From Rubrivivax sp. (lineage in GTDB: Bacteria > Pseudomonadota > Gammaproteobacteria > Burkholderiales > Burkholderiaceae_C), in contig JAHCKS010000003.1 in assembly GCA_026125665.1 (NCBI GenBank), forward strand, positions 86,331 to 150,330: a DNA stretch of 64,000 nucleotides, read 5' to 3'. The notes under the pieces were generated by a model. It did no database searches and had not been told where the DNA came from. It saw only the letters and a list, made by a program, of their open reading frames with translations. Shown here one piece after another: positions 1 through 64,000 of the stretch (position 1 is its first letter; each line of letters begins with the position of its first letter). The position numbers and the translations under genes are program-made.

Positions 1-1
1 T

Positions 2-586
2 CGCGACGAGCCGGTCATCGAGGTCGTCGCCGAGACCGTGCAGTACCGCCTCGGCGGCGAATCGCTGACGCTGCGCCGCCGTGTGCACGTGCCGATCGGC
101 GGCAGCACGCTGCGCCTGGAAGACCGCGTCACCAACGAGGGGCCGCAGAGCCAGGCGCACGAGCTGCTGTACCACTTCAACCTCGGCCACCCGGCGATCG
201 GGCCGGGCACGCGGGTGGTACGCGACGGGCGCACGCTGGCCGGTCCGTTCGCGATGCCGCTCGCGCAGGCGTGCGGCGAGGCGTCGTGCCTGCCCGCCGA
301 TGGCGCGGCCGTTGCCGTGCGCACGCCCGGACCCGATGGCCCTGGGCTCGCGATCACGTTCACCTGCGACGCGTCCGCGCTGCCGTGGCTGCAACTGTGG
401 CACGACCTGCGGCCGCGCCGCGGCCTGCTGTGCATCGAGCCGTGCACCAGCGAGCGCCTGGCCGGCGGGCGCAGCGCCTGCCCCCCGCATCTCGAGCCCG
501 GCGAAAGCCGGTGCTACCGCGTCGAGATCGGCTTGGCCGAGACCGACGAACGCCCCGCGACAACAGCCCAAGGAGACGACCGATGA
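2..586 (+). CDS. DUF4432 family aldose-epimerase-like protein (5' truncated by window edge)
   Basis: The frame is open from the first bases of the window and ends with TGA at 584-586, so only the C-terminal 194 codons are present. The segment DRVTNEGPQSQAHELLYHFN resembles the conserved beta-sandwich core of DUF4432 proteins, a galactose-mutarotase-like family; members commonly sit beside sugar transporters. The stop overlaps the ATG of the next gene (ATGA), which implies co-transcription and translational coupling with the ABC importer. A role in handling the imported sugar or sugar derivative is inferred from this context. No substrate can be named. Confidence 0.72.
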   Translation, partial: RDEPVIEVVAETVQYRLGGESLTLRRRVHVPIGGSTLRLEDRVTNEGPQSQAHELLYHFNLGHPAIGPGTRVVRDGRTLAGPFAMPLAQACGEASCLPADGAAVAVRTPGPDGPGLAITFTCDASALPWLQLWHDLRPRRGLLCIEPCTSERLAGGRSACPPHLEPGESRCYRVEIGLAETDERPATTAQGDDR

Positions 587-1929
587 CCCGCCCGAACCGC
601 TCGCAACCCCAACGGCGCCGCTGGCTGCTTGCCGGAGCGGCCCTCGCTTCGGGCTCGCCGTTGCGGTTGTGGGCACAGACCGCCGCGCAGCCGCTGCGCA
701 TCGCCGTGCCGCAGGCGCCCTGGTATCCGAGCTTCGAGCGGCTGACCACCGTGTTCGAGCGCATCCATGCGGCCAAGGTGGCGTTCGACGTGAGCCCGTT
801 CACCGGCCTGCTCGAGAAGACGCGCAACGCGGTGCGCTCGGGGCAATCGCCCTTCGATCTGATCTGCATCAACTCCCAGTTCATCCCGGAGTTCTATGCT
901 GGTGGCTTTCTTGAGCCGCTGGCGAAGATCGACCCGCGCTTCAAGCTGCAGCCCGAAGTCATCGCCTACGACAACACGCTGCGTTGGGACGCCGTGCGCA
1001 AGGTGTTCGATGCCAAGGGGGAGGTGATGGCGGTGCCGGTTAACGGCAACATCCAGCTGCTGTACTACCGCGCCGACCTGTACGCGGCCAAGGGCCTGAA
1101 GGTGCCTCGGACCTGGGACGAACTGGCGGCCAACGCCCGCGCACTGCACGGCCCGGACGTGGCCGGCTTCGGCCTGCGCGGTAACCGCGGCTTCTTCGAG
1201 GCGAGCTACGACTTCTATCCGCTGCTGGCCAGCTTCGGCGGCGACATCTTCCGCAATGCCGCCGGCGGCGACTGCACCGTTGTGATCAACAGCCCCGAGG
1301 CGCTGAAGGCGCTGCAGTTCGTGCAGCAGCTCGCCAAGGAGGCCGGCCCGGCCGGCGTGGGCAGCCTGACGCAGGCGCGGCTGATCCAGCTGCTCACCGG
1401 CGGCAAGCTGGCGCAGGCGGTGCTGGTCGCTGCGGCCTGGCCGCAGATGGACGACCCGCAGCGCTCGGCGGTGGTGGGCAAGGTGAACGTGGCGCCGTTG
1501 CCGGCCGGGCCTTCGGGCAAGGTGGTGACGACGCTCGGGCACTGGATCGCCGCGGTGCCCAAGAACCTGCCGAGCGAGCGCAAGAAGGCCGCGTTGGGCT
1601 ACCTCGACTGGTTCCAGCAGAAGGCCACGCAGCAACAGTACCGCGATACCGGAGCGGTACCGATCCGCCAGGACGTGCTGCTCGCCGACCCGGGGCCCGA
1701 TCCCAAGTATCGCCTGCTGCCGGCAGTGGCGGCCTCGTCGGGCAACACACGGCTGATGCTGCCGGTGCCGCAGGCCGCGGAGATCGCCGACGCGATGGAA
1801 CTGCAGCTGAACAAGGTGCTGGTGGGCGAGGCGCAGCCCGCGGCGGCCTTGAACCAGATGGCGCGCGACATCGAGGCGCTGATGGCGCGCGCCGGCATGA
1901 AGACCGGCCGCCTGCCGGATCTGCGCTGA
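583..1929 (+). CDS. ABC transporter substrate-binding protein, carbohydrate type (family 1)
   Basis: This 448-residue periplasmic solute receptor has an N-terminal export signal: arginines at residues 11-13, then a hydrophobic run, with likely cleavage near WAQ (about residue 32). The RRRW-LL pattern is compatible with Tat export. Length and the two-lobe SBP family 1 pattern (for example SGQSPFDLICINSQF and ADLYAAKGLKVPRTWDEL) match sugar or glycerophosphodiester-type receptors. The ATG at 583 overlaps the upstream stop and is preceded by AAGGAG. It is followed one base after its stop by the first permease, so it is the receptor of this importer. The ligand is unknown; the neighbouring sulfatases hint at a sulfated solute. 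Confidence 0.88.
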   Translation: MTRPNRSQPQRRRWLLAGAALASGSPLRLWAQTAAQPLRIAVPQAPWYPSFERLTTVFERIHAAKVAFDVSPFTGLLEKTRNAVRSGQSPFDLICINSQFIPEFYAGGFLEPLAKIDPRFKLQPEVIAYDNTLRWDAVRKVFDAKGEVMAVPVNGNIQLLYYRADLYAAKGLKVPRTWDELAANARALHGPDVAGFGLRGNRGFFEASYDFYPLLASFGGDIFRNAAGGDCTVVINSPEALKALQFVQQLAKEAGPAGVGSLTQARLIQLLTGGKLAQAVLVAAAWPQMDDPQRSAVVGKVNVAPLPAGPSGKVVTTLGHWIAAVPKNLPSERKKAALGYLDWFQQKATQQQYRDTGAVPIRQDVLLADPGPDPKYRLLPAVAASSGNTRLMLPVPQAAEIADAMELQLNKVLVGEAQPAAALNQMARDIEALMARAGMKTGRLPDLR

Positions 1930-1930
1930 C

Positions 1931-2821
1931 ATGGCTCGGCGCTGGCCCAGCCTGCGCCTGTGGCGGGCCGGCAGCTTGGCGCCGCTGGTCCTGTTCTACG
2001 TGTTGTTGACGCTGCTGCCGGTGCTCAACCTCGCGGCAATGAGCGTCAGCGACGTGAGCTGGGCCGCGGGCCGCTCGCACTGGAGCTTCGTGGGCGCCGA
2101 GCACCTCGCGCGGGTGGCCGATGACGCCGTGTATCGCGCCGGTGTGCGCAACACCGCGTGGTTCGCGGCGGTGTCGGTGTCGATCCAGATGCTGCTGGGA
2201 TTCACGCTCGCGCTGCTGGTGTCGCGCACGACGCGCGGCTCGACGCTGTGGCGCATGGTGTTCCTGCTGCCGATCCTGATGCCGGGCATCGTCATCGGCG
2301 CGATCTGGAAGCTGATGTACGACGCCGACTTCGGCGTCATCAACCAGGTGCTGGCCTGGTTCGGCGCGCGCGCACGCGATTGGACGGGCTCTCCCGAGTT
2401 GGCGATGGCCTCCATCATCGCGGTAGATGTGTGGCATTGGACGCCGTTCGTGTTCCTGTTGATGCTCGCGGGCTTGCAGTCGCTGCCGCCGGAGGTGTTC
2501 GAAGCGGCCCGAGTCGATGCGACGCCCTGGTGGCGCGAACTCACCCGGATCACGCTGCCGCTGATGCTGCCCACCATCGTCGTGACGCTGGTGTTCCGCA
2601 GCATCATGGCCTTCAAGGTCTTCGACGAGATCTACCTGCTCACCAGCGGCGGGCCGGGCACCGCGACCGAGGTCATCAGCTTCTCGATCTACCGCACCTT
2701 CTTCGTCCAGGGGCGCGCGGGCTACGGTGCCGCCGTCTCCCTGGTGACGATGATGCTCATCGCCATGGTCGTGGTGCTCGCGCTCAACCTGCAGGCCCGT
2801 CTTGCAAGGAGGCCCGCATGA
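1931..2821 (+). CDS. ABC transporter permease, MalF/UgpA type
   Basis: A 296-residue inner-membrane permease of the binding-protein-dependent transport family. It has about six hydrophobic segments and the cytoplasmic EAA loop (FEAARVDATPWWRELTRITLPL), which docks the ATPase. It starts one base after the binding-protein stop and its own stop overlaps the next ATG (ATGA at 2818). The pair of different permeases is the usual arrangement of carbohydrate uptake systems of the CUT1 kind. Confidence 0.93.
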   Translation: MARRWPSLRLWRAGSLAPLVLFYVLLTLLPVLNLAAMSVSDVSWAAGRSHWSFVGAEHLARVADDAVYRAGVRNTAWFAAVSVSIQMLLGFTLALLVSRTTRGSTLWRMVFLLPILMPGIVIGAIWKLMYDADFGVINQVLAWFGARARDWTGSPELAMASIIAVDVWHWTPFVFLLMLAGLQSLPPEVFEAARVDATPWWRELTRITLPLMLPTIVVTLVFRSIMAFKVFDEIYLLTSGGPGTATEVISFSIYRTFFVQGRAGYGAAVSLVTMMLIAMVVVLALNLQARLARRPA

Positions 2822-3648
2822 GGCCGCGCATGCGCATCGCCGCCGGTGCGCGACTGGCGGCACTGACGCTGGCAGCGCTGGCGGTGCTGCTGCCGTTCGT
2901 GTGGATCGTGGCCGCCTCGTTCAAGTACGAGATCGACATCACGATGGGCCGCCTGGTCTTCTCGCCCACGATCGTGCACTTCGACGAGCTGCTGTTCTCG
3001 CGCGGCTCGGACTTCCTGCGCAACTACGCCAACAGCTTCGGCGTGGCGCTGGTCTCGACGGCCCTGTGCCTGAGCGCCGGCACGCTGGGTGCCTACGCGC
3101 TGGATCGGCTCGACACGCCGGCCTGGCTGCGGCACGCGCTGCTGGGCTGGTCGATGCTGTACTACATGACGCCGCAGATGACGCTGGTGGGCTCATGGTA
3201 CGTCCTGTTCCGGCAAGTGGGCCTGGGCGAGAGCTACACCGCGTTGGTGCTCACGCACACGGTCATGAATCTGCCGATGGCGCTGTGGCTGATGGGTGCC
3301 TTCCTGCGCGACGTGCCGGTCGAGCTGGAGGAGGCGGCGCGTGTGGACGCCTGCGGACCGGTCAAGACCTTCACCCACGTCGTGCTGCCGCTGTTGCGCC
3401 CGGGGCTGCTGGCCACCGGGGCGCTGCTGTTCATCTTCAGCTGGAACGAGTTTGCGGTATCGCTGGCGCTCACCCGCAACGAGACCGCCACGGTGCCCGT
3501 GGCGCTGGCCAAGTTCGCGCAGGACTTCGACATGAAGTACGGTGCGATGGCGGCGGCGGCCACGCTCTCGTTGCTGCCCGCGCTGCTGCTGCTGCTGCTT
3601 GCCACGCGCAGTCTCGTGCGCGGCCTGACGCAAGGCGCGCTCAAGTAG
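2818..3648 (+). CDS. ABC transporter permease, MalG/UgpE type
   Basis: The second permease of the importer, 276 residues starting at the ATG that overlaps the preceding stop. It carries an N-terminal membrane segment after MRPRMRIAAGARLAAL, six predicted membrane spans and the EAA loop EEAARVDACGPVKTFTHVVLPLL in roughly the middle. Upstream in-frame codons belong to the other permease's region and are not used. It forms the heterodimeric channel with the product of 1931-2821. Confidence 0.93.
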   Translation: MRPRMRIAAGARLAALTLAALAVLLPFVWIVAASFKYEIDITMGRLVFSPTIVHFDELLFSRGSDFLRNYANSFGVALVSTALCLSAGTLGAYALDRLDTPAWLRHALLGWSMLYYMTPQMTLVGSWYVLFRQVGLGESYTALVLTHTVMNLPMALWLMGAFLRDVPVELEEAARVDACGPVKTFTHVVLPLLRPGLLATGALLFIFSWNEFAVSLALTRNETATVPVALAKFAQDFDMKYGAMAAAATLSLLPALLLLLLATRSLVRGLTQGALK

Positions 3649-3675
3649 CCGACGCGCCGAACACGGGCTTTCTGC

Positions 3676-4758
3676 ATGTCCTCCATCGCTCTGCGCGGCC
3701 TCGTCAGGCGCTTCGGTGCCGTGACCACGCTGCACGGCATCGATCTCGAGATCGCCGACGGTGCCTTCGTCGTGCTCGTCGGCCCATCGGGCTGCGGCAA
3801 GTCGACGCTGCTGCGGCTCGTCGCCGGGCTCGACCAGCCGAGCGCGGGCCAGGTCCTGATGAACGGTCGTGTCGTCAACGACCTCGGCCCCGCCGAGCGC
3901 GACGTGGCGATGGTGTTCCAGAACTATTCCCTCTATCCGCACATGACGGTGCGGCGCAACCTGGCTTTCGGCCTGGAGAACCTGCGCGTGCCGCCGGGGC
4001 AGATCGCCGAGCGCGTGGACGAAGCGGCGCGCGTGCTCGAGCTGACCGCACTGCTCGAGCGCAAGCCGGCGCAGCTCTCCGGCGGGCAACGGCAGCGCGT
4101 CGCGATGGGGCGGGCCATGGTGCGCCAGCCGCAGGCGTTCCTGTTCGACGAACCGTTGTCCAACCTGGACGCACAGTTGCGGGCATCGATGCGCGTGGAG
4201 ATCAAGAAGCTGCACCGACGCAACGGGCGCACGCTGGTGTACGTCACACACGATCAGGTCGAAGCGATGACGCTGGCCGACATCATCGTTGTGATGCGCA
4301 CCGGGCGCATCGAACAGGCGGGTTCGCCAGCCGAAGTGTTCGAACGGCCGGCCAATCTGTTCGTGGCCGGCTTCATCGGCTCGCCGGCGATGAACCTGCG
4401 TGCGGTGGAGCGGCACGACGGTGCGTTCACGCTCGGCGATGACACGCTGCGGATGGCTGCCGAGCTCGCCCCTGCGCCGGCGCGCTCGCTGCAGCGTGCC
4501 GTGCTCGGCATCCGCCCGGACGACCTGCGGCCGGCGGCCGGGGCCCCAGTCCACTGGCCGCGCCTCACGGCCGCGGCCAAGGTGGTGGAGCCGATGGGCA
4601 GCGAGTGCATCGTCACGCTCGGCGCGGGCCCGCTCGAGCTGACCGCCCGCCTGCACGGACGCAGCCTGCCGAGCGAGGGTGATGCACTGGAACTGGCCGT
4701 CGATCCCGCAACGCTGCACTGGTTCGATCCTCAGTCCGAGCGCGCGCTGTACCCTTGA
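3676..4758 (+). CDS. ABC transporter ATP-binding protein, UgpC/MsmX/MalK class
   Basis: A 360-residue ATPase with Walker A GPSGCGKST, Q-loop VFQNYSLYPHMTV, signature LSGGQRQRVAMGRA, Walker B AFLFDEPLSNLD and the H-loop histidine in VYVTHD. The extra C-terminal domain after about residue 240 (TOBE type) is typical of carbohydrate importer ATPases. It energises the importer encoded just upstream, with a 27-bp gap. Its last codons overlap a possible TTG start of the sulfatase frame, but the sulfatase ATG 15 bp downstream is preferred. Confidence 0.94.
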   Translation: MSSIALRGLVRRFGAVTTLHGIDLEIADGAFVVLVGPSGCGKSTLLRLVAGLDQPSAGQVLMNGRVVNDLGPAERDVAMVFQNYSLYPHMTVRRNLAFGLENLRVPPGQIAERVDEAARVLELTALLERKPAQLSGGQRQRVAMGRAMVRQPQAFLFDEPLSNLDAQLRASMRVEIKKLHRRNGRTLVYVTHDQVEAMTLADIIVVMRTGRIEQAGSPAEVFERPANLFVAGFIGSPAMNLRAVERHDGAFTLGDDTLRMAAELAPAPARSLQRAVLGIRPDDLRPAAGAPVHWPRLTAAAKVVEPMGSECIVTLGAGPLELTARLHGRSLPSEGDALELAVDPATLHWFDPQSERALYP

Positions 4759-4772
4759 CGAGTACCAAGCCC

Positions 4773-6290
4773 ATGAAGACCGTCTTCCTCCTGTTCGATT
4801 CGCTGAACTACCTGGCACTCGAGGCCTTCGGTGGCCTCGAGATCGCGAGTCCGAACTCGCGCCGCCTGGCCGAGCGTGCGGTCTGTTTCGACCGCCACTT
4901 CGCCGGCAGCCTGCCGTGCATGCCGGCGCGGCGCGACCTGCACACCGGCCGCCTGTCGTTCCTGCATCGATCATGGGGGCCGCTGGAGCCCTTCGATGCC
5001 TCGGTGGCCGCCCTCCTGCGCCAGGGCGGCGTGTACACGCATCTCGTCTCCGACCACTACCACTACTTCGAGGAAGGCGGGGCCACCTACCACACCCAGT
5101 ACAACAGCTTCGACTTCATCCGCGGCCAGGAGTCCGACCAGTGGAAGGCGATGGTCAAGCCGCCCATCGAACGCTTCCGCGAGATGTACCACGCGATCCA
5201 GACCCGCTTCGACGAGGACCGGCGCTACCTGCCCAACCTCGTCAACCGCGAGTTCATCCGCGACGAGCAGGACTACCCGGTCGCCGGCTGCTTTCGCTCG
5301 GCTTTCGAGTTCCTGGACCGCAACCGCCGGCACGACGGCTGGCTGCTGCACCTGGAATGCTTCGACCCGCACGAACCGTTCACGGCGCCGGCGCCCTACC
5401 GCGAGCGCTACCCCACCGACTACCGCGGCCCGGTGCTCGACTGGCCGCTGTACGCGCGGGTGCGCGAGTCGCCGCACGAGGTGGCCGAGTTGCGCGCCAA
5501 CTACGCGGCCCTGGTGACGATGTGCGACGCCTACCTCGGGCGGCTGCTCGACTACTTCGACGCGCACGACCTGTGGCGCGACACCGCGCTGGTGCTGACC
5601 ACCGACCACGGCTTCCTGCTCGGCGAGCACGACTGGTGGGCCAAGAACCGTTGCCCGATGTTCAACGAGATCGCGCACCTGCCGCTCATCGTCTACCACC
5701 CGGACCATGCACACCGCGGCGGCACGCGTGTGGCGGCGCTGACGCAGACCACCGACCTGATGCCCACGCTGCTGGATTTCCACGGCGTGCGGCCGCCGGC
5801 CACGGTGCTCGGGCGGCCGCTGCGCCACCTGCTCGAAGGCGGCACGGTGCACCACGACGCCGTGCTGTACGGCATGTTCGGTGCGGCCACCAACATCACC
5901 GATGGCCGCTACACCTACTTCCGCTATCCGCCGGACATGCGCAAGCAGGAGCTGTACGAATACACCCTGATGCCCACGCACCTGCGCAGCTTCTTCTCGG
6001 CGGCCACCTTGAGGCAGGCGCAGCTCGTGCCGCCGTTCGGCTTCACGCAGGAGATCCCGGTGCTCAGGATCCCGGCGCGTCGGCTTGCGGACGGGCAGGT
6101 CGCGGCGATGGGCACCTACGAGGACTGCACCACCGTGCTGTTCGATCTCCAGGCCGACCCGGGGCAGCTGCAGCCGATCGCCGATGAGCAGGTCGAGCAG
6201 CGCCTGCTGCGCACGCTGGCCGACAAGCTGGCGCAGCTGGACGCGCCGGCCGAGGCCTTCGGCCGCATCGGCCTTCAGCGCCCGCGCTGA
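4773..6290 (+). CDS. Sulfatase-family hydrolase, cytoplasmic (CxPxR type), copy 1
   Basis: A 505-residue alkaline-phosphatase-superfamily hydrolase. The signature CMPARRDLHTGR places the Cys converted to formylglycine at residue 49, with a metal-ligand Asp at residue 9 (LFDSLN) and a second metal site in TTDHGFLLGEHDWWAKN. There is no signal peptide, so it acts in the cytoplasm, presumably on a solute brought in by the adjacent ABC importer. The ATG at 4773 is chosen because the paralogue at 7310 starts at the same motif (MK-F-LFDSL). CxPxR enzymes also include phosphonate monoester hydrolases, so sulfate ester as substrate is likely but not certain. Its 3' end overlaps the convergent LysR gene by 16 bp. 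Confidence 0.85.
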   Translation: MKTVFLLFDSLNYLALEAFGGLEIASPNSRRLAERAVCFDRHFAGSLPCMPARRDLHTGRLSFLHRSWGPLEPFDASVAALLRQGGVYTHLVSDHYHYFEEGGATYHTQYNSFDFIRGQESDQWKAMVKPPIERFREMYHAIQTRFDEDRRYLPNLVNREFIRDEQDYPVAGCFRSAFEFLDRNRRHDGWLLHLECFDPHEPFTAPAPYRERYPTDYRGPVLDWPLYARVRESPHEVAELRANYAALVTMCDAYLGRLLDYFDAHDLWRDTALVLTTDHGFLLGEHDWWAKNRCPMFNEIAHLPLIVYHPDHAHRGGTRVAALTQTTDLMPTLLDFHGVRPPATVLGRPLRHLLEGGTVHHDAVLYGMFGAATNITDGRYTYFRYPPDMRKQELYEYTLMPTHLRSFFSAATLRQAQLVPPFGFTQEIPVLRIPARRLADGQVAAMGTYEDCTTVLFDLQADPGQLQPIADEQVEQRLLRTLADKLAQLDAPAEAFGRIGLQRPR

Positions 6291-7228
6291 CCCCGCGCCG
6301 TGCCGCGCGCGCCCGCTGTCCGCATGGCGGCCCGCGCCGGCTCGCAGGCCATCGCCACCAGCTCGCGCAGCGGTGCCAGCTCGGCGCTGTGCTCGCGGTG
6401 GCTGATCCCCATGCCGATGCGCCACACCGGCGCCGGCAGGCGCACCGGGGTCAGCCCGGCGGCCGCAGCGCGCTCGCCGAGCGAGGCCGGCAGGATCGCC
6501 AGACTGTCCGATGCGGCCACGGTGGCGAGCAGCGTCTCGAGCGAGGAGCTGTGCAGCAGCACGCGCGGTGCGTCGAGGCCCGCAGCGGCAAAGGCCGCTT
6601 CGGCGTGCCGGTGCCACTGTGGGTCGTCGGCGAAGCCGACGAAATCGCAGCCGCTCAGGTCGGCGAGCCTGACGCCGCGGCGCCGGGCCAGGGGATGGCC
6701 GCGCCGGCCGTAGGCGAGCATGTCGGCATCGGGCAGCCGCACGGTGCGAAAGCCCTGCGGCAGCGGCTCGCGCGACAGCGACGCCACCAGGACATCGAGC
6801 TCGCCGTCGAGCAGCAGGGGAACGAGCTGCTCCGACACGCCGCTTCGCGTCGCGATCTGCAGCTTCGGGAAGCGCGCGTGCAGGCGGGCCAGCCACTGCG
6901 GCAGGTGCGTCACGCTCCACACCATGCCGGCGCCGATGCGCAGCACGCCGGCTTCGCCGCCGAGCAGCGCGCCGATCTCGGCTTCGAGGCAGCGCGCGCT
7001 GTCGACGATGTGCACGGCGTGGCGCCGCAGGATCTCGCCGGCCGGCGTCGGCACCACGCCGGCGCTGCGGCGCTCGAACAGGCTGACCGACAGTGCCGTC
7101 TCGAGCACGCGGATGCTCTTGCTCAGGGCCGGCTGAGTCACCCCGCAGCCCTGGGCGGCCTTGCGCAGGCTGCGCGCCTGGCACACCGCAAGGAAGTGCT
7201 CGAGGTGGCGCGAGTAGAGCAGGCGCAA
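6275..7228 (-). CDS. LysR-family transcriptional regulator
   Basis: A 317-residue LTTR. The N-terminal winged HTH is seen in RHLEHFLAVCQARSLRKAAQ and the following GVTQPALSKSIRVLE, and the rest matches the effector-binding fold. No ATG is in position. A TTG at 7226-7228 is preceded by GGGAG with 7-nt spacing and gives the usual LTTR length, so it is taken as start. The gene lies between two paralogous sulfatases and is divergent from the second, the normal layout for an LTTR controlling its neighbour; a small sulfated or desulfated molecule may be the inducer (inference). Confidence 0.9.
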   Translation of the reverse strand: MRLLYSRHLEHFLAVCQARSLRKAAQGCGVTQPALSKSIRVLETALSVSLFERRSAGVVPTPAGEILRRHAVHIVDSARCLEAEIGALLGGEAGVLRIGAGMVWSVTHLPQWLARLHARFPKLQIATRSGVSEQLVPLLLDGELDVLVASLSREPLPQGFRTVRLPDADMLAYGRRGHPLARRRGVRLADLSGCDFVGFADDPQWHRHAEAAFAAAGLDAPRVLLHSSSLETLLATVAASDSLAILPASLGERAAAAGLTPVRLPAPVWRIGMGISHREHSAELAPLRELVAMACEPARAAMRTAGARGTARGQRGR

Positions 7229-7246
7229 AGGGGGACTCCCGTGGGT

Positions 7247-7259
7247 TATCGACCGATGA
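7247..7259. promoter_or_regulatory. Candidate LysR box (T-N11-A with ATCG-AC-CGAT dyad)
   Basis: In the 81-bp gap between the divergent LysR gene and sulfatase copy 2, T7247 and A7259 frame an 11-bp interior containing the palindrome ATCGACCGAT (7248-7257). T-N11-A with dyad symmetry is the general LTTR recognition format. The position fits control of both genes. The motif is short and common, so support is modest. Confidence 0.4.
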
Positions 7260-7309
7260 GATTCTGGCGCTTTCGGTGATCGGTGCGGCTGCCTAGACTG
7301 CGCGGCACC

Positions 7310-8833
7310 ATGAAGCTCATCTTCGTTCTGTTCGACTCGCTCGTGCGCAACGCGCTGGGTGCGTACGGCAGCCGCTGGGTGCCGACGCCGAACTTCGACC
7401 GCTTCGCGCGGCGCGCGGTGGTGTTCGACAACCACTGGGCCGGCAGCCTGCCGTGCATGCCGGCGCGGCGCGAGATGCACACCGGCCGCTACAACTTCCT
7501 GCACCGCGGCTGGGGGCCGCTCGAACCGTTCGACCGCTCGTGCTTCGCGCGGCTCGGGGCGGCGGGTGTTTACACCCATCTGGTCAGCGACCACTTCCAC
7601 TACTTCGAGGACGGTGGCGCGACCTATCACCAACGCTACGACTCGTGGGACTTCATCCGCGGCCAGGAGAACGACAAGTGGAAGGCGATGGTCCAGCCGC
7701 CGATCGAACGCTTCAGGAAGATGTACGACCCGCGCAACTACACCATTCCCGGGGACCGCAAGCGGATGATGCATTGCATCACCCGCGAGTTCATCAAGGA
7801 CGAAGAGGACTTCCCCTGCGTCAAGTGCTTCCGCGGCGGGCTCGAGTTCCTCGACCGCAACCGCCACGCCGACCAGTGGCTGCTGCAGATCGAGTGCTTC
7901 GATCCGCACGAGCCCTTCTTCGCGCCCAGGCGCTTCCGCGACGCCGCCGGCGTGGACGACAGCCACCCGATCCTCGACTGGCCGCGCTACGACGCCGTGG
8001 TCGAGGACGCGTTGGCCTGCGAGCAGATGCGCGCCAATTTCGGCGCATTGGTGCGCATGTGCGACCACTACTTCGGCGAACTGCTCGACTACATGGACCG
8101 GCACGCGATGTGGGACGACACCGCGCTGGTGCTGAGCACCGACCATGGCTTCCTGCTGTCGGAGCACGACTGGTGGGGCAAGTGCCGCATGCCGTTCTAC
8201 AACGAGGTCGCGCACATTCCGCTGATGATCCACACGCCGGCCTCGCGGGCGTATGCCGGGCGGCGCTGTGCGAGCCTGACGCAGACCATCGATCTGGCGC
8301 CGACGCTGCTGGGCTGCTTCGGGCTGGAGCCCGAAGCGCAGACCACCGGCTGCTCGCTGCTGCCGCTGCTGGCCGAGGACCGCGCGCTGCGCGAGGTTGC
8401 CCTGTACGGCATCTTCGGCGGCAGCCTCAACGTCACCGACGGCCGCTACACCTTTTTCCACTATCCGGCCGAGCTGTCGGGCGAGGGGCTGTACGAGTAC
8501 ACGCTGATGCCCACGCACATGAACCGCATGTTCCCGGTCTCGCAGCTGCTGGGCGCGACGCTCGGCCGCGCCTTCGACTTCACCCAGGGCGTGCGGCCGT
8601 TGCGCATCCCGGCCCTGCGCGAAGGCGAGCGCCCCGAGCTGAACGGCGGCTTTCTCGATGCACGCAGCATGCTCTTCGACCTCGATGCCGACTACGCGCA
8701 GAACCACCCAATCGAGCGGCCCGACGTCGTGGCGCGGCTGCTCGCGGCAGCCGGCGTGGCGATGGCGCGGCACGACGCCCCGCAGGAGATCTTCGAACGC
8801 TACCGCCTGCCGCGCGCCGCCGCGGCTGCCTGA
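7310..8833 (+). CDS. Sulfatase-family hydrolase, cytoplasmic (CxPxR type), copy 2
   Basis: A 507-residue paralogue of the protein at 4773-6290. It shares the start MK-F-LFDSL, the formylglycine motif CMPARREMHTGR with Cys at residue 49, HRGWGPLEPFDR, and the metal site STDHGFLLSEHDWWGK. It has no signal peptide. The start is an ATG giving the same N-terminus as copy 1; no strong Shine-Dalgarno sequence is visible. It is transcribed away from the LysR gene and is followed 31 bp later by a Bug-type binding protein. No formylglycine-generating enzyme is encoded in this window, so activation must come from elsewhere in the genome. Confidence 0.85.
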   Translation: MKLIFVLFDSLVRNALGAYGSRWVPTPNFDRFARRAVVFDNHWAGSLPCMPARREMHTGRYNFLHRGWGPLEPFDRSCFARLGAAGVYTHLVSDHFHYFEDGGATYHQRYDSWDFIRGQENDKWKAMVQPPIERFRKMYDPRNYTIPGDRKRMMHCITREFIKDEEDFPCVKCFRGGLEFLDRNRHADQWLLQIECFDPHEPFFAPRRFRDAAGVDDSHPILDWPRYDAVVEDALACEQMRANFGALVRMCDHYFGELLDYMDRHAMWDDTALVLSTDHGFLLSEHDWWGKCRMPFYNEVAHIPLMIHTPASRAYAGRRCASLTQTIDLAPTLLGCFGLEPEAQTTGCSLLPLLAEDRALREVALYGIFGGSLNVTDGRYTFFHYPAELSGEGLYEYTLMPTHMNRMFPVSQLLGATLGRAFDFTQGVRPLRIPALREGERPELNGGFLDARSMLFDLDADYAQNHPIERPDVVARLLAAAGVAMARHDAPQEIFERYRLPRAAAAA

Positions 8834-8864
8834 AACGCGACCCCACCCGCCAAGGAGACACCGG

Positions 8865-9824
8865 ATGAATCTGAATCGACGCCACCTCGCCTTCGCCGCG
8901 GCCCTGCTGGGGCTCGGACTGCCTGCTGCATCGCGCGCCGCCGAAACCTGGCGCGTCATCATGCCCTTCGCCGCCGGGGGCGCCACCGACGTGCTGGCGC
9001 GCATGATCGCCGACAAGCTGCGCGAGCAGACGGGCCACACGGTCGTCGTCGAAAACATCGTCGGCGCCAACGGCAGCATCGGCACCGCCGCTGCGGCACG
9101 GGCGCCGGCCGACGGCAAGACGATGCTCATCACCTCCGAGGCCTATGCCACGGTCAATCCGCTGCTGTTCAAGGCCGCGATGCGCTACGAGCCTTCGGAT
9201 CTAGTGCCCATTTCGCTGCTCGGCGAACAGGCGGCGGTGCTCGTCACGCACGCCGGAACGGGCATGCGCACGCTGGAAGACTTCGTGCGCAAGGGGCGCG
9301 GTGGCGGTGTCAGCTACTCGTCGGCCGGCATCGGCTCGACCAGCCACCTGGCCACCGGCTACCTCGGCAGCGTGGTGCCGGGGATGAAGCTCACGCATGT
9401 GCCCTTTGCCGGTGGCGCGCCCGCGATCAACGCGGTGATCGGCGGGCAGGTCGATGCGGCCTTCATCATCGCCGGCAACGTCTTGCCTCACGTGCGTGCC
9501 GGCAGGCTGGTGCCCATTGCGGTGTCGTCGGCGAAGCGCCTGCCGCAACTGCCGGACGTGCCGACCGTCGCGGAGTCGGGCCATGCGGGCTTCTCTGCAG
9601 TGGGTGGCGTGGTGCTGGCGGTGCCGGCGGCCACGCCGCCGGAAACCCGGGCCGCGCTGGCCAAGCTGGTGCGCGAGGCCATGCAGGCGGCGCAGATCCA
9701 GAATCACCTGCAGGCCAACGGATTCGTGGTCTTGAACTCCACCGCCGAAGAGGCACAGGCTTGGCTCGCGCGCGAAACCAGGCTGTGGTCCACGCTCATT
9801 CAGGAGCGCCGCATCCTCGAGTAG
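8865..9824 (+). CDS. Tripartite tricarboxylate transporter (Bug/TctC family) substrate-binding protein
   Basis: A 319-residue periplasmic receptor starting at an ATG with AAGGAGA 6 nt upstream. The N-terminus MNLNRRHLAFAAALLGLGL ending near SRAAE is a cleavable signal, with a twin-arginine-like NRRHLAF. The mature start WRVIMPFAAGGATDVLARM is the typical Bug fold opening, and GANGSIG and the later INAVIGGQVDAAF are family landmarks. No TctA/TctB membrane partners are nearby, as is usual for the expanded orphan Bug families of Burkholderiales. It may work with the sulfatase locus, as it follows copy 2 by 31 bp. Confidence 0.9.
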   Translation: MNLNRRHLAFAAALLGLGLPAASRAAETWRVIMPFAAGGATDVLARMIADKLREQTGHTVVVENIVGANGSIGTAAAARAPADGKTMLITSEAYATVNPLLFKAAMRYEPSDLVPISLLGEQAAVLVTHAGTGMRTLEDFVRKGRGGGVSYSSAGIGSTSHLATGYLGSVVPGMKLTHVPFAGGAPAINAVIGGQVDAAFIIAGNVLPHVRAGRLVPIAVSSAKRLPQLPDVPTVAESGHAGFSAVGGVVLAVPAATPPETRAALAKLVREAMQAAQIQNHLQANGFVVLNSTAEEAQAWLARETRLWSTLIQERRILE

Positions 9825-10225
9825 CCCGCTTGCGAGCGGGCCGCGGGGCGGCCAGGTGCCCGCGCGGGCTCAGGCGCAGGCGCCGGTCCGCCGGCTCGGC
9901 GCGCCCTGGACAGCCAGCGGCTCGAGACGTCTTCGAGGGCGTCGAAGACGCCCCCGAGTTCGCTGCCCTGCGCGGTCAGGCCGTAGGAGACCGCCGGCGG
10001 GATCGACGGCACATGGTCGCGATACACGATGCCGCGCTCCTCGAGCATGCGCAGCCGCTGCGTCAGCACCTTCGACGACAGGCCGGGAATGGCGCGCTGC
10101 AGCGCGCCGAAACGCATCGGTCCGTCGCGTCGCAGGTGCCAGAGGATGTAGCTGGTCCACGACCCCATCAGCATGCGCAGCAGCGCGTCGACGGGGCACA
10201 CGGGCGGCGGCGGTTGGCGCGGCAT
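9800..10225 (-). CDS. HxlR-family transcriptional regulator
   Basis: A 141-residue winged-helix regulator. The HxlR core is visible in CPVDALLRMLMGSWTSYILW, followed by LRRDGPMRFGALQRAIPGLSSKVLTQRLRMLEERGIV. The N-terminal Cys at residue 10 is at the place used as a redox or quinone sensor in YodB/QorR-type members. The last about 30 residues are an Ala/Pro/Arg-rich tail that runs 25 bp into the convergent Bug gene. Divergent to an NmrA-like oxidoreductase, it is probably its electrophile-responsive repressor (inference from family precedent). Confidence 0.88.
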   Translation of the reverse strand: MPRQPPPPVCPVDALLRMLMGSWTSYILWHLRRDGPMRFGALQRAIPGLSSKVLTQRLRMLEERGIVYRDHVPSIPPAVSYGLTAQGSELGGVFDALEDVSSRWLSRARRAGGPAPAPEPARAPGRPAARSQAGYSRMRRS

Positions 10226-10229
10226 CGGT

Positions 10230-10264
10230 GGTTACCTCAAGGTAGCTACTTGCTCATGGTAACC
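10230..10264. promoter_or_regulatory. Nested dyads, candidate HxlR operator
   Basis: Just upstream of the HxlR start lie GTTACCT-CA-AGGTAGC (10231-10246), the 8-bp palindrome GTAGCTAC (10242-10249), and an outer perfect 7-bp inverted repeat GGTTACC (10230-10236) / GGTAACC (10258-10264). HxlR operators of the YodB/QorR kind are dyads built on GTTAC/GTAAC half-sites. The position between the divergent genes fits dual control. Confidence 0.55.
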
Positions 10265-10356
10265 GGTGATCCGAGAATGCCTCCGGTCGGACGCAGCCGT
10301 GGCCGGCCGTCGGCGCGACGGCGTGCGTCGCACATCCAATCGAAAGGGGATGAAAG

Positions 10357-11217
10357 ATGATTCTGGTGGTCGGAGGAACAGGAACGATCGGCAGCGAAGT
10401 GGTGCGGCTGCTGCGGGAGTCCAAGGTGCCGCTCAAGGCATTGGTGCGCGACGCTGCCAAGGCGCGCGAGTTGAGCGCACGCGGGGTGGAAACCGTCGCC
10501 GGCGACCTGCGCGAGCCGCAGACGCTGCCCGCTGCGCTGCGCGGCGTCGACAAGGTCTTCGTCGTCACGCCGCTCGTGCCCGACCAGGTGCGGATGCGCT
10601 CCGCGCTCATCGCGGCGGCCAAGGCCGCTGGCGTCAAGCATTTCGTCATGTCCACCGGCATCGGCGCGGCCCCGGATTCGCCGGTGCAGATCGGCCGCTG
10701 GCACGGAGAGAACCAGAAGCAGGTGCAGGAGTCCGGCATGGCGTGGACCTTCGTCCAGCCCGGCTTCTTCATGCAGAACCTGCTCATGTACGCACAGTCC
10801 ATCCGCGACAAGGGCGAGTTCTACATGCCGCTGGGCGAAGGCAAGGTCGGCTGGATCGATGCGCGCGACATTGCCGCGGTGGCCGCGCGGGCGCTCACCA
10901 TGCCGGGGCATGAGAACCGGGCCTATCCGGTGACGGGGCCGCAGGCGTTGAGCGGGTCGGAGGTCGCCGCAGCCCTGAGCGCGGCAGCGGGCCGAGCGGT
11001 GCACTATGTCGCGATCACGCTGCAGCAGGCCAAACAGGCGATGACCGGCATGGGCATGCCCGAATCGCTGGCCGATGCGATGAACGAGCTGTATGCCCTT
11101 GCGCCCCCGGGCCACCTTGCCGGCGTGCTCGACACGGTGCAGACGGTCACGGGGCGACCGGCGCGCACGTTTGCCGAGTTCGCCAAGGATCACGCGGCGG
11201 CGTTCCGGAAAGCTTGA
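10357..11217 (+). CDS. NmrA-like NAD(P)-dependent oxidoreductase (atypical SDR, quinone/azo reductase type)
   Basis: A 286-residue Rossmann protein beginning at the nucleotide-binding motif MILVVGGTGTIGSEVVRLL. The spacing and the pattern VFVVTPLVPDQV, then HFVMSTGIGA and WTFVQPGFFMQNLL, match the NmrA/QOR2 family, which reduces quinones or senses NADP. It lacks the YxxxK of classical SDRs, as expected for this family. Divergent HxlR control supports a role in detoxifying quinones or similar electrophiles. AAAGGGGATGAAAG precedes the start. Confidence 0.85.
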   Translation: MILVVGGTGTIGSEVVRLLRESKVPLKALVRDAAKARELSARGVETVAGDLREPQTLPAALRGVDKVFVVTPLVPDQVRMRSALIAAAKAAGVKHFVMSTGIGAAPDSPVQIGRWHGENQKQVQESGMAWTFVQPGFFMQNLLMYAQSIRDKGEFYMPLGEGKVGWIDARDIAAVAARALTMPGHENRAYPVTGPQALSGSEVAAALSAAAGRAVHYVAITLQQAKQAMTGMGMPESLADAMNELYALAPPGHLAGVLDTVQTVTGRPARTFAEFAKDHAAAFRKA

Positions 11218-11283
11218 CACAGGCCTGCACGGGGCCGGGCCGCCAAGCCTAGCCCAGGTCTAGCCCCGGAGCGGGATCGAGGG

Positions 11284-11904
11284 TCAACCAGAACACTTCG
11301 AGATGCCGGCCAGCTGGTGCCGCACAGCTGCGCCCCCGACCTTGCACAGATTGAAGCGGCGGCCATCGAGCAGCCAGTGGATGACCAGGCCGTCGATCAA
11401 GGCCACCAGCGCACGGGCCACGTCGGCGGGCCGGGCATCCTGCGGCAACTCACCCGCGCGCTGGGCTTGGCGCAGCAGCATCGCGAAGCGCTTGCGCGCT
11501 CGCGCCAGCACTGCCAGCCGTCGTTCGCGGATCGCGCCCAGTTCGCCGACATAGGACGTCTTCTGGCTCGAGATCGACACGGCGCGTTGCAGCCTTCCGT
11601 CCCGGCTGGTCGCGCGCAGCATGTCGGCCGCGATCGCGACCAATTCGGCCAATGGCGCCAACGGGGTCGCCCGGTCGTCCAGCCAGCGCTGCTCGAAGGG
11701 CAGGATGGCGCGATCCATCAATGCGTTGAACAGATCGGCCTTGTCGCGAAAGTGCCAGTACACCGCGCCGCGCGTCACACCGGCGAGCGCGGCGATCTCC
11801 TGCAAGGATGCCTCGCTGACGCCGCGCGCGTCGAAGACGACTTCCGCGGCATCGAGCAGCGCCTGGCGGGTCTGGAGGGCTTCTTCCTTGGTGCGGCGAA
11901 CCAT
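11284..11904 (-). CDS. TetR/AcrR-family repressor of the adjacent RND pump
   Basis: A 206-residue regulator starting at MVRRTKEEALQTRQALL. The HTH is SLQEIAALAGVTRGAVYWHFRDK, the signature of AcrR/TtgR-type pump repressors. The C-terminal ligand domain is alpha-helical. An upstream in-frame ATG would add 12 residues, but family members begin at MVRRTKEEA, so 11904 is used. It is divergent from the RND adaptor, with an operator-like dyad between them. Confidence 0.92.
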   Translation of the reverse strand: MVRRTKEEALQTRQALLDAAEVVFDARGVSEASLQEIAALAGVTRGAVYWHFRDKADLFNALMDRAILPFEQRWLDDRATPLAPLAELVAIAADMLRATSRDGRLQRAVSISSQKTSYVGELGAIRERRLAVLARARKRFAMLLRQAQRAGELPQDARPADVARALVALIDGLVIHWLLDGRRFNLCKVGGAAVRHQLAGISKCSG

Positions 11905-11945
11905 GGCGGCGTGAATCCGGGCCGTGCCTGCCCAGTGCACCGATT

Positions 11946-11969
11946 AATATACATTCCCGCTTGTATGTT
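11946..11969. promoter_or_regulatory. Operator for the TetR/AcrR repressor
   Basis: A 24-bp inverted repeat with arms AATATACA (11946-11953) and TGTATGTT (11962-11969) around an 8-bp spacer; 7 of 8 positions pair. The ATACA/TGTAT core resembles known AcrR and TtgR operators. It is 31 bp upstream of the adaptor ATG and 41 bp upstream of the repressor start. A minus-strand TATATT (11951-11946) could be the repressor's own -10 element, which would give autoregulation. Confidence 0.7.
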
Positions 11970-12000
11970 CTTTGCGCACCCGTTGCCGGAAGGTATCCCC

Positions 12001-13263
12001 ATGCATCGAGCCATCGCGAACTTCCTGCACCGCGGCCATGAACCAGCGGGCCGTGCGAGACGTTGGACCGTATCGGGCGCTTCGGTCGCCTTGGCTCTGC
12101 AACTGGTCGGATGCGGCGGAGGCAGCACGGGAAAGCCGCCCGCGGGGGCGCCCTCCGCGCCCCCGCCACCTGAGGTCTCGGTGGTGGCCGTGGCACTCCA
12201 GACGGCGCCGTTGACGGCCGAGTTGCCGGGTCGTGTCGAGCCCGTGCGCGTGGCGCAGGTGCGGGCCCGAGTCACCGGCATCGTGCACAAGCGCCTGTTC
12301 AACGAAGGCTCTCAGGTCAAGGCTGGCCAAGCGCTGTTCGAGATCGACCGCGCGCCGTACGAGGCAGCCGCAGACAGCGCCAAGGCGGCGTTGGCCAGGG
12401 CCCAGGCCAACCTGATGCAGGCCGGCGCAACGGTGGCGCGCTACACGCCGCTGCGTGCGGCCAACGCGGTCAGCCAGCAGGACTTCGTGAACGCGCAGGC
12501 GGCGCAGGCTCAGGCCGAGGCCGACGTGGCTGCCGCCAGGGCCGCCCTGCGTACGGCCGAGCTGAACCTGGGCTATGCGACGGTGACGGCGCCGATCGCC
12601 GGGCGCATCGGGCGCGCGCTGGTCACCGAGGGTGCACTGGTATCGCAGGCCGAGGCAACGCAGATGGCGCTGATCCAGCAGATCGATCCGGTGTTCGTCA
12701 ATGCCACCCAATCCGTCGTCGAGGTGGATCGGTTGCGGCAGCAATTGTCGGTCGCCGGTAAGCCGCCCGCGGACTCGACCCCGGTGCGGGTGGTACTCGA
12801 CGACGGCAGCGAACTGCCGCACAAGGGGCGCTTGCTGTTTGCGGATCTGAGCGTCGATCCGACCACCGAGCAGGTGACCTTGCGCGCCGAAGTGCCCAAT
12901 CCATCGGGCCGTCTGCTGCCCGGGATGTACGTGCGTGCCCGACTCGTCCAGGGCGAGATCGCAGGAGCCGTGCTGCTGCCTCAGCAAGCGGTGACGAGAA
13001 CGGCGCAGGGCGATACCGTGCTCGTCGTCGGCGAGGGAGGCAAGCCCGGACCACGCCCGGTCAAGGTGGCTGGATCCACCGGCAAGCAGTGGATCGTGAC
13101 GCAGGGCTTGGCGGCCGGCGAGCAGGTCATCGTCGAAGGGTTCCAGAAGATCCGTCCGAACGCGCCGGTCAAGCCGGTGCCCTGGTCGCCGGTCACGCCG
13201 GCATCGGCCGCGGCCTCTCCTGCCAGCGCCGCCACCCCGGCGGCTGCGTCTGCCAGCCGCTGA
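12001..13263 (+). CDS. RND efflux periplasmic adaptor (MexA/AcrA family lipoprotein)
   Basis: A 420-residue membrane-fusion protein. The N-terminus ends in LQLVGCGGG, a lipobox with the lipidated Cys at about residue 38, so it is anchored to the inner membrane. Then come the beta-barrel/lipoyl segments (PGRVEPVRVAQVRARVTGIV, EGSQVKAGQALFEID) and the coiled-coil hairpin rich in Ala and Gln. ATG 12001 is preceded by GGAAGG; an earlier in-frame ATG at 11965 lies inside the operator. First gene of a three-gene pump operon. Confidence 0.94.
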   Translation: MHRAIANFLHRGHEPAGRARRWTVSGASVALALQLVGCGGGSTGKPPAGAPSAPPPPEVSVVAVALQTAPLTAELPGRVEPVRVAQVRARVTGIVHKRLFNEGSQVKAGQALFEIDRAPYEAAADSAKAALARAQANLMQAGATVARYTPLRAANAVSQQDFVNAQAAQAQAEADVAAARAALRTAELNLGYATVTAPIAGRIGRALVTEGALVSQAEATQMALIQQIDPVFVNATQSVVEVDRLRQQLSVAGKPPADSTPVRVVLDDGSELPHKGRLLFADLSVDPTTEQVTLRAEVPNPSGRLLPGMYVRARLVQGEIAGAVLLPQQAVTRTAQGDTVLVVGEGGKPGPRPVKVAGSTGKQWIVTQGLAAGEQVIVEGFQKIRPNAPVKPVPWSPVTPASAAASPASAATPAAASASR

Positions 13264-13276
13264 GGGTGCAGCGCCC

Positions 13277-16200
13277 ATGGCCAAGTTCTTCATCGACCGG
13301 CCCATCTTCGCGTGGGTCATCGCGCTGTTCGTCGTGGTGGCAGGTGTCGTGTCCATCACGCAGTTGCCCGTGGCACAGTACCCCACGGTTGCGCCGCCCT
13401 CCATCGTCGTCACCGCCACCTACCCCGGAGCGTCGGCCAAGACCCTGGAAAACAGCACGCTGTCGGTCATCGAGCAGGAGATGAACGGCTCGCCGGGCCT
13501 GGCCTACATGGAGTCGGTGGCGCAGGCCAACGGCACCGGCACGCTCACGCTGACCTTTACGCCGAACACCGATCCGGACCTGGCGCAGGTGGACGTGCAG
13601 AACCGCCTGTCGCGCGCCACGCCGCGCCTGCCCGCGGCCGTGACCCAGCAGGGGGTGCGGGTCGACAAGGCGCGCTCCAACTTCCTGATGTTCACGATCC
13701 TCAGTTCGGACGACCCGAAGTGGGATCCGATCGCGCTCGGCGACTACGCGGCACGCAACGTGCTGCCCGAACTGCAGCGGGTGCCGGGCGTCGGCACGGC
13801 GCAGCTGTTCGGCACCGAGCGCGCGATGCGCATCTGGATCGACCCCGCGAAGCTGCGCAGCTTCAACCTGTCCGCCAACGACGTGAACGCCGCGATCCGT
13901 GCACAGAACGCGCAGGTCTCCTCCGGCACGATCGGCGACCTGCCCAACCCGGTGGACCAGGCCATCTCGGCGACCGTGCAGGTGGAGGGCCAGCTGGCGA
14001 GCATCGAGCAGTTCGGCGGCATCGTGCTGCGCGCCAACACCGACGGCTCGTCGGTGCGCCTGCGCGACGTGGCGCGCATCGAGCTCGGCGCGCAGACCTA
14101 TGCCACGTCGGCGCGGCTCGACGGCAAGCCGTCCGCCGGCATCGGCATCCAGCTGTCTCCGAGCGGCAACGCGCTGGAGACCGCCAGGCTCGTGCATGCG
14201 CGCATGGAGGAACTCAAGCGCTACTTCCCCCAGGGCATGAGCTACGCCGTGCCCTATGACACCTCGCGCTTCGTCGACATCTCGATCGGCAAGGTCGTCG
14301 AGACCCTGATCGAGGCGGTGGTGCTGGTCTTCCTGGTGATGTTCCTGTTCCTGCAGAACTGGCGCTTTACCGTCATCCCCACGATCGTGGTGCCCGTGGC
14401 GCTGCTGGGCACCTTCGGCGTGCTGCTGACGCTCGGGTTCTCGATCAACGTGCTGACCATGTTCGGCATGGTGCTCGTGGTCGGCATCGTGGTGGACGAC
14501 GCCATCGTCGTGGTCGAGAACGTCGAGCGCATCATGAGCGAAGAGGGCCTGCCCCCGCGCGAGGCCACGCGCAAGGCCATGGGGCAGATCTCCGGTGCGA
14601 TCATCGGCGTGACGGTGGTGCTGATCTCGGTGTTCGTGCCGCTGGCCTTCTTCACCGGCGCGGTGGGCAACATCTACCGGCAGTTCTCGGCCGTGATGGT
14701 GGCCTCGATCTCCTTCTCGGCCTTCATGGCGCTGTCGCTTTCGCCGGCGCTGTGCGCGACGCTGCTCAAGCAGGTCGAAGCCGGTCACGCGCACGCCAAG
14801 ACCGGCTTCTACGGCTGGTTCAACCGGGGCTTCGCCGGCACGGCCAAGCGCTACGAAGGGTTCCTCGTGCGCCTTCTCAACCGCACCGGCCGCATGTTGA
14901 TCGTCTACGTGGCGATCGTGGCAGGTGTGGGCTGGCTGACCTACCGGCTGCCTACGTCCTTCCTGCCCAACGAGGACCAGGGCTACATCCTCGTCAACAT
15001 CCAGCTGCCGCCGGGCGCTACCGCCAACCGCACCTTGCAGGTGATGCAGCAGGTGGAGGGCTTCGTGCTCCAGCAACCGGAGGTGCGCAGCATGGTCGGC
15101 GTGCTCGGCTTCAACTTCTCGGGCCAGGGCCAGAATTCAGCGATTGCCTTCGTCACCCTGAAGGACTGGGACGAGCGCAAGGCGGAGGCCCAGAGTGCCC
15201 AGGCGCTGGCCCGCCGCACCTTCGGGGCGCTGATGGGAGTGAAGGACGCCTTCATCTTTCCGCTCAGTCCGCCGCCGATTCCCGAACTCGGTTCGGCCAC
15301 CGGATTCGCATTCCGGCTGCAGGACCGCGGCGGCAACGGGCGTGAGGCGCTCATCGCAGCGCGCAACCAGATGCTGGGCATGGCCTCGCAGAGCAAGCTG
15401 CTGGCCGGCGTCCGACCCGACGGACTCGAAGACGCGCCGCAGCTGCAACTGGTGATCGACCGCGACAAGGCCAGCGCCCTGGGCGTCGGCTTCGAGGTGA
15501 TCAATGCGACGATCTCGACGGCGATCGGTTCGGCCTACGTGAACGACTTCCAGAGCGGCGAGCGCCTGCAGCGGGTCGTGGTGCAGGCCGACGCGCAGGC
15601 TCGCATGCAGCCGGAGGACCTGCTGCGGCTGACCGCCCCGAACTCTCGGGGACAGCCCGTGCCGCTGACCACCTTCACGACCACCCGCTGGGTGACCGGC
15701 GCCATGCAGTCCATCCGCTACAACGGCTACCCGACCATGCGCATCGCCGGCGACGCGGCGCCCGGCGTCAGCAGCGGCGAGGCGATGGCCGAGATGGAGC
15801 GTCTGGCGGCCCGGTTGCCACCGGGATTCGGCTTCGAGTGGACCGGCCAGTCGCGCGAGGAGCGGTTGGCAGGGGCCACTGCCGTGTTCCTGTTCGGCTT
15901 CTCGCTGCTGGCCGTGTTCCTGTGCCTGGCTGCCCTCTACGAGAGCTGGTCGATCCCTCTGGCGGTCATCCTGGTCGTGCCGCTCGGCGTGCTCGGCGTG
16001 GTCCTGGCGACGATGGGGCGGGGCTTCTCCAACGACGTGTACTTCAAGATCGGCCTGATCACCATCATCGGGCTGTCGGCCAAGAATGCGGTGCTGATCA
16101 TCGAGTTCGCCAAGGACCTGCAGGCCCAAGGCCGCAGCGTGCTGCAGGCCGTGCTCGAAGCGGCACACCTGCGCTTCCGACCGATCGTGATGACGTCGAT

Positions 16201-16450
16201 GGCGTTCATCCTGGGCGTGCTGCCGCTGGCCATCGCTTCCGGGGCGGGGTCGGCAAGCCAGCGCTCGATCGGCACCGGTGTGATGGGGGGCATGGTCAGC
16301 GCGGTGGCCTTGTCGGTGCTGTTCGTGCCGGTGTTCTTCGTGGTGGTGCGCCGCCTGTTCAAGGGCAGCGAGCGGCAGCGCAGGTTCTATGCGCATGAAC
16401 TGGGCGATGCGGCGGCCCCTGTGACCAAGGGACATGGAGAGCAGGCATGA
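13277..16450 (+). CDS. RND efflux pump, HAE1 family inner-membrane transporter (AcrB/MexB-like)
   Basis: A 1057-residue proton-driven drug transporter, full length for the family. The N-terminus MAKFFIDRPIFAWVIALFVV is characteristic. The proton-relay Asp pair is in VGIVVDDAIVVVENV and the relay Lys in GLSAKNAVLIIEF. Two large periplasmic loops lie between membrane segments 1-2 and 7-8. It starts 13 bp after the adaptor and overlaps the outer-membrane factor ATG by 4 bp. Substrates are likely hydrophobic or amphiphilic toxic compounds, under TetR control. Confidence 0.96.
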   Translation: MAKFFIDRPIFAWVIALFVVVAGVVSITQLPVAQYPTVAPPSIVVTATYPGASAKTLENSTLSVIEQEMNGSPGLAYMESVAQANGTGTLTLTFTPNTDPDLAQVDVQNRLSRATPRLPAAVTQQGVRVDKARSNFLMFTILSSDDPKWDPIALGDYAARNVLPELQRVPGVGTAQLFGTERAMRIWIDPAKLRSFNLSANDVNAAIRAQNAQVSSGTIGDLPNPVDQAISATVQVEGQLASIEQFGGIVLRANTDGSSVRLRDVARIELGAQTYATSARLDGKPSAGIGIQLSPSGNALETARLVHARMEELKRYFPQGMSYAVPYDTSRFVDISIGKVVETLIEAVVLVFLVMFLFLQNWRFTVIPTIVVPVALLGTFGVLLTLGFSINVLTMFGMVLVVGIVVDDAIVVVENVERIMSEEGLPPREATRKAMGQISGAIIGVTVVLISVFVPLAFFTGAVGNIYRQFSAVMVASISFSAFMALSLSPALCATLLKQVEAGHAHAKTGFYGWFNRGFAGTAKRYEGFLVRLLNRTGRMLIVYVAIVAGVGWLTYRLPTSFLPNEDQGYILVNIQLPPGATANRTLQVMQQVEGFVLQQPEVRSMVGVLGFNFSGQGQNSAIAFVTLKDWDERKAEAQSAQALARRTFGALMGVKDAFIFPLSPPPIPELGSATGFAFRLQDRGGNGREALIAARNQMLGMASQSKLLAGVRPDGLEDAPQLQLVIDRDKASALGVGFEVINATISTAIGSAYVNDFQSGERLQRVVVQADAQARMQPEDLLRLTAPNSRGQPVPLTTFTTTRWVTGAMQSIRYNGYPTMRIAGDAAPGVSSGEAMAEMERLAARLPPGFGFEWTGQSREERLAGATAVFLFGFSLLAVFLCLAALYESWSIPLAVILVVPLGVLGVVLATMGRGFSNDVYFKIGLITIIGLSAKNAVLIIEFAKDLQAQGRSVLQAVLEAAHLRFRPIVMTSMAFILGVLPLAIASGAGSASQRSIGTGVMGGMVSAVALSVLFVPVFFVVVRRLFKGSERQRRFYAHELGDAAAPVTKGHGEQA

Positions 16451-17826
16451 AAGGCGCGACATTCAGGCGATGGGGTCTCCTGGCGACAGCGGTGGGTGGC
16501 CTGTGGGGTTGTGCCTCGCCGACGCCGCCGCTGGCGCTTCCCGCGGCGCCGGTGGCACCGGCCTTCCCGAATGCGGCATCGTCGCCGCCGAGCGACCTCA
16601 AGGCAGCGTCGGCCACCGGTTGGCAGGAGTATTTCCCCGATCCGTCGCTGCGCGAGGTCATCGCGCAGGCGCTTGCGAACAACCGCGATCTGCGCGTGGC
16701 CGTTCTCAACATCGAAGCGGCGAGGGCCGTGCTGGGGCAGCGGGGCGCCGACCTGTGGCCCACCCTGAATGCCGGCGCGTCGGCCGCGCGCGGCACCGGC
16801 AGCAACGGCAATGTCGCAGGCACCTATACCGCAGGGTTGACGGTACCGGCCTGGGAACTGGATCTGTTCGGCCGCATCCGCGCCGGCAGCGACGCGGCGG
16901 CCGCGCAGCTGGCGGCCAGCGAGGAAGGGCGTCGCGCCGCACGGGTCGCGCTCGTGGCGTCCGTCGCGCAGGCCTGGCTGGCACTGTGCGCGGACGACGA
17001 ACTGCTCGAGATCGCCCGCAACACCGTGACATCGCGCGAGCAGTCGCTGCAGCTGACGCAGTTGCGTTACCAGCACGGCACTGCCTCGGAGCTGGACCTG
17101 CGCCAGGCGCAATCCCTCGCGGCCTCCGCCCAGGCGGCGCTGGCACAGTTCACCCGGCAGCGTGAACTGGATCTGAACGCGCTGACCTTGCTGGTAGGCC
17201 AGCCGCAGGCGGTGACGACGCTGCCCCGCATCCGGTCCCTGGCTTTCGCGGAGGTTCCGACGGGGCTGCCTTCCGAGGTGCTGCTGCAGCGCCCGGACGT
17301 CCGGCAGGCCGAGCATTTGCTCGTTGCGGCCAACGCCAACATCGGCGCGGCGCGGGCCGCCTATTGGCCCCGCATCTCGCTGACCGGCAGTCTGGGGACG
17401 GCAAGTACGCAGCTCGGCGACCTGTTCAAGGACGGCGCCTGGAGCTTCGCGGCGCAGCTGCTGATGCCCATCTTCGATGCCGGCAGGACCGAGTCCCTTG
17501 TCCAAGGAGCGATGGCGCAGCGCGACATCGCGCTGGCCCAATACGAGCGCGCCATCCAGGCCGCATTCCGCGACGTGGCAGATGCCCTGGCAGGCCGCGC
17601 GACGCTGATGGATCAGCTGCGCGCCCTCGAGCTGCAAAGGCAGGCGGAAGCGGCGCGCCTGCAACTCGTTCAGGTTCGCGTGGACAACGGCGTGGGCACG
17701 ACGCTGGAATTGCTGGACGCGGAGCGGTCGCTGTTCGCCGCCGCCCAGGCCGAAGTGCAGACGCGGCTGGCCGAGCAGCAAAGCCGCATCGCGATGTACC
17801 GCGCCCTGGGCGGTGGCGTGCAGTAG
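16447..17826 (+). CDS. Outer-membrane efflux channel (OprM/NodT family lipoprotein)
   Basis: A 459-residue TolC-like channel with a lipobox in GGLWGCASP (lipidated Cys at about residue 22). It shows two OEP repeats, for example YFPDPSLREVIAQALANNRDL early and LLQRPDVRQAEHLLVAANANIGAARAAYWP in the second half, typical of NodT. ATGA overlap with the pump gene indicates coupling. It completes a tripartite efflux system. Confidence 0.95.
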   Translation: MKGATFRRWGLLATAVGGLWGCASPTPPLALPAAPVAPAFPNAASSPPSDLKAASATGWQEYFPDPSLREVIAQALANNRDLRVAVLNIEAARAVLGQRGADLWPTLNAGASAARGTGSNGNVAGTYTAGLTVPAWELDLFGRIRAGSDAAAAQLAASEEGRRAARVALVASVAQAWLALCADDELLEIARNTVTSREQSLQLTQLRYQHGTASELDLRQAQSLAASAQAALAQFTRQRELDLNALTLLVGQPQAVTTLPRIRSLAFAEVPTGLPSEVLLQRPDVRQAEHLLVAANANIGAARAAYWPRISLTGSLGTASTQLGDLFKDGAWSFAAQLLMPIFDAGRTESLVQGAMAQRDIALAQYERAIQAAFRDVADALAGRATLMDQLRALELQRQAEAARLQLVQVRVDNGVGTTLELLDAERSLFAAAQAEVQTRLAEQQSRIAMYRALGGGVQ

Positions 17827-17907
17827 CGCAACGCAGGGCGTCCGCGCGTCGCCAAGCAGCTGTGGGCGGCGCCACAGGCATGTGCCATCCCTGATGGGGC
17901 CGATGGG

Positions 17908-18519
17908 ATGTCGATCGGTGCAGCGCGGTGCCGCTGGTCGTCCGCAATTTCAGCGGCGCTGCTTGCGCTCGCCTTGATCTGTGCCCCAGGTGCGCGGGCG
18001 CTGTGCCTCTGGCCCGGCGCCGAAGAAGGCGCGCAGCAGACGCCTGGGGAGTGTCCCGCGTACGGATTCGGGCAGTGGTCGCGATCCAACCGCTCGGAAG
18101 CCTTCGCGGCGGGCGTGCTGTGGCCCTGGATCGATGCGCCTCCTCTGTGGCCCGGCCGGCTGACCTGGCAGATCGAGGCAACCGTGGGCGCCTGGCGCTC
18201 GCTCGCGTCGGCCCAAGCCGGCGAACCGCATTTCAGCCTTCAGCTCGGGCTGAAGCCGTCGGCTCGATGGGCGTTTGGGCCCGGGTGGTTTCTCGAGGCA
18301 GGTATCGGGCTGAACGTCGTGACGCCCCGCTATCGCGGTGGTGATCGACGGTTCAGCACTCGCTTGAACTTCGGAGACCACATCGCGTTGGGGGTGAGGT
18401 TCGGCGAAAGGGGGCGTCACGAGTTGCAGGTGCGCGTCGAACACTTCTCCAACGCCGGACTGCGAAGGCCGAATCCTGGCGAGGACTTTGGACAGGTTCG
18501 ATACGCATGGCGGTTTTGA
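17908..18519 (+). CDS. pagL: PagL-like lipid A 3-O-deacylase
   Basis: A 203-residue outer-membrane beta-barrel candidate with a cleavable signal (about residues 1-31, ending APGARA). The C-terminal motif EHFSNAGLRRPNPGED matches the PagL active-site region, with H179 and S181 as the likely catalytic His and Ser and E192/D193 as candidates for the acidic residue. The chain ends in Phe, as expected for BAM-assembled barrels. The family removes the 3-position acyl chain of lipid A. It stands 81 bp after the efflux operon, so it could be co-transcribed or separate. Confidence 0.72.
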   Translation: MSIGAARCRWSSAISAALLALALICAPGARALCLWPGAEEGAQQTPGECPAYGFGQWSRSNRSEAFAAGVLWPWIDAPPLWPGRLTWQIEATVGAWRSLASAQAGEPHFSLQLGLKPSARWAFGPGWFLEAGIGLNVVTPRYRGGDRRFSTRLNFGDHIALGVRFGERGRHELQVRVEHFSNAGLRRPNPGEDFGQVRYAWRF

Positions 18520-18650
18520 GCTCGGGCATGTGATGGTCTGGACGCAGTGCTGAGTGACTCTCCGCGCCACGATGGTTGCGCCCGCGGCCTCTCGAGGGAT
18601 CCTGGCGGTGTCTGCGCGGCCACCCCGGACCGAGCCGCGCATGCCGAACG

Positions 18651-18682
18651 GCTCAGTCGAACGAACGCTCAGTCGAACGAAC
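18651..18682. repeat. Perfect tandem duplication of a 16-bp unit
   Basis: GCTCAGTCGAACGAAC occurs twice without a gap (18651-18666 and 18667-18682), immediately upstream of a TATAGAAT -10-like element and overlapping the left arm of a TetR-type operator copy. Each unit contains two GAAC half-site-like words, so the duplication may add regulator contacts. Confidence 0.85.
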
Positions 18683-18700
18683 GATTGGTAGGTATAGAAT
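18674..18700 (+). promoter_or_regulatory. Operator copy 1 with -10-like element
   Basis: CGAACGAACGATTGGTAG (18674-18691) matches 14 of 18 positions of the palindrome CTAACAAACGTTTGTTAG found at four other intergenic sites in this window. It abuts TATAGAAT (18693-18700), a good -10 candidate 40 bp before the thiolase-like gene start. Repressor binding here would cover the -35 region. Confidence 0.5.
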
Positions 18701-18739
18701 GCTCCAGTTCGCCATCGATGGAGTGTGAGGTTCGACGAC

Positions 18740-19939
18740 ATGGCTTCAAGTCGGTCAAAGTTGGCGGCGCGCACGTTGCGCGGCCGGGCCGCGATCAGCG
18801 GGGCGGGGCGATCGGCGGTCGGCCGCGTCCAGGGCCGCAGTGTGATGGCGCTCGCAAGCGACGCCGCGAAGGCGGCGCTTGCGGATGCGGGCCTCGAGCG
18901 CGGAGCCATCGACGGCGTGCTCACCAGCGTCGCGTTCGCCGCGCCCTTCCATCGGTTCAGCGTGGCGTTCAGCGAGTACTTCGGCATCGTGCCGACGTTC
19001 TCGAACACGCTGCAGGTGTCCGGCGCGACGGCGGCGACGATGTTCAACATCGCTGCGGCGGCGGTCGCCGGCGGGCTGGCCGAAAACGTGCTCGTGCTGG
19101 GCGCCGACAGCCTGCTGACCGGGCTCTCGCCCGACCTCGCGCTGCGTTCGATGACCGAGAGCCGCGACCAGCAGTACGAGATGCCTTTCGGGATCCCGGT
19201 CGCCAACACCTTCGCGATGACCGCGCATCGGCACATGAAGGAGTTCGGCACCACCGCCGAGCAGTTCGCCCGTGTCGCGGTGATCCATCGGGAACACGCC
19301 TTGCGCACGCCCGGCGCGCAGATGACCGAGCCGATCACGGTCGACGACGTGTTGAATTCCGGTTGGGTCACGACCCCCTACCACAAGCTCGACTGCTCGT
19401 TGATCTCCGACGGTGCCGCGGCGTTCATCGTCAGCGCCGCCGATCGCGTCGGCGAGTTCAAGAGCAAGCCGGTGTTCATCCTCGGGGCGGGAGAGTGCTA
19501 CACGCACGAGCACATCTTCCTGATGCCTTCATTGACGACCACCGGTGCGGTGCAGTCCAGTGCCAAGGCCTACGCGATGGCCGGGTGCTCGCCGAAGGAC
19601 ATCGACGTCGCGGGCGTCTACGACTGCTTCACCGGTACGGTGATCATGATGCTCGAGGATCTGGGCTTTTGCCCCAAGGGCGAGGGGGGGCGCTTCGTCG
19701 ATGATCGGCAGATCACCTACGGCGGCAGCATTCCCTGCAACACCCATGGAGGGTTGCTGTCATACGCGCACCCGGGCATGCCGGGCTCGCTGCTCCACTT
19801 CCTCGAGGTCGTGCAGCAGTTGCGCGGGCAGTGCGGTGAGCGTCAGGTGGCGGGTGCCGAACTCGGCCTCGTCCACAGCCTGGGTGCGGGCTTCGCGACG
19901 CAGGCGACCACCATTCTCGGCACGGAGGCCACGCTGTGA
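18740..19939 (+). CDS. Thiolase-fold protein without nucleophilic Cys (putative retro-aldolase subunit, Ltp2-like)
   Basis: A 399-residue thiolase-like/SCP2-type protein. The segment that normally holds the acyl-accepting Cys reads LQVSGATAATMF, with Ala at that position by alignment with the Cys-containing relative at 36350. The His motif survives as SYAHPGMPG. The second catalytic Cys is missing (LGAGFATQATT). It overlaps a DUF35 gene by GTGA, the pairing seen in the Ltp2/ChsH2-DUF35 aldolases of steroid side-chain degradation. C-C cleavage by retro-aldol chemistry rather than thiolysis is inferred. ATG 18740 follows a GAGG-containing leader. Confidence 0.8.
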   Translation: MASSRSKLAARTLRGRAAISGAGRSAVGRVQGRSVMALASDAAKAALADAGLERGAIDGVLTSVAFAAPFHRFSVAFSEYFGIVPTFSNTLQVSGATAATMFNIAAAAVAGGLAENVLVLGADSLLTGLSPDLALRSMTESRDQQYEMPFGIPVANTFAMTAHRHMKEFGTTAEQFARVAVIHREHALRTPGAQMTEPITVDDVLNSGWVTTPYHKLDCSLISDGAAAFIVSAADRVGEFKSKPVFILGAGECYTHEHIFLMPSLTTTGAVQSSAKAYAMAGCSPKDIDVAGVYDCFTGTVIMMLEDLGFCPKGEGGRFVDDRQITYGGSIPCNTHGGLLSYAHPGMPGSLLHFLEVVQQLRGQCGERQVAGAELGLVHSLGAGFATQATTILGTEATL

Positions 19940-20367
19940 GACGGATCGATCCGCGCGAAGCGCACGTCAAGCCGCTGCCCACCCCCGACGCGGACTCCCA
20001 GGCCTACTGGGATGCCTTGAAGGAAGGGCGCCTGATGCTCCAGCACTGCCGCGCGTGCGGCCACAAGCAGGTCTATCCGCAAGCGATCTGCCGCCATTGC
20101 GGCGCTGAAGAACTGGTGCTCGAGCCAGCCAGCGGCCGCGGCACGGTGCACTCGTTCAGCGTCGTGCACCGCGCCCCGGGGCCCGCATTCAAGCAGGACA
20201 CGCCCTACGCGGTACTGCTCGTGGAACTGGAGGAAGGGCCGCGCATGATCAGCTCACTCATGGACGCGGACCCGATGTCCGTCGTCTTCGACATGCCGGT
20301 GGCACTCGTGTGTGATCCGATCGACGGCGGCACGGTTCTGCCCCGTTTCCGACCGGCGACGCGATGA
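19936..20367 (+). CDS. DUF35 zinc-ribbon/OB-fold protein, partner of the thiolase-like protein
   Basis: A 143-residue protein with an N-terminal helix, a rubredoxin-like zinc ribbon (CRACGHKQVYPQAICRHCG, four Cys) and an OB fold (GRGTVHSFSVVHRAPGPAF). DUF35 proteins bind acyl-CoA and form complexes with thiolase-fold enzymes. The GTG start at 19936 overlaps the thiolase-like stop, with GGAGG upstream. The coupling suggests obligate complex formation. Confidence 0.88.
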   Translation: MRRIDPREAHVKPLPTPDADSQAYWDALKEGRLMLQHCRACGHKQVYPQAICRHCGAEELVLEPASGRGTVHSFSVVHRAPGPAFKQDTPYAVLLVELEEGPRMISSLMDADPMSVVFDMPVALVCDPIDGGTVLPRFRPATR

Positions 20368-20663
20368 CGACGCTGTTGGCCCACGGCCGCCGCGCCGGAG
20401 AGGGCGGCCAGCCATCGGATTACGCCCTCGAGGTGCGGTTTCGACGGCCTGCAGCGTTCCCGCGCGACACCGTCTCGTTCCCTTGTGACCCGCACGGCCA
20501 CGTCGACCTCAATGCGCTGAACGATGCGACCCGCCGCGACTACTTGTTCGCCCGCGCCCTGGCCAGGTTGGGACAGGCGGAGTTCTGGTTCGCCCGTGAA
20601 CGATCGGAGGGATGTGTCCGCATCGGTTCTGCGTCCGAGGCCGCCGCGATGCCCCGACGGTGA
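20364..20663 (+). CDS. Hypothetical protein, 99 residues
   Basis: A short frame starting at an ATG that overlaps the DUF35 stop (ATGA). It contains DLNALNDATRRDYLFARALARLGQAEFW, which looks like a helical segment, and no motif I recognise. Translational coupling and codon pattern similar to the neighbours favour a real gene, but the arginine-rich end and small size leave doubt. It could be an accessory subunit of the thiolase/DUF35 pair or a non-coding extension. Confidence 0.4.
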   Translation: MTTLLAHGRRAGEGGQPSDYALEVRFRRPAAFPRDTVSFPCDPHGHVDLNALNDATRRDYLFARALARLGQAEFWFARERSEGCVRIGSASEAAAMPRR

Positions 20664-20713
20664 CCGCGCTCACGTCGGCGGCGCGCGAGCGCAGGCCGGC
20701 CCTGGAAAGAAGC

Positions 20714-20766
20714 GCGGCGGGAGTTGGCTCCCGCCGCGAGAAGGGGTTCTCCGGCCGAACGGCCGG
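20714..20766. terminator. Two hairpins between convergent genes
   Basis: A perfect 10-bp stem GCGGCGGGAG/CTCCCGCCGC with loop TTGG (20714-20737) and a 7-bp stem CCGGCCG/CGGCCGG (20751-20766) lie between the 3' ends of the thiolase-operon and the porin gene. On the minus strand the first stem is followed by GCTTCTTTCC, a weak U-rich tract. This is a plausible terminator, most likely for the porin. Confidence 0.6.
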
Positions 20767-20784
20767 CAACCCAGGAGATCGATG

Positions 20785-21879
20785 TCAGAACAAATGCCGC
20801 ATGCCGACCGCGAGCCCGTTGGCCTTGTCGTTCGCCACGATCACGTTGCCGCTGCCGGCGAAGTTTCCGTTGCCCCACAGGGGCGCGAGTCCGAGGTCCT
20901 TGTTGTCGACGCTGCCGAACAGAGCGTAGAGAAACGTCCTCTTTGAGAGGGCGTAGTCGGCGTTCAGCACGAGCAGCTTGCTGGAGGTCGATGTGCCGAC
21001 CTTCTCTTTCACGGTCCAGTACTGAACCGCCAGGGTCAGCAACGGTGTCGCCTTGAAGCTGCCGCCGACCGTCCACAACGTCGAGTCGACGAACCCGACG
21101 ACGCCTTCACCGTTGTCGACCTTGTCGGCGCCGGCATGGAGCTTGAAGCTGCCGAAGTCGTACGAACCTGATGCCATGGTCCAGGTGACCGCGCGGCCGG
21201 CGAGATTCTTGTCCTTCTGCATGCTCACGGAAACGGCTGCGGGCCCCTGGATGAACCGAAGGTTGCCGCCGACGTTCCGGCCCGTGACACCTTCGCCGAG
21301 CGCCCCGTGGACGGAGAAGTCGATGGGCCCGAACCGGGGGCTGTCGTAGCGGATCTGGTTGTTGTTCCAGAAGTCGTTGCTGATGCCTTGTGACAACAGG
21401 GTCAGGCCCATGCCGGTGTTGATGCCCGAGGGTGTGGCGCTGAGCGTGGCCGCCTGCTTGATGACGGCCGCGGTGTAGTTGCGGCCGAGCGTCACTTCGC
21501 CGAACCCTCCCTTGAGCCCGACGAAGGAGTTGCGGCGCCAGAAAGCTGCCGTTGTCGCGGCGGCGCATCCGGCTGCCGCGTTGCAGGCTCCAGAGCTGGC
21601 ACCGCCGGCAACCGCCCCGCTCTTGGGGTCGATTGGCGACTCGAGAATGAAGAACGCTGCCAGGCCGCCGCCAAGATCCTCGGTGCCGCGCAGGCCGAAG
21701 CGAGACGAACTGCCGGTGTCGGTGTTCAGCTTGAACAGGCGATCGTCGGCGGTGGCGGTTCGGCTGAACCTCGCCGGAGCCACGTCGAGCAGACCATAGA
21801 GGGTGACGGACGTCTGGGCCGGTGCTGCGGCGCCTGCCATCGTGGCCAGCGCGCCGATGATGATGTTGCGTAGGGACAT
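20785..21879 (-). CDS. General porin, Gram-negative (Burkholderiales type)
   Basis: A 364-residue trimeric-porin relative with signal MSLRNIIIGALATMAGAAAPAQ and mature start SVTLYGLLDV. It contains the NSFVGLKGGFGEVTLGRNYT segment typical of betaproteobacterial porins and ends in HLF with terminal Phe. The start at 21879 is preceded by GGAGG with 5-nt spacing; an ATG 12 bp earlier is less well placed. It probably gives outer-membrane entry for small acids used by the neighbouring pathways (inference). Confidence 0.93.
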   Translation of the reverse strand: MSLRNIIIGALATMAGAAAPAQTSVTLYGLLDVAPARFSRTATADDRLFKLNTDTGSSSRFGLRGTEDLGGGLAAFFILESPIDPKSGAVAGGASSGACNAAAGCAAATTAAFWRRNSFVGLKGGFGEVTLGRNYTAAVIKQAATLSATPSGINTGMGLTLLSQGISNDFWNNNQIRYDSPRFGPIDFSVHGALGEGVTGRNVGGNLRFIQGPAAVSVSMQKDKNLAGRAVTWTMASGSYDFGSFKLHAGADKVDNGEGVVGFVDSTLWTVGGSFKATPLLTLAVQYWTVKEKVGTSTSSKLLVLNADYALSKRTFLYALFGSVDNKDLGLAPLWGNGNFAGSGNVIVANDKANGLAVGMRHLF

Positions 21880-21960
21880 TGCTGCCTCCATCGTTCGGTT
21901 GTTGAGGATGTGAACAACACGCTGGCGAGCGCCGGACCGGCAAACGGACCGGCAGCAGGT

Positions 21961-21978
21961 GCGCCGAACGGATGTTAG
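21961..21978. promoter_or_regulatory. Operator copy 2 (degenerate)
   Basis: The right arm GGATGTTAG matches 7 of 9 positions of the arm GTTTGTTAG shared with the other copies; the left arm GCGCCGAAC is weaker. It lies about 80 bp upstream of the porin start and 240 bp upstream of the IclR start. It is the least certain of the five copies. Confidence 0.35.
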
Positions 21979-22118
21979 TTAGAGGGGGGGCGACGCGGAT
22001 CGGGCGTTTTCCCGAGGGGGGCGCCTCTGCCGCGGACTCGATCGGGCGTCGGCGCGCAACCCAGTCACCCGGCGGCGGGGCGGGGCATCGGCAATGCTTA
22101 GCAGAGGCATCGCGACTC

Positions 22119-22149
22119 TCTCTATGCAGAAGACCCATCTTCATAGAGA
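22119..22149. promoter_or_regulatory. Dyad upstream of IclR-family gene
   Basis: TCTCTATG (22119-22126) and CATAGAGA (22142-22149) form a perfect 8-bp inverted repeat; inside it GAAGA/TCTTC (22129-22133 and 22138-22142) can also pair. The element is the only AT-rich symmetric site close to the IclR start, 72 bp upstream of it. It could be the IclR autoregulatory operator or an RNA hairpin in the leader. Confidence 0.5.
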
Positions 22150-22220
22150 ATGGCCGGAAACGGCGCGAAGCCTTCGACTTCGAGCCAGCACTTCAGGTCT
22201 TTGTTGGAGGCCCTGATCCT

Positions 22221-23045
22221 ATGCAGTCGGACGTCGATGACTTGCCGGTCACGGCAGGAAAGGTCGTTGGTGCGCTTGCCAGCGGACTGGCTGTCGTGCG
22301 CTACCTTTCGATCGCCGGAGCGCCGGTCGGCGTCAGCCGCATCGCACGTCATTTGGACTTGAACTCGAGCACCTGCTTCAATCTGCTCAAGACGCTGGTG
22401 CATGAGCGACTGGTCGAGTTCGACGAGTCGACCAAGACCTACCGCATCGGGCTCGGGCTGGTCGAACTCGCCAAGGGTGCGCTCGAGAGTGCCTCGTACG
22501 CGCGCCTGGTGCATCCGCATCTGGAAGCGGTGGCGGTCGGCCACAAGGTCACGGCAACCCTCTGGCAGCGCGCTTCCGACGATCGCGTGGTGCTCGTCGA
22601 TCGTGCCGATAACGACGCGACGATGCGTGTGCACATGAACATCGGGCAGCGCCTTCCGATGTTCGTTTCCGCTCTCGGCCGCACGATCGCGGCGCACGCG
22701 GGCCTGCCGCGCACGGAGTTGCGCCGCCGCTTCGACGCACTGCGCTGGGACGATCCTCCCGACTTCGAGGCCTATCTGCGCAGCGTCGATGAAGCCGGGC
22801 GAAGGGGCTATGGCGTCGATGGCGGTTGTTATGTCAGGGGCGTGACGAGCGTCTCCTCGGCCGTGCTCGACTCGTCCGGCCGGCCGGTGATGGCGATCAG
22901 CGGGACCGGTTTCACCGCACAGCTCCCGCGCGCCAAGGTCAAGCTGCTCGGCGAGAGCCTTCGCGAGCGCGCGCAGCTCGTGTCGCGCGCTCTGTCGGGC
23001 GGCGGCGTGACGGACCACCCGCGGCATCCGGACTTCAAGACATGA
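22221..23045 (+). CDS. IclR-family transcriptional regulator
   Basis: A 274-residue regulator. The N-terminal winged HTH covers GLAVVRYLSIAGAPVGVSRIARHLDLNSSTCFNLLKTL, and the C-terminal effector domain follows from about residue 90. ATG 22221 has GGAGG ten bases upstream and gives the normal family length. Its stop overlaps the ATG of the crotonase gene, so the regulator is the first gene of a long catabolic operon (to 31532) and probably controls it with the pathway substrate as ligand. Confidence 0.92.
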   Translation: MQSDVDDLPVTAGKVVGALASGLAVVRYLSIAGAPVGVSRIARHLDLNSSTCFNLLKTLVHERLVEFDESTKTYRIGLGLVELAKGALESASYARLVHPHLEAVAVGHKVTATLWQRASDDRVVLVDRADNDATMRVHMNIGQRLPMFVSALGRTIAAHAGLPRTELRRRFDALRWDDPPDFEAYLRSVDEAGRRGYGVDGGCYVRGVTSVSSAVLDSSGRPVMAISGTGFTAQLPRAKVKLLGESLRERAQLVSRALSGGGVTDHPRHPDFKT

Positions 23046-23860
23046 CGACCAGCGCAACCTCCGTCCTGCGCGAGCGCCACGGCGCCACGCTCGTGATCCG
23101 CCTGAACAAGCCCGAACTGCGCAATGCGTTCGACCTGGAGATGCGCCAGGGCATCGCCGAGGCGGTCTACGAGGCGCGCGACAGCGCCGATGTGCGCGCC
23201 GTCGTCATCACCGGGTCGGGCAAGGCCTTCTGCGCCGGCGGCGACCTGAAGTCGCTGTCGTCGGAGCAGCGCCCGGTGTTCGCCGACCGCGACCGCATCC
23301 GCCGGCTGCACGTCTGGTTCCGCGAGCTGACCAACCTCGAGAAGCCCGTCATCGCCGCGGTGCACGGCCCCGCCTACGGCGCGGGCTTCGTCCTCGCGCT
23401 GGCGAGCGACTTCGTGCTCGCCGCGCCGAGCGCGCGCTTCTGCGCGGTGTTCACCTGCGTCGGCCTGGTGCCGGACCTCGGCGCGTACTTCCTGCTGCCG
23501 CGCATCATCGGCCTGCAGCGGGCGAAAGAGCTCGTGTTCTCGGCGCGCGAGGTGGACGCCAGCGAGGCGCAGTCGCTCGGCATCGTCTACGAGGTCGTTC
23601 CCGAAGAGAGCCTGCTCGACGAGGCGCTCGCGATGGCGGCGCGCTTCCACAGCGCCGCCACGCAGGCGATCGGCATCTCGAAGAACATCCTCAATCGCTC
23701 GTTCAACCTCGACCAGGACACGCTGGCCGAGCTGGAAGCCGCCGCGCAGGCGATGGTGATGAAGACCGAGTATCACCACGACGCGGTGTCGCGGTTCCTG
23801 AACAAGCGGCCGCGCGCCTTCGAGTGGCCGGCCAAGCGCAGCCCGGGCGCGGACCGGTGA
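23042..23860 (+). CDS. Enoyl-CoA hydratase/isomerase family protein, isomerase-like active site
   Basis: A 272-residue crotonase. The oxyanion segments GKAFCAGGDL and GPAYGAGF are intact. The two Glu residues used by hydratases are absent: YGAGFVLALASD has Val at the first, and FCAVFTCVGLVPDLG has Phe at the second. An Asp in VPDLG sits where PaaG/ECI-type isomerases have their acid. I therefore favour isomerase or another crotonase reaction over simple hydration. Overlaps IclR by ATGA and E1alpha by GTGA. Confidence 0.85.
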   Translation: MTTSATSVLRERHGATLVIRLNKPELRNAFDLEMRQGIAEAVYEARDSADVRAVVITGSGKAFCAGGDLKSLSSEQRPVFADRDRIRRLHVWFRELTNLEKPVIAAVHGPAYGAGFVLALASDFVLAAPSARFCAVFTCVGLVPDLGAYFLLPRIIGLQRAKELVFSAREVDASEAQSLGIVYEVVPEESLLDEALAMAARFHSAATQAIGISKNILNRSFNLDQDTLAELEAAAQAMVMKTEYHHDAVSRFLNKRPRAFEWPAKRSPGADR

Positions 23861-24858
23861 GCGCGCCGATCGCGCCGATCGCGCCGGCCGAGCGCGACCG
23901 GCTCCTCGCGCTGTACCGGACCATGCTGCTGGTGCGCCACGCCGAGACGGCGCTCGCGCGCCTCTTCGCCGACGGCGAGGTTCCCGGCTTCATCCACCTC
24001 AGCATCGGCCAGGAGGCGATCGCCGCGGGTGTCGCTTCGGCGCTCGGGCCGGCCGACACGCTGGCCACCACGCACCGCGGCCACGGCCATGTGCTCGCGC
24101 GCGGCCTCGCGCTCGCCCCCTTCTTCAAGGAGGTGATGGGCCGCGCCGGGGGCATCTGCGGTGGGCGCGGCGGTTCGATGCACGTGGCAGACACGAGCCT
24201 GGGCATCCTGGGCGCCAACGGCATCGTCGGCGCAGGCATCCCGATCGCGCTCGGCAGCGCGATGGCGCAGTCGGTGCTCGGCACCGATGGCCTGGCGGTC
24301 GTGTTCTTCGGCGACGGCGCCATGGCCGAAGGCGTGCTGCACGAGACGCTGAACATGGCCGCGCTGTGGAAGTCGCCCTTGCTGCTGGTGTGCGAGAACA
24401 ACGGCTGGAGCGAGTTCTCGCCCACCGCGCGCCAGTTCGCCGCGCGGCTCGAAGGTCTCGCGGCGGCGTTCGGCATCGCCCACGAGCGCGTCGACGGCAA
24501 CGATGCGCTCGAGGTGGCCGACGCCGCGGCGCGCGCCGTCGCGGCCATTCGCGGCGATGGCGGACCGCGCGTGCTCGAGTGCATGACGCACCGCGTGCGC
24601 GGCCACTTCGAGGGCGACCCGCAGAAGTACCGCAGCGCCGACGAACTCGACCCCGGCGCGAAGGGCGATCCGCTCGACCGTGCGCGCGCCGCGCTCGCGG
24701 CCGCGGGCATGCCGCCCACCACGCTGGACGCGGCCGCGCAGGCGGTGGCGGCGCAAATCGAGGCTGCCATCGCGGCCGCGCGCGCCGACGCGGCGCCGGC
24801 TTGGGAGCCGGCGCTGGCGGATGTCTATGCCGCGGTCCACACCGCGGAGGCGCGATGA
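23857..24858 (+). CDS. 2-oxoacid/acetoin-type dehydrogenase E1 alpha subunit (TPP-dependent)
   Basis: A 333-residue protein with the thiamine diphosphate motif GDGAMAEGVLHETLNMAALW through CENNG, and GRGGSMHVADTSLGILGANGIVGAGIPIALG typical of acetoin/pyruvate/branched-chain E1 alpha subunits. The GTG start overlaps the preceding stop (GTGA). It forms an alpha2beta2 decarboxylase with the next gene. The acyl donor (2-oxoacid or acyloin/diketone) cannot be told from sequence. Confidence 0.92.
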   Translation: MSAPIAPIAPAERDRLLALYRTMLLVRHAETALARLFADGEVPGFIHLSIGQEAIAAGVASALGPADTLATTHRGHGHVLARGLALAPFFKEVMGRAGGICGGRGGSMHVADTSLGILGANGIVGAGIPIALGSAMAQSVLGTDGLAVVFFGDGAMAEGVLHETLNMAALWKSPLLLVCENNGWSEFSPTARQFAARLEGLAAAFGIAHERVDGNDALEVADAAARAVAAIRGDGGPRVLECMTHRVRGHFEGDPQKYRSADELDPGAKGDPLDRARAALAAAGMPPTTLDAAAQAVAAQIEAAIAAARADAAPAWEPALADVYAAVHTAEAR

Positions 24859-25856
24859 ACGCCGTTGCCCAGGCCACCCCGCCGGCCGTCGAGATGAAGA
24901 CCATGGCCGCCGTGGCGATGGCGCTGCGCGACGCGATGGCCGACGACCCGCGCGTCGTCGTGATGGGCGAGGACATCGGCGCACCCGGCGGTTCGTTCAG
25001 GGCCACGCGCGGGCTGCTCGACGAATTCGGCCCGCGGCGCGTGATCGACACGCCGATCTCCGAGGCTTCGATCGTCTCTGCCGCGGTCGGCGCCGCGCTG
25101 TCGGGGCTGCGCCCGGTGGTCGAGATCATGTTCATGGACTTCGTCACCCTGGCGATGGACGCGCTTGTGAACCAGGCGGCCAAGGCGCGCTTCATGTTCG
25201 GCGGCCAATGCAGCGTGCCGATGGTGCTGCGCACGCCGCACGGCGGCGGCCTCAACGCCGGGCCGCAGCACTCGCAGTGCCTCGAAGTCTGGCTCGCCCA
25301 CGTGCCGGGGCTGAAGGTCGTCTGCGCGGCGACGCCGGGCGATGCCTACGCGCTGCTGCGCGCGGCGATCCGCGACCCCGACCCGGTGGTGTTCGTCGAG
25401 CACAAGGGCCTGTACGGCGCCAAGGGCCTCGTCGATCGCACGGCCGTCGACGCGATCGGCAAGGCGCGCATCGTGCGTGCCGGCCGCGACGCCACCGTCG
25501 TGACCTACGGGGCCACCGTCGCCGCGTCGCTCGAAGCTGCGCGCCAGCTTGCCGGCGAGGGTGTCGAGGTCGAGGTGATCGACCTGCGCAGCCTGCAGCC
25601 GTGGGACCGCGCCACCGTGCTGGGCTCGCTCGCGCGCACCCATCGCGCGGTGGTCGTGCACGAGGCGGTGCAGGCCTTCGGCGTCGGCGCCGAGATCGCT
25701 GCGACGCTGGCCGACGAGGGTTTCGACGATCTCGACGCGCCGGTGGTGCGCGTCGGCGCGCCCTTCATGCCGGTGCCATTCGCCAAGTCCCTGGAGCAGG
25801 GCTACAACGTCGGCGCGGCCGGCATCGTCGCCGCGCTGCGGCGCACCCTCGAATGA
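24855..25856 (+). CDS. 2-oxoacid/acetoin-type dehydrogenase E1 beta subunit
   Basis: A 333-residue transketolase-fold beta subunit. Landmarks are VVVMGEDIGAPGGSFRATRGL, DTPISEASIVSAAVGAALSGLRPVVEIMFMDF and the C-terminal VEVIDLRSLQPWDRATVLGSLARTHRAVVVHEA. It starts at an ATG overlapping the E1 alpha stop. Together with E1 alpha and the E2 gene at 26660 it makes a dehydrogenase complex lacking a local E3. Confidence 0.93.
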   Translation: MNAVAQATPPAVEMKTMAAVAMALRDAMADDPRVVVMGEDIGAPGGSFRATRGLLDEFGPRRVIDTPISEASIVSAAVGAALSGLRPVVEIMFMDFVTLAMDALVNQAAKARFMFGGQCSVPMVLRTPHGGGLNAGPQHSQCLEVWLAHVPGLKVVCAATPGDAYALLRAAIRDPDPVVFVEHKGLYGAKGLVDRTAVDAIGKARIVRAGRDATVVTYGATVAASLEAARQLAGEGVEVEVIDLRSLQPWDRATVLGSLARTHRAVVVHEAVQAFGVGAEIAATLADEGFDDLDAPVVRVGAPFMPVPFAKSLEQGYNVGAAGIVAALRRTLE

Positions 25857-25875
25857 ACCCGCGGAAGCGAACGCC

Positions 25876-26655
25876 ATGTCCAACATCCTGAGCGAGAAGC
25901 GCGGCCCCGTCGGCCTGCTGACGATCAACCGCCCGAAGACGCTGAACGCGCTCGACGTGGCGACGATGCACGAGCTCGACGCGGCGCTCGCCGCGTTCGA
26001 GGCCGACGACGCGGTGCGCGCGATCGTCGTCACCGGCGCGGGCGAGCGCGCGTTCGTCGCCGGCGGCGACATCGCCGACCTCGACAGCCGCCAGGGTCTG
26101 GCGCACTACCAGCAGTTCGCCGAGGTGATCCACAAACTGATCGGCCGCTTCGAACGCTGCGACAAACCCACGCTGGGCGCGATCAATGGCTGGGCGCTCG
26201 GCGGCGGCACCGAGCTGCTGCTCGCGCTGGACATCCGCCTCGTGGCCGAGGAGGCGAAGCTCGGCCTGCCCGAGATCACGCTCGGCCTGTTCCCGGGCGC
26301 CGGCGGCACGCAGCGGCTGATCCGGCAGATCCCGCTGTGCCGCGCGAAGGAGCTGATGTTCACCGGCGACCAGATCACCGCCGCCGAGGCGGTGGCGCTC
26401 GGCCTCGTGAACCGCGCGGTGCCGCGAGCCGGGCTGCTCGACGAGACGCTCGCGCTGGCCGCGCGCATCGCCGAGAAGTCGCCGCTGGTGCTCAAGCTGC
26501 TCAAGCGCACGCTGCGCGACGGCCTCGAGATGCCGCTGCCGCAGGCGCTGGCGCATGAGCAGGCCATGATCGGCCTGGTACTCGACAGCCGCGACGCGCA
26601 CGAGGGCTGCCGCGCCTTCCTCGAAAAGCGCAAGGCGAACTTCACCGGGGCCTGA
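25876..26655 (+). CDS. Enoyl-CoA hydratase
   Basis: A 259-residue crotonase with both hydratase Glu residues: GGGTELLLALD and GLPEITLGLFPGAGGTQRL. The oxyanion motif is AFVAGGDIADLDS. It is a true hydratase candidate (trans-2-enoyl-CoA to 3-hydroxyacyl-CoA), inserted between E1 beta and E2 with 19- and 4-bp gaps, so the dehydrogenase complex and beta-oxidation steps are made together. Confidence 0.93.
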   Translation: MSNILSEKRGPVGLLTINRPKTLNALDVATMHELDAALAAFEADDAVRAIVVTGAGERAFVAGGDIADLDSRQGLAHYQQFAEVIHKLIGRFERCDKPTLGAINGWALGGGTELLLALDIRLVAEEAKLGLPEITLGLFPGAGGTQRLIRQIPLCRAKELMFTGDQITAAEAVALGLVNRAVPRAGLLDETLALAARIAEKSPLVLKLLKRTLRDGLEMPLPQALAHEQAMIGLVLDSRDAHEGCRAFLEKRKANFTGA

Positions 26656-26659
26656 GCGC

Positions 26660-28021
26660 GTGCGCCACGCCTGGCTGTTGCCCAAGCTCGGCCTCACGAT
26701 GACCGAGGGCGTGCTGGCCGAGTGGACGGTGGCGCCCGGCGCACGCTTCAAGGCCGGCGACTGCGTCTTCGTCGTCGAGAACGACAAGGCCGCCAGCGAG
26801 GTGGCGGCGGAGCACGACGGCGTGATGGAAGCCCCGCTGGTGCAGGTGGGCGACACGGTGGCCGTGGGCACGGTGATCGGGCATTGGGACGACGGGCTCG
26901 ATGCCGCGCCCGCGGCGGCAGCACCGGCGGGAAGCGGCGCGCGGCAGCCCGCGGCTGAGCCATCCGCCGGGCGCCGGGCGGGAAGCGAAGCGCGGCAGTC
27001 CGACGCTGCGCCGCCCGGTGGTCGCCGCCCGGTCACGCCGTGGGCGCGCAAGCTGGCCAACCGCCATGGCGTCGATCTGGCTGCGGTCGCCGGCTCGGGC
27101 CCCGGCGGGCGTGTGCGGGGGCGCGACGTCGAGAAGGCCGCATCGGCAATGCCGGCGGCGGCTGGCGGTGCTGCCGTGCATGCGCCCGCGGGTGCGCCCG
27201 CGCGTGCGCCTGTGCATGCGCCTGTGCATGCGCCCGAGCATGCGCCCGTGCAGGCACCCGTGTATGCGCCGCAGCCCGACGCCGGGACTGCGCGGGTGTT
27301 GCCCGCAACGCCGCTGCCCCTCGTGCCATTGCCCGGCGGCACGGTGCAGCCGTTCAGCGCGCTCCGGCACGCCGTCGCGCGGCGTCTCGTCGCGGCCAAG
27401 CAGCAGATCCCCCACTTCTACCTCGCGCGTGAGGTGGAAGTCTCGGCGCTGCTCGACCTGCACAAGCGGCTGAAGGATCCCGAGGCCGCGCCGCGCCTCA
27501 CGCTCAACCACTTCATCGTCGCGGCGGTCGGCCGGGCGCTCGTCGCGCATCCGGAACTCAACCGCGTCTGGTGCGAGGAGGGCGCACTGCGGCTCGACGC
27601 ACCCGATGTCGGCGTCGCGGTGCATACCGAGCGCGGCCTCGTCGTGCCGGTGCTGCGCAACGCGGGCCGCCTGGGCGTCGGCACGCTGGCGCGGCAGGCC
27701 GGAGCGCTGGTCGAGCGCGCATGCAAGGGCCGCCTCTCCGCGGACGAGATGGCGGGCGCCGCCATCACCGTGTCCAACGCCGGCATGCACGGCCTGGCCG
27801 CGATGGCCTCGATCATCGTGCCGGGCCAGTCGATGATCCTCGGCGTGGGCGCCGTGCGCGAGCTCTTCAGGCCCGACGCCGCCGGCGCCCCGGCGCTGCG
27901 GCGCGAGATCGTGCTGACCCTCTCGCTGGACCACCGCGTGCTCGACGGCGTGGAGGGCGCCGCGCTGCTGGCGGCCGTGGTCGATGCCCTGGCGCACCCC
28001 ACGCGGCTGCTGTTCGACTGA
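26660..28021 (+). CDS. Dihydrolipoamide acyltransferase E2 component
   Basis: A 453-residue E2. The lipoyl domain covers about residues 1-78 with the lipoylated Lys at residue 43 (VENDKAASE). A peripheral-subunit-binding domain follows (TPWARKLANRHGVDLAAVAGSGPGGRVRGRDV). An Ala/Pro linker with repeated xAP units spans about residues 170-205. The catalytic domain ends with LDHRVLDGVEGA, containing the His and Asp of the transacylase site. It starts at GTG 26660, 4 bp after the hydratase. It transfers the acyl group from E1 to CoA. Confidence 0.93.
   Translation: MRHAWLLPKLGLTMTEGVLAEWTVAPGARFKAGDCVFVVENDKAASEVAAEHDGVMEAPLVQVGDTVAVGTVIGHWDDGLDAAPAAAAPAGSGARQPAAEPSAGRRAGSEARQSDAAPPGGRRPVTPWARKLANRHGVDLAAVAGSGPGGRVRGRDVEKAASAMPAAAGGAAVHAPAGAPARAPVHAPVHAPEHAPVQAPVYAPQPDAGTARVLPATPLPLVPLPGGTVQPFSALRHAVARRLVAAKQQIPHFYLAREVEVSALLDLHKRLKDPEAAPRLTLNHFIVAAVGRALVAHPELNRVWCEEGALRLDAPDVGVAVHTERGLVVPVLRNAGRLGVGTLARQAGALVERACKGRLSADEMAGAAITVSNAGMHGLAAMASIIVPGQSMILGVGAVRELFRPDAAGAPALRREIVLTLSLDHRVLDGVEGAALLAAVVDALAHPTRLLFD
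27176..27270. repeat. Minisatellite in the E2 linker (12-bp units, GTGCATGCGCCT-like)
   Basis: About eight imperfect 12-bp units encode successive V/A/E-H-A-P tetrapeptides (APVHAPVHAPEHAPVQAPVYAP). Two adjacent copies are identical. Such arrays change length by slippage while staying in frame, here only altering the mobility of the swinging lipoyl arm. Confidence 0.8.
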
Positions 28022-28042
28022 CACCGCCGACAGAGCACATCC

Positions 28043-29215
28043 ATGGACTTCAGACTCACCGACGAACAGAACCTCATGATCGAAGCCGCCCGAAAGGTGG
28101 GCGACCGTTTCGGCACCGAGTACTGGCGCAAGCAGGACGCGGCCAAACAGTTCCCAAAGGAGTTCTGGCTCGCCGTCTGCGACGCCGGCCTGTGCGGCGC
28201 GGCGCTGCCCATGGCGGTGGGCGGCGCAGGGCTCGGCATGCTCGAACTCGCGCTCGTGGTCGAGACGCTGGCAGCCTGCGGCGGCGGCGCCACCGTCGGC
28301 CAGCTGTTCATGATCAACCCGATCTTCGGCGGCGTGGCGCTGTCGAAGTTCGGCACGCCGGCGATGAAGGCCGAGCTGTTGCCGAAGATCGTCTCCGGCG
28401 AGATCAACTGCTGCATGGCGCTGACCGAGCCCGATGCCGGCACCAACACGCTCGAGTTGCGCAGCTTCGCCGCGGCCGACGGCGACGGCTGGCGGCTCAA
28501 CGGCCGCAAGATCTGGATCACCGGCGTGCCCGACGCGGCCAAGATGCTCGTGGTTGCGCGCACGAAGAAGCTCGCGGAGTGCAAGTCGCGCAGCGACGGC
28601 CTGTCGATGTTCATGATCGACGTCGAGCGCCAGGGGCTCACGCACACCGCGATCGACAAGGTCGGCACGCGCACGCTGGCCTCCAGCAGCGTGTTCTTCG
28701 ACGACGTGCGCGTCGCTGCCGACGAGCTGGTGGGCACCGTGCACCGCGGCTGGCACGAGCTGCTGGACGTGCTCAACACCGAGCGCATCGTCACCACCGC
28801 GGCGCTCGCCGGCACCGGCGCGCTGGCGATCCGGCTGGCCGTGAGCTACGCCAACGAGCGCAGGGTGTTCGGCGACAAGCCGGTCTCCAGTTACCAGGGT
28901 CTGCAGTTCCCGCTCGCGCAGTGCCACGTCGAGGTCGAGGCAGCGAAGCTGCTCAACCTGAAGGCCGCGACCAACTGCGACATGGGCCTGCCCTACGGCA
29001 GCGAGGCCAACGCCGCCAAGCTGCTGGCCGCGCAGGCAGTGGCGCGCGCCACCGAGCGCGCGATGCAGACGATGGGCGGCATGGGCTACGCGAGCGAGTT
29101 CCACGTCGAGCGGCTGTGGCGCGACGCGCGGCTGTTCCGCTTCGCGCCGGTGTCCGAGGAGATGATCCTCAACTACGTGGCGAACCACGACCTCGGCATG
29201 CCGCGGTCCTACTGA
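28043..29215 (+). CDS. Acyl-CoA dehydrogenase, catalytic base in G-helix position (IVD-type)
   Basis: A 390-residue flavoprotein of full ACAD length. Substrate/flavin motifs CMALTEPDAGTNTL and WITGVPDAAKM are clear. The usual C-terminal Glu is replaced (FAPVSEEM instead of YEGTSEIQ), but NTERIV supplies a Glu where isovaleryl-CoA dehydrogenase has its base. This favours branched or long acyl-CoA substrates. Fifth catabolic gene of the IclR operon, 21 bp after E2. Confidence 0.92.
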   Translation: MDFRLTDEQNLMIEAARKVGDRFGTEYWRKQDAAKQFPKEFWLAVCDAGLCGAALPMAVGGAGLGMLELALVVETLAACGGGATVGQLFMINPIFGGVALSKFGTPAMKAELLPKIVSGEINCCMALTEPDAGTNTLELRSFAAADGDGWRLNGRKIWITGVPDAAKMLVVARTKKLAECKSRSDGLSMFMIDVERQGLTHTAIDKVGTRTLASSSVFFDDVRVAADELVGTVHRGWHELLDVLNTERIVTTAALAGTGALAIRLAVSYANERRVFGDKPVSSYQGLQFPLAQCHVEVEAAKLLNLKAATNCDMGLPYGSEANAAKLLAAQAVARATERAMQTMGGMGYASEFHVERLWRDARLFRFAPVSEEMILNYVANHDLGMPRSY

Positions 29216-29236
29216 AGACTCGCCGGGTAGCCTGTG

Positions 29237-30748
29237 ATGGTGAACCTGAGTGCCGCCGTGCTGCGCTGGGCGCGCGCCGAGGCGGCGCGGCCGGCACTGC
29301 TCTACGGCGATCAGCGACTGGGCTACGGCGATCTCGCCGCGCGCCTGGCCGCCACCGCCGGCAGCCTGCGCGCGCGCGGCATCGGCGAGGGCGACATCGT
29401 CGCGCTGCTGATGAAGAACAGCGCCGCGTTCATCGAGCTTGCGCTCGCGGTGAGCCACCTCGGCGCGGTGCTGCTGCCGGTCAACTACCGGCTCGGCGCC
29501 GACGAGGTGGCCTACATCGTCGGCCACGCGGGCGTGAAGCTGCTGCTCGTCGACGACGAGCTGCGCGCGCTGGCCGGAGACTTCGCGGGCGTGGTGGTCG
29601 TGGACGAGGCGGCGCAGTCGGACAGCCGCCGCATCGGCCCCGCGGCCGAGCCCTTGCCCGAGCCCTGCGTGCGGCGGCCCGACGACCTGTTCCGCCTGAT
29701 GTACACGTCGGGTACCACCGACCGGCCCAAGGGTGTGATCCACAGCTACGCCAACTACCACTGGAAGTGCCTCGACCACATCGCCGTGCTCGGCCTGCAC
29801 GGCAACGAGCGGCTGCTCGTCGTCGGGCCGCTGTACCACGTGGGCGCGTTCGACCTGCCCGGGCTCGCGGTGCTGCAGATGGGCGGCCTGCTCGCCGTGA
29901 TGCGCGAGTTCGAGCCGGAGGCGACGCTCGCGCTGATCGAGCGCGAGAAGCTCACCGCCGCCTGGATGGCGCCGGTGATGCTGAACCGCCTGTTGGCGCT
30001 GCCCGGGCGCGAGCGCTACGACCTGGGCAGCCTGCGCTGGCAGATCGGCGGCGGTGAGCGCACGCCCGAGGAGCGCATCCGCGAGTTCCGCTCGCTGTTC
30101 GCCAACGGGCGCTACATCGACGGCTACGGGCTGACCGAAAGCTGCTCCGGCGACACGCTGATGGAAGCCGGCCGCGAGATCGAGAAGATCGGCTCGACCG
30201 GGCGCGCGCTGCCTCATGTGGAACTGCGCGTCTGCGACGACGACGGCCGGCCGCTGCCGGCCGGTGAGGCCGGCGAGATCTGCCTGCGCGGGCCGAAGGT
30301 CACTTCCGGCTATTGGCGCGACGCGGACAAGACGGCGGCGAGCTTCCATGCCGGCGGCTGGTTCCGCACCGGCGACGTCGGCCACCTCGACGCCGAGGGC
30401 TTCCTGTTCCTCACCGACCGCAAGAAGGACATGATCATCAGCGGTGGCGAGAACATCGCTTCGAGCGAGGTCGAGCGCGTGCTCTACCAGCTGCCGCAGG
30501 TGCTCGAGGCCGCGGCCGTCGGCCTGCCCGACGCGCAGTGGGGCGAACGCGTGGCGGCCGTGGTCGTGCTGCGGCCCGGCACGACGCTCTTGCTGCAGGA
30601 AGTGCAGGCGTTCTGCCGCGGCAAGCTCGGCGGCTTCAAGCTGCCGCGCCAGCTCGTGCTGCGCGAGTCGCTGCCGCGTCTGCCTTCGGGCAAGGTGCTC
30701 AAGCGGGTGCTGCGCGCGGAACTGGCGGCCCATCCAACGGAGAACTGA
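29237..30748 (+). CDS. Acyl-CoA synthetase (AMP-forming)
   Basis: A 503-residue ANL-superfamily ligase. The P-loop is LMYTSGTTDRPKGV, the adenylate motifs are GYGLTESCSGD and WFRTGDVGHLDAEGFLFLTDRKKDMIISGGENI, and the C-terminal catalytic Lys is in LPSGKVLKR. It activates a carboxylic acid to its CoA ester at the expense of ATP. A GTG one codon upstream is an alternative start. Its place in the IclR operon suggests that it activates the pathway substrate. Confidence 0.93.
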   Translation: MVNLSAAVLRWARAEAARPALLYGDQRLGYGDLAARLAATAGSLRARGIGEGDIVALLMKNSAAFIELALAVSHLGAVLLPVNYRLGADEVAYIVGHAGVKLLLVDDELRALAGDFAGVVVVDEAAQSDSRRIGPAAEPLPEPCVRRPDDLFRLMYTSGTTDRPKGVIHSYANYHWKCLDHIAVLGLHGNERLLVVGPLYHVGAFDLPGLAVLQMGGLLAVMREFEPEATLALIEREKLTAAWMAPVMLNRLLALPGRERYDLGSLRWQIGGGERTPEERIREFRSLFANGRYIDGYGLTESCSGDTLMEAGREIEKIGSTGRALPHVELRVCDDDGRPLPAGEAGEICLRGPKVTSGYWRDADKTAASFHAGGWFRTGDVGHLDAEGFLFLTDRKKDMIISGGENIASSEVERVLYQLPQVLEAAAVGLPDAQWGERVAAVVVLRPGTTLLLQEVQAFCRGKLGGFKLPRQLVLRESLPRLPSGKVLKRVLRAELAAHPTEN

Positions 30749-30749
30749 A

Positions 30750-31532
30750 ATGAAGCTCGACTTCTCCGGCCAGGTGGCCGTGGTGACCGGCGGCGCCAGC
30801 GGCATCGGCGAGGCCTGCGCGCAGGTGCTGGCCGCGGCCGGGGCGCGCGTGGTGGTGGCCGACCGCAACCTCGCTGCCGCGCAGGCGGTGGCAGCGGCCA
30901 CGGGCGGCATCGCGGTCGCGCTCGACGTGGGAGATGACGCGTCGGTCGACGCCGCCGTGGCGGCCGTCGAGGCGCAGTGCGGCGTGCCGCAGGTGCTCGT
31001 CAACAGCGCCGGCGTGCTGCAGCGCACGCTGCCGCCCGAGGAGCTGACGCTGCGCGAGTGGGACTTCGTCGCGCGCATCGACCTGCGCGGTACCTACCTG
31101 TGCTGCGCGCGTTTCGGCGCGGCGATGGCGCGCGCAGGCGGCGGGGCCATCGTCAACATCGCGTCGGTGGCCGGGATGGGCTCTGGCCCGCTGCATTCGT
31201 ACGGTCCGGCCAAGGCCGGCGTCATCAACCTCACCGAGTGCCTGGCGGCCGAATGGGGGTCGAAGGGCGTGCGCGTGAACGCCGTGTCGCCCGGGTTCAC
31301 GCACACGCCGGCGCTCGAGAAGGGCATCACCACGCGCACGCTCGCCGCGGACGACATGGCGGGCAACAGCGCGCTCGGCCGGCTGATCCAGCCGCGCGAG
31401 ATCGCCCATGCGGTGGCCTTTCTGGCCTCGACGCAGGCTTCGGCGATCACCGGCATCAACCTGCCGGTCGATGCGGGCTGCCTCGTGGCCACGCCCTGGG
31501 CCAGCTACGGTGGGCTGCGGCAGGCGGGTTGA
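30750..31532 (+). CDS. Short-chain dehydrogenase/reductase
   Basis: A 260-residue classical SDR: cofactor motif TGGASGIGEA, NSAG, catalytic Ser in NIASVAG, Tyr and Lys in SYGPAKAG. An acidic residue after the second strand (VVVADRN) predicts NAD(H) preference. It probably oxidises a 3-hydroxyacyl-CoA in the IclR operon. It starts one base after the ligase stop; the open frame upstream is not used. Confidence 0.92.
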   Translation: MKLDFSGQVAVVTGGASGIGEACAQVLAAAGARVVVADRNLAAAQAVAAATGGIAVALDVGDDASVDAAVAAVEAQCGVPQVLVNSAGVLQRTLPPEELTLREWDFVARIDLRGTYLCCARFGAAMARAGGGAIVNIASVAGMGSGPLHSYGPAKAGVINLTECLAAEWGSKGVRVNAVSPGFTHTPALEKGITTRTLAADDMAGNSALGRLIQPREIAHAVAFLASTQASAITGINLPVDAGCLVATPWASYGGLRQAG

Positions 31533-31540
31533 GGCCGGGC

Positions 31541-31557
31541 ACCGGCTTGTGGCCGGT
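31541..31557. terminator. Small hairpin between convergent operons
   Basis: ACCGGC-TTGTG-GCCGGT forms a 6-bp stem with a 5-nt loop in the 24-bp gap between the converging SDR and ACAD genes. There is no U-tract, so termination here is only possible. Confidence 0.35.
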
Positions 31558-32714
31558 CAAGAGGTGTCCAGGAGGTACTTGCCGATGATCACGCGCTGGA
31601 TCTCGTTGGAGCCGTCGAAGATCTGGATCGCCTTGGCGTCGCGCATCATTCGCTCCACTTGGTACTCGCGCATGTAGCCGCAGCCGCCGAGGATCTGGAC
31701 CGCCTCCGTGGTCACCCGCATGGCTGCATCGGCGGCGTGGCACTTGGCCATCGAGACCTGGGCCTGCGTCCGGGCGCTCACGTCGGGCAGCTCGTTGTCG
31801 ACGCGCCAGTTGGTGTCGCGCAGCAGCAGCTGGGACTGCCTGAGCGCGATGGCCATGTCGGCGAGCTTGAAGCTCACGCCCTGGAACTTGCCGATCTTGC
31901 GGCCGAAGGCCTCGCGCTGGTTGGCATAGAGCGTGGCGGCGTCGAGCGCCGCGCGCGCCAGGCCCGTGGCGATGGCGGCCGCGCCCCAGCAGCGCATCGT
32001 GTTGGCGACCATCGTCAGCGCCCGCCAGCCCTCGCCCACGTTGCCGATCAGGCAGTCGTCGGCGATCTCGACCTCGTCGAAGACGACGTCGGCCAGCACC
32101 TGGGCCCTGAAGCCCATCTTGCGCTCCGGCTTGCCGAAACTCAGGCCCTTGGCATCACCGGGAACCACGAAGCACGAGATGTCTTCCCGCCCCGCGCCCG
32201 TGCGCGCGAAGACCAGGTAGCAGCCCGAGACCGTGGCGCTGGAGATCCAGCGCTTGCGCCCGTTGAGCACCCAGCCGCCGCCGCGCCGGTGGGCACGCGT
32301 GTGCATCGCGCGTGCGTCCGAGCCGACCTCCGGCTCGGACAGGCAGAACGCCAGCACCATCGGTTTGCTCGTGATCAGGCGATGGAAGGCCTCGCGTTGA
32401 TGCGGCTTGGCCACCGCGCCGACGATGCGCATCGGCGAGAAGCACGACAACAGCACGGAGCCCAGCGCGGGCATCGCGACGGATATTTCCTCGATCACGA
32501 CCGAGAGGGTCTGGCAATTGGCGTCCATGCCGCCGTATTCCTGGGGCAAGGGCATGCGCAGGATGCCCGCCTCCAGCAAAGGCTCCAGCAGTTCGATCGG
32601 AAAGCGCTCATTCGCGTCGCAATCCTCGACCAGCGGCGCGACGTGCTTGTCGCGGAATTGGCGGACCGATTCCCGGATGGCGAGGATGTCGGCGTCGAAG
32701 TAGATCTCGTTCAT
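31557..32714 (-). CDS. Acyl-CoA dehydrogenase (Asp at the C-terminal base position)
   Basis: A 385-residue ACAD with LAFCLSEPEVGSDARAM, WISSATVSG and RDAKAIQIFDGSNEIQRVIIG. The usual Glu of YEGTSEIQ is Asp here, and no ER pair is seen in the G-helix segment (NTMRCWG). The substitution is conservative, and activity or substrate range may be altered. Last gene of the minus-strand operon that starts at the thiolase; overlaps the ligase by ATGA. Confidence 0.92.
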   Translation of the reverse strand: MNEIYFDADILAIRESVRQFRDKHVAPLVEDCDANERFPIELLEPLLEAGILRMPLPQEYGGMDANCQTLSVVIEEISVAMPALGSVLLSCFSPMRIVGAVAKPHQREAFHRLITSKPMVLAFCLSEPEVGSDARAMHTRAHRRGGGWVLNGRKRWISSATVSGCYLVFARTGAGREDISCFVVPGDAKGLSFGKPERKMGFRAQVLADVVFDEVEIADDCLIGNVGEGWRALTMVANTMRCWGAAAIATGLARAALDAATLYANQREAFGRKIGKFQGVSFKLADMAIALRQSQLLLRDTNWRVDNELPDVSARTQAQVSMAKCHAADAAMRVTTEAVQILGGCGYMREYQVERMMRDAKAIQIFDGSNEIQRVIIGKYLLDTS

Positions 32715-34369
32715 GTCGTCCCGCTGCCGAGTGGGCGTTCGATGCCGTCAGGCGCGGCATGGGAGAGGGATTCGCGAATCAGGTACTTCTGGATCTTGCC
32801 GCTGGGTGTCTGGGGCAGCTCGGGCCGGATGACGAGCCTCTCGGGCAGCTTGTAGCGGCTCACGCCCCGCTGAGCGAGAAACTCGACGATGTCGGCCAGG
32901 CTCAGTTGCGCACCGTCGTGCAGGACGACCACGGCCACGGCGGTTTCGCCCAGGCGCTCGTGCGGCTGCCCGACGAGGGCGACGCGGCGCACGGCCGGGT
33001 GCTCGACCAGCAGGTCTTCCACCTCGCGCGCGGAAACGTTCTGCCCGCCACGGATGATGATGTCCTTGATGCGCCCGCTGATCTCGAGCGTGCGGTCGGA
33101 GCGCACCACGGCGAGGTCGCCCGAGCGATACCAGCCCTGGTCGTCGATCGCGCGCGCCGTCAGCCCGGGTTCGTCGAGATAGCCGATGAACAGGTTCGGG
33201 CCGCGCGACACTTCCTCGCCTTCGATGCCCGGCCCGAGCAGAGCACCGTCGGCGCCGATGACGCCGATCTCGATGTGGGGCAGGGCCTCGCCGTCGGTCT
33301 CCCAGCGTTGCTGCAACGGTGCGTCGGGGCGCAGCAGCGCGTGCGGCGGGCTCTCGGTCGAGCCGTACAGCGGTAGCACCGTCACGCCGGCAGCATGGGC
33401 CCGCCGGACGGTTGCTTCCGGCAAGGGCGCGCCGCCGCAGACGAAGAACTTCAACGCCGGCAGGCCGGCCCCCGCGGCCTCGAGGGCCTCGATCGTGTCG
33501 TGCAGGAAGGGCGTCGCACCGACCGTCCAGGTGACCCCCTCTAGACGCATCACCTGCACCGCACGCCGGGCGTCGAAGATGTCCTGCAGCACGAGCGTGC
33601 AGCCCAGCGTGAGGTTCAGCACGAGCCCGTGCAGCAGCCCGGTGGCGTGCGAGACGGGGGTCGCGATGAAGCAGGCGTCGTCGGCGCCGAGCCCGAGCCG
33701 CTCGGCGAACACGCGCTCGCCGAAAAGCAGCGTGTTGTGCGTGTGGACAACGCCCTTGGGCTTGCTCTCGGTGCCCGAGGTGAAGAGGACGGCCGCCGGC
33801 GCGTCGGGGTCGCAGCGTGCGGCCGCTGCGAGGGGCTCGGCTTCGAGTGCGCGCTCGAACGCCGTGCCGACCGCCGTCCCGCCCGCGGCGCCGCCGTCGC
33901 CGACGAGCAGGCAGATCGGCGGCAGCGCCTGCTGCCGGCGAATCGCCTCGAGGTGGCGGCCGTAGTCGGTGCTGCGGAAGCGGCCGGCCGCCACGATGGC
34001 CTTGGAGCTGCACCTGGCCAGCACGTACGCGAGGTCGCTCCAGCCGTAGGTCGGCGGCGCGGTGTGCAGCACCCCGCCCAGCTTGTAGACCGCGAGCATC
34101 ACGACGGCGGTGCAGCACCAGTTCGGCAGGTGCAGCGTGAGCACGTCGCCTTCGGCGAAGCCCTGCGAGCGCAGGTACCCCGCAAGTCGTGATGACTGGT
34201 GATCCAGCTCTGCGTAGCTCAGGCGGGTACCGCGTGCGTCGATGACGGCGCTCTTGCCCGGCGTGGCGGCGATCCTGTCCGCGACCCGGTCGAGTATCGA
34301 TTGCTCCCGCCAATGTCCGGCGGCGTGCCAGCGCGCCGCCCACTCGGGCCGGGGTCGAAGCGCGATCAC
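32711..34369 (-). CDS. AMP-dependent acyl-CoA ligase (2,3-dihydroxybenzoate/cyclohexanecarboxylate-ligase-like)
   Basis: A 552-residue ANL ligase. The P-loop is VLFTSGTESKPKGV, followed by LPLYGSTE, WYRSGDLAVVRSDRTLEISGRIKDIIIRGGQNV and the catalytic Lys in TPSGKIQKY. A GTG start overlapping the SDR stop (GTGA) fits the conserved N-terminus; the long open frame further upstream is antisense or out of frame to the SDR and not used. It activates an acid for the adjacent ACAD. Confidence 0.9.
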   Translation of the reverse strand: MIALRPRPEWAARWHAAGHWREQSILDRVADRIAATPGKSAVIDARGTRLSYAELDHQSSRLAGYLRSQGFAEGDVLTLHLPNWCCTAVVMLAVYKLGGVLHTAPPTYGWSDLAYVLARCSSKAIVAAGRFRSTDYGRHLEAIRRQQALPPICLLVGDGGAAGGTAVGTAFERALEAEPLAAAARCDPDAPAAVLFTSGTESKPKGVVHTHNTLLFGERVFAERLGLGADDACFIATPVSHATGLLHGLVLNLTLGCTLVLQDIFDARRAVQVMRLEGVTWTVGATPFLHDTIEALEAAGAGLPALKFFVCGGAPLPEATVRRAHAAGVTVLPLYGSTESPPHALLRPDAPLQQRWETDGEALPHIEIGVIGADGALLGPGIEGEEVSRGPNLFIGYLDEPGLTARAIDDQGWYRSGDLAVVRSDRTLEISGRIKDIIIRGGQNVSAREVEDLLVEHPAVRRVALVGQPHERLGETAVAVVVLHDGAQLSLADIVEFLAQRGVSRYKLPERLVIRPELPQTPSGKIQKYLIRESLSHAAPDGIERPLGSGTT

Positions 34370-35145
34370 GTCTTGGACCCCGTATCCGGTCGGCCGGAGA
34401 AGAGCCCGTGGATGGCATCGCCGACGCCGCCGTCCACCGCGATGTTCTGGCCGGTCATGTAGGCGCCGGCGGGGCTGAGGAGGAACTCGACGATGCGCGC
34501 GATCTCCTCGGGTGTGCCGATGCGGTGCATCGGCACGAGCGCTTCGCGCTGCCGCCGGGATGCCTCGTCGGCATAGATGGCCTCGGTCAGCGGCGTGCGC
34601 ACCATGCCCGGCGAGACGGCGTTCACGCGCAGGCCGTCGGCGGCCCACTCCTGCGCCAGCTGGCGCACCAGCATCAGCAGCGCGGCCTTGGACGCGGAGT
34701 AGCCGCCGGCGCCGGCATAGGGATGCATGCCCGAGATCGACGCCACGACGGCGACGCAGCCCTGGGTGGCCCGCAGGTGCGGATAGGCCGCCTTGGCGAG
34801 CAGCCAGGGCGCGCGCACGTTGACGGCGTGCACCCGGTCCCAATCCTGCACCTGCGTTTGCGCGAGCGATCCGGGGAAGGCGATGCCCGCGTTGCTGACG
34901 AGCGCATCGAGCCCGCCCATGGCCGAGACGGCCGCGTCGACCAGTTGTGCCGGCACCGCCGGCTCGGACAGGTCACCGTGCAGGGCGTGCGCCTTGCCGC
35001 CGGCGGACGCGATCTGCGCCACCACCGCTTGAAGTTCCGCCCGATGCGAAGAGCCGCACGCGGCGATCTCGGCGCCCGAGTGCGCGAGCCGAACGCAGAT
35101 CGCAGCGCCGATGCCGCGGCTGGCGCCGGTGACGAGAACACGCAT
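34366..35145 (-). CDS. Short-chain dehydrogenase/reductase
   Basis: A 259-residue classical SDR: TGASRGIGAA, NAGIAF, catalytic Ser in VASISGMH, Tyr and Lys in YSASKAAL. GGAGG precedes the ATG. It follows the TetR gene by 21 bp and overlaps the ligase by GTGA. Likely 3-hydroxyacyl-CoA or related alcohol dehydrogenase in the same minus-strand pathway. It has Gly-Ser-Ser after the second strand, compatible with NADP(H). Confidence 0.92.
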   Translation of the reverse strand: MRVLVTGASRGIGAAICVRLAHSGAEIAACGSSHRAELQAVVAQIASAGGKAHALHGDLSEPAVPAQLVDAAVSAMGGLDALVSNAGIAFPGSLAQTQVQDWDRVHAVNVRAPWLLAKAAYPHLRATQGCVAVVASISGMHPYAGAGGYSASKAALLMLVRQLAQEWAADGLRVNAVSPGMVRTPLTEAIYADEASRRQREALVPMHRIGTPEEIARIVEFLLSPAGAYMTGQNIAVDGGVGDAIHGLFSGRPDTGSKT

Positions 35146-35166
35146 CTCGAGCCTCCTTGATCGATG

Positions 35167-35874
35167 CTACGGTCTGCGGGCGCGCGCGCGCCCGCGGGTC
35201 GCAGCGGCAGGGCCTGCAGGGCCGACCTTGTGGGCGCTCAGACTGCCGAGCACCATGTCCAGTGCCAGCTCGACGAACTCCGTCGCGCTGGTGTGAGTCG
35301 ACAGCAGCCACTTCTTCAGCGGCCACGCCTGAGCCAGATGCGCAGCCATCGCCCCGGCGGTGAACGGATCGACCTCGCGAAAGTGCCCCGCGTCGATGCA
35401 CGCGCGGATCTCGGCCTCGAGCGTGACGATGGACTTGGCGTCCAGGGCCTTGATCCTGTCGCGGACATCCTTCGGCAACGACACCACGTGCCTGAAGGCG
35501 AGCAGTGTCTGGTGGGTATTGTTCAGCACGCCCAGGCAGTAGGTTCGGTAGGCGACCTTGAACCGGTTCACCGGATCGCGAACCCCGGCCATGGCGCGGG
35601 TCATCTCGGTGCAGTAGCCCTCGAGGCTGCGCGCGATGATCTGGAACAGCAGATCGTCCTTGTTCTGGACATAGGAGTAGACGAGCCCCGAACTGATGCC
35701 GGCCGCGGCAGCGATGTCCTTGATGGTCGTTTCGTGGTAGCCGTTGCGGCCGAAGAGATCGGTGGCCACATCGAGGATCGCAGCTCTGCGGCCGACCGCG
35801 AACTCGGCTTCGTCGTTCCGGGCCCTGCCTTCCAGGCGCGGCGGATCCGATGCTCCACGGGTCTTGCTTGCCAT
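35167..35874 (-). CDS. TetR-family regulator with FadR/KstR2-like HTH
   Basis: A 235-residue regulator. The HTH is RAAILDVATDLFGRNGYHETTIKDIAAAAGISSGLVYSYVQNKDDLL. The start MASKTRGASDPP is the only Met before the HTH at a sensible distance. It is embedded between the DUF35 and SDR genes, all on the minus strand with gaps of 17 and 21 bp, so it is made with the enzymes it probably controls. The C-terminal tail is Arg/Ala-rich and encoded by a 20-bp GC palindrome (35176-35195). Acyl-CoA thioesters are common ligands in this family. Confidence 0.9.
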   Translation of the reverse strand: MASKTRGASDPPRLEGRARNDEAEFAVGRRAAILDVATDLFGRNGYHETTIKDIAAAAGISSGLVYSYVQNKDDLLFQIIARSLEGYCTEMTRAMAGVRDPVNRFKVAYRTYCLGVLNNTHQTLLAFRHVVSLPKDVRDRIKALDAKSIVTLEAEIRACIDAGHFREVDPFTAGAMAAHLAQAWPLKKWLLSTHTSATEFVELALDMVLGSLSAHKVGPAGPAAATRGRARARRP

Positions 35875-35891
35875 CGCGGTCTTCGCACCGG

Positions 35892-36353
35892 CTACCGGGT
35901 CTGGGTGTGGGCGCCGCTTGCTTCGCGCGCGCTGACCTGGCGGCGCGCCGAGAAGAGCGGGCCATCGGCGTACAGCAGCGTGACCAGCTCGACGCGGCTG
36001 TCCAGCGGGATCGGCGCGTCGTCCTCGAGGAGCCCGCAGCAGATCCGCACGCCTTCGTCGAGATCGACGATCCCCACGTGAAGCGGGCCCACTCCTTCGA
36101 ACACCTTGGGTGGTGCGTGGATCACGGTCCGCGAATAGAGCATGCCCCGGCCGCCAAGGTCGGTCCACGCCAGCTTGCTCGACCAGCAGTGCGGGCAAAT
36201 CGGCTTGGGCGGGAACGTGTATCGCGCGCAGTTGTCGCACCGCGTCGTCGTCATGCGGCCGAGCGCGAGTGCATCCCAGAACGGCCGGGTCGCTTCGGTC
36301 ACCCGGGGAGGCCAGGCGCGTCGGCGACCGACCGGGATGATGTCCATGCTCAT
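35892..36353 (-). CDS. DUF35 zinc-ribbon/OB-fold protein
   Basis: A 153-residue protein with zinc ribbon CDNCARYTFPPKPICPHC and OB fold GRGMLYSRTVIHAPPKVF. Its ATG overlaps the stop of the thiolase gene (ATGA). This pair is the only one of the four whose thiolase keeps its Cys, so DUF35 here may support a true thiolase or a related acyltransferase. Confidence 0.88.
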   Translation of the reverse strand: MSMDIIPVGRRRAWPPRVTEATRPFWDALALGRMTTTRCDNCARYTFPPKPICPHCWSSKLAWTDLGGRGMLYSRTVIHAPPKVFEGVGPLHVGIVDLDEGVRICCGLLEDDAPIPLDSRVELVTLLYADGPLFSARRQVSAREASGAHTQTR

Positions 36354-37543
36354 CGCGCGGCCTCCAGGATGTGCACCAGCGCGGCGTTGTAGTTGCCGAG
36401 CTCGCAGCTGGATGCGCCGAGCCGGGCACTCCCGACCTGCCGCGCGCCGGCACGGCCGACGAGTTGCTCGAACGCCTCGATGACGTTGTAAAGGGGCGTC
36501 ACGTAGGCCGGGTGGCCGCGGGAGAGCAAGCTGCCGGAGGTCGAGATCGGGATGCGTCCGCCCAGCGTGGTCTGGCCTTCGACGGCCTGCCGCGCACCCT
36601 GGCCGCGCGGCGTCAAGCCCATGGCCTCGCCTGCCAGCACCTCGACGATGGTGCAGGGGGCATAGATCTCCGCGAAGTCCAGGTCGCCCGGCCTGATGCC
36701 GGCGGTCTCGTAGGCGGTGCGACTTGCGGCCTGCAGCGCGCCGAGCGCGATCATGTCGTTCGGAGTCTCGCTGATCTGATGGGCGCCCTCGTGGTGGAAG
36801 CCGCGCCCGCGAATGCGCACATAGGGTTGCCCCGTCGCCTTCGCGACATCTTCGGATGCGACGACCACGCAGGCGGCGCCGTCGCCGCGCGGCGAGACCT
36901 CGTACAGGCCGAGGGGTTCCACGATGGGCCGCTGCGCGAGCACGTCGTGCAACGTGATGGGCTGGCGATACTGGGCCAATGGGTTGAGCGACGCATGAGA
37001 GCGGTTCTTCACGGCGACGCTGGCCAGCATGTCGCGCGTGACGCCGAATTCATGCATGTAGCGCGTGGCGTCCATGGCGTACCACGAGATCGGCGTGAGC
37101 CCGAAAGGAACATGGAAGTCGACATCTCCCGTGGCGCGCATGCTGCTGTTCATGTGCTCCGCCGAGGCAGTGGCGGTCTCGAAGTTGACGCCCAGCGCGA
37201 GCGCGGCCCGCGCGCGACCGCTTTCGACATCGCGAATCGCGTGCTCGAGCGCGAGGCCTCCGGTGCAGCCGTTTCCGAGAACCTCCATGACCGTGGCCGA
37301 TGACGGCAGGCGCAGGTAGTGGGCCATGAAGGTGCAGAAGTACTTCTGCATCGTGTAGGGGCGGCACTGAGCCAGCACGAGGCTGTGCACGTCGTGCTTG
37401 GTGATGCCTGCCTGCTCCACCGCCTGCACGACCAGGCGCGCCAGCACCTCGTGCTCGAGCACATGCTGTTCGGCATCGGCACGGCTCTGGTGCCTGCCGA
37501 CCGGTATCGCGCTGACCCCCAGGAGAACGGGCACGCTACCCAT
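36350..37543 (-). CDS. Thiolase-family protein retaining nucleophilic Cys
   Basis: A 397-residue thiolase-fold protein. The nucleophile region is VLGNGCTGGLALEHA, with Cys in the thiolase position. The His motif is SRGHPAYVTP, and a C-terminal Cys is in ASSCELGNYNAA. These three residues agree with an active thiolase, in contrast to the paralogues at 18740, 58656 and 61021. GGAGG precedes the chosen ATG at 37543. First gene of the six-gene minus-strand operon. Confidence 0.85.
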   Translation of the reverse strand: MGSVPVLLGVSAIPVGRHQSRADAEQHVLEHEVLARLVVQAVEQAGITKHDVHSLVLAQCRPYTMQKYFCTFMAHYLRLPSSATVMEVLGNGCTGGLALEHAIRDVESGRARAALALGVNFETATASAEHMNSSMRATGDVDFHVPFGLTPISWYAMDATRYMHEFGVTRDMLASVAVKNRSHASLNPLAQYRQPITLHDVLAQRPIVEPLGLYEVSPRGDGAACVVVASEDVAKATGQPYVRIRGRGFHHEGAHQISETPNDMIALGALQAASRTAYETAGIRPGDLDFAEIYAPCTIVEVLAGEAMGLTPRGQGARQAVEGQTTLGGRIPISTSGSLLSRGHPAYVTPLYNVIEAFEQLVGRAGARQVGSARLGASSCELGNYNAALVHILEAAR

Positions 37544-37604
37544 GACACCTCCACCGGCAAGCTCGTTTGTGGTCGCGGAAGTGATTGATCCGCAATTCAG
37601 AGAA

Positions 37605-37651
37605 CTTGACAACCATCAACCAAGATGACAAATGATGAACTATGGTTCAAG
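37605..37651. promoter_or_regulatory. AT-rich dyad in divergent promoter region
   Basis: CTTGA-CA-ACCAT (37605-37616) and ATGGTTCAAG (37642-37651) form an imperfect inverted repeat in the 270-bp gap between the thiolase operon and the ADP-forming ligase operon. A TTGACA word (37606-37611) lies in the left arm, but I find no good -10 at the right distance. It is a candidate site for the TetR encoded at 35167-35874. Confidence 0.4.
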
Positions 37652-37813
37652 CAAGGCAGGTTGGTGATCGGCCTTCGCCGGCGGAGACTATCACTTCCTG
37701 AAGTGTTGAGGGAAGGAGCTTGGCGCCGAGGGCTTCGGCCCGTTCCTGTTGACAGCCGTGGGGCCAGTGGCTGATCATTCAGTCAAGAAGGACATCGAGG
37801 GCACGAACGCACC

Positions 37814-39979
37814 ATGGCTTGCTCCCGCCAGGCCGGTCAGGTTTATCGCCACGCTGAGCTGCGACGCCTCGTCGAGCCGCAAGTCGTGGCCGTCGTCGGG
37901 GCTTCCACCAGGGCCGGTTCCTTCGGTCGGCGAACCCTGGACAACCTCGGCCGCTACGGCGGGCGCACCTACGCGGTCAACGTCAAGCACCAGGGCGATC
38001 TGGGCGGCGTGCCGTGCTTCCCGACGGTGCGCGATCTGCCCGAGACGCCCGATTGCGCCATCCTGGCCGTGGGAGCCGATCTGATCCCGCAAGTGCTGGA
38101 GGAGTGCGCCGAGCGGGGGGTCGGAGGGGCGATCGTCTACGCCTCGGGTTTCGCCGAGCTCGGCACCGCCGAGGGCCTGGCGTCCCAGGAGCGCATCGCG
38201 GCGATCGGGCGGGCCGGCGGCATGCCCATCGTCGGCCCCAACAGCATCGGGCTCGTCAATACGCGGCTCGGCGCGGGCATGCTCTTCATACCCGGCTTTG
38301 CCCAGATGAAACTCATCGACGGGCCGGTGTCCATCGTTTCCCAGGGCGGTGGTTTCGGCTACGCGCTGATGCAGGGCATGGAGCGGGGCATCGGCATCGG
38401 TCACTTCCTGTCGCCCGGCAATTCGGCAGATGTCGACATCTGCGACTTCATCGCCTATCTGGCCGAGGATCCACAGGTGGGCGCGATCGCCTGCATGTTC
38501 GAGGGCGTGCGCGACGGCGAGCGCTTCCTGCAGGCGGCCGAGCTCGCTCGTGACCACGGCAAGCCCCTGGTCGTCTACAAGGTCGGCAGCAGCGAAACCG
38601 CAAGGCAGGCGGCGCTGTCGCACACGGGCACCCTGGTCGGCTCGAAGGCGGCCTTCACGGCCGCGTTCGAGCGTGCCGACGTGATCGCGCTCGACCACAT
38701 GGACGGGCTGCTCGACACGGCGAATCTCCTGGCGCGCTCGGGCGCGCCCCGGGCCGGGAAGGGCGTGGGGGTGATGGCCACGTCGGGTGGGGCGGCCGTG
38801 TCCATGGCCGACAAGGCCGAGCAGCACGGGGTGCGGCTGCCGGCGCTGGCCGAGGAGACGTCCCGGCGCCTGCACGCCAGCATCCCGGATTTCGGCTCGA
38901 TCGCCAATCCCGCCGACCTGACCGCCGAGGTCCTGAAGACCAAGGAATCGTTCGTCGGCTGCCTGGAGGCGTTTGCGCAGGATCCATCGTTCGACGCCCT
39001 CGTCGTCCCTTTCGTGCTGGCCGGCCCGGAATCGACGCGCCCGCGCGCACCCTTGATCTGCGAGGTGGCCCGGCGCACCGGCCTGCCGATCGTGGGTGTG
39101 TGGCTGACCGAATGGCTCTCGGGGCCGGGCAGCGAAGTGCTCGATGGCGACTCGCACGCTTCGCTGTTTCGATCGGCGGATCATTGTTTCGAGGCCATCT
39201 CGCACTGGATGCGCTGGCATGAGCGAACGAAGCGGCGCGCAGCGCGTGTGCCGGCCGTCAGGCTGAGCGACCCCGCCGCCCTCAGCGGCGCGCGGGCCCT
39301 GCTGCGGGAGCGGCCGCCCCGCGGACCCGGCCTCGACGAAGTGGCCTCGAAGCAGATCCTTTCCGGGTATGGCCTGGGCACGCCCAAGGAGCGGCGGGCT
39401 GCCACCGCCGCCCAGGCGGTGCAGGCTGCCGAGGCCATCGGCTTCCCGGTGGCGCTGAAGATCGTCTCGCCCGACATCGCGCACAAGACCGAGGCCGGCG
39501 GTGTGGCGCTTCAGCTGGCCGATGCGCAGGCCGTGCGTGCCGCATTCGACCGTGTGATGGCCAATGCCAACCGCCATGATCCCGGCGCCCGATTGGAGGG
39601 AGTCGTCGTGCAGCAGATGATCGCGCGCGGCGTCGAGCTGGTGCTGGGTGCGCGCATCGATCCGCACTTCGGGCCGCTGCTGCTCGTCGGCCTCGGCGGC
39701 GTGCTGGTCGAGCTCCTGCGCGACACGGTTGTGCGCCTGGCGCCGGTGCAGGCGGCCGAAGCCAGGGAGATGCTGGAGTCGCTGGAGGGGTTCAGGCTGC
39801 TCCAGGGCTACCGCGGCGGCGCGAAGGCGGACCTGGGCGCCCTTGCACAGGCCATTGCGCGGTTCTCGGAGTTCGTTGCCGACAACGCCTCGCTGCTGCG
39901 CGAGGTGGATGTCAACCCGCTCGTCGTCGACGGTTCCAGCTGCATCTGCGTCGATGCGCTGATCGTTCCGGCCCACTGA
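37814..39979 (+). CDS. Acyl-CoA synthetase, ADP-forming (fused alpha/beta, ATP-grasp)
   Basis: A 721-residue NDP-forming ligase. The N-terminal CoA-binding Rossmann domain begins at VVAVVGASTRAGSFG. Two succinyl-CoA-ligase-like domains follow, with H270 in LSHTGTLVG as the phospho-His. The C-terminal ATP-grasp starts near SKQILSGYGLGTPKERRA and has GFPVALKIVSPDIAHKTEAGGV. It activates an acid with ATP to ADP. It opens a plus-strand operon with MaoC, ACAD, Bug and crotonase genes. Confidence 0.92.
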   Translation: MACSRQAGQVYRHAELRRLVEPQVVAVVGASTRAGSFGRRTLDNLGRYGGRTYAVNVKHQGDLGGVPCFPTVRDLPETPDCAILAVGADLIPQVLEECAERGVGGAIVYASGFAELGTAEGLASQERIAAIGRAGGMPIVGPNSIGLVNTRLGAGMLFIPGFAQMKLIDGPVSIVSQGGGFGYALMQGMERGIGIGHFLSPGNSADVDICDFIAYLAEDPQVGAIACMFEGVRDGERFLQAAELARDHGKPLVVYKVGSSETARQAALSHTGTLVGSKAAFTAAFERADVIALDHMDGLLDTANLLARSGAPRAGKGVGVMATSGGAAVSMADKAEQHGVRLPALAEETSRRLHASIPDFGSIANPADLTAEVLKTKESFVGCLEAFAQDPSFDALVVPFVLAGPESTRPRAPLICEVARRTGLPIVGVWLTEWLSGPGSEVLDGDSHASLFRSADHCFEAISHWMRWHERTKRRAARVPAVRLSDPAALSGARALLRERPPRGPGLDEVASKQILSGYGLGTPKERRAATAAQAVQAAEAIGFPVALKIVSPDIAHKTEAGGVALQLADAQAVRAAFDRVMANANRHDPGARLEGVVVQQMIARGVELVLGARIDPHFGPLLLVGLGGVLVELLRDTVVRLAPVQAAEAREMLESLEGFRLLQGYRGGAKADLGALAQAIARFSEFVADNASLLREVDVNPLVVDGSSCICVDALIVPAH

Positions 39980-39999
39980 TCGACAAGGGCCGAAGCGAC

Positions 40000-40455
40000 A
40001 TGGGCAAGTACATCGAGGACTTTGCGGTGGGCGAGCAGGCCGTCAGTCCCGGGCGGACCATCACCGAGACCGATGTGGTGATGTTCTCCTGGGTGTCGGG
40101 CGACACCAATCAGGCGCATACCGACGCGGTGTTCGCCGAACAGTCGCCGTTCGGCAAGCGGCTGGCCCACGGGGCGCTGGGCCTGTCGGTCGTGACCGGC
40201 ATGAGCCACCGCATCGGCCAGGTCGACGGCACGGGCATGGCTTTGCTGGGCCTGGACGAATGGCGCTTTCCTGCGCCGGTGTTCATCGGCGATACGGTGC
40301 ACCTTCGCACCACCGTGCTCGAAGCGCGTGTGAGCGCCAAGCCTGATCGGGGGGTGCTCAAGCGCCGCATGGAGCTCGTCAACCAGGACGGAGTCGTCGT
40401 CCAGACCGGGATCCTCACGACCATGGTCCGCTCCCGCGGCAGCCACCACGGATAA
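40000..40455 (+). CDS. MaoC-family (R)-specific enoyl-CoA hydratase
   Basis: A 151-residue single hot-dog protein. The hydratase motif is intact in SGDTNQAHTDAVFAEQSPFGKRLAHG, with the catalytic Asp and His. It hydrates enoyl-CoA in the operon with the ACAD 13 bp downstream. Confidence 0.88.
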   Translation: MGKYIEDFAVGEQAVSPGRTITETDVVMFSWVSGDTNQAHTDAVFAEQSPFGKRLAHGALGLSVVTGMSHRIGQVDGTGMALLGLDEWRFPAPVFIGDTVHLRTTVLEARVSAKPDRGVLKRRMELVNQDGVVVQTGILTTMVRSRGSHHG

Positions 40456-40468
40456 CGAGGAGTTCGAA

Positions 40469-41620
40469 TTGGAGACAGTCAACCTCTTCGGGCTGACGCC
40501 CGAGCAAAGGATGATTCGCGAGAGCATCCTCGACCTCCTCGGCCGCGTGTTGCCGCGCGAGAGGATCAAGGCGATGGACAAGGCCTGCGAGTACCCCGCC
40601 GAAGCCTACCGGGCGTTGGCCGATGGCGGCTGGATGGGCTTGCTGTACCCGGAGAAGTACGGCGGCATGGGTGGCAGCTACAAGGACTTCGCGGTCCTCG
40701 TCGAAGCGATCGCCTACCACTATGCAGGGGTCGCGCAGGCCTATCTGGTCAGTGCCATCTACTGCGCGAGTCACATCTTCAAGAACGGCAACGAGGCTCA
40801 GCACGCGCAGTTCCTGCCGCGGGTCATCCGTGGTGAAGCGAAGTTCGCGCTCGGCATCTCCGAGCCCGGGGCGGGCTCCGATGTGGCATCCATCGAAACG
40901 CGCGCCGTCCGGCGAGGCGCCGAGTACGTCATCACGGGGCAGAAGCTCTACACCACCTGTGCCCATGTCGCCGACTATCTGATCGTCGTGGCCAAGACCC
41001 GCCCCGATGCCGGTCAGGCGGGAATCTCCATCTTCATCGTCGACGCGCGCCAGCCGGGCGTGACGATACGGCCGATGGACATGCTCGGGCGCCACACGTC
41101 ACACACGAACGAGGTCTTCCTCGACAACGTGACGACGCCTGCCGATTGGCTGATCGGCGAGGAGAACAAGGGCTGGCACTGCCTGATGGCTTGTCTGAAC
41201 GTCGAGCGGCTGGGGATGGCGGCCGTGGGAACCGGCAACTCCTTCAAGGTGCTCGACTACACGCTCGACTACGCAAGGAACCGGTCGGCATTCGGCAAGC
41301 CGATCTCCAAGCTCCAGTCGATCCAGCACAAGCTGGCCGACATGCGCATCATGGCCGAGAACGCGAGGCTGCTGACCTACCGTGTCGCCGAACTCATCGA
41401 CAACGGCCAGCCCTGCGTGCTGGAGACGTCGATGGCCAAGATCGTCGCCACCGATGCCAATTTCAATTGCGCCAATCTCGGGCTGCAGATCATGGGCGGC
41501 GCCGGCTACACCTGCGCGTACGACATGGAGATGTTCTTCCGTGATGCGCGGGTCGGCCCGATCGGCGGCGGATCGAACGAGATCCAGAGAAACATCATGG
41601 CCAAGCTGCTCGATTGTTGA
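40469..41620 (+). CDS. Acyl-CoA dehydrogenase, IVD-type base
   Basis: A 383-residue ACAD with FALGISEPGAGSDVASIE, YTTCAHVAD and RDARVGPIGGGSNEIQRNIM. The C-terminal base position is Gly, and NVERLG provides the G-helix Glu as in isovaleryl-CoA dehydrogenase. The start is TTG at 40469, with GAGGAG upstream at 40456-40461; no ATG lies at the conserved N-terminus. Branched acyl-CoA substrate is inferred. Confidence 0.9.
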   Translation: METVNLFGLTPEQRMIRESILDLLGRVLPRERIKAMDKACEYPAEAYRALADGGWMGLLYPEKYGGMGGSYKDFAVLVEAIAYHYAGVAQAYLVSAIYCASHIFKNGNEAQHAQFLPRVIRGEAKFALGISEPGAGSDVASIETRAVRRGAEYVITGQKLYTTCAHVADYLIVVAKTRPDAGQAGISIFIVDARQPGVTIRPMDMLGRHTSHTNEVFLDNVTTPADWLIGEENKGWHCLMACLNVERLGMAAVGTGNSFKVLDYTLDYARNRSAFGKPISKLQSIQHKLADMRIMAENARLLTYRVAELIDNGQPCVLETSMAKIVATDANFNCANLGLQIMGGAGYTCAYDMEMFFRDARVGPIGGGSNEIQRNIMAKLLDC

Positions 41621-41715
41621 TCCGAGGGCATCGAACCCGGCATGAAAGTGATGCATTCAACCCGGCCTCCCCGGAGCGGCCGATTCGATCGATCCACATC
41701 GCGAGGGAATCCATC

Positions 41716-42669
41716 ATGAAACATTCGTTGCGCCTCATGGCAACCGCGCTTGCTGTCGGCGTCACGACCGCCGCGGGGGCGCTGGCTCAGAGCGCCTATC
41801 CATCGAAACCCATCAAGATCGTCGTTTCCGCCTCGGTCGCAGGCGCGACCGATCAGGTGGCGCGCGCGCTCGCACAATCCATGTCGACGGCGCTCGGACA
41901 GACGATCACCGTCGAGAACAAGACCGGCGCGAACGGCGTGCTCGGTGCCGGCGTCGTCGCCACCTCTGCGCCGGACGGCTACACGATCTGCTTTTGCAGC
42001 ACGTTCACGAGTCCGTCCACGACCAAGCAGACGTATACGGTGGACAACGTCATTCCGGTGACACGCGCATACGAGTTGATGCCGATGATCATCGTGGCGG
42101 CGGACTCGCCGTACAAGACGCTCGCCGACCTGGTTGCAGGGGCCAAGCAAAAGGGCGGCGCTTTCGGCCACACCGGCGCGAACGGAGTCCTGCACCTCGC
42201 GTTCGAGGAACTCAAACACCGCGCCGGCTTCGACATGGTCCCGGTGGCCTACCAGGGCGAGACGCCGATCCTCCCCGACCTGATCGGTGGCCGTCTCGAT
42301 GCCGCAGTGGTTTCCACACTTCTTGCCAAGCAGCAGGCCGAAAATGGACGAGTCAGGATATTGGCCGGGTTCGGGGCCACCTCCACGATTCAAGGGGTTC
42401 CGACGGTTGCGGCTTCCGGATACCCCCATCTCGTGTTCAGCACCTGGGGCGGCGTCTTTCTGCCGCTGGGGACGCCGGCACCGCTGGCGAAACAGGTCTG
42501 GACCGCAGTGCAGGCGGCTCTGCGCGATCCCGCGGTGAACCAGCGCATCGTGAACAACGGATTGCTTCCAATCCTCGACGACACCCCGGAGCAATTCCTC
42601 GAGTACATCCGCAGCAGCAACGAGAGCCTGCGCAAGACCATGCGCAATCTGGGCCTCAATCCGGTTTGA
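41716..42669 (+). CDS. Bug/TctC-family substrate-binding protein
   Basis: A 317-residue periplasmic receptor with signal MKHSLRLMATALAVGVTTAA ending near ALAQ, and mature start YPSKPIKIVVSASVAGATDQV. GANGVLG and the ligand-carboxylate-binding segments are present. No transporter membrane genes are adjacent. It lies inside the CoA-ligase/ACAD operon and may deliver the acid substrate or act as a sensor. Confidence 0.9.
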   Translation: MKHSLRLMATALAVGVTTAAGALAQSAYPSKPIKIVVSASVAGATDQVARALAQSMSTALGQTITVENKTGANGVLGAGVVATSAPDGYTICFCSTFTSPSTTKQTYTVDNVIPVTRAYELMPMIIVAADSPYKTLADLVAGAKQKGGAFGHTGANGVLHLAFEELKHRAGFDMVPVAYQGETPILPDLIGGRLDAAVVSTLLAKQQAENGRVRILAGFGATSTIQGVPTVAASGYPHLVFSTWGGVFLPLGTPAPLAKQVWTAVQAALRDPAVNQRIVNNGLLPILDDTPEQFLEYIRSSNESLRKTMRNLGLNPV

Positions 42670-42721
42670 TCTCCGATTCATACCCGTTGACCGACATCGA
42701 GCGATCGAGGGGCACTGCGTC

Positions 42722-43582
42722 ATGCAGAAGAAGGCGTTGACCGGGCGCACCGCGCGCAAGGCGGCCGGCCGGCAGGGGGCCGGCGGCCAGCGGCCCTATC
42801 GCTCACTGGCGCTCCATCGCCGCGGCGGCGTGGAGTGGCTCACTCTCGATCGGCCGCGGCAACTCAATGCCATCGACCCCGTCATGGCGGACGAGCTGCT
42901 CGACTACTTCGGGCGCCTTTCGGTGCGCGACGAAGTCAGGGTCGTGGTCATGCGGGCGGCAGGGCGGCACTTCTGTGCCGGCATCGACTTGGCCACGGCC
43001 GACGCCTTGTCGGCCAACGTTCCCGACGGCCTCAGGATTCAGCGGCAGATGTCGCAGATCGTGCTCAGGATGCGCCGCTGCCCGCAGCCGATCGTCGCCT
43101 TGGTGCACGGTGCTGCCTGCGGGGCCGGCTTCGCGCTCGTGCTCGCCGCAGACGTGCGCTATGCGGCTCCCGATGCCCGGATGAACGTGGCGATGGCTCG
43201 CATCGGCTTGACCGGATGCGACATGGGCATCAGCTACTTCCTGACGCGGTCGGTGGGAGGTTCCAACGCCGCCGAGCTGATGATGAGCGGAAGATTCATC
43301 GACGCCGAGCGCGCGCTTCGCATCGGGCTGGTCTCGGATGTCGTTGCCTTCGATGCGCTCGAGGCGAAGGCCGACGCGCTGTCCGGCGAGATGATCGGCA
43401 TGTCGCCGCTCGGGTTGCGATTGACCAAGGAGGGTATCGCCCTCGCCGCCGACGCCCCCAGCCTGGAGGCCGCCATTGCATTGGAAGACCGCGGGCAGGT
43501 CCTGTGCTTCGGCCCGTACATGCAGGAGGGTGTTGCCGCGTTCCGCGCGAAGCGGGCTGCGCGCTATGCGGGCGCGCAGTAG
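42722..43582 (+). CDS. Enoyl-CoA hydratase/isomerase family protein
   Basis: A 286-residue crotonase with a basic N-terminal extension (MQKKALTGRTARKAAGRQ) and oxyanion motifs RHFCAGIDLA and GAACGAGFALVLA. The hydratase Glu pair is not conserved (Ala at the first site, NVAMARIGLTGCDMG around the second), so the reaction may differ from hydration. Last gene of the operon; it converges on the Bug gene of the next operon. Confidence 0.85.
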   Translation: MQKKALTGRTARKAAGRQGAGGQRPYRSLALHRRGGVEWLTLDRPRQLNAIDPVMADELLDYFGRLSVRDEVRVVVMRAAGRHFCAGIDLATADALSANVPDGLRIQRQMSQIVLRMRRCPQPIVALVHGAACGAGFALVLAADVRYAAPDARMNVAMARIGLTGCDMGISYFLTRSVGGSNAAELMMSGRFIDAERALRIGLVSDVVAFDALEAKADALSGEMIGMSPLGLRLTKEGIALAADAPSLEAAIALEDRGQVLCFGPYMQEGVAAFRAKRAARYAGAQ

Positions 43583-43653
43583 GGCAGCGCGGCCTTTGCC
43601 CGCACCGGCTCCCGCTCGGTGAGGCCGGCCGGGCAGCTCCCGCGTCGGGCCCG

Positions 43654-44628
43654 CTACTCGGGAACGATGCCCGCGATGGCGGCACGCCGGGCCCATGCGG
43701 CCTTGTCGCGGGCCAGGTAGGCCTCGAACTCGGCACCGGTGACGATGGGCATCGGCGTGCAGCACTGCTCGAGGCGCTTTTGCATCTCCGGCGTGGCGGC
43801 GGCGCGCTTGACGGCTTCGGCCAGGCGCCTGACCACGTCGTCGGGCGTGCCGGCGGGCGCGAAGAGGCCCGTCCAGGCAAACACGTCGATGTCGGCCATG
43901 CCGATCTCGGCCATGGTCGGCACATCGGGGAACAGGGCCACCCGCTGCGGCGCTGTGGTGGCCAGCGCCTTCAGGCGGCCACTCTGGAGCAGCGGTATGC
44001 CGGCCACCATGTCGACGAACATGAACGTCAGCTGCCCGCCGACCAGGTCGGTCATCGCGGGCGGGCTGCTCTTGTATGGCACGCCGACGACGGGAACGCC
44101 GATGCGCTTGACGAAGTCGGCCCCGGCCATCTGGGCCACCGCCGCGCCCCAGCCGTAGGAGGCACCGGCCTGGTTGGCCTTGAGCCAGGCGATCAGCTCG
44201 GGCACGGTGTTGACCGGCAGCTCCTTGCGCACGGCGAGGAAGTAGAACGCCGTGGTCAGCGAGCTGACCGGCCGGAAGTCCTTCACCGGGTCGTAGGGCA
44301 GCTTCTTGAACAGCAGCGGGTTCAGCGAGTGGGTGGTGGTGGCCGTGAACAGCAGCGTCTTGCCGTCGGGGGCCGAGCGCGCCACCTCCGCCGCGGCCAG
44401 GGAGCCGCTGGCGCCGGGCTTGCTTTCGATGACGAAGGTCTGGTTCAGGTCGCGCGCAAGAATTTCGAACAGCGCGCGCGCGATCGTGTCGGTGCCGCTG
44501 CCCGGGCCGAACGGCAGCACGACCCGGGTGGCGGCCGGCTGCGCCAGCGCGCCCGGGGCGGCAAGCGCGACGAGGCAGGTGAACGCAATGAGGCGCGCCC
44601 TGTGCGCTGCTCGAAGGAGGGTGTTCAT
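43654..44628 (-). CDS. Bug/TctC-family substrate-binding protein
   Basis: A 324-residue periplasmic receptor with signal MNTLLRAAHRARLIAFTCLV ending near ALAQ, and mature start RVVLPFGPGSGTDTIARAL. GASGSLAAAEVARSAPDGKTLL is a family landmark. It follows the ACAD and CaiB genes on the minus strand across an 87-bp gap containing an 8-bp repeat array. No TctAB genes are near. Confidence 0.9.
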   Translation of the reverse strand: MNTLLRAAHRARLIAFTCLVALAAPGALAQPAATRVVLPFGPGSGTDTIARALFEILARDLNQTFVIESKPGASGSLAAAEVARSAPDGKTLLFTATTTHSLNPLLFKKLPYDPVKDFRPVSSLTTAFYFLAVRKELPVNTVPELIAWLKANQAGASYGWGAAVAQMAGADFVKRIGVPVVGVPYKSSPPAMTDLVGGQLTFMFVDMVAGIPLLQSGRLKALATTAPQRVALFPDVPTMAEIGMADIDVFAWTGLFAPAGTPDDVVRRLAEAVKRAAATPEMQKRLEQCCTPMPIVTGAEFEAYLARDKAAWARRAAIAGIVPE

Positions 44629-44652
44629 GGAGTGGATGCCTGTTGCTGCGGT

Positions 44653-44708
44653 GTTCGGGGTCTCGGGGTCTCGGGGTCTCGGGGTCTCGGGGTATCGGGG
44701 TATCGGGG
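44653..44708. repeat. Octamer tandem array (TCTCGGGG/TATCGGGG, seven units)
   Basis: One GTTCGGGG, four TCTCGGGG and two TATCGGGG units run without gaps in the gap between the ACAD stop (44716) and the Bug ATG (44628). The array starts 25 bp upstream of the Bug ATG in the direction of transcription. Copy number can change by slippage and would alter the spacing or structure of the leader. Confidence 0.9.
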
Positions 44709-44715
44709 TGGGCGG

Positions 44716-45882
44716 TCAATACGACTTGGGCAGCCCCAGCACCTTCTCGGCGATGAAGCACAGCACCAGCTCGCGCGAGACCGGGGCGATGCGCGGCAGC
44801 ATCGACTCGCGGAAGTAGCGCTCGACGTGGAAGTCCTTCGCGTAGCCCATGCCGCCGTGCGTGAGCACCGCGGTCTCGCAGGCGCGGAACGCGGCCTCGC
44901 CGGCGAAGTACTTGGCGGCGTCGGCCTCGGCCCCGCAGGGCCGGTTGCTGTCGTACAGCCAGGCCGCCTTGGTGTACAGCAGCGTGGCCGCCTCGAGGTC
45001 GATCCAGGCCTTGGACAGCGGGTGCTGGATGCCCTGGTTCTGGCCGATCGGCCGCTCGAAGACGATGCGCTCCTTGGCGTACTCGGCCGCGGTCTTCAGC
45101 GCCACCTTGCCCAGGCCGACGGCGGCCGCGGCGCCGAACACGCGCTCGGGGTTCATGCCGTGCAGGATGTATTCGAAGCCGCGGCCTTCCTCGCCGACGC
45201 GGTTCTCGACCGGGATCTCCAGGCCGTCGATGAAGAGCTGGTTGGAGTCCACCGCCTTGCGCCCCATCTTCTCGATCTCGCGCACCTCGACCTTGCTGCG
45301 GTCGAGGTCGGTGTAGAACAGGCTCAAGCCCTCGGTCTTGCGCTTGACCTGCTCGGCCGGGGTGGTGCGCGCCAGCAGCAGGATCTTGTTGGCGACCTGC
45401 GCCGTCGAGATCCAGATCTTCTGGCCATGCACGACGTAGCGGTCGCCCTGGCGCACCGCGCGCGTCTTCAGCTTGAGCGTGTTGAGGCCGGTGTTCGGCT
45501 CGGTGACGCCGAAGCAGGCCTTGTGCTCGCCGCGGATCAGCGGCGGCAGCCACTGCCCCTTCTGCTCCTCGCTGCCGAACACCACCACCGGGTTCAAGCC
45601 GAAGATGTTCATGTGGATCGACGAGCAGCCCGAGAGCCCCGCGCCCGAGGCGCTCACCGTCTCGAGCATGATCGCCGCCTCGGTGATGCCCAGGCCCGCG
45701 CCGCCGTACTGCTGGGGCATGGCCACGCCGAGCCAGCCCGCCTTGGCGATGGCGGCGTGGAACTCGTGTGGGAAGCCGCCCTCGGAGTCGCGGCGCAGCC
45801 AGTAGGTCTTGTCGAAGGGCCTGCAGATCGCCGCCACCGCCTCGCGGATGGCGCGCTGGTCGTCGCTGAGGTCGAAATTCAT
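44716..45882 (-). CDS. Acyl-CoA dehydrogenase, IVD-type base
   Basis: A 388-residue ACAD. ACFGVTEPNTGLNTLKLKT and WISTAQVANK are the flavin/substrate motifs. RIAPVSRELVL replaces the usual YEGTSEIQ, and NPERVFG gives the G-helix Glu. It closely resembles in type the dehydrogenase at 28043. It follows the CoA-transferase gene by 27 bp, suggesting that it dehydrogenates the CoA ester made by that enzyme. Confidence 0.92.
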   Translation of the reverse strand: MNFDLSDDQRAIREAVAAICRPFDKTYWLRRDSEGGFPHEFHAAIAKAGWLGVAMPQQYGGAGLGITEAAIMLETVSASGAGLSGCSSIHMNIFGLNPVVVFGSEEQKGQWLPPLIRGEHKACFGVTEPNTGLNTLKLKTRAVRQGDRYVVHGQKIWISTAQVANKILLLARTTPAEQVKRKTEGLSLFYTDLDRSKVEVREIEKMGRKAVDSNQLFIDGLEIPVENRVGEEGRGFEYILHGMNPERVFGAAAAVGLGKVALKTAAEYAKERIVFERPIGQNQGIQHPLSKAWIDLEAATLLYTKAAWLYDSNRPCGAEADAAKYFAGEAAFRACETAVLTHGGMGYAKDFHVERYFRESMLPRIAPVSRELVLCFIAEKVLGLPKSY

Positions 45883-45909
45883 CGCGGGGACTCCGGGGGA
45901 GAGGGAGGG

Positions 45910-47148
45910 TCAGGGGAGCGGCGTCGGCGCCGCGGCGAGCACGACGCCGCGCTCGAGCAGCCGCGTGATGGCCGCGGCATCGAGGCCGGCCTCGCGCAGC
46001 ACCTCGACGCTGTGCTCGCCCAGCAGCGGCGGCGGGCGCCGCTGCGGCGTGCGCCGGCCGTCGAAGCGCAGCGGCTGCGCGACGCCGCGCAGGGCGCCGA
46101 AGTGCGGATCGTCGTAGTGCGTGAGCATGCCCGAGGCCGCGCTGTGCGGATGCGCGGCGAACTCGCCGAGCGTGTGCACCGGCGAGACCGGGATGCCGGC
46201 ATCGTCGAGCACGGTGAACCAGTGGGCGCGCGGCTTGCGGCGCAGCACCGCCTGCACGATCGCCTCGACCTCGCCGCGCTGCGCGACGCGCTGCGCGGTG
46301 GTCGCGAAACGCGCCGGATCGGGCAGCTCGCCGAGCCCGGCGACGGCGCAGAAGCGCTGCCACAGCGCGTCGTTGGCCACACCGATGATGATCGGCTTGT
46401 CGGCCGTCTCGAAGATGCCGTAGGGGCACAGCGCGCTGTGGCCGACGCCGGCCTTGACCGGCTCGGTCGAGGTCTCCCAGTAGGTCTGCAGGAAGTTGCC
46501 GAGAAAGCCCGCGGCGGTGTCGAACAGCGAGGCCTCGACGCTGCAGCCGGTGCCGCTGCGCTCGCGCGCCTGCAGCGCGGCGAGGATGCCGATGAGCGCA
46601 TGCAGCCCGGTGCCCTGGTCGACCGGCGAGAACGGGCTGCGCATCGGCGGGCTGCCGGGGTCGCCGGTGATCTCGAGCATGCCGCTGAAGGCCTGCAGGA
46701 TGACGTCGTAGCCCTTGCCGTGGGCCAGCGGGCCGACGCTGCCGAAGCCGCTGATGCTGCAGTACACCAGCCGCGGCTCGAGCGCGCGCAGCGTGGCCGC
46801 ATCGATGCCGAGCTTGGCGGCCACGCCGGGCGCGAAGCTTTCGACGACGACGTCGGCGCGCCGCGCCAGGCGCAGGACGACGTCGCGGCCTTCGGGCGAC
46901 TTCATGTCCAGCGCGATGCTGCGCTTGTTGCGGTTGACGCTGAGGAAGCCCGAAGACGTGCGCCGGCCCTCGGGTGAACGCCGCAGCACCGGCCAGCCGC
47001 GGGTCTCGTCGCCGCCTTCGGGCGCCTCGACCTTGATCACTTCGGCGCCCATGTCGCCGAGGTACTGCGTGCACAACGGCCCGGCGAGCACGCGCGACAG
47101 GTCGAGGACGCGCAGGCCTTCGAGCGGCAGCGGGGAGGGCGCGGTCAT
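45910..47148 (-). CDS. Class III CoA-transferase (CaiB/BaiF family)
   Basis: A 412-residue protein. The N-terminus PLEGLRVLDLSRVLAGPLCTQYLGDMGAEVIKVE is diagnostic. The catalytic Asp is in FSPVDQGTGLHALIGILAAL. It transfers CoA from a donor thioester to a carboxylic acid. First gene of the minus-strand CaiB-ACAD-Bug operon, with an operator copy 49 bp upstream. Confidence 0.92.
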   Translation of the reverse strand: MTAPSPLPLEGLRVLDLSRVLAGPLCTQYLGDMGAEVIKVEAPEGGDETRGWPVLRRSPEGRRTSSGFLSVNRNKRSIALDMKSPEGRDVVLRLARRADVVVESFAPGVAAKLGIDAATLRALEPRLVYCSISGFGSVGPLAHGKGYDVILQAFSGMLEITGDPGSPPMRSPFSPVDQGTGLHALIGILAALQARERSGTGCSVEASLFDTAAGFLGNFLQTYWETSTEPVKAGVGHSALCPYGIFETADKPIIIGVANDALWQRFCAVAGLGELPDPARFATTAQRVAQRGEVEAIVQAVLRRKPRAHWFTVLDDAGIPVSPVHTLGEFAAHPHSAASGMLTHYDDPHFGALRGVAQPLRFDGRRTPQRRPPPLLGEHSVEVLREAGLDAAAITRLLERGVVLAAAPTPLP

Positions 47149-47196
47149 GCGGTCGGGGTCTGGTTCGTCAGGCGGGGCGCGCTCGCGGGCGGCCCG

Positions 47197-47214
47197 CTGC
47201 CGAATGTTTGTTAG
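47197..47214. promoter_or_regulatory. Operator copy 3
   Basis: CTGCCGAATGTTTGTTAG. The right arm GTTTGTTAG is perfect and the left arm matches 5 of 9. It is 49 bp before the CaiB start codon, in a place to control the minus-strand operon. Confidence 0.55.
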
Positions 47215-47308
47215 AAGATGACTGCTGCATCGTAGCCGCTGAGGCGCCCCCCGGCAACCCGCCGCTGCGCAGAGGCGGCGGGGCCGGCACGTGGCATGGC
47301 CGCGCGCC

Positions 47309-47337
47309 TTGACGCACTATCGAGCGTTTGTTAGCGT
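47309..47337 (+). promoter_or_regulatory. Sigma70-like promoter with embedded operator copy 4
   Basis: TTGACG (47309-47314), 17-bp spacer, TAGCGT (47332-47337). The operator CTATCGAGCGTTTGTTAG (47317-47334) fills the spacer and covers the start of the -10 element. The same register is seen at 56551-56579. It would drive the PrpD-to-TRAP operon. Confidence 0.55.
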
Positions 47338-47479
47338 AGCTCGGTCGCCGGGCGAATTCCCGGGCGCGACCACAAGCACGCCATCACCGTCCGGCCATGT
47401 CCCTTCTCGCTGCTGCGTACTGTTCGTGCTCTGCGCGTGCGTCCGGCCTGCGGCGCCGCGACATGCAGACCCCGAGCCG

Positions 47480-48847
47480 ATGACCGAAGCAAAGCATCCA
47501 TCCTCCGCCGGGCTCACGCTGCGCCTGGCCGAGCGCGCCGCGCGGCTGCGCTGGGAGGACCTGCCCGACGACATCGGCCTGCTCGCGCGCCAGTGCGTGC
47601 TCGACTGGGCCGCCGTGACCGTGGCCGGCGCGCGCGAGCCGCTGACGCGCATGCTCGTCGACGAGGTGCGCGAAGAGGCGTCGCGGCCGCAGGCCACCGT
47701 CGTCGGCCACGGCTTCGAGGCCTCGGTGCTGCAGGCGGCGCTGGTCAACGGCGCGGCCTCGCACGCGCTCGACTACGACGACGTCAATATCGCCTTCACC
47801 GGTCATCCGACGGTGGCCGTCGTCGGCGCGCTGCTGGCGCTGGCGCAAGCGCGCGGTGCGAGCGGGCGGCAGTTCGTGGCGGCGTTCGTCGCCGGCTGCG
47901 AGACGATCTGCCGCATCGGCCTCTTGGTCGCTCCCGGGCACTACGAGCGCGGCTTCCATTCGACCGCCACCATCGGCACCTTCGGCGCGGCCACCGCGTG
48001 CGCGCACCTGCTCGGCGCCGACGCGGCGACGCTGGCCACCGCGCTCGGCATCGCCGGCACGCAGGCGGCCGGGCTGAAGTCGCAGTTCGGCACGATGTGC
48101 AAGCCGTTGCACGCCGGCAAGGCGTGCGCCAACGGGCTGCTGGCCGCGCGCCTGGCGCAGCGCGGCTTCACGGCGCGCACCGACGTGCTCGAATGCGCGC
48201 AGGGTTTCGCCGCCACGCAGAGCGACGACTTCCACCCCGAGGCCGCGCTTGCCGAGCCGCCCGGCGGCTATCACCTGCGCGGCAATCTGTTCAAGTACCA
48301 CGCCGCGTGCTACGGCACGCACGCCGCCATCGAGGCCGCGCGCCGCCTGCGCCGCGCGCACCGCCTCGACGACGACGCCATCCGCGGCGTCACCGTGCGC
48401 GTCGATCCGGCCAGCGACAAGGTGTGCAACATCGGCGATCCGCGCACCGGGCTGGAGTCGAAATTCAGCCTGCGGCAGACGGTGGCGATGGCGCTGGCCG
48501 GTGTCGATACCGCCGGGCTCGAGTCCTACAGCGATGCCAACGCCGTCGCCCCGCGGCTGGTCGCCCTGCGCGAGAAGATCCGCATCGACCTCGCCGGCGG
48601 GCGCGGCTTCTCGATTACCGAATCGGAAGTCGAGGTCGAGATCGCGGGCGGCGCGCGACACCTGCAACGCCACGACGCCGGCGTGCCGGCGTCCGACCTG
48701 CGCGAGCAGGGCCGGCTGCTGGAGGCCAAGTTCACGAGCCTTGCGTCGCCGGCGCTCGGCGCCGCGCGCGCGCGCGAGGTGCTCGAACGCGTGCAGCGCC
48801 TCGACGGGTTGCGCGACGTCGGCGAATTCGCCCGGCTGCTCGGCTGA
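47480..48847 (+). CDS. MmgE/PrpD family protein (2-methylcitrate dehydratase-like)
   Basis: A 455-residue protein. LARQCVLDWAAVTVAGAREP, GAASHALDYDDVN and GTMCKPLHAGKACANGLLAARLA are family marks of the iron-free dehydratases/isomerases acting on methylcitrate, cis-aconitate or related tricarboxylates. The ATG at 47480 matches the family N-terminus; the longer upstream frame is in the regulatory region. First gene of the operon, suggesting a di- or tricarboxylic acid substrate. Confidence 0.9.
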   Translation: MTEAKHPSSAGLTLRLAERAARLRWEDLPDDIGLLARQCVLDWAAVTVAGAREPLTRMLVDEVREEASRPQATVVGHGFEASVLQAALVNGAASHALDYDDVNIAFTGHPTVAVVGALLALAQARGASGRQFVAAFVAGCETICRIGLLVAPGHYERGFHSTATIGTFGAATACAHLLGADAATLATALGIAGTQAAGLKSQFGTMCKPLHAGKACANGLLAARLAQRGFTARTDVLECAQGFAATQSDDFHPEAALAEPPGGYHLRGNLFKYHAACYGTHAAIEAARRLRRAHRLDDDAIRGVTVRVDPASDKVCNIGDPRTGLESKFSLRQTVAMALAGVDTAGLESYSDANAVAPRLVALREKIRIDLAGGRGFSITESEVEVEIAGGARHLQRHDAGVPASDLREQGRLLEAKFTSLASPALGAARAREVLERVQRLDGLRDVGEFARLLG

Positions 48848-48895
48848 CGGCCGCGCGCGTCACGTCCTTCACCGCACCCTTCGAGAGTCCCTGCG

Positions 48896-49387
48896 ATGCC
48901 ACCCGAGTTCGTGCAGCGCGCCGTCGCGCGCCCCAAGTGCCGCTACTACGAGGACTTCGAGCCCGGTCGCGAGTTCGTGCACCACTGGGGCCGCACGATC
49001 AACGAGGGCGACAACTCGCTGTTCACGACGCTGACGATGTACTTCAACCCGCTGTGCTTCAACGCCGAGTTCGCCAAGGCGCACGGGCATGCCGGCGTCG
49101 TCGTCAACCCGTTCCTGGTGTTCACCACCGTGTTCGGGCTGTCGGTGCAGGACCTCTCCGAAAGCGGCGGTGCCTTCCTCGGCGTCGAGGGGCTGGAGTT
49201 CGGCGTGCCCGTCTACCCCGGCGACACGCTCGAGGCGCGCAGCACGGTGGTCGACCGGCGCCCGTCGTCGACGCACGCCGGCATGGGCATCGCCACCTGG
49301 CACACGCGCGGCTTCAACCAGCGCGGCGAAAAGGTCGTCGACTTCAAGCGCACCAACATGATCGCGCGGCGGGAGCACCAGTCATGA
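48896..49387 (+). CDS. MaoC-like hot-dog protein, non-canonical active site
   Basis: A 163-residue single hot-dog protein. The start YYEDFEPGREFVHHWGRTINEGDNSLFTTLT resembles the N-terminal region of mesaconyl-CoA-hydratase-like proteins. The usual N-P-I-H is NPLCFN here, so the catalytic His is not at its normal place. It overlaps the ACAD by ATGA and lies two genes before a second MaoC protein, so a two-subunit hydratase is possible. Confidence 0.85.
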   Translation: MPPEFVQRAVARPKCRYYEDFEPGREFVHHWGRTINEGDNSLFTTLTMYFNPLCFNAEFAKAHGHAGVVVNPFLVFTTVFGLSVQDLSESGGAFLGVEGLEFGVPVYPGDTLEARSTVVDRRPSSTHAGMGIATWHTRGFNQRGEKVVDFKRTNMIARREHQS

Positions 49388-50550
49388 CCTACCTGACCGA
49401 GGAGCGCCGCCTGATCCAGGACACGGCGCGCAAGTTCGCGATGAAGGAGGTGCTGCCGGTCGCCAACGAGCTCGACCCGGTGCAGGGCGACATGCCGATG
49501 GCGCTGCGCGACAAGCTCGCCGGGATGGGCTACTTCGGCATCATGATCCCCGAGGAATTCGGCGGCATGGGGCTCGGCTGCTTCGAGTACTGCCTGGTCA
49601 CCGAGGAGCTGGCGCGCTGCTGGATGAGCGTGGCCAGCCTGATCGCGCGCGGCAACGGCCTGATCGGCTCGAGCCGCAACATGAACGCGGCGCAGCGCGA
49701 GCAGTGGCTGCGGCGCATGGCGCGCGGCGAGTTCCTGGGCGCGTTCTCGCTGTCGGAGCCGAATGCCGGCTCCGACGTCGCCAACATCACCTGCCGCGCG
49801 CGCCGCGACGGCGAGCACTGGGTGCTCAACGGCTCGAAGTACTGGTGCACCTTCGCCGACGGGGCCGACTTCATCATGGTGCTGGTGCGCACGGGCGAGA
49901 CGATCGACCCGGCGCGCAAGCACCTGGGCATCAGCGCCTTCCTGATCGAGAAGCCGCGCGGCCAGCTGCCGCCGGGCGTGCGCGGCAACCCGATCCCGAA
50001 GATCGGCTACTTCGGCTGGCGCACCTACGAACTCGCCTTCGACGACTGCCGCGTGCCGGCTTCCTGCATGGTCGGCGAAGAGGGCAAGGCCTTCTACATG
50101 GTCTCGCAGGGCCTGGAGAAGGCGCGCGCGCACACGGCGGCGCGTGCCATCGGGCTGGCCCGCGGCGCTCTGGAGGACGCCATCGCGTACGCCAAGCAGC
50201 GCGAGCAGTTCGGCCGGCCGATCGGCGAGTTCCAGGCGATCCGCTTCAAGATCGCGCAGATGGCCACCGAGATCGAGGCGGCGCGCCAGCTGATGTACTT
50301 CGTCTGCGACGCCATCGACTGCGGGCGCCGCTGCGACCAGGAGGCGGCGATGTGCAAGCTCTTCGCCAGCGAGATGGCCGAGCGCGTCACCAGCGAGGCG
50401 CTGCAGATCCACGGCGGCGCCGGCTACACCAAGCTGTACGCGGTGGAGCGCCACTGGCGCGACGCGCGGCTGACCAAGATCTTCGAGGGCACCTCGGAGA
50501 TCCAGCAGCGCATCATCTCCGACCACCTGCTAGGCAGGAGCGAGGCATGA
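49384..50550 (+). CDS. Acyl-CoA dehydrogenase, classical SCAD/MCAD-type base
   Basis: A 388-residue ACAD with GAFSLSEPNAGSDVANI, WCTFADGADF and RDARLTKIFEGTSEIQQRII; the last keeps the canonical catalytic Glu. It is the only one of the five ACADs here with this classical motif. Four-base overlaps with both MaoC neighbours imply tight co-expression, dehydrogenation then hydration of the same acyl-CoA. Confidence 0.94.
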   Translation: MTYLTEERRLIQDTARKFAMKEVLPVANELDPVQGDMPMALRDKLAGMGYFGIMIPEEFGGMGLGCFEYCLVTEELARCWMSVASLIARGNGLIGSSRNMNAAQREQWLRRMARGEFLGAFSLSEPNAGSDVANITCRARRDGEHWVLNGSKYWCTFADGADFIMVLVRTGETIDPARKHLGISAFLIEKPRGQLPPGVRGNPIPKIGYFGWRTYELAFDDCRVPASCMVGEEGKAFYMVSQGLEKARAHTAARAIGLARGALEDAIAYAKQREQFGRPIGEFQAIRFKIAQMATEIEAARQLMYFVCDAIDCGRRCDQEAAMCKLFASEMAERVTSEALQIHGGAGYTKLYAVERHWRDARLTKIFEGTSEIQQRIISDHLLGRSEA

Positions 50551-51026
50551 AGATCAGCGAGCGCACCGGGCGCGACAACTACTTCGAGGACTTCGCCGTC
50601 GGCGCGGTCTACCGCCACGCGCGCGGCAAGACGGTCGAGGCGATCGAGAACGTCATCCTCACCAACCTGGTGATGAACACCGCCGAGGGCCACTTCAACG
50701 AGGAGGCAATGCGCGCCACGCCGTTTGGGCACCGCATCACCTTCGGCGGCATCACCGCCTCGCTCGTCATCGGGCTGGCGAGCCAGGACACGGCCGAGAA
50801 CAGCCTCGCCGAGCTGGGTCTGGACAAGATCCGCTTCAAGGCGCCGGTGCTGCACGGTGACACGCTCACCGCCTACACCGAGGTGCTGTCGGTGGCCGAC
50901 GCCGGGCGCGCCGACGCCGGCGTCGTGCGCTTCAAGCACTGGGGCGTGAACCAGTCCGACAAGGTCGTCTTCGAAGGCGAGCGCACGGTGCTCGTCAAGC
51001 GCCGCAGCCATTGGGGCGACCGCTAG
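50547..51026 (+). CDS. MaoC-family dehydratase (mesaconyl-CoA hydratase-like)
   Basis: A 159-residue hot-dog protein. YFEDFAVGAVYRHARGKTVE, LVMNTAEGHFNEEAM and FGGITASLVIGLASQDTAENSLAELGLDKIRF resemble single-domain Mch-like hydratases, which hydrate mesaconyl-CoA or similar branched unsaturated dicarboxylyl-CoA. The His in EGHFN is kept. It is next to CaiB, ACAD and CitE-like genes, which supports that class of substrate. Confidence 0.88.
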   Translation: MKISERTGRDNYFEDFAVGAVYRHARGKTVEAIENVILTNLVMNTAEGHFNEEAMRATPFGHRITFGGITASLVIGLASQDTAENSLAELGLDKIRFKAPVLHGDTLTAYTEVLSVADAGRADAGVVRFKHWGVNQSDKVVFEGERTVLVKRRSHWGDR

Positions 51027-51040
51027 GTCGGGACGACGCG

Positions 51041-52264
51041 ATGAGCGGCATCTCCCCCGGCGCGCTCGAAGGGCTGAAGGTCCTCGACCTGACGCAGATG
51101 CTCGCCGGCCCGTACTGCACCCAGCTGCTCGCCGACCAGGGCGCCGAGGTGGTGAAGATCGAGCCGCCCGAAGGCGACATGACGCGCGCGATGGGCCCGT
51201 TCCGCGCCGACGACGGCCGGCGCCTGTGGGGGGGCTACTTCCAGAGCATCAACCGCAACAAGAAGAGCCTGTGCATCGACCTCAAGCAGCCGCAGGCGAA
51301 AGCCATCTTCCTGCGCTTGGTCGAGGGTGCCGACGTGGTGGTCGAGAACATGCGCGTCGGCGCGATGGACCGCCTCGGGCTCGGCTACGAGACATTGGCC
51401 GAGCGCAATCCGCGGCTCGTCTACGCCGCGCTGCGCGGCTTCGGCGATCCGCGCGGCGGCGCCACGCCGTATCAGGAATGGCCCGCTTTCGACGTCGTTG
51501 CGCAGGCGATGGGCGGCATCATGGCCATCACCGGGCCGGACGCGCACACGCCGCTGAAGGTGGGGCCGGGCGTCGGCGACCTGGTGCCGGCGGTGCACAT
51601 GGCCTTCGGCATCATGGCCGGCATCTACCGCGCGCAGAAGACCGGGCGCGGGCAGTTCGTCGACGTGCCGATGGTCGATGCCGTGCTGTCGCTGTGCGAG
51701 CGCATGGTCTACCAGCACTCCTACGAGGGCAAGGTGCCGGGGCCCGAAGGCAACCGCCATCCGATCCTGTGCCCCTTCGGCATGTTCGCCTGCAAGGACG
51801 GCTGGGTGACCATCGCCTGCCCGACCGACGCGTTCTGGAAGCAGCTGTGCGAGCTGATCGGCCGCCCCGAGCTCGGCACCGACCCGGCCTTCCGCGGCAA
51901 CGACGGCCGCCAGCGCCAGCACGACCGCGTCGACGAGGCGATCCATGCCTTCACGCGGCCGCGCACCAAGCGCGAGCTAACCGAGGCGCTCGGCGGGCGC
52001 ATCCCCTTCGGCCCGGTCTACGACGTGCGCGACGTCTACGCCGACCCGCACTTCGCCGCGCACGACATGCTGCCCGCGGTCGAGCAGCCGGGCAGCGCGA
52101 CGCCGGTGCAGATCGCCGGCATCGCCGTGCGCATGACCGGCACGCCGGGCGCGGTGCGGCGGCGCGCGCCGCTGCTCGGCGAGGACACCGATGACGTGCT
52201 CGCCGGCTTCGGCGCGGCGGCCGACGAAGTGCGCCGCTGGCGCGATGCCGGCCTGGTGAAGTGA
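51041..52264 (+). CDS. Class III CoA-transferase (CaiB/BaiF family)
   Basis: A 407-residue protein with N-terminus LEGLKVLDLTQMLAGPYCTQLLADQGAEVVKIE and catalytic Asp in VGDLVPAVHMAFGIMAGI. In this operon it probably activates the TRAP-imported acid using succinyl-CoA or acetyl-CoA as donor (inference). ATG 51041 is chosen over a weak upstream TTG. Confidence 0.92.
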   Translation: MSGISPGALEGLKVLDLTQMLAGPYCTQLLADQGAEVVKIEPPEGDMTRAMGPFRADDGRRLWGGYFQSINRNKKSLCIDLKQPQAKAIFLRLVEGADVVVENMRVGAMDRLGLGYETLAERNPRLVYAALRGFGDPRGGATPYQEWPAFDVVAQAMGGIMAITGPDAHTPLKVGPGVGDLVPAVHMAFGIMAGIYRAQKTGRGQFVDVPMVDAVLSLCERMVYQHSYEGKVPGPEGNRHPILCPFGMFACKDGWVTIACPTDAFWKQLCELIGRPELGTDPAFRGNDGRQRQHDRVDEAIHAFTRPRTKRELTEALGGRIPFGPVYDVRDVYADPHFAAHDMLPAVEQPGSATPVQIAGIAVRMTGTPGAVRRRAPLLGEDTDDVLAGFGAAADEVRRWRDAGLVK

Positions 52265-52282
52265 AAGCGGAGGACAACGCCG

Positions 52283-52600
52283 ATGGACCCGATGCGCCTG
52301 CTGTGGCTGTTCCTCGCCGGAGTGTTCCTCGCCAACGCCGTGCCGCACTGGGTCGCCGGCATCGGCGGGCGGCGCTTCCAGAGCCCGTTCGCGCGCCCGC
52401 CGGGCGTCGGCGAATCGTCGCCGATCGTCAACGTGCTGTGGGGCGGCGTGAACCTGGCCATCGGCTGGGCGCTGCTGCGCCTCGCCGACGGGCTGGGCCT
52501 CGACGACAGCGCCGGATTTATCGCCCTGTGGCTCGGCGCGGTGCTGGCCGGGCTCGGCCTGGCCTGGCACTTCGCACGCGTGCGCGGCGGCAATGCATGA
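52283..52600 (+). CDS. Small membrane protein of unknown function, 105 residues
   Basis: Starts at an ATG 18 bp after the CoA-transferase gene. It contains three hydrophobic stretches: MRLLWLFLAGVFLANAVPHW, IVNVLWGGVNLAIGWALL and FIALWLGAVLAGLGLAW. No family is recognised with confidence. Location in a catabolic operon before the lyase and TRAP genes suggests a membrane accessory role, but this is unproven. Confidence 0.7.
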   Translation: MDPMRLLWLFLAGVFLANAVPHWVAGIGGRRFQSPFARPPGVGESSPIVNVLWGGVNLAIGWALLRLADGLGLDDSAGFIALWLGAVLAGLGLAWHFARVRGGNA

Positions 52601-52631
52601 CACCACAGCCAACCTTTCCCAGGAAGCAAAG

Positions 52632-53543
52632 ATGAAGACTCGTCCGCAGCGCGCCCGCCGGGTGGAACTTGCCGTGCCCGGCAACAGCGAGAAGATGATG
52701 GCCAAGGCCGCGCAGAGCGCCGCCGACCTGGTGTTCCTCGACCTCGAGGATGCGGTGGCGCCGAGCGCCAAGGTCGAGGCGCGCAGCCGCATCGTCGATG
52801 CGCTGAAGCACCTCGACTGGACCGGCAAGACGCGCGCCGTGCGCATCAACGACCTGACCACGCCCTACGCCTACGAGGACATCATCCACGTCATGGAGCA
52901 CGCCGCCGAATACGTCGACGTGATCATCGTGCCCAAGGTGATGGCGGCGCGCGACGTGTACTTCGTCGACACGCTGCTGACGCAGATCGAGAAGAAGAAG
53001 AAGCTCACTCGCCGCGTCGGCCTCGAGGCGCTGATCGAGGAAGTCGAGGCGATGATCAACGTCGAGGAGATCGCCCGCTCCAGCGACCGGCTCGAGGCGC
53101 TCATCCTCGGCATGGGCGACTACTCGGCCTCGCAGGGCATCGACCTGAAGGCCATCGGCGGCAGCAGCAGCTACCCGGGCGACCTGTGGCACTACTGCCG
53201 CTTCAAGATGATCATCGCCTGCCGCGCCGCCAGCATCGAGGCCATCGACGGGCCCTTCGGCAACTTCCGCGACGCCGAGGGCTACCGCGTCGAGTGCGAG
53301 CGCGCGCGCATCCTCGGCTGCGTCGGCAAGTGGGCGATCCATCCCTCGCAGATCGAGATCGCGCGCGAAGCCTTCACGCCGAAGATGGAAGACGTGCTCG
53401 CGGCGCGCAAGCTCGCCGCCGCCTACGCCGAGGCCGAAAGGCAAGGCCTGGGGGCGATCAACGTCGACGGCAACCTCGTCGACGCCGCTTCGGTGCGGCT
53501 GGTGGGCAACATCCTCAAGCGCGCCGAGATCCTCGAGCTCTGA
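52632..53543 (+). CDS. HpcH/HpaI aldolase / CitE-like acyl-CoA lyase
   Basis: A 303-residue TIM-barrel lyase. VFLDLEDAVAPSAKVEAR carries Mg-binding acidic residues, IIVPKVMAARDV and GLEALIEEVEAMINVEEIA are CitE/malyl-CoA-lyase landmarks, and GKWAIHPSQIEIA is the C-terminal part. The family cleaves malyl-CoA, beta-methylmalyl-CoA or citramalyl-CoA. With the MaoC and ACAD genes it can close a dicarboxylyl-CoA degradation path. AGGAAG precedes the ATG at 52632. Confidence 0.92.
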   Translation: MKTRPQRARRVELAVPGNSEKMMAKAAQSAADLVFLDLEDAVAPSAKVEARSRIVDALKHLDWTGKTRAVRINDLTTPYAYEDIIHVMEHAAEYVDVIIVPKVMAARDVYFVDTLLTQIEKKKKLTRRVGLEALIEEVEAMINVEEIARSSDRLEALILGMGDYSASQGIDLKAIGGSSSYPGDLWHYCRFKMIIACRAASIEAIDGPFGNFRDAEGYRVECERARILGCVGKWAIHPSQIEIAREAFTPKMEDVLAARKLAAAYAEAERQGLGAINVDGNLVDAASVRLVGNILKRAEILEL

Positions 53544-53589
53544 GGACGGACCCGACCGACACGAGCGACACGAACAACAGGAGACGAAC

Positions 53590-54627
53590 ATGCAGACGAT
53601 CGCGAGCGCAAGCCGCAGGCTCCTCATCCGCGCCGGCCTAGCGCTCGGCTGCCTTGCCGCGGTTGCGGCGGCGCGGGCGCAGGCGCAGCCGGTGAAAATG
53701 CGCGTCTCGCTCGACACCACGGCGGCGCACTTCCGCACCAAGGCCATCGAGCGCTTCCTCGAGGCCGTGAAGGAACGCTCCAAGGGCCAGATCGAGCCGA
53801 CGCTCTACCACAGCGCGCAGCTGTTCCGCGACCGCGACGTGCTCAAGGCGCTGCGCCAGGGCGGGGTCGAGATGGCGGTGCCGGGCACCTGGCAGCTGGC
53901 CGCGGTGGAGCCCGGGCTCGACCTGTTCCAGCTGCCGATGTTTTATGGCCTGTCGGCGGCGGCGGTGCACAGGGTGGCCGACGGCGAGGTCGGGCAGGCC
54001 TTGGCGAAGTCGCTCGAGGCCAAGGCCGGCGTCAAGGTGCTCGGCGCCTGGCTCGACCTCGGCCCGGCCAACACCTTCACCACCAAGCGCCCGATCAACG
54101 GCGTGGCCGACATGGCCAGGCTCACCGTGCGCACGCCCGGCGGCAAGGGGCTGATCGCGCGCATCCAACAGCTCGGCGGCGTGCCCAACATGACCGCCTG
54201 GCCGGACGTGCCGCTGGCGCTGTCGCAGGGCAACTTCGACGCCCTGGTCTCGACCAACGAAAGCCTGACGAGCGCCAAGCTGTGGGACGCCGGCGTGCGC
54301 CACGCGTTCGAGGACAACCAGTTCTTCGGCCAGTACATCCCGATGGTCTCCGAGGCGTTCTGGAGCAAGCTCTCGGCCGAGCAGCGCCGCATCGTCGAGC
54401 AGACCTGGGCCGAGATGCTGCCCGGCATGCGCGCCGAGGGCGCGCGCGCGCAGGCAGAGGCCAAGGCCACGCTGGCCAGCCACGGCGTCGCCTTCGTCAC
54501 GCCCAGGCCCGAGACGCTGGCTGAGATCCGCGCGCGCCTGCTGCCCAACCAGGCCGAACTGGCACGGCAGATGAACGTCGACCCGGTGATGGTGAAGAAG
54601 ACCGCCGCGCTGCTGGCCGCCAAGTAG
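53590..54627 (+). CDS. TRAP transporter solute-binding protein (DctP family)
   Basis: A 345-residue periplasmic receptor with a signal ending near AAARAQA. Landmarks: FLEAVKERSKGQIEPTLYHSAQLFRD, GGVEMAVPGTWQLAAVEPGLD and the Arg-containing LTVRTPGG, where TRAP receptors bind the substrate carboxylate. It is followed by the small and large membrane subunits. An organic acid ligand is expected. Confidence 0.94.
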   Translation: MQTIASASRRLLIRAGLALGCLAAVAAARAQAQPVKMRVSLDTTAAHFRTKAIERFLEAVKERSKGQIEPTLYHSAQLFRDRDVLKALRQGGVEMAVPGTWQLAAVEPGLDLFQLPMFYGLSAAAVHRVADGEVGQALAKSLEAKAGVKVLGAWLDLGPANTFTTKRPINGVADMARLTVRTPGGKGLIARIQQLGGVPNMTAWPDVPLALSQGNFDALVSTNESLTSAKLWDAGVRHAFEDNQFFGQYIPMVSEAFWSKLSAEQRRIVEQTWAEMLPGMRAEGARAQAEAKATLASHGVAFVTPRPETLAEIRARLLPNQAELARQMNVDPVMVKKTAALLAAK

Positions 54628-54648
54628 CGCAAACCGGCCACCCGGCAC

Positions 54649-55179
54649 ATGCAAGCCCGACCGGGCCATCGCGGCCTGCATTGGTGGGACCGGCTCGAAC
54701 GCGGGTTCATCGGCGCGCTCGGCCTGCTCGCGCTGGCGCTGGCCGCGCATCGCATCCTCACGCGCTACGTCGCCACCGATTGGGCGGTGACGTGGTCCGA
54801 CGAGGTGCTCGTCTACGGACTGATCGGCGCGACCTTCGTCGCGGGCAGCCTGCTCGTCGAGGAGGACTCCCACGTGCGCGCCGACCTCGTGCTGCGTCTG
54901 CTGCCGCCCGCCGCCGTGCGGGCGGTGGAGGTGCTCAACTGCACGCTGGCGATCGTCTTCTGCGCGCTGCTGGCATGGTTCGGCTTCGAGGTGGCGCGCG
55001 ATGCCTGGCGGCTCAACGAACGCAGCCTGACGCCGCTGGCGTTTCCGATGTGGCTGTACTACGCCAGCCTGCCGCTGGGTGCCGCTCTGATGACCCTGCG
55101 CTACCTGCGGCGCCTCGCGCGCTGGCTGTGGCACTACGACGCCGCGACGATGGCGCCGCGCAGCGGCCACGAGAGCTGA
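54649..55179 (+). CDS. TRAP transporter small membrane subunit (DctQ family)
   Basis: A 176-residue inner-membrane protein with four hydrophobic spans. WSDEVLVYGLIGATFVAGSLLVEEDSHVRADLVLRLL is the typical DctQ core. It bridges the receptor and the large permease, located 4 bp before the DctM gene. Confidence 0.92.
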   Translation: MQARPGHRGLHWWDRLERGFIGALGLLALALAAHRILTRYVATDWAVTWSDEVLVYGLIGATFVAGSLLVEEDSHVRADLVLRLLPPAAVRAVEVLNCTLAIVFCALLAWFGFEVARDAWRLNERSLTPLAFPMWLYYASLPLGAALMTLRYLRRLARWLWHYDAATMAPRSGHES

Positions 55180-55183
55180 ACGC

Positions 55184-56461
55184 GTGGGCACGCTGCTGCT
55201 GCTCGTCTTCCTCGTCCTGCTGGCGGCGGGGCTGCCGATCTTCCTCGTGCTGGGCATCTCGGCCGGTGTGCTGACGGCCGCCGAAGGGCGCCCGCTGGTC
55301 GGCATCGCGCAGAAGATCCTCGACGAGCTGAATTCGCCGACGCTGGTGGCCGTGCCGTTCTTCGTGATGGCGGCCAACTTCATGCTGCGCGGCGGCATCT
55401 CGAAGGCGCTGATCGACGTTTCCAACGCCTGGCTCGGGCGCCTGCACGGCGGCCTGGGCGTGGTGACCGTCGCCGCGTGCATGCTGTTCGCGGCGATCTG
55501 CGGCTCCAGCGTCGCCACCGCGCTGGCCATCGGCACGATCATGATTCCGGCGATGGTCGACAAGGGCTACGCGCGCCCGTTCGCGCTCGGCCTCGTCGGC
55601 GCCGCGGGCACGCTGGGCATCCTCATCCCGCCGAGCCTGCCGCTGATCCTCTACGGCATCCTCGCCGAGCAGTCGATTCCGCGGCTGTTCCTGGCCGGCG
55701 TCGTTCCCGGGCTGCTGCAGGCGCTGATCTTCGCGCTGTGGGTCATGTGGCACGCACGCAGCCACGGCTATCCGCGCCAGGCCGCCGCGCCGCGCGCGCA
55801 GTTCGTGCGCGTCAACCTCATCGCGCTGCCGGCGCTGGCCGTGCCGCTGGTCATCGCCGTCGGCATCTACGGCGGGCTGGTGACAGTCACGGAGGCGGCC
55901 GCGCTGGCCGCGCTCGTCGCGCTGGCGGTATCGCTGCTCGTCTACCGCGGCTTCGGCTGGGGCGAGGTGTTCGGCGTCGTCGGCGACTCGGTCAAGAATG
56001 CCGCCGTCGTCATGCTCATCGTGGCCACCGCCCTGGCCTTCGGTCAGTGGGTCACCGAATCCGGGCTGCCCGCCCGGCTCGTCGAAGCCATGAGCGGACT
56101 CGGGCTGACGGCGTGGCAGTTCCTGCTGATCATCAACGTCGTGCTGCTGGTGCTGGGCATGTTCCTCGAGGTGGCGTCGATCATGCTCATCACGCTGCCG
56201 ATCCTGGTGCCGTTGCTCGGGCCGCTGGGCATCGACCCGGTGCACTTCGCCGTGGTGATGACGATCAACATGGAAATCGCGCTGATCACGCCGCCGGTCG
56301 GGCTGAACCTGTACGTGATCGCCGGCGTCGCCAAGGCGCCGATCGGCGAGGCGATCCGCGGCACGACGCCGTTCCTCGTGCTGCTGCTGCTGCTGCTGGT
56401 GGCCGTGACCTACGTGCCGGCGCTGTCGCTGTGGCTGCCGGGGCTGGTGTACGGGCGTTGA
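55184..56461 (+). CDS. TRAP transporter large permease (DctM family)
   Basis: A 425-residue permease with about twelve membrane spans, GTG start. GSSVATALAIGTIMIPAMVDKGYARPFALGLVGAAGTLGILIPPSLPLILYG is diagnostic of DctM. It couples sodium-driven import of the acid captured by the DctP protein. Last gene of the PrpD-to-TRAP operon. Confidence 0.95.
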   Translation: MGTLLLLVFLVLLAAGLPIFLVLGISAGVLTAAEGRPLVGIAQKILDELNSPTLVAVPFFVMAANFMLRGGISKALIDVSNAWLGRLHGGLGVVTVAACMLFAAICGSSVATALAIGTIMIPAMVDKGYARPFALGLVGAAGTLGILIPPSLPLILYGILAEQSIPRLFLAGVVPGLLQALIFALWVMWHARSHGYPRQAAAPRAQFVRVNLIALPALAVPLVIAVGIYGGLVTVTEAAALAALVALAVSLLVYRGFGWGEVFGVVGDSVKNAAVVMLIVATALAFGQWVTESGLPARLVEAMSGLGLTAWQFLLIINVVLLVLGMFLEVASIMLITLPILVPLLGPLGIDPVHFAVVMTINMEIALITPPVGLNLYVIAGVAKAPIGEAIRGTTPFLVLLLLLLVAVTYVPALSLWLPGLVYGR

Positions 56462-56550
56462 ATGCGGGCGCGCGCCGGATGACCCGGCGCGATCCTCGCG
56501 CCGCCGACGAGCCGCCGAACGGCTGGCTTGTCGCTCTGGCTCATTGCTCA

Positions 56551-56579
56551 TTGACCGGCAGCCAAACGTTTGTTAGGCT
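56551..56579 (+). promoter_or_regulatory. Sigma70-like promoter with embedded operator copy 5
   Basis: TTGACC (56551-56556), 17-bp spacer, TAGGCT (56574-56579). The operator CAGCCAAACGTTTGTTAG (56559-56576) has the perfect core CAAACGTTTG and lies in the same place relative to both promoter hexamers as copy 4. It is about 155 bp upstream of the hydratase ATG in a 273-bp gap. Confidence 0.6.
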
Positions 56580-56734
56580 TCCGATGCCGGAGATGGGTGG
56601 CTGCCCGACGCTGACGACCGCCACGGTGATCAGTCTGGCTGTGCGGCCCGCGGCGCGCCCACTCCCCCGAGCAGAGTGGCCCGGCGCGCAGGCGAAGCTT
56701 CGCGCGATCACCACCGTTCATCGAGGAGCATCCC

Positions 56735-57496
56735 ATGCGCATCGGCAGCGTCGAATTCGAGAAGAAGGGCCGCGTCGCGGTCCTGACCCTGGACGAGCCC
56801 ACCAAGCTCAACGCCATCTCCGTCGGTATCCGCCAGGGTGTCACCGAAGGCCTCGCGATGGTCGACGCCGACCCCGAGATCCGCGTCGGCATCCTCACCG
56901 GTCGCGGCGACAAGGCCTTCTGCGCCGGCGCCGACATCAGCAGCTTTCCCGAGACGCCGGAGCAGGCACGCGACTTCATCGCCAGCGTGCTGCCGGTGCT
57001 CGAGGCGCCCGAGCGCTGCCGCAAGCCGCTGATCGCGGCGGTCAACGGCATCGCCTTCGGCGGCGGCTTCGAGCTGGCGATCGCCTGCGACTTCATCCTC
57101 GCCTCCGAACGCGCCAAGTTCGGCGTACCCGAGATCCAGCTCGGGCTGCTGCCCGGCTTCGCGCTGCTGCGGCTGCACCAGATCGTTGGCCGCCCCAAGG
57201 CCAAGGAGATGAGCATGCTCGGCGAGCCCATCCCGGCCGCCGAGGCGGTGAGCCTGGGCATCGCGCTGCGCACCGTGGCCCCCGAGAAGCTGATGGACGA
57301 GGCGATGGCCTTCGCCGAGAAGCTCGCGGCCAAGCCGCAGATGGCGCTGCAGATGGCCAAGTCGTTCTACAACAAGGGCATCGGCGGCGACGACATGCGC
57401 TATGCGATCGACGCCTTTCCGTTCCTGTTTCAGACCGACGACGTGAAGGAAGGCGTCGCCGCCTTCCGAGCCAAGCGCAAGCCGGTCTTCAGGTGA
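56735..57496 (+). CDS. Enoyl-CoA hydratase
   Basis: A 253-residue crotonase with GDKAFCAGADISS and both Glu residues (GGGFELAIACD, GVPEIQLGLLPG). The usual GAGGTQRL is replaced by GFALLRLHQIVG, which may shape the acyl pocket. GAGGAG precedes the ATG. First gene of the operon with two thiolase-like/DUF35 pairs. Confidence 0.92.
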   Translation: MRIGSVEFEKKGRVAVLTLDEPTKLNAISVGIRQGVTEGLAMVDADPEIRVGILTGRGDKAFCAGADISSFPETPEQARDFIASVLPVLEAPERCRKPLIAAVNGIAFGGGFELAIACDFILASERAKFGVPEIQLGLLPGFALLRLHQIVGRPKAKEMSMLGEPIPAAEAVSLGIALRTVAPEKLMDEAMAFAEKLAAKPQMALQMAKSFYNKGIGGDDMRYAIDAFPFLFQTDDVKEGVAAFRAKRKPVFR

Positions 57497-57506
57497 CCGC
57501 GGCGCC

Positions 57507-58634
57507 GTGAGCCGGGCCTTGCTGCACAACGCCTTCTGCGATGCCTGGGGCATCGAGGTGCCGATCTTCCTGGCCGGCATGGGCGTCGGCGGCCGCGCCA
57601 CGCCGCCGGCGCTGGTGGCCGCGGTGTCGCAGGCGGGTGGCCTGGGCGTGCTCGGCTGCTCGGGGCTGTCGCCGGAGGAGACGCGCCGGCGCATCCGCGA
57701 GGTACGCACGCTGACCGACAAGCCCTTCGGCGTCGACCTGCTGCTGCCGGCGCGCATCGCCGACGCGCCGCCCACCCGCACGGCGGTGCGCGAGGAGATC
57801 CGCGCGCGCTTCCCGAAGCATGCCGCGTTCGTGCAGGAGCTGATTCGCCGCCACGGCCTGCCCGACGTGAAGCCGGCCGACGAGACGGTGGTCAACCTCG
57901 AGTACGCGAAGTCGGTCCTCAAAGTCATCTTCGACGAGCGCGTGCCGGTCTTCGCCGCCGGCCTTGGCGACCCCGACTTCCTGCTCGAACGCGCCCGTGC
58001 GCAGGGCATGAAGCTCATCGGCCTGTCTGGCTCGGTGCGCAACGCGGTGCGGCAGAAGAAGAGCGGCGTCGACGCCGTCGTGGCGCAGGGCACCGAGGCG
58101 GGCGGCCACACTGGCACCGTGGCCTCGCTGCCGCTGATCCCGCAGGTGGTCGATGCGGTGAGCCCGACACCGGTGCTCGCCGCGGGCGGCATCGCCGACG
58201 GCCGCGGCATCGTCGCCGCGCTCGCGCTCGGCGCGCAGGCGGTGTGGATCGGCACCGCATTCCTCGTCGCCGACGAGGGGCAGCTGTTCGACGCCTGCAA
58301 GGACCAGATCGTCGCCGCGGACTCCGAGGCCTTTCGCATCAGCAAGGTCTGGACGGGCAAGACGGTGCGCGCGTTCCACGGCGAGATCGCGCAGGCCTGG
58401 GCCGAATCGGGCCTGCCGACGCTGGAGACGCCGCACCAGCGCATCCTGATGGAGGACTTCCTGGCCGCGGCGCTCGCGGCGGGGCGGCACGACCTCTTCT
58501 ACAACATCGCCGGCCAAGCGGGCGGGCTGGTGAAGGCGCGGCGGCCGGCGAAGGACATCATGGCCGAGCTGGTCGACGGTGCCGTCGAGCAGCTGCGCCG
58601 CTTGCAGCGCGACCTCGTCGTCAGCCTGCCCTGA
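57507..58634 (+). CDS. Nitronate monooxygenase-family flavoprotein
   Basis: A 375-residue FMN TIM barrel. SQAGGLGVLGCSGLSPEE is the N-terminal part, EAGGHTG holds the conserved His region, and PVLAAGGIADGRGIVAALALGAQAVWIGTAFL is the phosphate-binding end. Members oxidise nitronates; others act as enoyl reductases in lipid pathways. Position among acyl-CoA genes makes an acyl or flavin-dependent oxidoreductase role possible. GTG start 10 bp after the hydratase. Confidence 0.88.
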   Translation: MSRALLHNAFCDAWGIEVPIFLAGMGVGGRATPPALVAAVSQAGGLGVLGCSGLSPEETRRRIREVRTLTDKPFGVDLLLPARIADAPPTRTAVREEIRARFPKHAAFVQELIRRHGLPDVKPADETVVNLEYAKSVLKVIFDERVPVFAAGLGDPDFLLERARAQGMKLIGLSGSVRNAVRQKKSGVDAVVAQGTEAGGHTGTVASLPLIPQVVDAVSPTPVLAAGGIADGRGIVAALALGAQAVWIGTAFLVADEGQLFDACKDQIVAADSEAFRISKVWTGKTVRAFHGEIAQAWAESGLPTLETPHQRILMEDFLAAALAAGRHDLFYNIAGQAGGLVKARRPAKDIMAELVDGAVEQLRRLQRDLVVSLP

Positions 58635-58655
58635 AACGGATCAGCGAGGAGAACC

Positions 58656-59807
58656 ATGGCCAGCAAAGCCATCGTCAGCGGCGTGTACGACACCCAGGTC
58701 GGCTCGCTGCCGGAAAGCACCTGCATGTCGCTGCACACCGAGGCCAGCCTCGGCGCGCTCGCCGACGCGGGCCTGAAGCTGTCGGACATCGACGGCCTGC
58801 TCACCGCCTACTCGTTCGCGTCGCCGCAGCTGATGCTCGGCGGCGTGCTCGCCGAATACCTCGGCATCCGGCCCAAGGTCAACGCCTCCATCTGCATGGG
58901 CGGCATGACAGGCGGGCTGCTGGTGCGGCACGCCGAGTCGCTGGTGCGCTCGGGCATGTGCCGCCACGTGCTGTGCGTGACGGGCGACAACCGGCTCAGC
59001 GGCATGGGCGAGAAGGTGCAGGCCGCGCTGGCCGACGTGGGCCATGCGCAGTACGAGCAGCCCTACGGCATGAGCGTGCCCGCGGCGTTCGCGATGGCCG
59101 CGCAGGTCTACTTCCACGAAGGCTGGCTGAATGGCGACCACCTCGCGGCGGTGGCGGTGAACCAGCGAGCGAACGCGGCGCTGCACCCCCAGTCGCACAT
59201 GAGGAAGCCGATCACGATGGACGACGTGCGCAGGTCCAAGGTGATCGCCTCGCCGCTGCGCATGCTCGACTGCTGCCTCGTCTCCGACGGCGCGGCCGCG
59301 GTGATCGTGAGCGCCGCCGAGACCGGGCGCGACCGCCCGAAGCGCGCCGTCGAACTGCTCGCCACCGGCGAGGGCCACACCCACGAGCACATCTTCGCGG
59401 CGCCGTCGCTGGTCGATTTCGGCTGCCGCGAGTCGGTGGCCGACGCGCTGGGCCACGCCGGGCTGAAGCATGCCGACGTCGACTGCGCGCACATCTATGA
59501 CTGCTTCACCAGCACGCTGCTGATCCAGCTCGAGTCGATGGGCTTCTACGAGCGCGGCGCCGCCGGGCCGGCGGCGCTGGCCGGCGAGTTCGCCATCGGC
59601 GGCAAGTTCCCGGTCAACACCAACGGCGGGCTGCTGTCGTACGGCTCGTCGGGCGCGGCCGGCGGCATGTTCCATGTGGTCGAGGCGGTGCGCCAACTGC
59701 GCGGCGAGTGCGGGCCGCGCCAGGTGAAGGACGCCGAAGTGGCGCTCGCGCACACGCTGGGCGGCATCTTCTCGGGCCACTGCTCGATCCTGCTGGGGAG
59801 GGCCTGA
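58656..59807 (+). CDS. Thiolase-fold protein without nucleophilic Cys (putative retro-aldolase subunit)
   Basis: A 383-residue thiolase-like protein. The nucleophile segment reads SICMGGMTGGLLVRHA; by register with NGCTGGLALEHA of the 36350 protein, Met occupies the Cys site (a Cys three residues before is out of place). The usual His of GHP is Ser (LSYGSSGAAGG), so neither thiolase nor claisen chemistry is expected. DUF35 gene follows after 2 bp. Ltp2-type C-C lyase or scaffold role is inferred. Confidence 0.8.
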   Translation: MASKAIVSGVYDTQVGSLPESTCMSLHTEASLGALADAGLKLSDIDGLLTAYSFASPQLMLGGVLAEYLGIRPKVNASICMGGMTGGLLVRHAESLVRSGMCRHVLCVTGDNRLSGMGEKVQAALADVGHAQYEQPYGMSVPAAFAMAAQVYFHEGWLNGDHLAAVAVNQRANAALHPQSHMRKPITMDDVRRSKVIASPLRMLDCCLVSDGAAAVIVSAAETGRDRPKRAVELLATGEGHTHEHIFAAPSLVDFGCRESVADALGHAGLKHADVDCAHIYDCFTSTLLIQLESMGFYERGAAGPAALAGEFAIGGKFPVNTNGGLLSYGSSGAAGGMFHVVEAVRQLRGECGPRQVKDAEVALAHTLGGIFSGHCSILLGRA

Positions 59808-59809
59808 CG

Positions 59810-60223
59810 ATGGCCGACGTGCAAGCCAAGCCGGCGCCGGTGCCCGACGGCATCAGCCGCCACTATTGGGAAGGCGCCAACCTCGGCGAATTCCGCTACC
59901 AGCGCTGCGGCGCCTGCGGCAAGGCGCAGTTCTACGCCCGCTCGGCCTGCGTGCATTGCCACACGACGCAATCGCAATGGCAGAAGGCCGGGGGCGGCGG
60001 CCGGATCGCCAGCTTCTCCGTCATCCACCGCGCGCCGCTGCCCGCGTTCGCCGGCGACGTGCCCTACGTGCTGGCGCTGGTCGATCTGGACGAGGGCTTG
60101 CGCTTCATGTGCAACGTGCTGCGCTGCGACCCGGCGCAGGTGCGCATCGGCATGCCGGTGCGCGTGTGTTTCGAGTCGCGCCCCGGCAGCGAGCAGACGA
60201 TTCCTCAAGTGGAGCCCGCATGA
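59810..60223 (+). CDS. DUF35 zinc-ribbon/OB-fold protein
   Basis: A 137-residue protein with zinc ribbon CGACGKAQFYARSACVHC and OB fold GRIASFSVIHRAPLPAF. It follows the thiolase-like gene by 2 bp and overlaps the first MaoC gene by ATGA. The order thiolase-like, DUF35, MaoC is that of the separate parts of Ltp2 and ChsH2. Confidence 0.88.
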   Translation: MADVQAKPAPVPDGISRHYWEGANLGEFRYQRCGACGKAQFYARSACVHCHTTQSQWQKAGGGGRIASFSVIHRAPLPAFAGDVPYVLALVDLDEGLRFMCNVLRCDPAQVRIGMPVRVCFESRPGSEQTIPQVEPA

Positions 60224-60621
60224 GCGAAGGACCGGTCTTTAACTACGCTCACTACGAGCCCGGCAGGCACTACGGTGCGCGTGACTTCGTGGTCGACGAA
60301 TCCACCGTCTCGAAGTGGCGCAGCGTCTACCCCGACGACGACGACCCCGGCGTGATGCCGGCCGGCATGCTTGCGATGATCGTCATCGATGCCGTGCTGA
60401 CGCTCAACTCGCCGCGCCCGCCCGGCGGCGTGCACGGCGGCCAGACCTTCGACGTCAAGCGCATGCCGCGCATCGGCCAGACCATCCGCACCGACGTGTG
60501 GTGCCTCGACAAGGAGATCAAGAAGGACCGCAAGTGGGTGCGCGTGCGCAGCGAGACGCGCGCCGTCGGCTCGGGTGCACTGCTGTTCACCGGCATCATG
60601 ACCACGCTGGTCGCGCAGTGA
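60220..60621 (+). CDS. MaoC-like hot-dog protein lacking catalytic residues
   Basis: A 133-residue hot-dog protein. YGARDFVVDESTVSKWRSVYPDDDD and GGQTFDVKRMPRIGQTIRTDVWCLDKEIKK fit the fold. The D-x-N-P-x-H hydratase motif is absent. It is immediately followed by an intact MaoC protein, so I read it as the non-catalytic subunit of a heteromeric hydratase. Confidence 0.75.
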   Translation: MSEGPVFNYAHYEPGRHYGARDFVVDESTVSKWRSVYPDDDDPGVMPAGMLAMIVIDAVLTLNSPRPPGGVHGGQTFDVKRMPRIGQTIRTDVWCLDKEIKKDRKWVRVRSETRAVGSGALLFTGIMTTLVAQ

Positions 60622-60635
60622 GGGAGGAACACGCC

Positions 60636-61019
60636 ATGCACGCGCAGCTGAAGCCGTCGACCAAGCGCGTCGACTTCGACACCGTCATGAAGTACGCGGC
60701 GGTGACGAACGACTACAACCCCATCCACGTCGACAAGGCGTTCGCCGCCAAGAGCCCGATGGGCGGCATCATCGCCCACGGCACGATGTCGGTGGCGCTG
60801 ATCTGGCAGGCGCTGAAGAACACGCTCGGTGTGCAGGCGCTGAATCGCATCCACCTGGAGATCAAGTTCGTGCAGCCGGTGCGGATCGACGACGACGTCA
60901 CCGGCGGCGGCGAGTTGCGCATGGGCAGCGAGCCGCCGGTCTACGAGGTCTGGGTGCGCAATGCCAAGGGCCAGGACGTCATCAAGGGCACGGCGACCCT
61001 GAAGCCGCAAGGAAGGTGA
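60636..61019 (+). CDS. MaoC-family enoyl-CoA hydratase, catalytic residues present
   Basis: A 127-residue hot-dog protein with TNDYNPIHVDKAFAAKSPMGGIIAHGTMS, which has the Asp and His of (R)-hydratases. It begins 14 bp after the degenerate MaoC gene, AGGGAGGA lying upstream, and ends one base before the second thiolase-like gene. It probably hydrates the enoyl-CoA that the thiolase-like/DUF35 complexes then cleave. Confidence 0.88.
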   Translation: MHAQLKPSTKRVDFDTVMKYAAVTNDYNPIHVDKAFAAKSPMGGIIAHGTMSVALIWQALKNTLGVQALNRIHLEIKFVQPVRIDDDVTGGGELRMGSEPPVYEVWVRNAKGQDVIKGTATLKPQGR

Positions 61020-61020
61020 C

Positions 61021-62187
61021 ATGAGCTTGAAAAACACCGCCTGCATCGCCGGCGCCTACGAGCACCCGATCCGCCGCGCCGACGACAAGTCGGTGGCGCA
61101 GCTGCACGCCGAGGTCGCGCGCGGCGCGCTCGCCGATGCCGGGCTGACGATCAAGGACGTCGACGGCTACTTCTGTGCCGGCGACGCGCCGGGGCTGGGC
61201 GCGATGTCGATGGTCGACTACCTGGGGCTCAAGCTGCGCCATGTCGACAGCACCGAGACCGGCGGCTCCTCGTACGTCGTGCACGTCGCGCACGCCGCGG
61301 CCGCCATCGCCGCCGGGCGCTGCAACGTGGCGCTGATCACGCTGGCCGGCCGGCCCAAGGCCGAGGGCATGGCCACCGGCACCGCGCCGCGCAACTACGG
61401 CGCCGCGCCCGACGTGCCCTTCGAGCTGCCGTACGCGCCGACCACGGTGAACATGTACGGCATGGCGGCGATGCGCCACATGCACGAGCACGGCACGACG
61501 AGCGAGCAGCTGGCGTGGATCCGCGTCGCGGCGTCGCACCATGCGCAGCACAACCCGCACGCGATGGTGCGCGAGGTGGTCACGGTGAAGGACGTGGTCG
61601 GCTCGCCGATGATCGCCGACCCGCTTCACCGCCTGGACTGCTGCGTCATCAGCGACGGCGGCGGCGCGCTGGTCGTCGTGCGGCCGGAGATCGCGCGCAG
61701 CCTGAAGCGCCCGGTGGTCAACGTCATCGGCACCGGCGAGTACCTGCGCAACCAGAGCGGCGGCAAGGTCGACCTGCTGACCACCGGCGCCGCCTGGACC
61801 GGCAAGGCGGCGTTCACCGAGGCCGGCGTGAAGCCGGCGGACATCCAGTACGCGTCGATCTACGACAGCTTCACGATCACCGTGCTGCTGACGCTGGAGG
61901 ACCTGGGCTTCTGCGCCAAGGGCCAGGGCGGGCGCTTCGTCAGCGACGGCAACCTGATCGCCGGCACCGGCAAGCTGCCGTTCAACACCGACGGCGGCGG
62001 GCTGTGCAGCAACCATCCCGGCAATCGCGGCGGGCTCACCAAGGTGCTGGAGGCGGTGCGCCAGGTGCGCGGCGAGGCGCATCCCAAGGTGCAGGTGAAG
62101 AACTGCGATCTGGCGCTGGCGCACGGCACCGGCGGTTCGCTGGGCAGCCGGCACGGCAGCGGTACGATCATCCTGGAGAGGGAGTAA
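61021..62187 (+). CDS. Thiolase-fold protein without nucleophilic Cys (putative retro-aldolase subunit)
   Basis: A 388-residue thiolase-like protein. The nucleophile region STETGGSSYVVHVAHA has Ser in the Cys register. The His motif remains as CSNHPGNRGG. The last motif is HGTGGSLGSRHGS without Cys. DUF35 gene follows after 6 bp. It is divergent from the thiolase-like protein at 58656 in the same operon, so two different aldolase-type complexes may be made. Confidence 0.8.
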   Translation: MSLKNTACIAGAYEHPIRRADDKSVAQLHAEVARGALADAGLTIKDVDGYFCAGDAPGLGAMSMVDYLGLKLRHVDSTETGGSSYVVHVAHAAAAIAAGRCNVALITLAGRPKAEGMATGTAPRNYGAAPDVPFELPYAPTTVNMYGMAAMRHMHEHGTTSEQLAWIRVAASHHAQHNPHAMVREVVTVKDVVGSPMIADPLHRLDCCVISDGGGALVVVRPEIARSLKRPVVNVIGTGEYLRNQSGGKVDLLTTGAAWTGKAAFTEAGVKPADIQYASIYDSFTITVLLTLEDLGFCAKGQGGRFVSDGNLIAGTGKLPFNTDGGGLCSNHPGNRGGLTKVLEAVRQVRGEAHPKVQVKNCDLALAHGTGGSLGSRHGSGTIILERE

Positions 62188-62193
62188 GCGATC

Positions 62194-62586
62194 ATGGCCG
62201 AGAAGGAACGCAAGCTCCCCGCGTCGGTGACCAGCCCGGAAACCGAGGAGTATTGGGCAGCCGCCAAGGAAGGCAAGCTGCTGGTGAAGAAGTGCACCGC
62301 CTGCAACAGGACGCACCACTACCCGCGCAGCCTGTGCCCGTACTGCTTCAGCGACAAGACGGAGTGGACGACGGCGTCGGGCAAGGGCGTGCTCTATTCC
62401 TACAGCGTCATGCGCCGCGCGCCGATCCCGTACGCGCTGGCCTATGTCACGCTGGCCGAGGGCACGACCATGATGACCAACATGGTCGATTGCGACTTCG
62501 ACAAGCTGAAGATCGGCCAGGCGGTGAGGGTGGTGTTCAAGCCGACCGACGGCGGCGGCGCGCTGCCCTGCTTCACGCCGGCTTAG
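62194..62586 (+). CDS. DUF35 zinc-ribbon/OB-fold protein
   Basis: A 130-residue protein with zinc ribbon CTACNRTHHYPRSLCPYC and OB fold GKGVLYSYSVMRRAPIPYALAYVTLAEG. Partner of the thiolase-like protein at 61021-62187. Last gene before the REP-like terminator. Confidence 0.88.
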   Translation: MAEKERKLPASVTSPETEEYWAAAKEGKLLVKKCTACNRTHHYPRSLCPYCFSDKTEWTTASGKGVLYSYSVMRRAPIPYALAYVTLAEGTTMMTNMVDCDFDKLKIGQAVRVVFKPTDGGGALPCFTPA

Positions 62587-62594
62587 CATTTCTC

Positions 62595-62753
62595 CTTCTC
62601 CCCGCGAAGCCGGGGAGAAGGTGCCGAGCGGCAGCGAGGCGGATGAGGGGCTTCGAATCGTCTCACCACACGCTGCCGTTGTCGCGCTAACATAAGCCCC
62701 TCATCCGGCGCTTCGCGCCACCTTCTCCCCGCCTTCGCGGGGAGAAGCTTTTT
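62595..62753 (+). terminator. Inverted REP-like pair with intrinsic terminator
   Basis: Two hairpins with identical 10-bp stems CTTCTCCCCG/CGGGGAGAAG (62595-62620 and 62722-62747) flank a longer perfect 14-bp inverted repeat CGGATGAGGGGCTT (62640-62653) / AAGCCCCTCATCCG (62694-62707). The second hairpin is followed by CTTTTT (62748-62753), which makes a good rho-independent terminator. The symmetric arrangement is that of dispersed REP/BIME elements. It separates the thiolase operon from the luciferase-like gene. Confidence 0.88.
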
Positions 62754-62773
62754 GAATCGGGGAGCTCTGCGTC

Positions 62774-63970
62774 ATGGCGCACAAGGGTCTGATCTTCGGC
62801 ATCTTCCTGGCGCCATTCCATCGCGTCGGCGACAACCCCACGCTGGCCATCGCGCGCGACATGGAGCTGATCCAGTGGCTCGATCATCTGGGCTACGACG
62901 AGGCGTGGATCGGCGAGCATCATTCCGCCGGCTGGGAGCTGATCGCCTCACCCGAGCTGATCATCGCCGCCGCCGCCGAGCGCACGCGCAACATCCGCCT
63001 GGGCTCGGGCGTCACCAGCCTGCCCTATCACCACCCGCTGATGGTGGCCAACCGCTTCGTGCAGCTCGACCACATGACGCGCGGCCGCGCCATGCTGGGC
63101 GTCGGTCCTGGCGCGCTGGTGTCGGATGCCTACATGCTGGGCATCGCCCCCGACACGCAGCGCCGCCGCATGGACGAGTCGCTCGACGCGATCACGCGGC
63201 TGCTCGCCTGCGAGGAGCCGGTGACGATGAAGACCGACTGGTTCGAGATGAACCAGGCGCGCCTGCATCTCGCGCCCTACACCTGGCCGCGCTTCCCGAT
63301 CGCTGTCGCCAGCACGCTGACGCCCGCCGGCATGCAGGCCGCCGGGAAGTATGGGCTGGGCGTGCTGTCGCTGGGCGCCGGCATCCCCGGCGGCCCCGAC
63401 GCGCTCGCCAACCAGTGGAAGATCGCCGAGGACGAGGCCGCCAAGGTCGGCCGCACCATGGACCGCAAGGACTGGCGCCTGGTGGTCAACATGCACACCG
63501 CCGAGGACGACGAGGCGGCGATCGAGCAGGTCAAGGTCGGCGAGCGCATCGAGACCGTGACCTATTTCGAGGACACGCTGGGCCGCCCGCCGGGCCGCGC
63601 CGACGATCCGCTGCGCGAGGGTGTCAAGATGGGCACGACCCTGGTCGGCTCGCCCGACACGGTGAGCCGCGGCATCGAGAAGCTGGTCGAGAGCAGCAAG
63701 GGCGGCATCGGCGGCGTGATGTTCCGCGCCCATGAATGGGCCGACCGCGACAAGACGATGAAGAGCTTCGAGCTCTTCGCCCGCTGGGTGATGCCGCGCT
63801 TCCAGGGCTCGCTCGACACGGTCGTGGCCTCGCGCGAATGGACCAAGTCGAACCGCCGCACGATCTTCAGCCCCAACGTGGCCGCGATCGCCAAGGCCTA
63901 CACCGACGCCGGCAAACCGATCCCCGACGAATACAAGACCCGCCTCGCCGGCGCCCGCGACGCGGATTGA
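62774..63970 (+). CDS. LLM-class luciferase-like flavin monooxygenase (limonene monooxygenase-like)
   Basis: A 398-residue TIM-barrel protein. FGIFLAPFHRVGDNPTLAIARDMELIQWLDHLGYDEAWIGEHHSAGWELIASPE and IRLGSGVTSLPYHHPLMVANRFVQLDHMTRGRAMLGVGPGAL are typical of the LimB/bacterial-luciferase class. It uses reduced flavin and oxygen, possibly for Baeyer-Villiger or hydroxylation chemistry on a terpenoid or ketone. It has its own transcription unit after the terminator. Confidence 0.92.
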   Translation: MAHKGLIFGIFLAPFHRVGDNPTLAIARDMELIQWLDHLGYDEAWIGEHHSAGWELIASPELIIAAAAERTRNIRLGSGVTSLPYHHPLMVANRFVQLDHMTRGRAMLGVGPGALVSDAYMLGIAPDTQRRRMDESLDAITRLLACEEPVTMKTDWFEMNQARLHLAPYTWPRFPIAVASTLTPAGMQAAGKYGLGVLSLGAGIPGGPDALANQWKIAEDEAAKVGRTMDRKDWRLVVNMHTAEDDEAAIEQVKVGERIETVTYFEDTLGRPPGRADDPLREGVKMGTTLVGSPDTVSRGIEKLVESSKGGIGGVMFRAHEWADRDKTMKSFELFARWVMPRFQGSLDTVVASREWTKSNRRTIFSPNVAAIAKAYTDAGKPIPDEYKTRLAGARDAD

Positions 63971-64000
63971 TTGCGCTGGGTGCGCGTCACTCCAGTGACG

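Follow-up and report, generated by a model that had tools for sequence, protein, structure and literature searches.

Thiolase-like aldolases of the Gly/Tyr type, in which these residues stand where thiolases have their nucleophilic Cys and a His, are known mainly from the breakdown of steroids. Two that are paired with a DUF35 protein are CtSal-CtShy, the bile-acid side-chain aldolase of Comamonas testosteroni (PDB 9myr; PMC12329534), and TcLtp2-ChsH2, a cholesterol side-chain aldolase (PDB 6ok1). It has been reported that a Gly of CtSal takes the place of the thiolase Cys (PMC12329534, Discussion), that its activity requires Tyr302 and Cys304, and that the C304S variant is inactive (PMC12329534). 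A retro-aldolase step has also been described outside steroid metabolism: in the accessible text of PMC9195938, a CoA-linked dihydrodiol in ibuprofen degradation is converted by a retro-aldolase into propionyl-CoA and 4-isobutylcatechol, and the propionyl-CoA is attributed to a thiolase encoded by ipfDE. The benzoylsuccinyl-CoA thiolase BbsAB (PDB 7pxp) likewise combines a thiolase fold with DUF35.

Here we describe a stretch of 64,000 nt (the window) from Rubrivivax sp. (GCA_026125665.1, contig JAHCKS010000003.1, positions 86,331 to 150,330, forward strand) with four thiolase-fold/DUF35 pairs, named P1/P2, P3/P4, P5/P6 and P7/P8 (Table 1). Judging from their sequences, P1/P2, P5/P6 and P7/P8, which belong to a kind that usually receives the annotation thiolase, are probably Ltp2/Sal-type retro-aldolases for acyl-CoAs that work as heteromers; they would act on non-steroid substrates and form clades of their own; these clades and their non-steroid setting look new.

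Table 1. Features of the window (window coordinates; odd P numbers, thiolase-fold proteins; even P numbers, their DUF35 partners)
Feature	Coordinates	Strand	Description
P1	18740..19939	+	thiolase-fold, no nucleophilic Cys; Gly at nucleophile column, YDCF, AHPG; aldolase clade
P2	19936..20367	+	DUF35 partner of P1; C4 zinc ribbon
IclR, crotonase, E1 alpha, E1 beta, crotonase, E2, acyl-CoA dehydrogenase, AMP-ligase, SDR	22221..31532	+	
P4	35892..36353	-	DUF35 partner of P3; C4 zinc ribbon
P3	36350..37543 (or TTG start 37612)	-	divergent thiolase-fold; Gly at nucleophile column, Cys next residue, YAPC, GHP retained
Crotonase-family protein	56735..57496	+	heads P5-P8 block; retained in contig C234 locus L001
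NMO/FabK-like flavin oxidoreductase	57507..58634	+	present in 16/41 P5 loci
P5	58656..59807	+	thiolase-fold, no nucleophilic Cys; Gly, YDCF, GSSG; modelled, Foldseek run
P6	59810..60223	+	DUF35 partner of P5; C4 zinc ribbon
MaoC-like a	60220..60621	+	named after the annotation (MaoC family dehydratase) at the orthologue positions of R. indicus and A. argentinense
MaoC b	60636..61019	+	hydratase-type protein, NDYNPIH motif
P7	61021..62187	+	thiolase-fold, no nucleophilic Cys; Gly, YDSF, NHPG; modelled, Foldseek run
P8	62194..62586	+	DUF35 partner of P7; C4 zinc ribbon

Results

Four pairs cluster in the window

The four pairs named in the initial annotation were borne out by open reading frames and Pfam matches: P1, P3, P5 and P7 all match Thiolase_C_1 (PF22691), and P2, P4, P6 and P8 all match zf-ChsH2 and OB_ChsH2_C, in each case above the curated cut-offs, and the zinc ribbon of each of the latter four has the form C-x2-C-x10-C-x2-C. 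P7 also scores above the cut-off of NCBIfam PRK08142, and MaoC-like a has no Pfam or NCBIfam match. Four of the 11 strong PF22691 places of the 6.28 Mb assembly (two more, weak ones were left out) lie inside the window, where about 0.11 are expected (Poisson p ~6e-6, a hand calculation for a window that was noticed because of the pairs). PF22691 genes are clustered here beyond chance.

All four thiolase-fold proteins lack the nucleophilic Cys

The initial annotation had set Ala, Met and Ser of three proteins against the Cys of NGCTGG in P3, and had taken P3 as the ordinary thiolase for comparison. Alignment with eight PDB chains shows that this column is one residue off: column 123 is the nucleophilic Cys in zebrafish SCP2 thiolase, BbsB and two archaeal thiolases, and is Gly in CtSal, TcLtp2 and P1, P3, P5 and P7, so that all four pairs, instead of three, are without the nucleophile, and P3 cannot serve as a thiolase control. 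By our own residue count from the alignments, this Gly corresponds to Gly89 of CtSal. The thiolase His is replaced by Tyr in all four proteins, within the motif YDCF in P1 and P5 and YDSF in P7. Among 104 unique ORFs (4 partial matches and 10 identical sequences having been removed beforehand), 89 combine Gly with Tyr, 14 have Cys with His or Asn, and one is Gly/His, which means that Tyr accompanies Gly in 89 of the 90 Gly-type ORFs. A set of 40 further ORFs contained 25 of the Gly/Tyr type, seven of the Cys/His type and eight others, including one Cys/Tyr; the pairing is therefore not perfect. Across 32 P5-family and 20 P7-family sequences, the YDxF motif never varies in its Tyr, Asp and Phe.

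P1 and P5 have equivalents of both Tyr302 and Cys304 of CtSal, whose own motif is YDCY. At the Cys304 position, Ser is found in P7 and in 19 of 42 P5-family ORFs (>55% identity), and since the C304S variant of CtSal is inactive, the proton acid of P7 and of these P5 relatives would be another residue. P7 has a His at the position of Ltp2 Tyr344, and both P1 and P7 retain the GHP-loop His of thiolases. In the P5 family, positions 283 and 331 are Cys/Ser in 23 ORFs and Ser/His in 19 more distant ones. A takeover of the acid role by His is based on three independent changes, too few to reach significance.

P1, P5 and P7 group with Ltp2 and Sal, and P3 lies outside in the best tree

A phylogeny was run as a quick tree without bootstrap, from which the motif columns were removed. 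In it, a branch with an SH-aLRT of 98 sets P1, P5 and P7, together with TcLtp2, CtSal and 4u4e, apart from the Cys thiolases, and P3 is left outside. The Ltp2 and Sal sub-clades contain none of the assembly's 11 strong PF22691 genes. The closest PDB chains by sequence are 4u4e, CtSal and Ltp2 for P1 and P7, and 4u4e, CtSal, the archaeal thiolase 7yvy and Ltp2 for P5; a Foldseek search with the P5 model ranks archaeal thiolases above Ltp2. The best PDB match of all three, 4u4e from Sphaerobacter thermophilus, is titled putative thiolase and has the same motifs as P7 (GGS, YDSF, HPG). Our literature searches found no paper on 4u4e and no reported activity for a close relative.

P1, P5 and P7 share with CtSal the fold, the Gly, the YDxF Tyr and a DUF35 partner, whereas they belong to a separate sub-clade (31% identity to CtSal for P5 and 33% for P7 in Foldseek alignments), where Sal has Gln352 there is a Ser in P5 and a His in P1 and P7, and DUF35 is encoded separately and carries a C4 ribbon, against the C3H1 ribbon of the CtSal system. 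The TcLtp2-ChsH2 system has in common with them the fold, Gly, Tyr, a C4-ribbon DUF35 and MaoC hydratase genes close by, and differs in sub-clade, in having YDHF and Tyr344 where they have YDCF or YDSF and Ser or His, and in that MaoC and DUF35 are unfused here. Separately expressed MaoC and DUF35 proteins of C. testosteroni retained hydratase and aldolase activity, according to the accessible part of PMC12502768.

P3 is neither a standard thiolase nor a standard aldolase, as far as its motifs tell. Its Cys lies in column 124, where 4 of the 89 Gly/Tyr ORFs also have Cys, and the segment with the nucleophile column is as long as in BbsB (own count). Instead of HD[CA]F, P3 has YAPC, which keeps the Tyr and loses Asp and Phe, and its GHP loop is kept (RGHPA). 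Although P3 is outside the aldolase clade in the best tree, a tree that joins it to that clade was not rejected (p-AU 0.4). BbsAB, which has the nucleophile-column Cys and HDAF that P1, P3, P5 and P7 all lack, is the nearest type for two thiolase-like relatives of P3 (L107 and L108). Because its motif suits neither group, we leave P3/P4 out of the aldolase proposal.

Gene neighbourhoods

Contig C234 of the same assembly carries a related locus (L001) with the order P1-P2-SDR-ECH-NMO-P5-P6-MaoCa-MaoCb-P7-P8 within ~8.5 kb, in which the copies of P1 (L001:3736-4941) and P2 are 96% and 84% identical, respectively. Since three Cys-less pairs are found there with SDR, ECH, flavoprotein and MaoC genes, P1/P2, P5/P6 and P7/P8 probably serve one pathway. 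DUF35 adjoins 85 of the 89 and 22 of the 25 Gly/Tyr genes in the two sets, and also 4 of the 7 Cys/His genes of the second. Of 41 P5 loci, 40 have DUF35 next to P5 and 34 include MaoC b; no MaoC b was seen in the other seven. P5/P6 with the MaoC pair recurs in other proteobacteria, partly beside ligase, acyl-CoA dehydrogenase and E1/E2 genes, the latter in betaproteobacteria and Azospirillum, and in roseobacters beside an OTEMO-like monooxygenase. Orthologues of genes of the 22221..31532 operon adjoin P5 in other genomes, and this operon is possibly the partner operon of P5.

Discussion

The aldolytic degradation of acyl-CoAs proposed in the initial annotation gains support for P1, P5 and P7 from their signature, tree position and DUF35 partners, and for P5 also from its MaoC pair, in loci some of which include ligase and acyl-CoA dehydrogenase genes; we do not extend it to P3. 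In our best reading, these genes encode modules of a hydratase and a retro-aldolase for 3-hydroxyacyl-CoAs that are beyond the reach of beta-oxidation. The substrate would be a CoA-activated acid with a hindered 3-carbon, branched or in a ring: a ligase would form the thioester, an acyl-CoA dehydrogenase the 2-enoyl-CoA, and the MaoC pair would add water at C3. The YDxF Tyr would then deprotonate the 3-hydroxyl, the bond between C2 and C3 would break, and the enolate would be protonated by the YDCF Cys or, where this is Ser or Ala, by the GHP-loop His, giving acetyl-CoA (or propionyl-CoA) and a ketone, an aldehyde or a 2-oxo acid. The DUF35 subunit would complete the enzyme.

It is unlikely that the Cys-less proteins instead cleave 3-oxoacyl-CoAs by a retro-Claisen reaction, with CoA or water attacking directly and no Cys adduct, in place of the thiolase that ends beta-oxidation. 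The SDR genes in L001, in the E1/E2 operon and, on plasmids of Delftia and Variovorax, in the vicinity of P7 orthologues, there together with ligase, dehydrogenase and hydratase genes, would suit such chemistry too, as would the GHP-loop His of P1 and P7; the Variovorax stretch lists no other thiolase, whereas the Delftia stretch does list a second acetyl-CoA acetyltransferase/OB-fold pair. However, the near-constant Tyr of the Gly-type ORFs is that of two proven aldolases, with which P1, P5 and P7 cluster. We give even less credence to a reading in which the proteins would bind acyl-CoA and have another role (decarboxylation, PhlABC-like acyl transfer or no catalysis), with the pairs retained for some different reason. 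The acyltransferases PhlC and MucC are among the thiolase-fold relatives found by sequence searches and Foldseek, and P7 is without the Cys required in CtSal, yet the invariant Tyr, Asp and Phe of YDxF speak against this.

Crotonase and NMO-type flavoproteins, as encoded here, occur in steroid C/D-ring loci. The gene set also matches the chs/ltp2 locus (dehydrogenase, two-part MaoC hydratase, aldolase with DUF35), as far as it is described in the accessible part of PMC12502768, and Sal- and Ltp2-like genes are present in further genomes of this genus (L066, L067 and L068). It is nevertheless very unlikely that the pairs are side-chain aldolases of a pathway for steroids or other polycyclic triterpenoids, with the ring genes located elsewhere or lost to the incompleteness of the assembly, as neither the Ltp2 nor the Sal sub-clade includes P1, P5 or P7, and the sole steroid marker searched, KshA_C, gave one partial, marginal match (24.5 bits vs a cut-off of 23.3; assembly 88.6% complete). 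To our knowledge, the neighbouring E1/E2 and OTEMO-like genes are not steroid genes either. The locus thus probably is non-steroid, as the initial annotation held, and so far it does look so. The position of the three pairs among other genes for the degradation of acids suggests that the same carbon-carbon cutting chemistry may be used on other branched or ring-bearing acids. IpfD/IpfE, compared by description only, are likewise a thiolase-like pair of a non-steroid pathway with a step named retro-aldolase, and their substrate is a ring dihydrodiol (accessible text of PMC9195938).

Within the retro-aldolase reading, we tentatively consider that P5/P6 and the MaoC pair might form a general bypass for blocked 3-carbons, in which hydration would give a tertiary alcohol, acetyl-CoA would be cut off, and the fate of the second product would depend on the lineage. 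In roseobacters, the OTEMO-like monooxygenase could open an alicyclic ketone made by the aldolase or, alternatively, supply the aldolase with a methyl-branched chain to be cut. The E1/E2 complex of betaproteobacteria and Azospirillum could receive a 2-oxo acid or acyloin, and the substrate would therefore be a 2-substituted succinate or similar. The proton donor of the P5 family would have moved between positions 283 and 331. If true, this would provide genes for cleavages known only as chemistry, for example that of trimethylpimelyl-CoA to isobutyryl-CoA in camphor degradation, whose steps are termed poorly characterised in the accessible part of PMC6027186.

The loci offer a natural series of active sites for locating the proton donor, and concrete gene sets (MaoC pair, aldolase and DUF35, partly with ligase and dehydrogenase) for the putative shortening of 3-carbon-blocked acids. 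If our view is correct, some proteins that go by the name of thiolase or acetyl-CoA acetyltransferase and are encoded beside an OB-fold protein would be carbon-carbon lyases, and pathway reconstructions would be wrong to treat them as thiolases of beta-oxidation, or as steroid genes by their likeness to Ltp2.

Results

Nucleophile column and catalytic motifs

The window (G000:C192:86331-150330, from an assembly of 6.28 Mb in 268 contigs that is 88.6% complete) contains four thiolase-fold/DUF35 pairs, which ORF and domain checks recovered as the initial annotation had described them (Table). That annotation also held that three of the four large proteins lack the nucleophilic Cys. Our alignment contained the four window proteins, eight PDB chains and 104 ORFs, the latter being what remained of 118 thiolase-fold hits from 104 loci after removal of 4 partial and 10 identical ones. 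In this alignment the Cys of true thiolases occupies column 123, whereas the residues previously compared lie one column off, in column 124. Column 123 is Gly in P1, P3, P5 and P7, and also in CtSal (PDB 9myr) and TcLtp2 (6ok1), the known aldolases of the bile-acid and cholesterol side chains. The absence of Cys at this column is therefore upheld for P1, P5 and P7 but extends to P3, giving four proteins rather than three, and P3, whose Cys comes one residue later, was rejected as a thiolase control. Entry of a Cys into the active site from another loop was judged from the alignment only.

Column 420 holds the His of the HDxF motif in thiolases and Tyr in the Gly proteins. The column 123/420 pairs of the 104 locus ORFs were Gly/Tyr (89), Cys/His (9), Cys/Asn (5) and Gly/His (1). 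A second set of 40 further thiolase-fold places, chosen among search matches outside the first set, gave 25 Gly/Tyr, 7 Cys/His and 8 other pairs (three Gly/Ala and one each of Gly/Phe, Arg/Tyr, Cys/Tyr, Ser/Tyr and Cys/Gln, with misalignment possible for Arg/Tyr and Ser/Tyr); both sets are biased to relatives of P5 and P7. By a hand tally, the 30 loci fetched with family model PF22691 comprised 2 from the assembly of the window, 6 Gly/Tyr (L076-L080, L103), 6 Cys/His (L081-L085, L104), 4 Cys/Asn and 12 from which no ORF passed the filter. A DUF35 gene adjoined none of the 14 Cys-type genes of the first set, but it adjoined 4 of the 7 Cys/His genes of the second as well as the single Cys/Tyr and Cys/Gln genes, so a DUF35 neighbour was rejected as a marker of aldolases.

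According to the excerpted text of the Sal paper, the Tyr of the YDxF motif of CtSal is the proposed base, the Cys two residues further is required, and the matching Tyr of TcLtp2 is catalytic (PMC12329534). All 89 Gly/Tyr ORFs carry Cys or Asp at the YDxF site or His at the GHP-loop site. In the second set, Cys, Asp, His or Tyr stands as a candidate acid at one of these sites in 24 of the 25 Gly/Tyr ORFs, the exception being L142. The idea that the YDxF Cys and the GHP-loop His are interchangeable was dropped as too weak, given that the three independent changes cannot bring a sign test to 0.05.

Table. Features of the window and of related loci
Feature	Position	Content
P1/P2	18740 (P1)	YDCF motif in P1
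P3/P4	36350 (P3)	YAPC motif in P3
P5/P6	58656 (P5)	YDCF motif in P5; order crotonase, NMO/FabK-like flavoprotein, P5-P6-MaoCa-MaoCb-P7-P8
P7/P8	61021 (P7)	YDSF motif in P7
E1/E2/dehydrogenase/ligase/SDR operon	22221-31532	25 kb upstream of the P5 block
Transport and sulfatase-like genes	667-8833	ABC transporter genes of the sugar type; two sulfatase-like genes (all by eye, first residues only)
PagL-type lipid A 3-O-deacylase	17908-18519	Neighbours: an outer-membrane efflux gene on one side, P1/P2 on the other
Lyase region	47480-53543	MmgE/PrpD, two mesaconyl-CoA-hydratase-like MaoC genes, CitE-type lyase (top NCBIfam match itaconate C-C lyase RipC, below cut-off), apparent CoA-transferase and TRAP-transporter genes; just upstream of the aldolase block; the route would cut a tertiary hydroxyacyl-CoA via an unrelated lyase
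Luciferase-like monooxygenase	62774-63970	After P8; top PDB match 3,6-diketocamphane 1,6-monooxygenase, weak (87 bits); not found behind the block in L001 or L015
Three genes resembling glutamate-mutase-type E, S (B12-binding) and MutL	L001:12648-15929; L015:14309-17620	By the P7-P8 end of the block, outside the window (resemblance judged by eye)
L133, L134, L137	G029:C44; G013:C117; G012:C7:405213-406394	Thiolase-fold/DUF35 type, AGNF motif, neither nucleophilic Cys nor YDxF Tyr

Phylogeny and fold

A quick tree without bootstrap, made with the motif columns removed and from 65 rows after others at >=85% identity had been dropped (IpfD not included), placed P1, P5 and P7 with TcLtp2, CtSal, 4u4e (a putative thiolase of Sphaerobacter thermophilus), 39 more Gly/Tyr rows and the single Gly/His row on a branch with SH-aLRT 98. 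These three proteins, for which the initial annotation had drawn the likeness to Ltp2, fall outside both the Ltp2 and the Sal sub-clades; P3 is among the 19 rows on the opposite side of the branch. AlphaFold models of P5 (pLDDT 82.8, 32 sequences) and P7 (pLDDT 81.3, 20 sequences) both had 4u4e as first and CtSal as second Foldseek match; thiolases ranked close behind, so the fold alone cannot separate the functions.

P3 forms a long branch, and forcing it into the aldolase group was not rejected (p-AU 0.4). An ungapped hand count, running from the preceding strand through the following helix, gave its segment the same length as in BbsB, with the Cys one residue later. Its thiolase-type relatives L107 (41% identity) and L108 (40%) retain ACS and HDAF, so P3 differs from them in both motifs. 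A near copy was present in 1 of 80 other genomes searched (G012, 99%), and a further search of the other 93 genomes gave no match at 1e-60; the P3 motif is therefore not traceable through relatives among the genomes searched.

Gene context

The P5 block is repeated in the same assembly on contig C234 (L001), with 89% DNA identity over 5.9 kb. Upstream of this copy lie an SDR gene and a copy of P1-P2 (84% over 1.6 kb), which brings three Cys-less pairs within ~8.5 kb; this clustering is the strongest sign that the three pairs belong to one pathway. C234 may be a second locus of the same cell or a co-binned strain; the relative G012 (99% complete) has P5 once, at 98%, and Schlegelella koreensis has the block twice (L019 and L021, the latter with a shortened P7).

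Searching named genomes with a four-sequence P5 alignment yielded 44 loci, the closest lying in a Burkholderiales MAG (98% identity). P5 at >=56% identity over most of its length was present in 41 of them (not in L055, L056 and L057), accompanied by DUF35 in 40, MaoCb in 34, NMO in 16, P7 in 14 and E1 beta in 11 (14 when loci with the ligase are counted as well); these are lower bounds, as several loci end at contig ends. The block directly follows an E1/E2/dehydrogenase/ligase/SDR operon in L027 and L028, and in L017 one gene lies between. E1 genes come after P5 and the MaoC genes, on the same strand, in P. xenovorans LB400, P. unamae, Caldovatus and L054; in Azospirillum argentinense, E1 alpha and beta lie ~8 kb from P5 on the opposite strand, with SDR and AMP-ligase genes downstream. 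A Baeyer-Villiger-type monooxygenase occurred within the fetched stretch in 6 of 48 loci, all from roseobacters (five of the 44 plus an R. indicus plasmid); these enzymes are 84-89% identical to that of L044, whose best PDB match is OTEMO (579 bits), followed by phenylacetone monooxygenase (534 bits).

P7 has numerous relatives: among 72,556 plasmid records, 575 gave a match to it, including 44 at 60-80% identity. On the Delftia acidovorans plasmid NZ_CP065697.1 (L111), a catabolic segment flanked by IS1071 copies carries a P7-P8 orthologue pair alongside ligase, dehydrogenase, MaoC, crotonase and SDR genes. Past the second IS1071 there is another acetyl-CoA acetyltransferase/OB-fold pair.

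Discussion

That enzymes of the thiolase fold can act as aldolases is already known from Ltp2 and Sal. Judged by their sequences, P1, P5 and P7 are most likely aldolases too; the Ser of P7 at the position where CtSal requires Cys, the SDR genes that neighbour P7 and the exceptions in the second set count against this reading. The substrates would be acyl-CoAs whose 3-carbon, after hydration, carries no hydrogen or is otherwise hindered, so that oxidation and thiolysis would be blocked and ordinary beta-oxidation would fail, setting the pathway apart from it. From the gene neighbourhood, our guess is that the product passes to the E1/E2 complex or to an OTEMO-like enzyme.

Cyclohexaneacetate degradation has a route via a hydroxyacyl-CoA lyase. 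The literature searched on cyclohexaneacetate and naphthenic acids, and that on 4u4e, showed no gene for such an aldolase. Nor did we find, in literature searched mostly without subscription journals, the P1, P5 and P7 clades described as probable aldolases away from steroid loci, or conserved hydratase-aldolase gene sets. In the excerpts available to us, ibuprofen breakdown is described as including a retro-aldolase step that involves the thiolase-like IpfDE (PMC9195938), and the Sal paper proposes TbSLP as a further aldolase (PMC12329534).

The steroid gene set, as outlined in the excerpted text of Horinouchi, combines a two-part dehydrogenase, a two-part MaoC hydratase and an aldolase with DUF35, which remove propionyl-CoA and leave a C17 ketone; its MaoC and DUF35 parts are functional when produced as separate proteins (PMC12502768). 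At P5-type loci, unlike in the steroid set, MaoC and DUF35 are separate genes from the outset. The same text notes that Pseudomonadota have many ChsH1H2E1E2Ltp2-like enzymes without assignment and takes them to mean that steroid degradation is widespread (PMC12502768), a reading over which the P1, P5 and P7 clades suggest caution.
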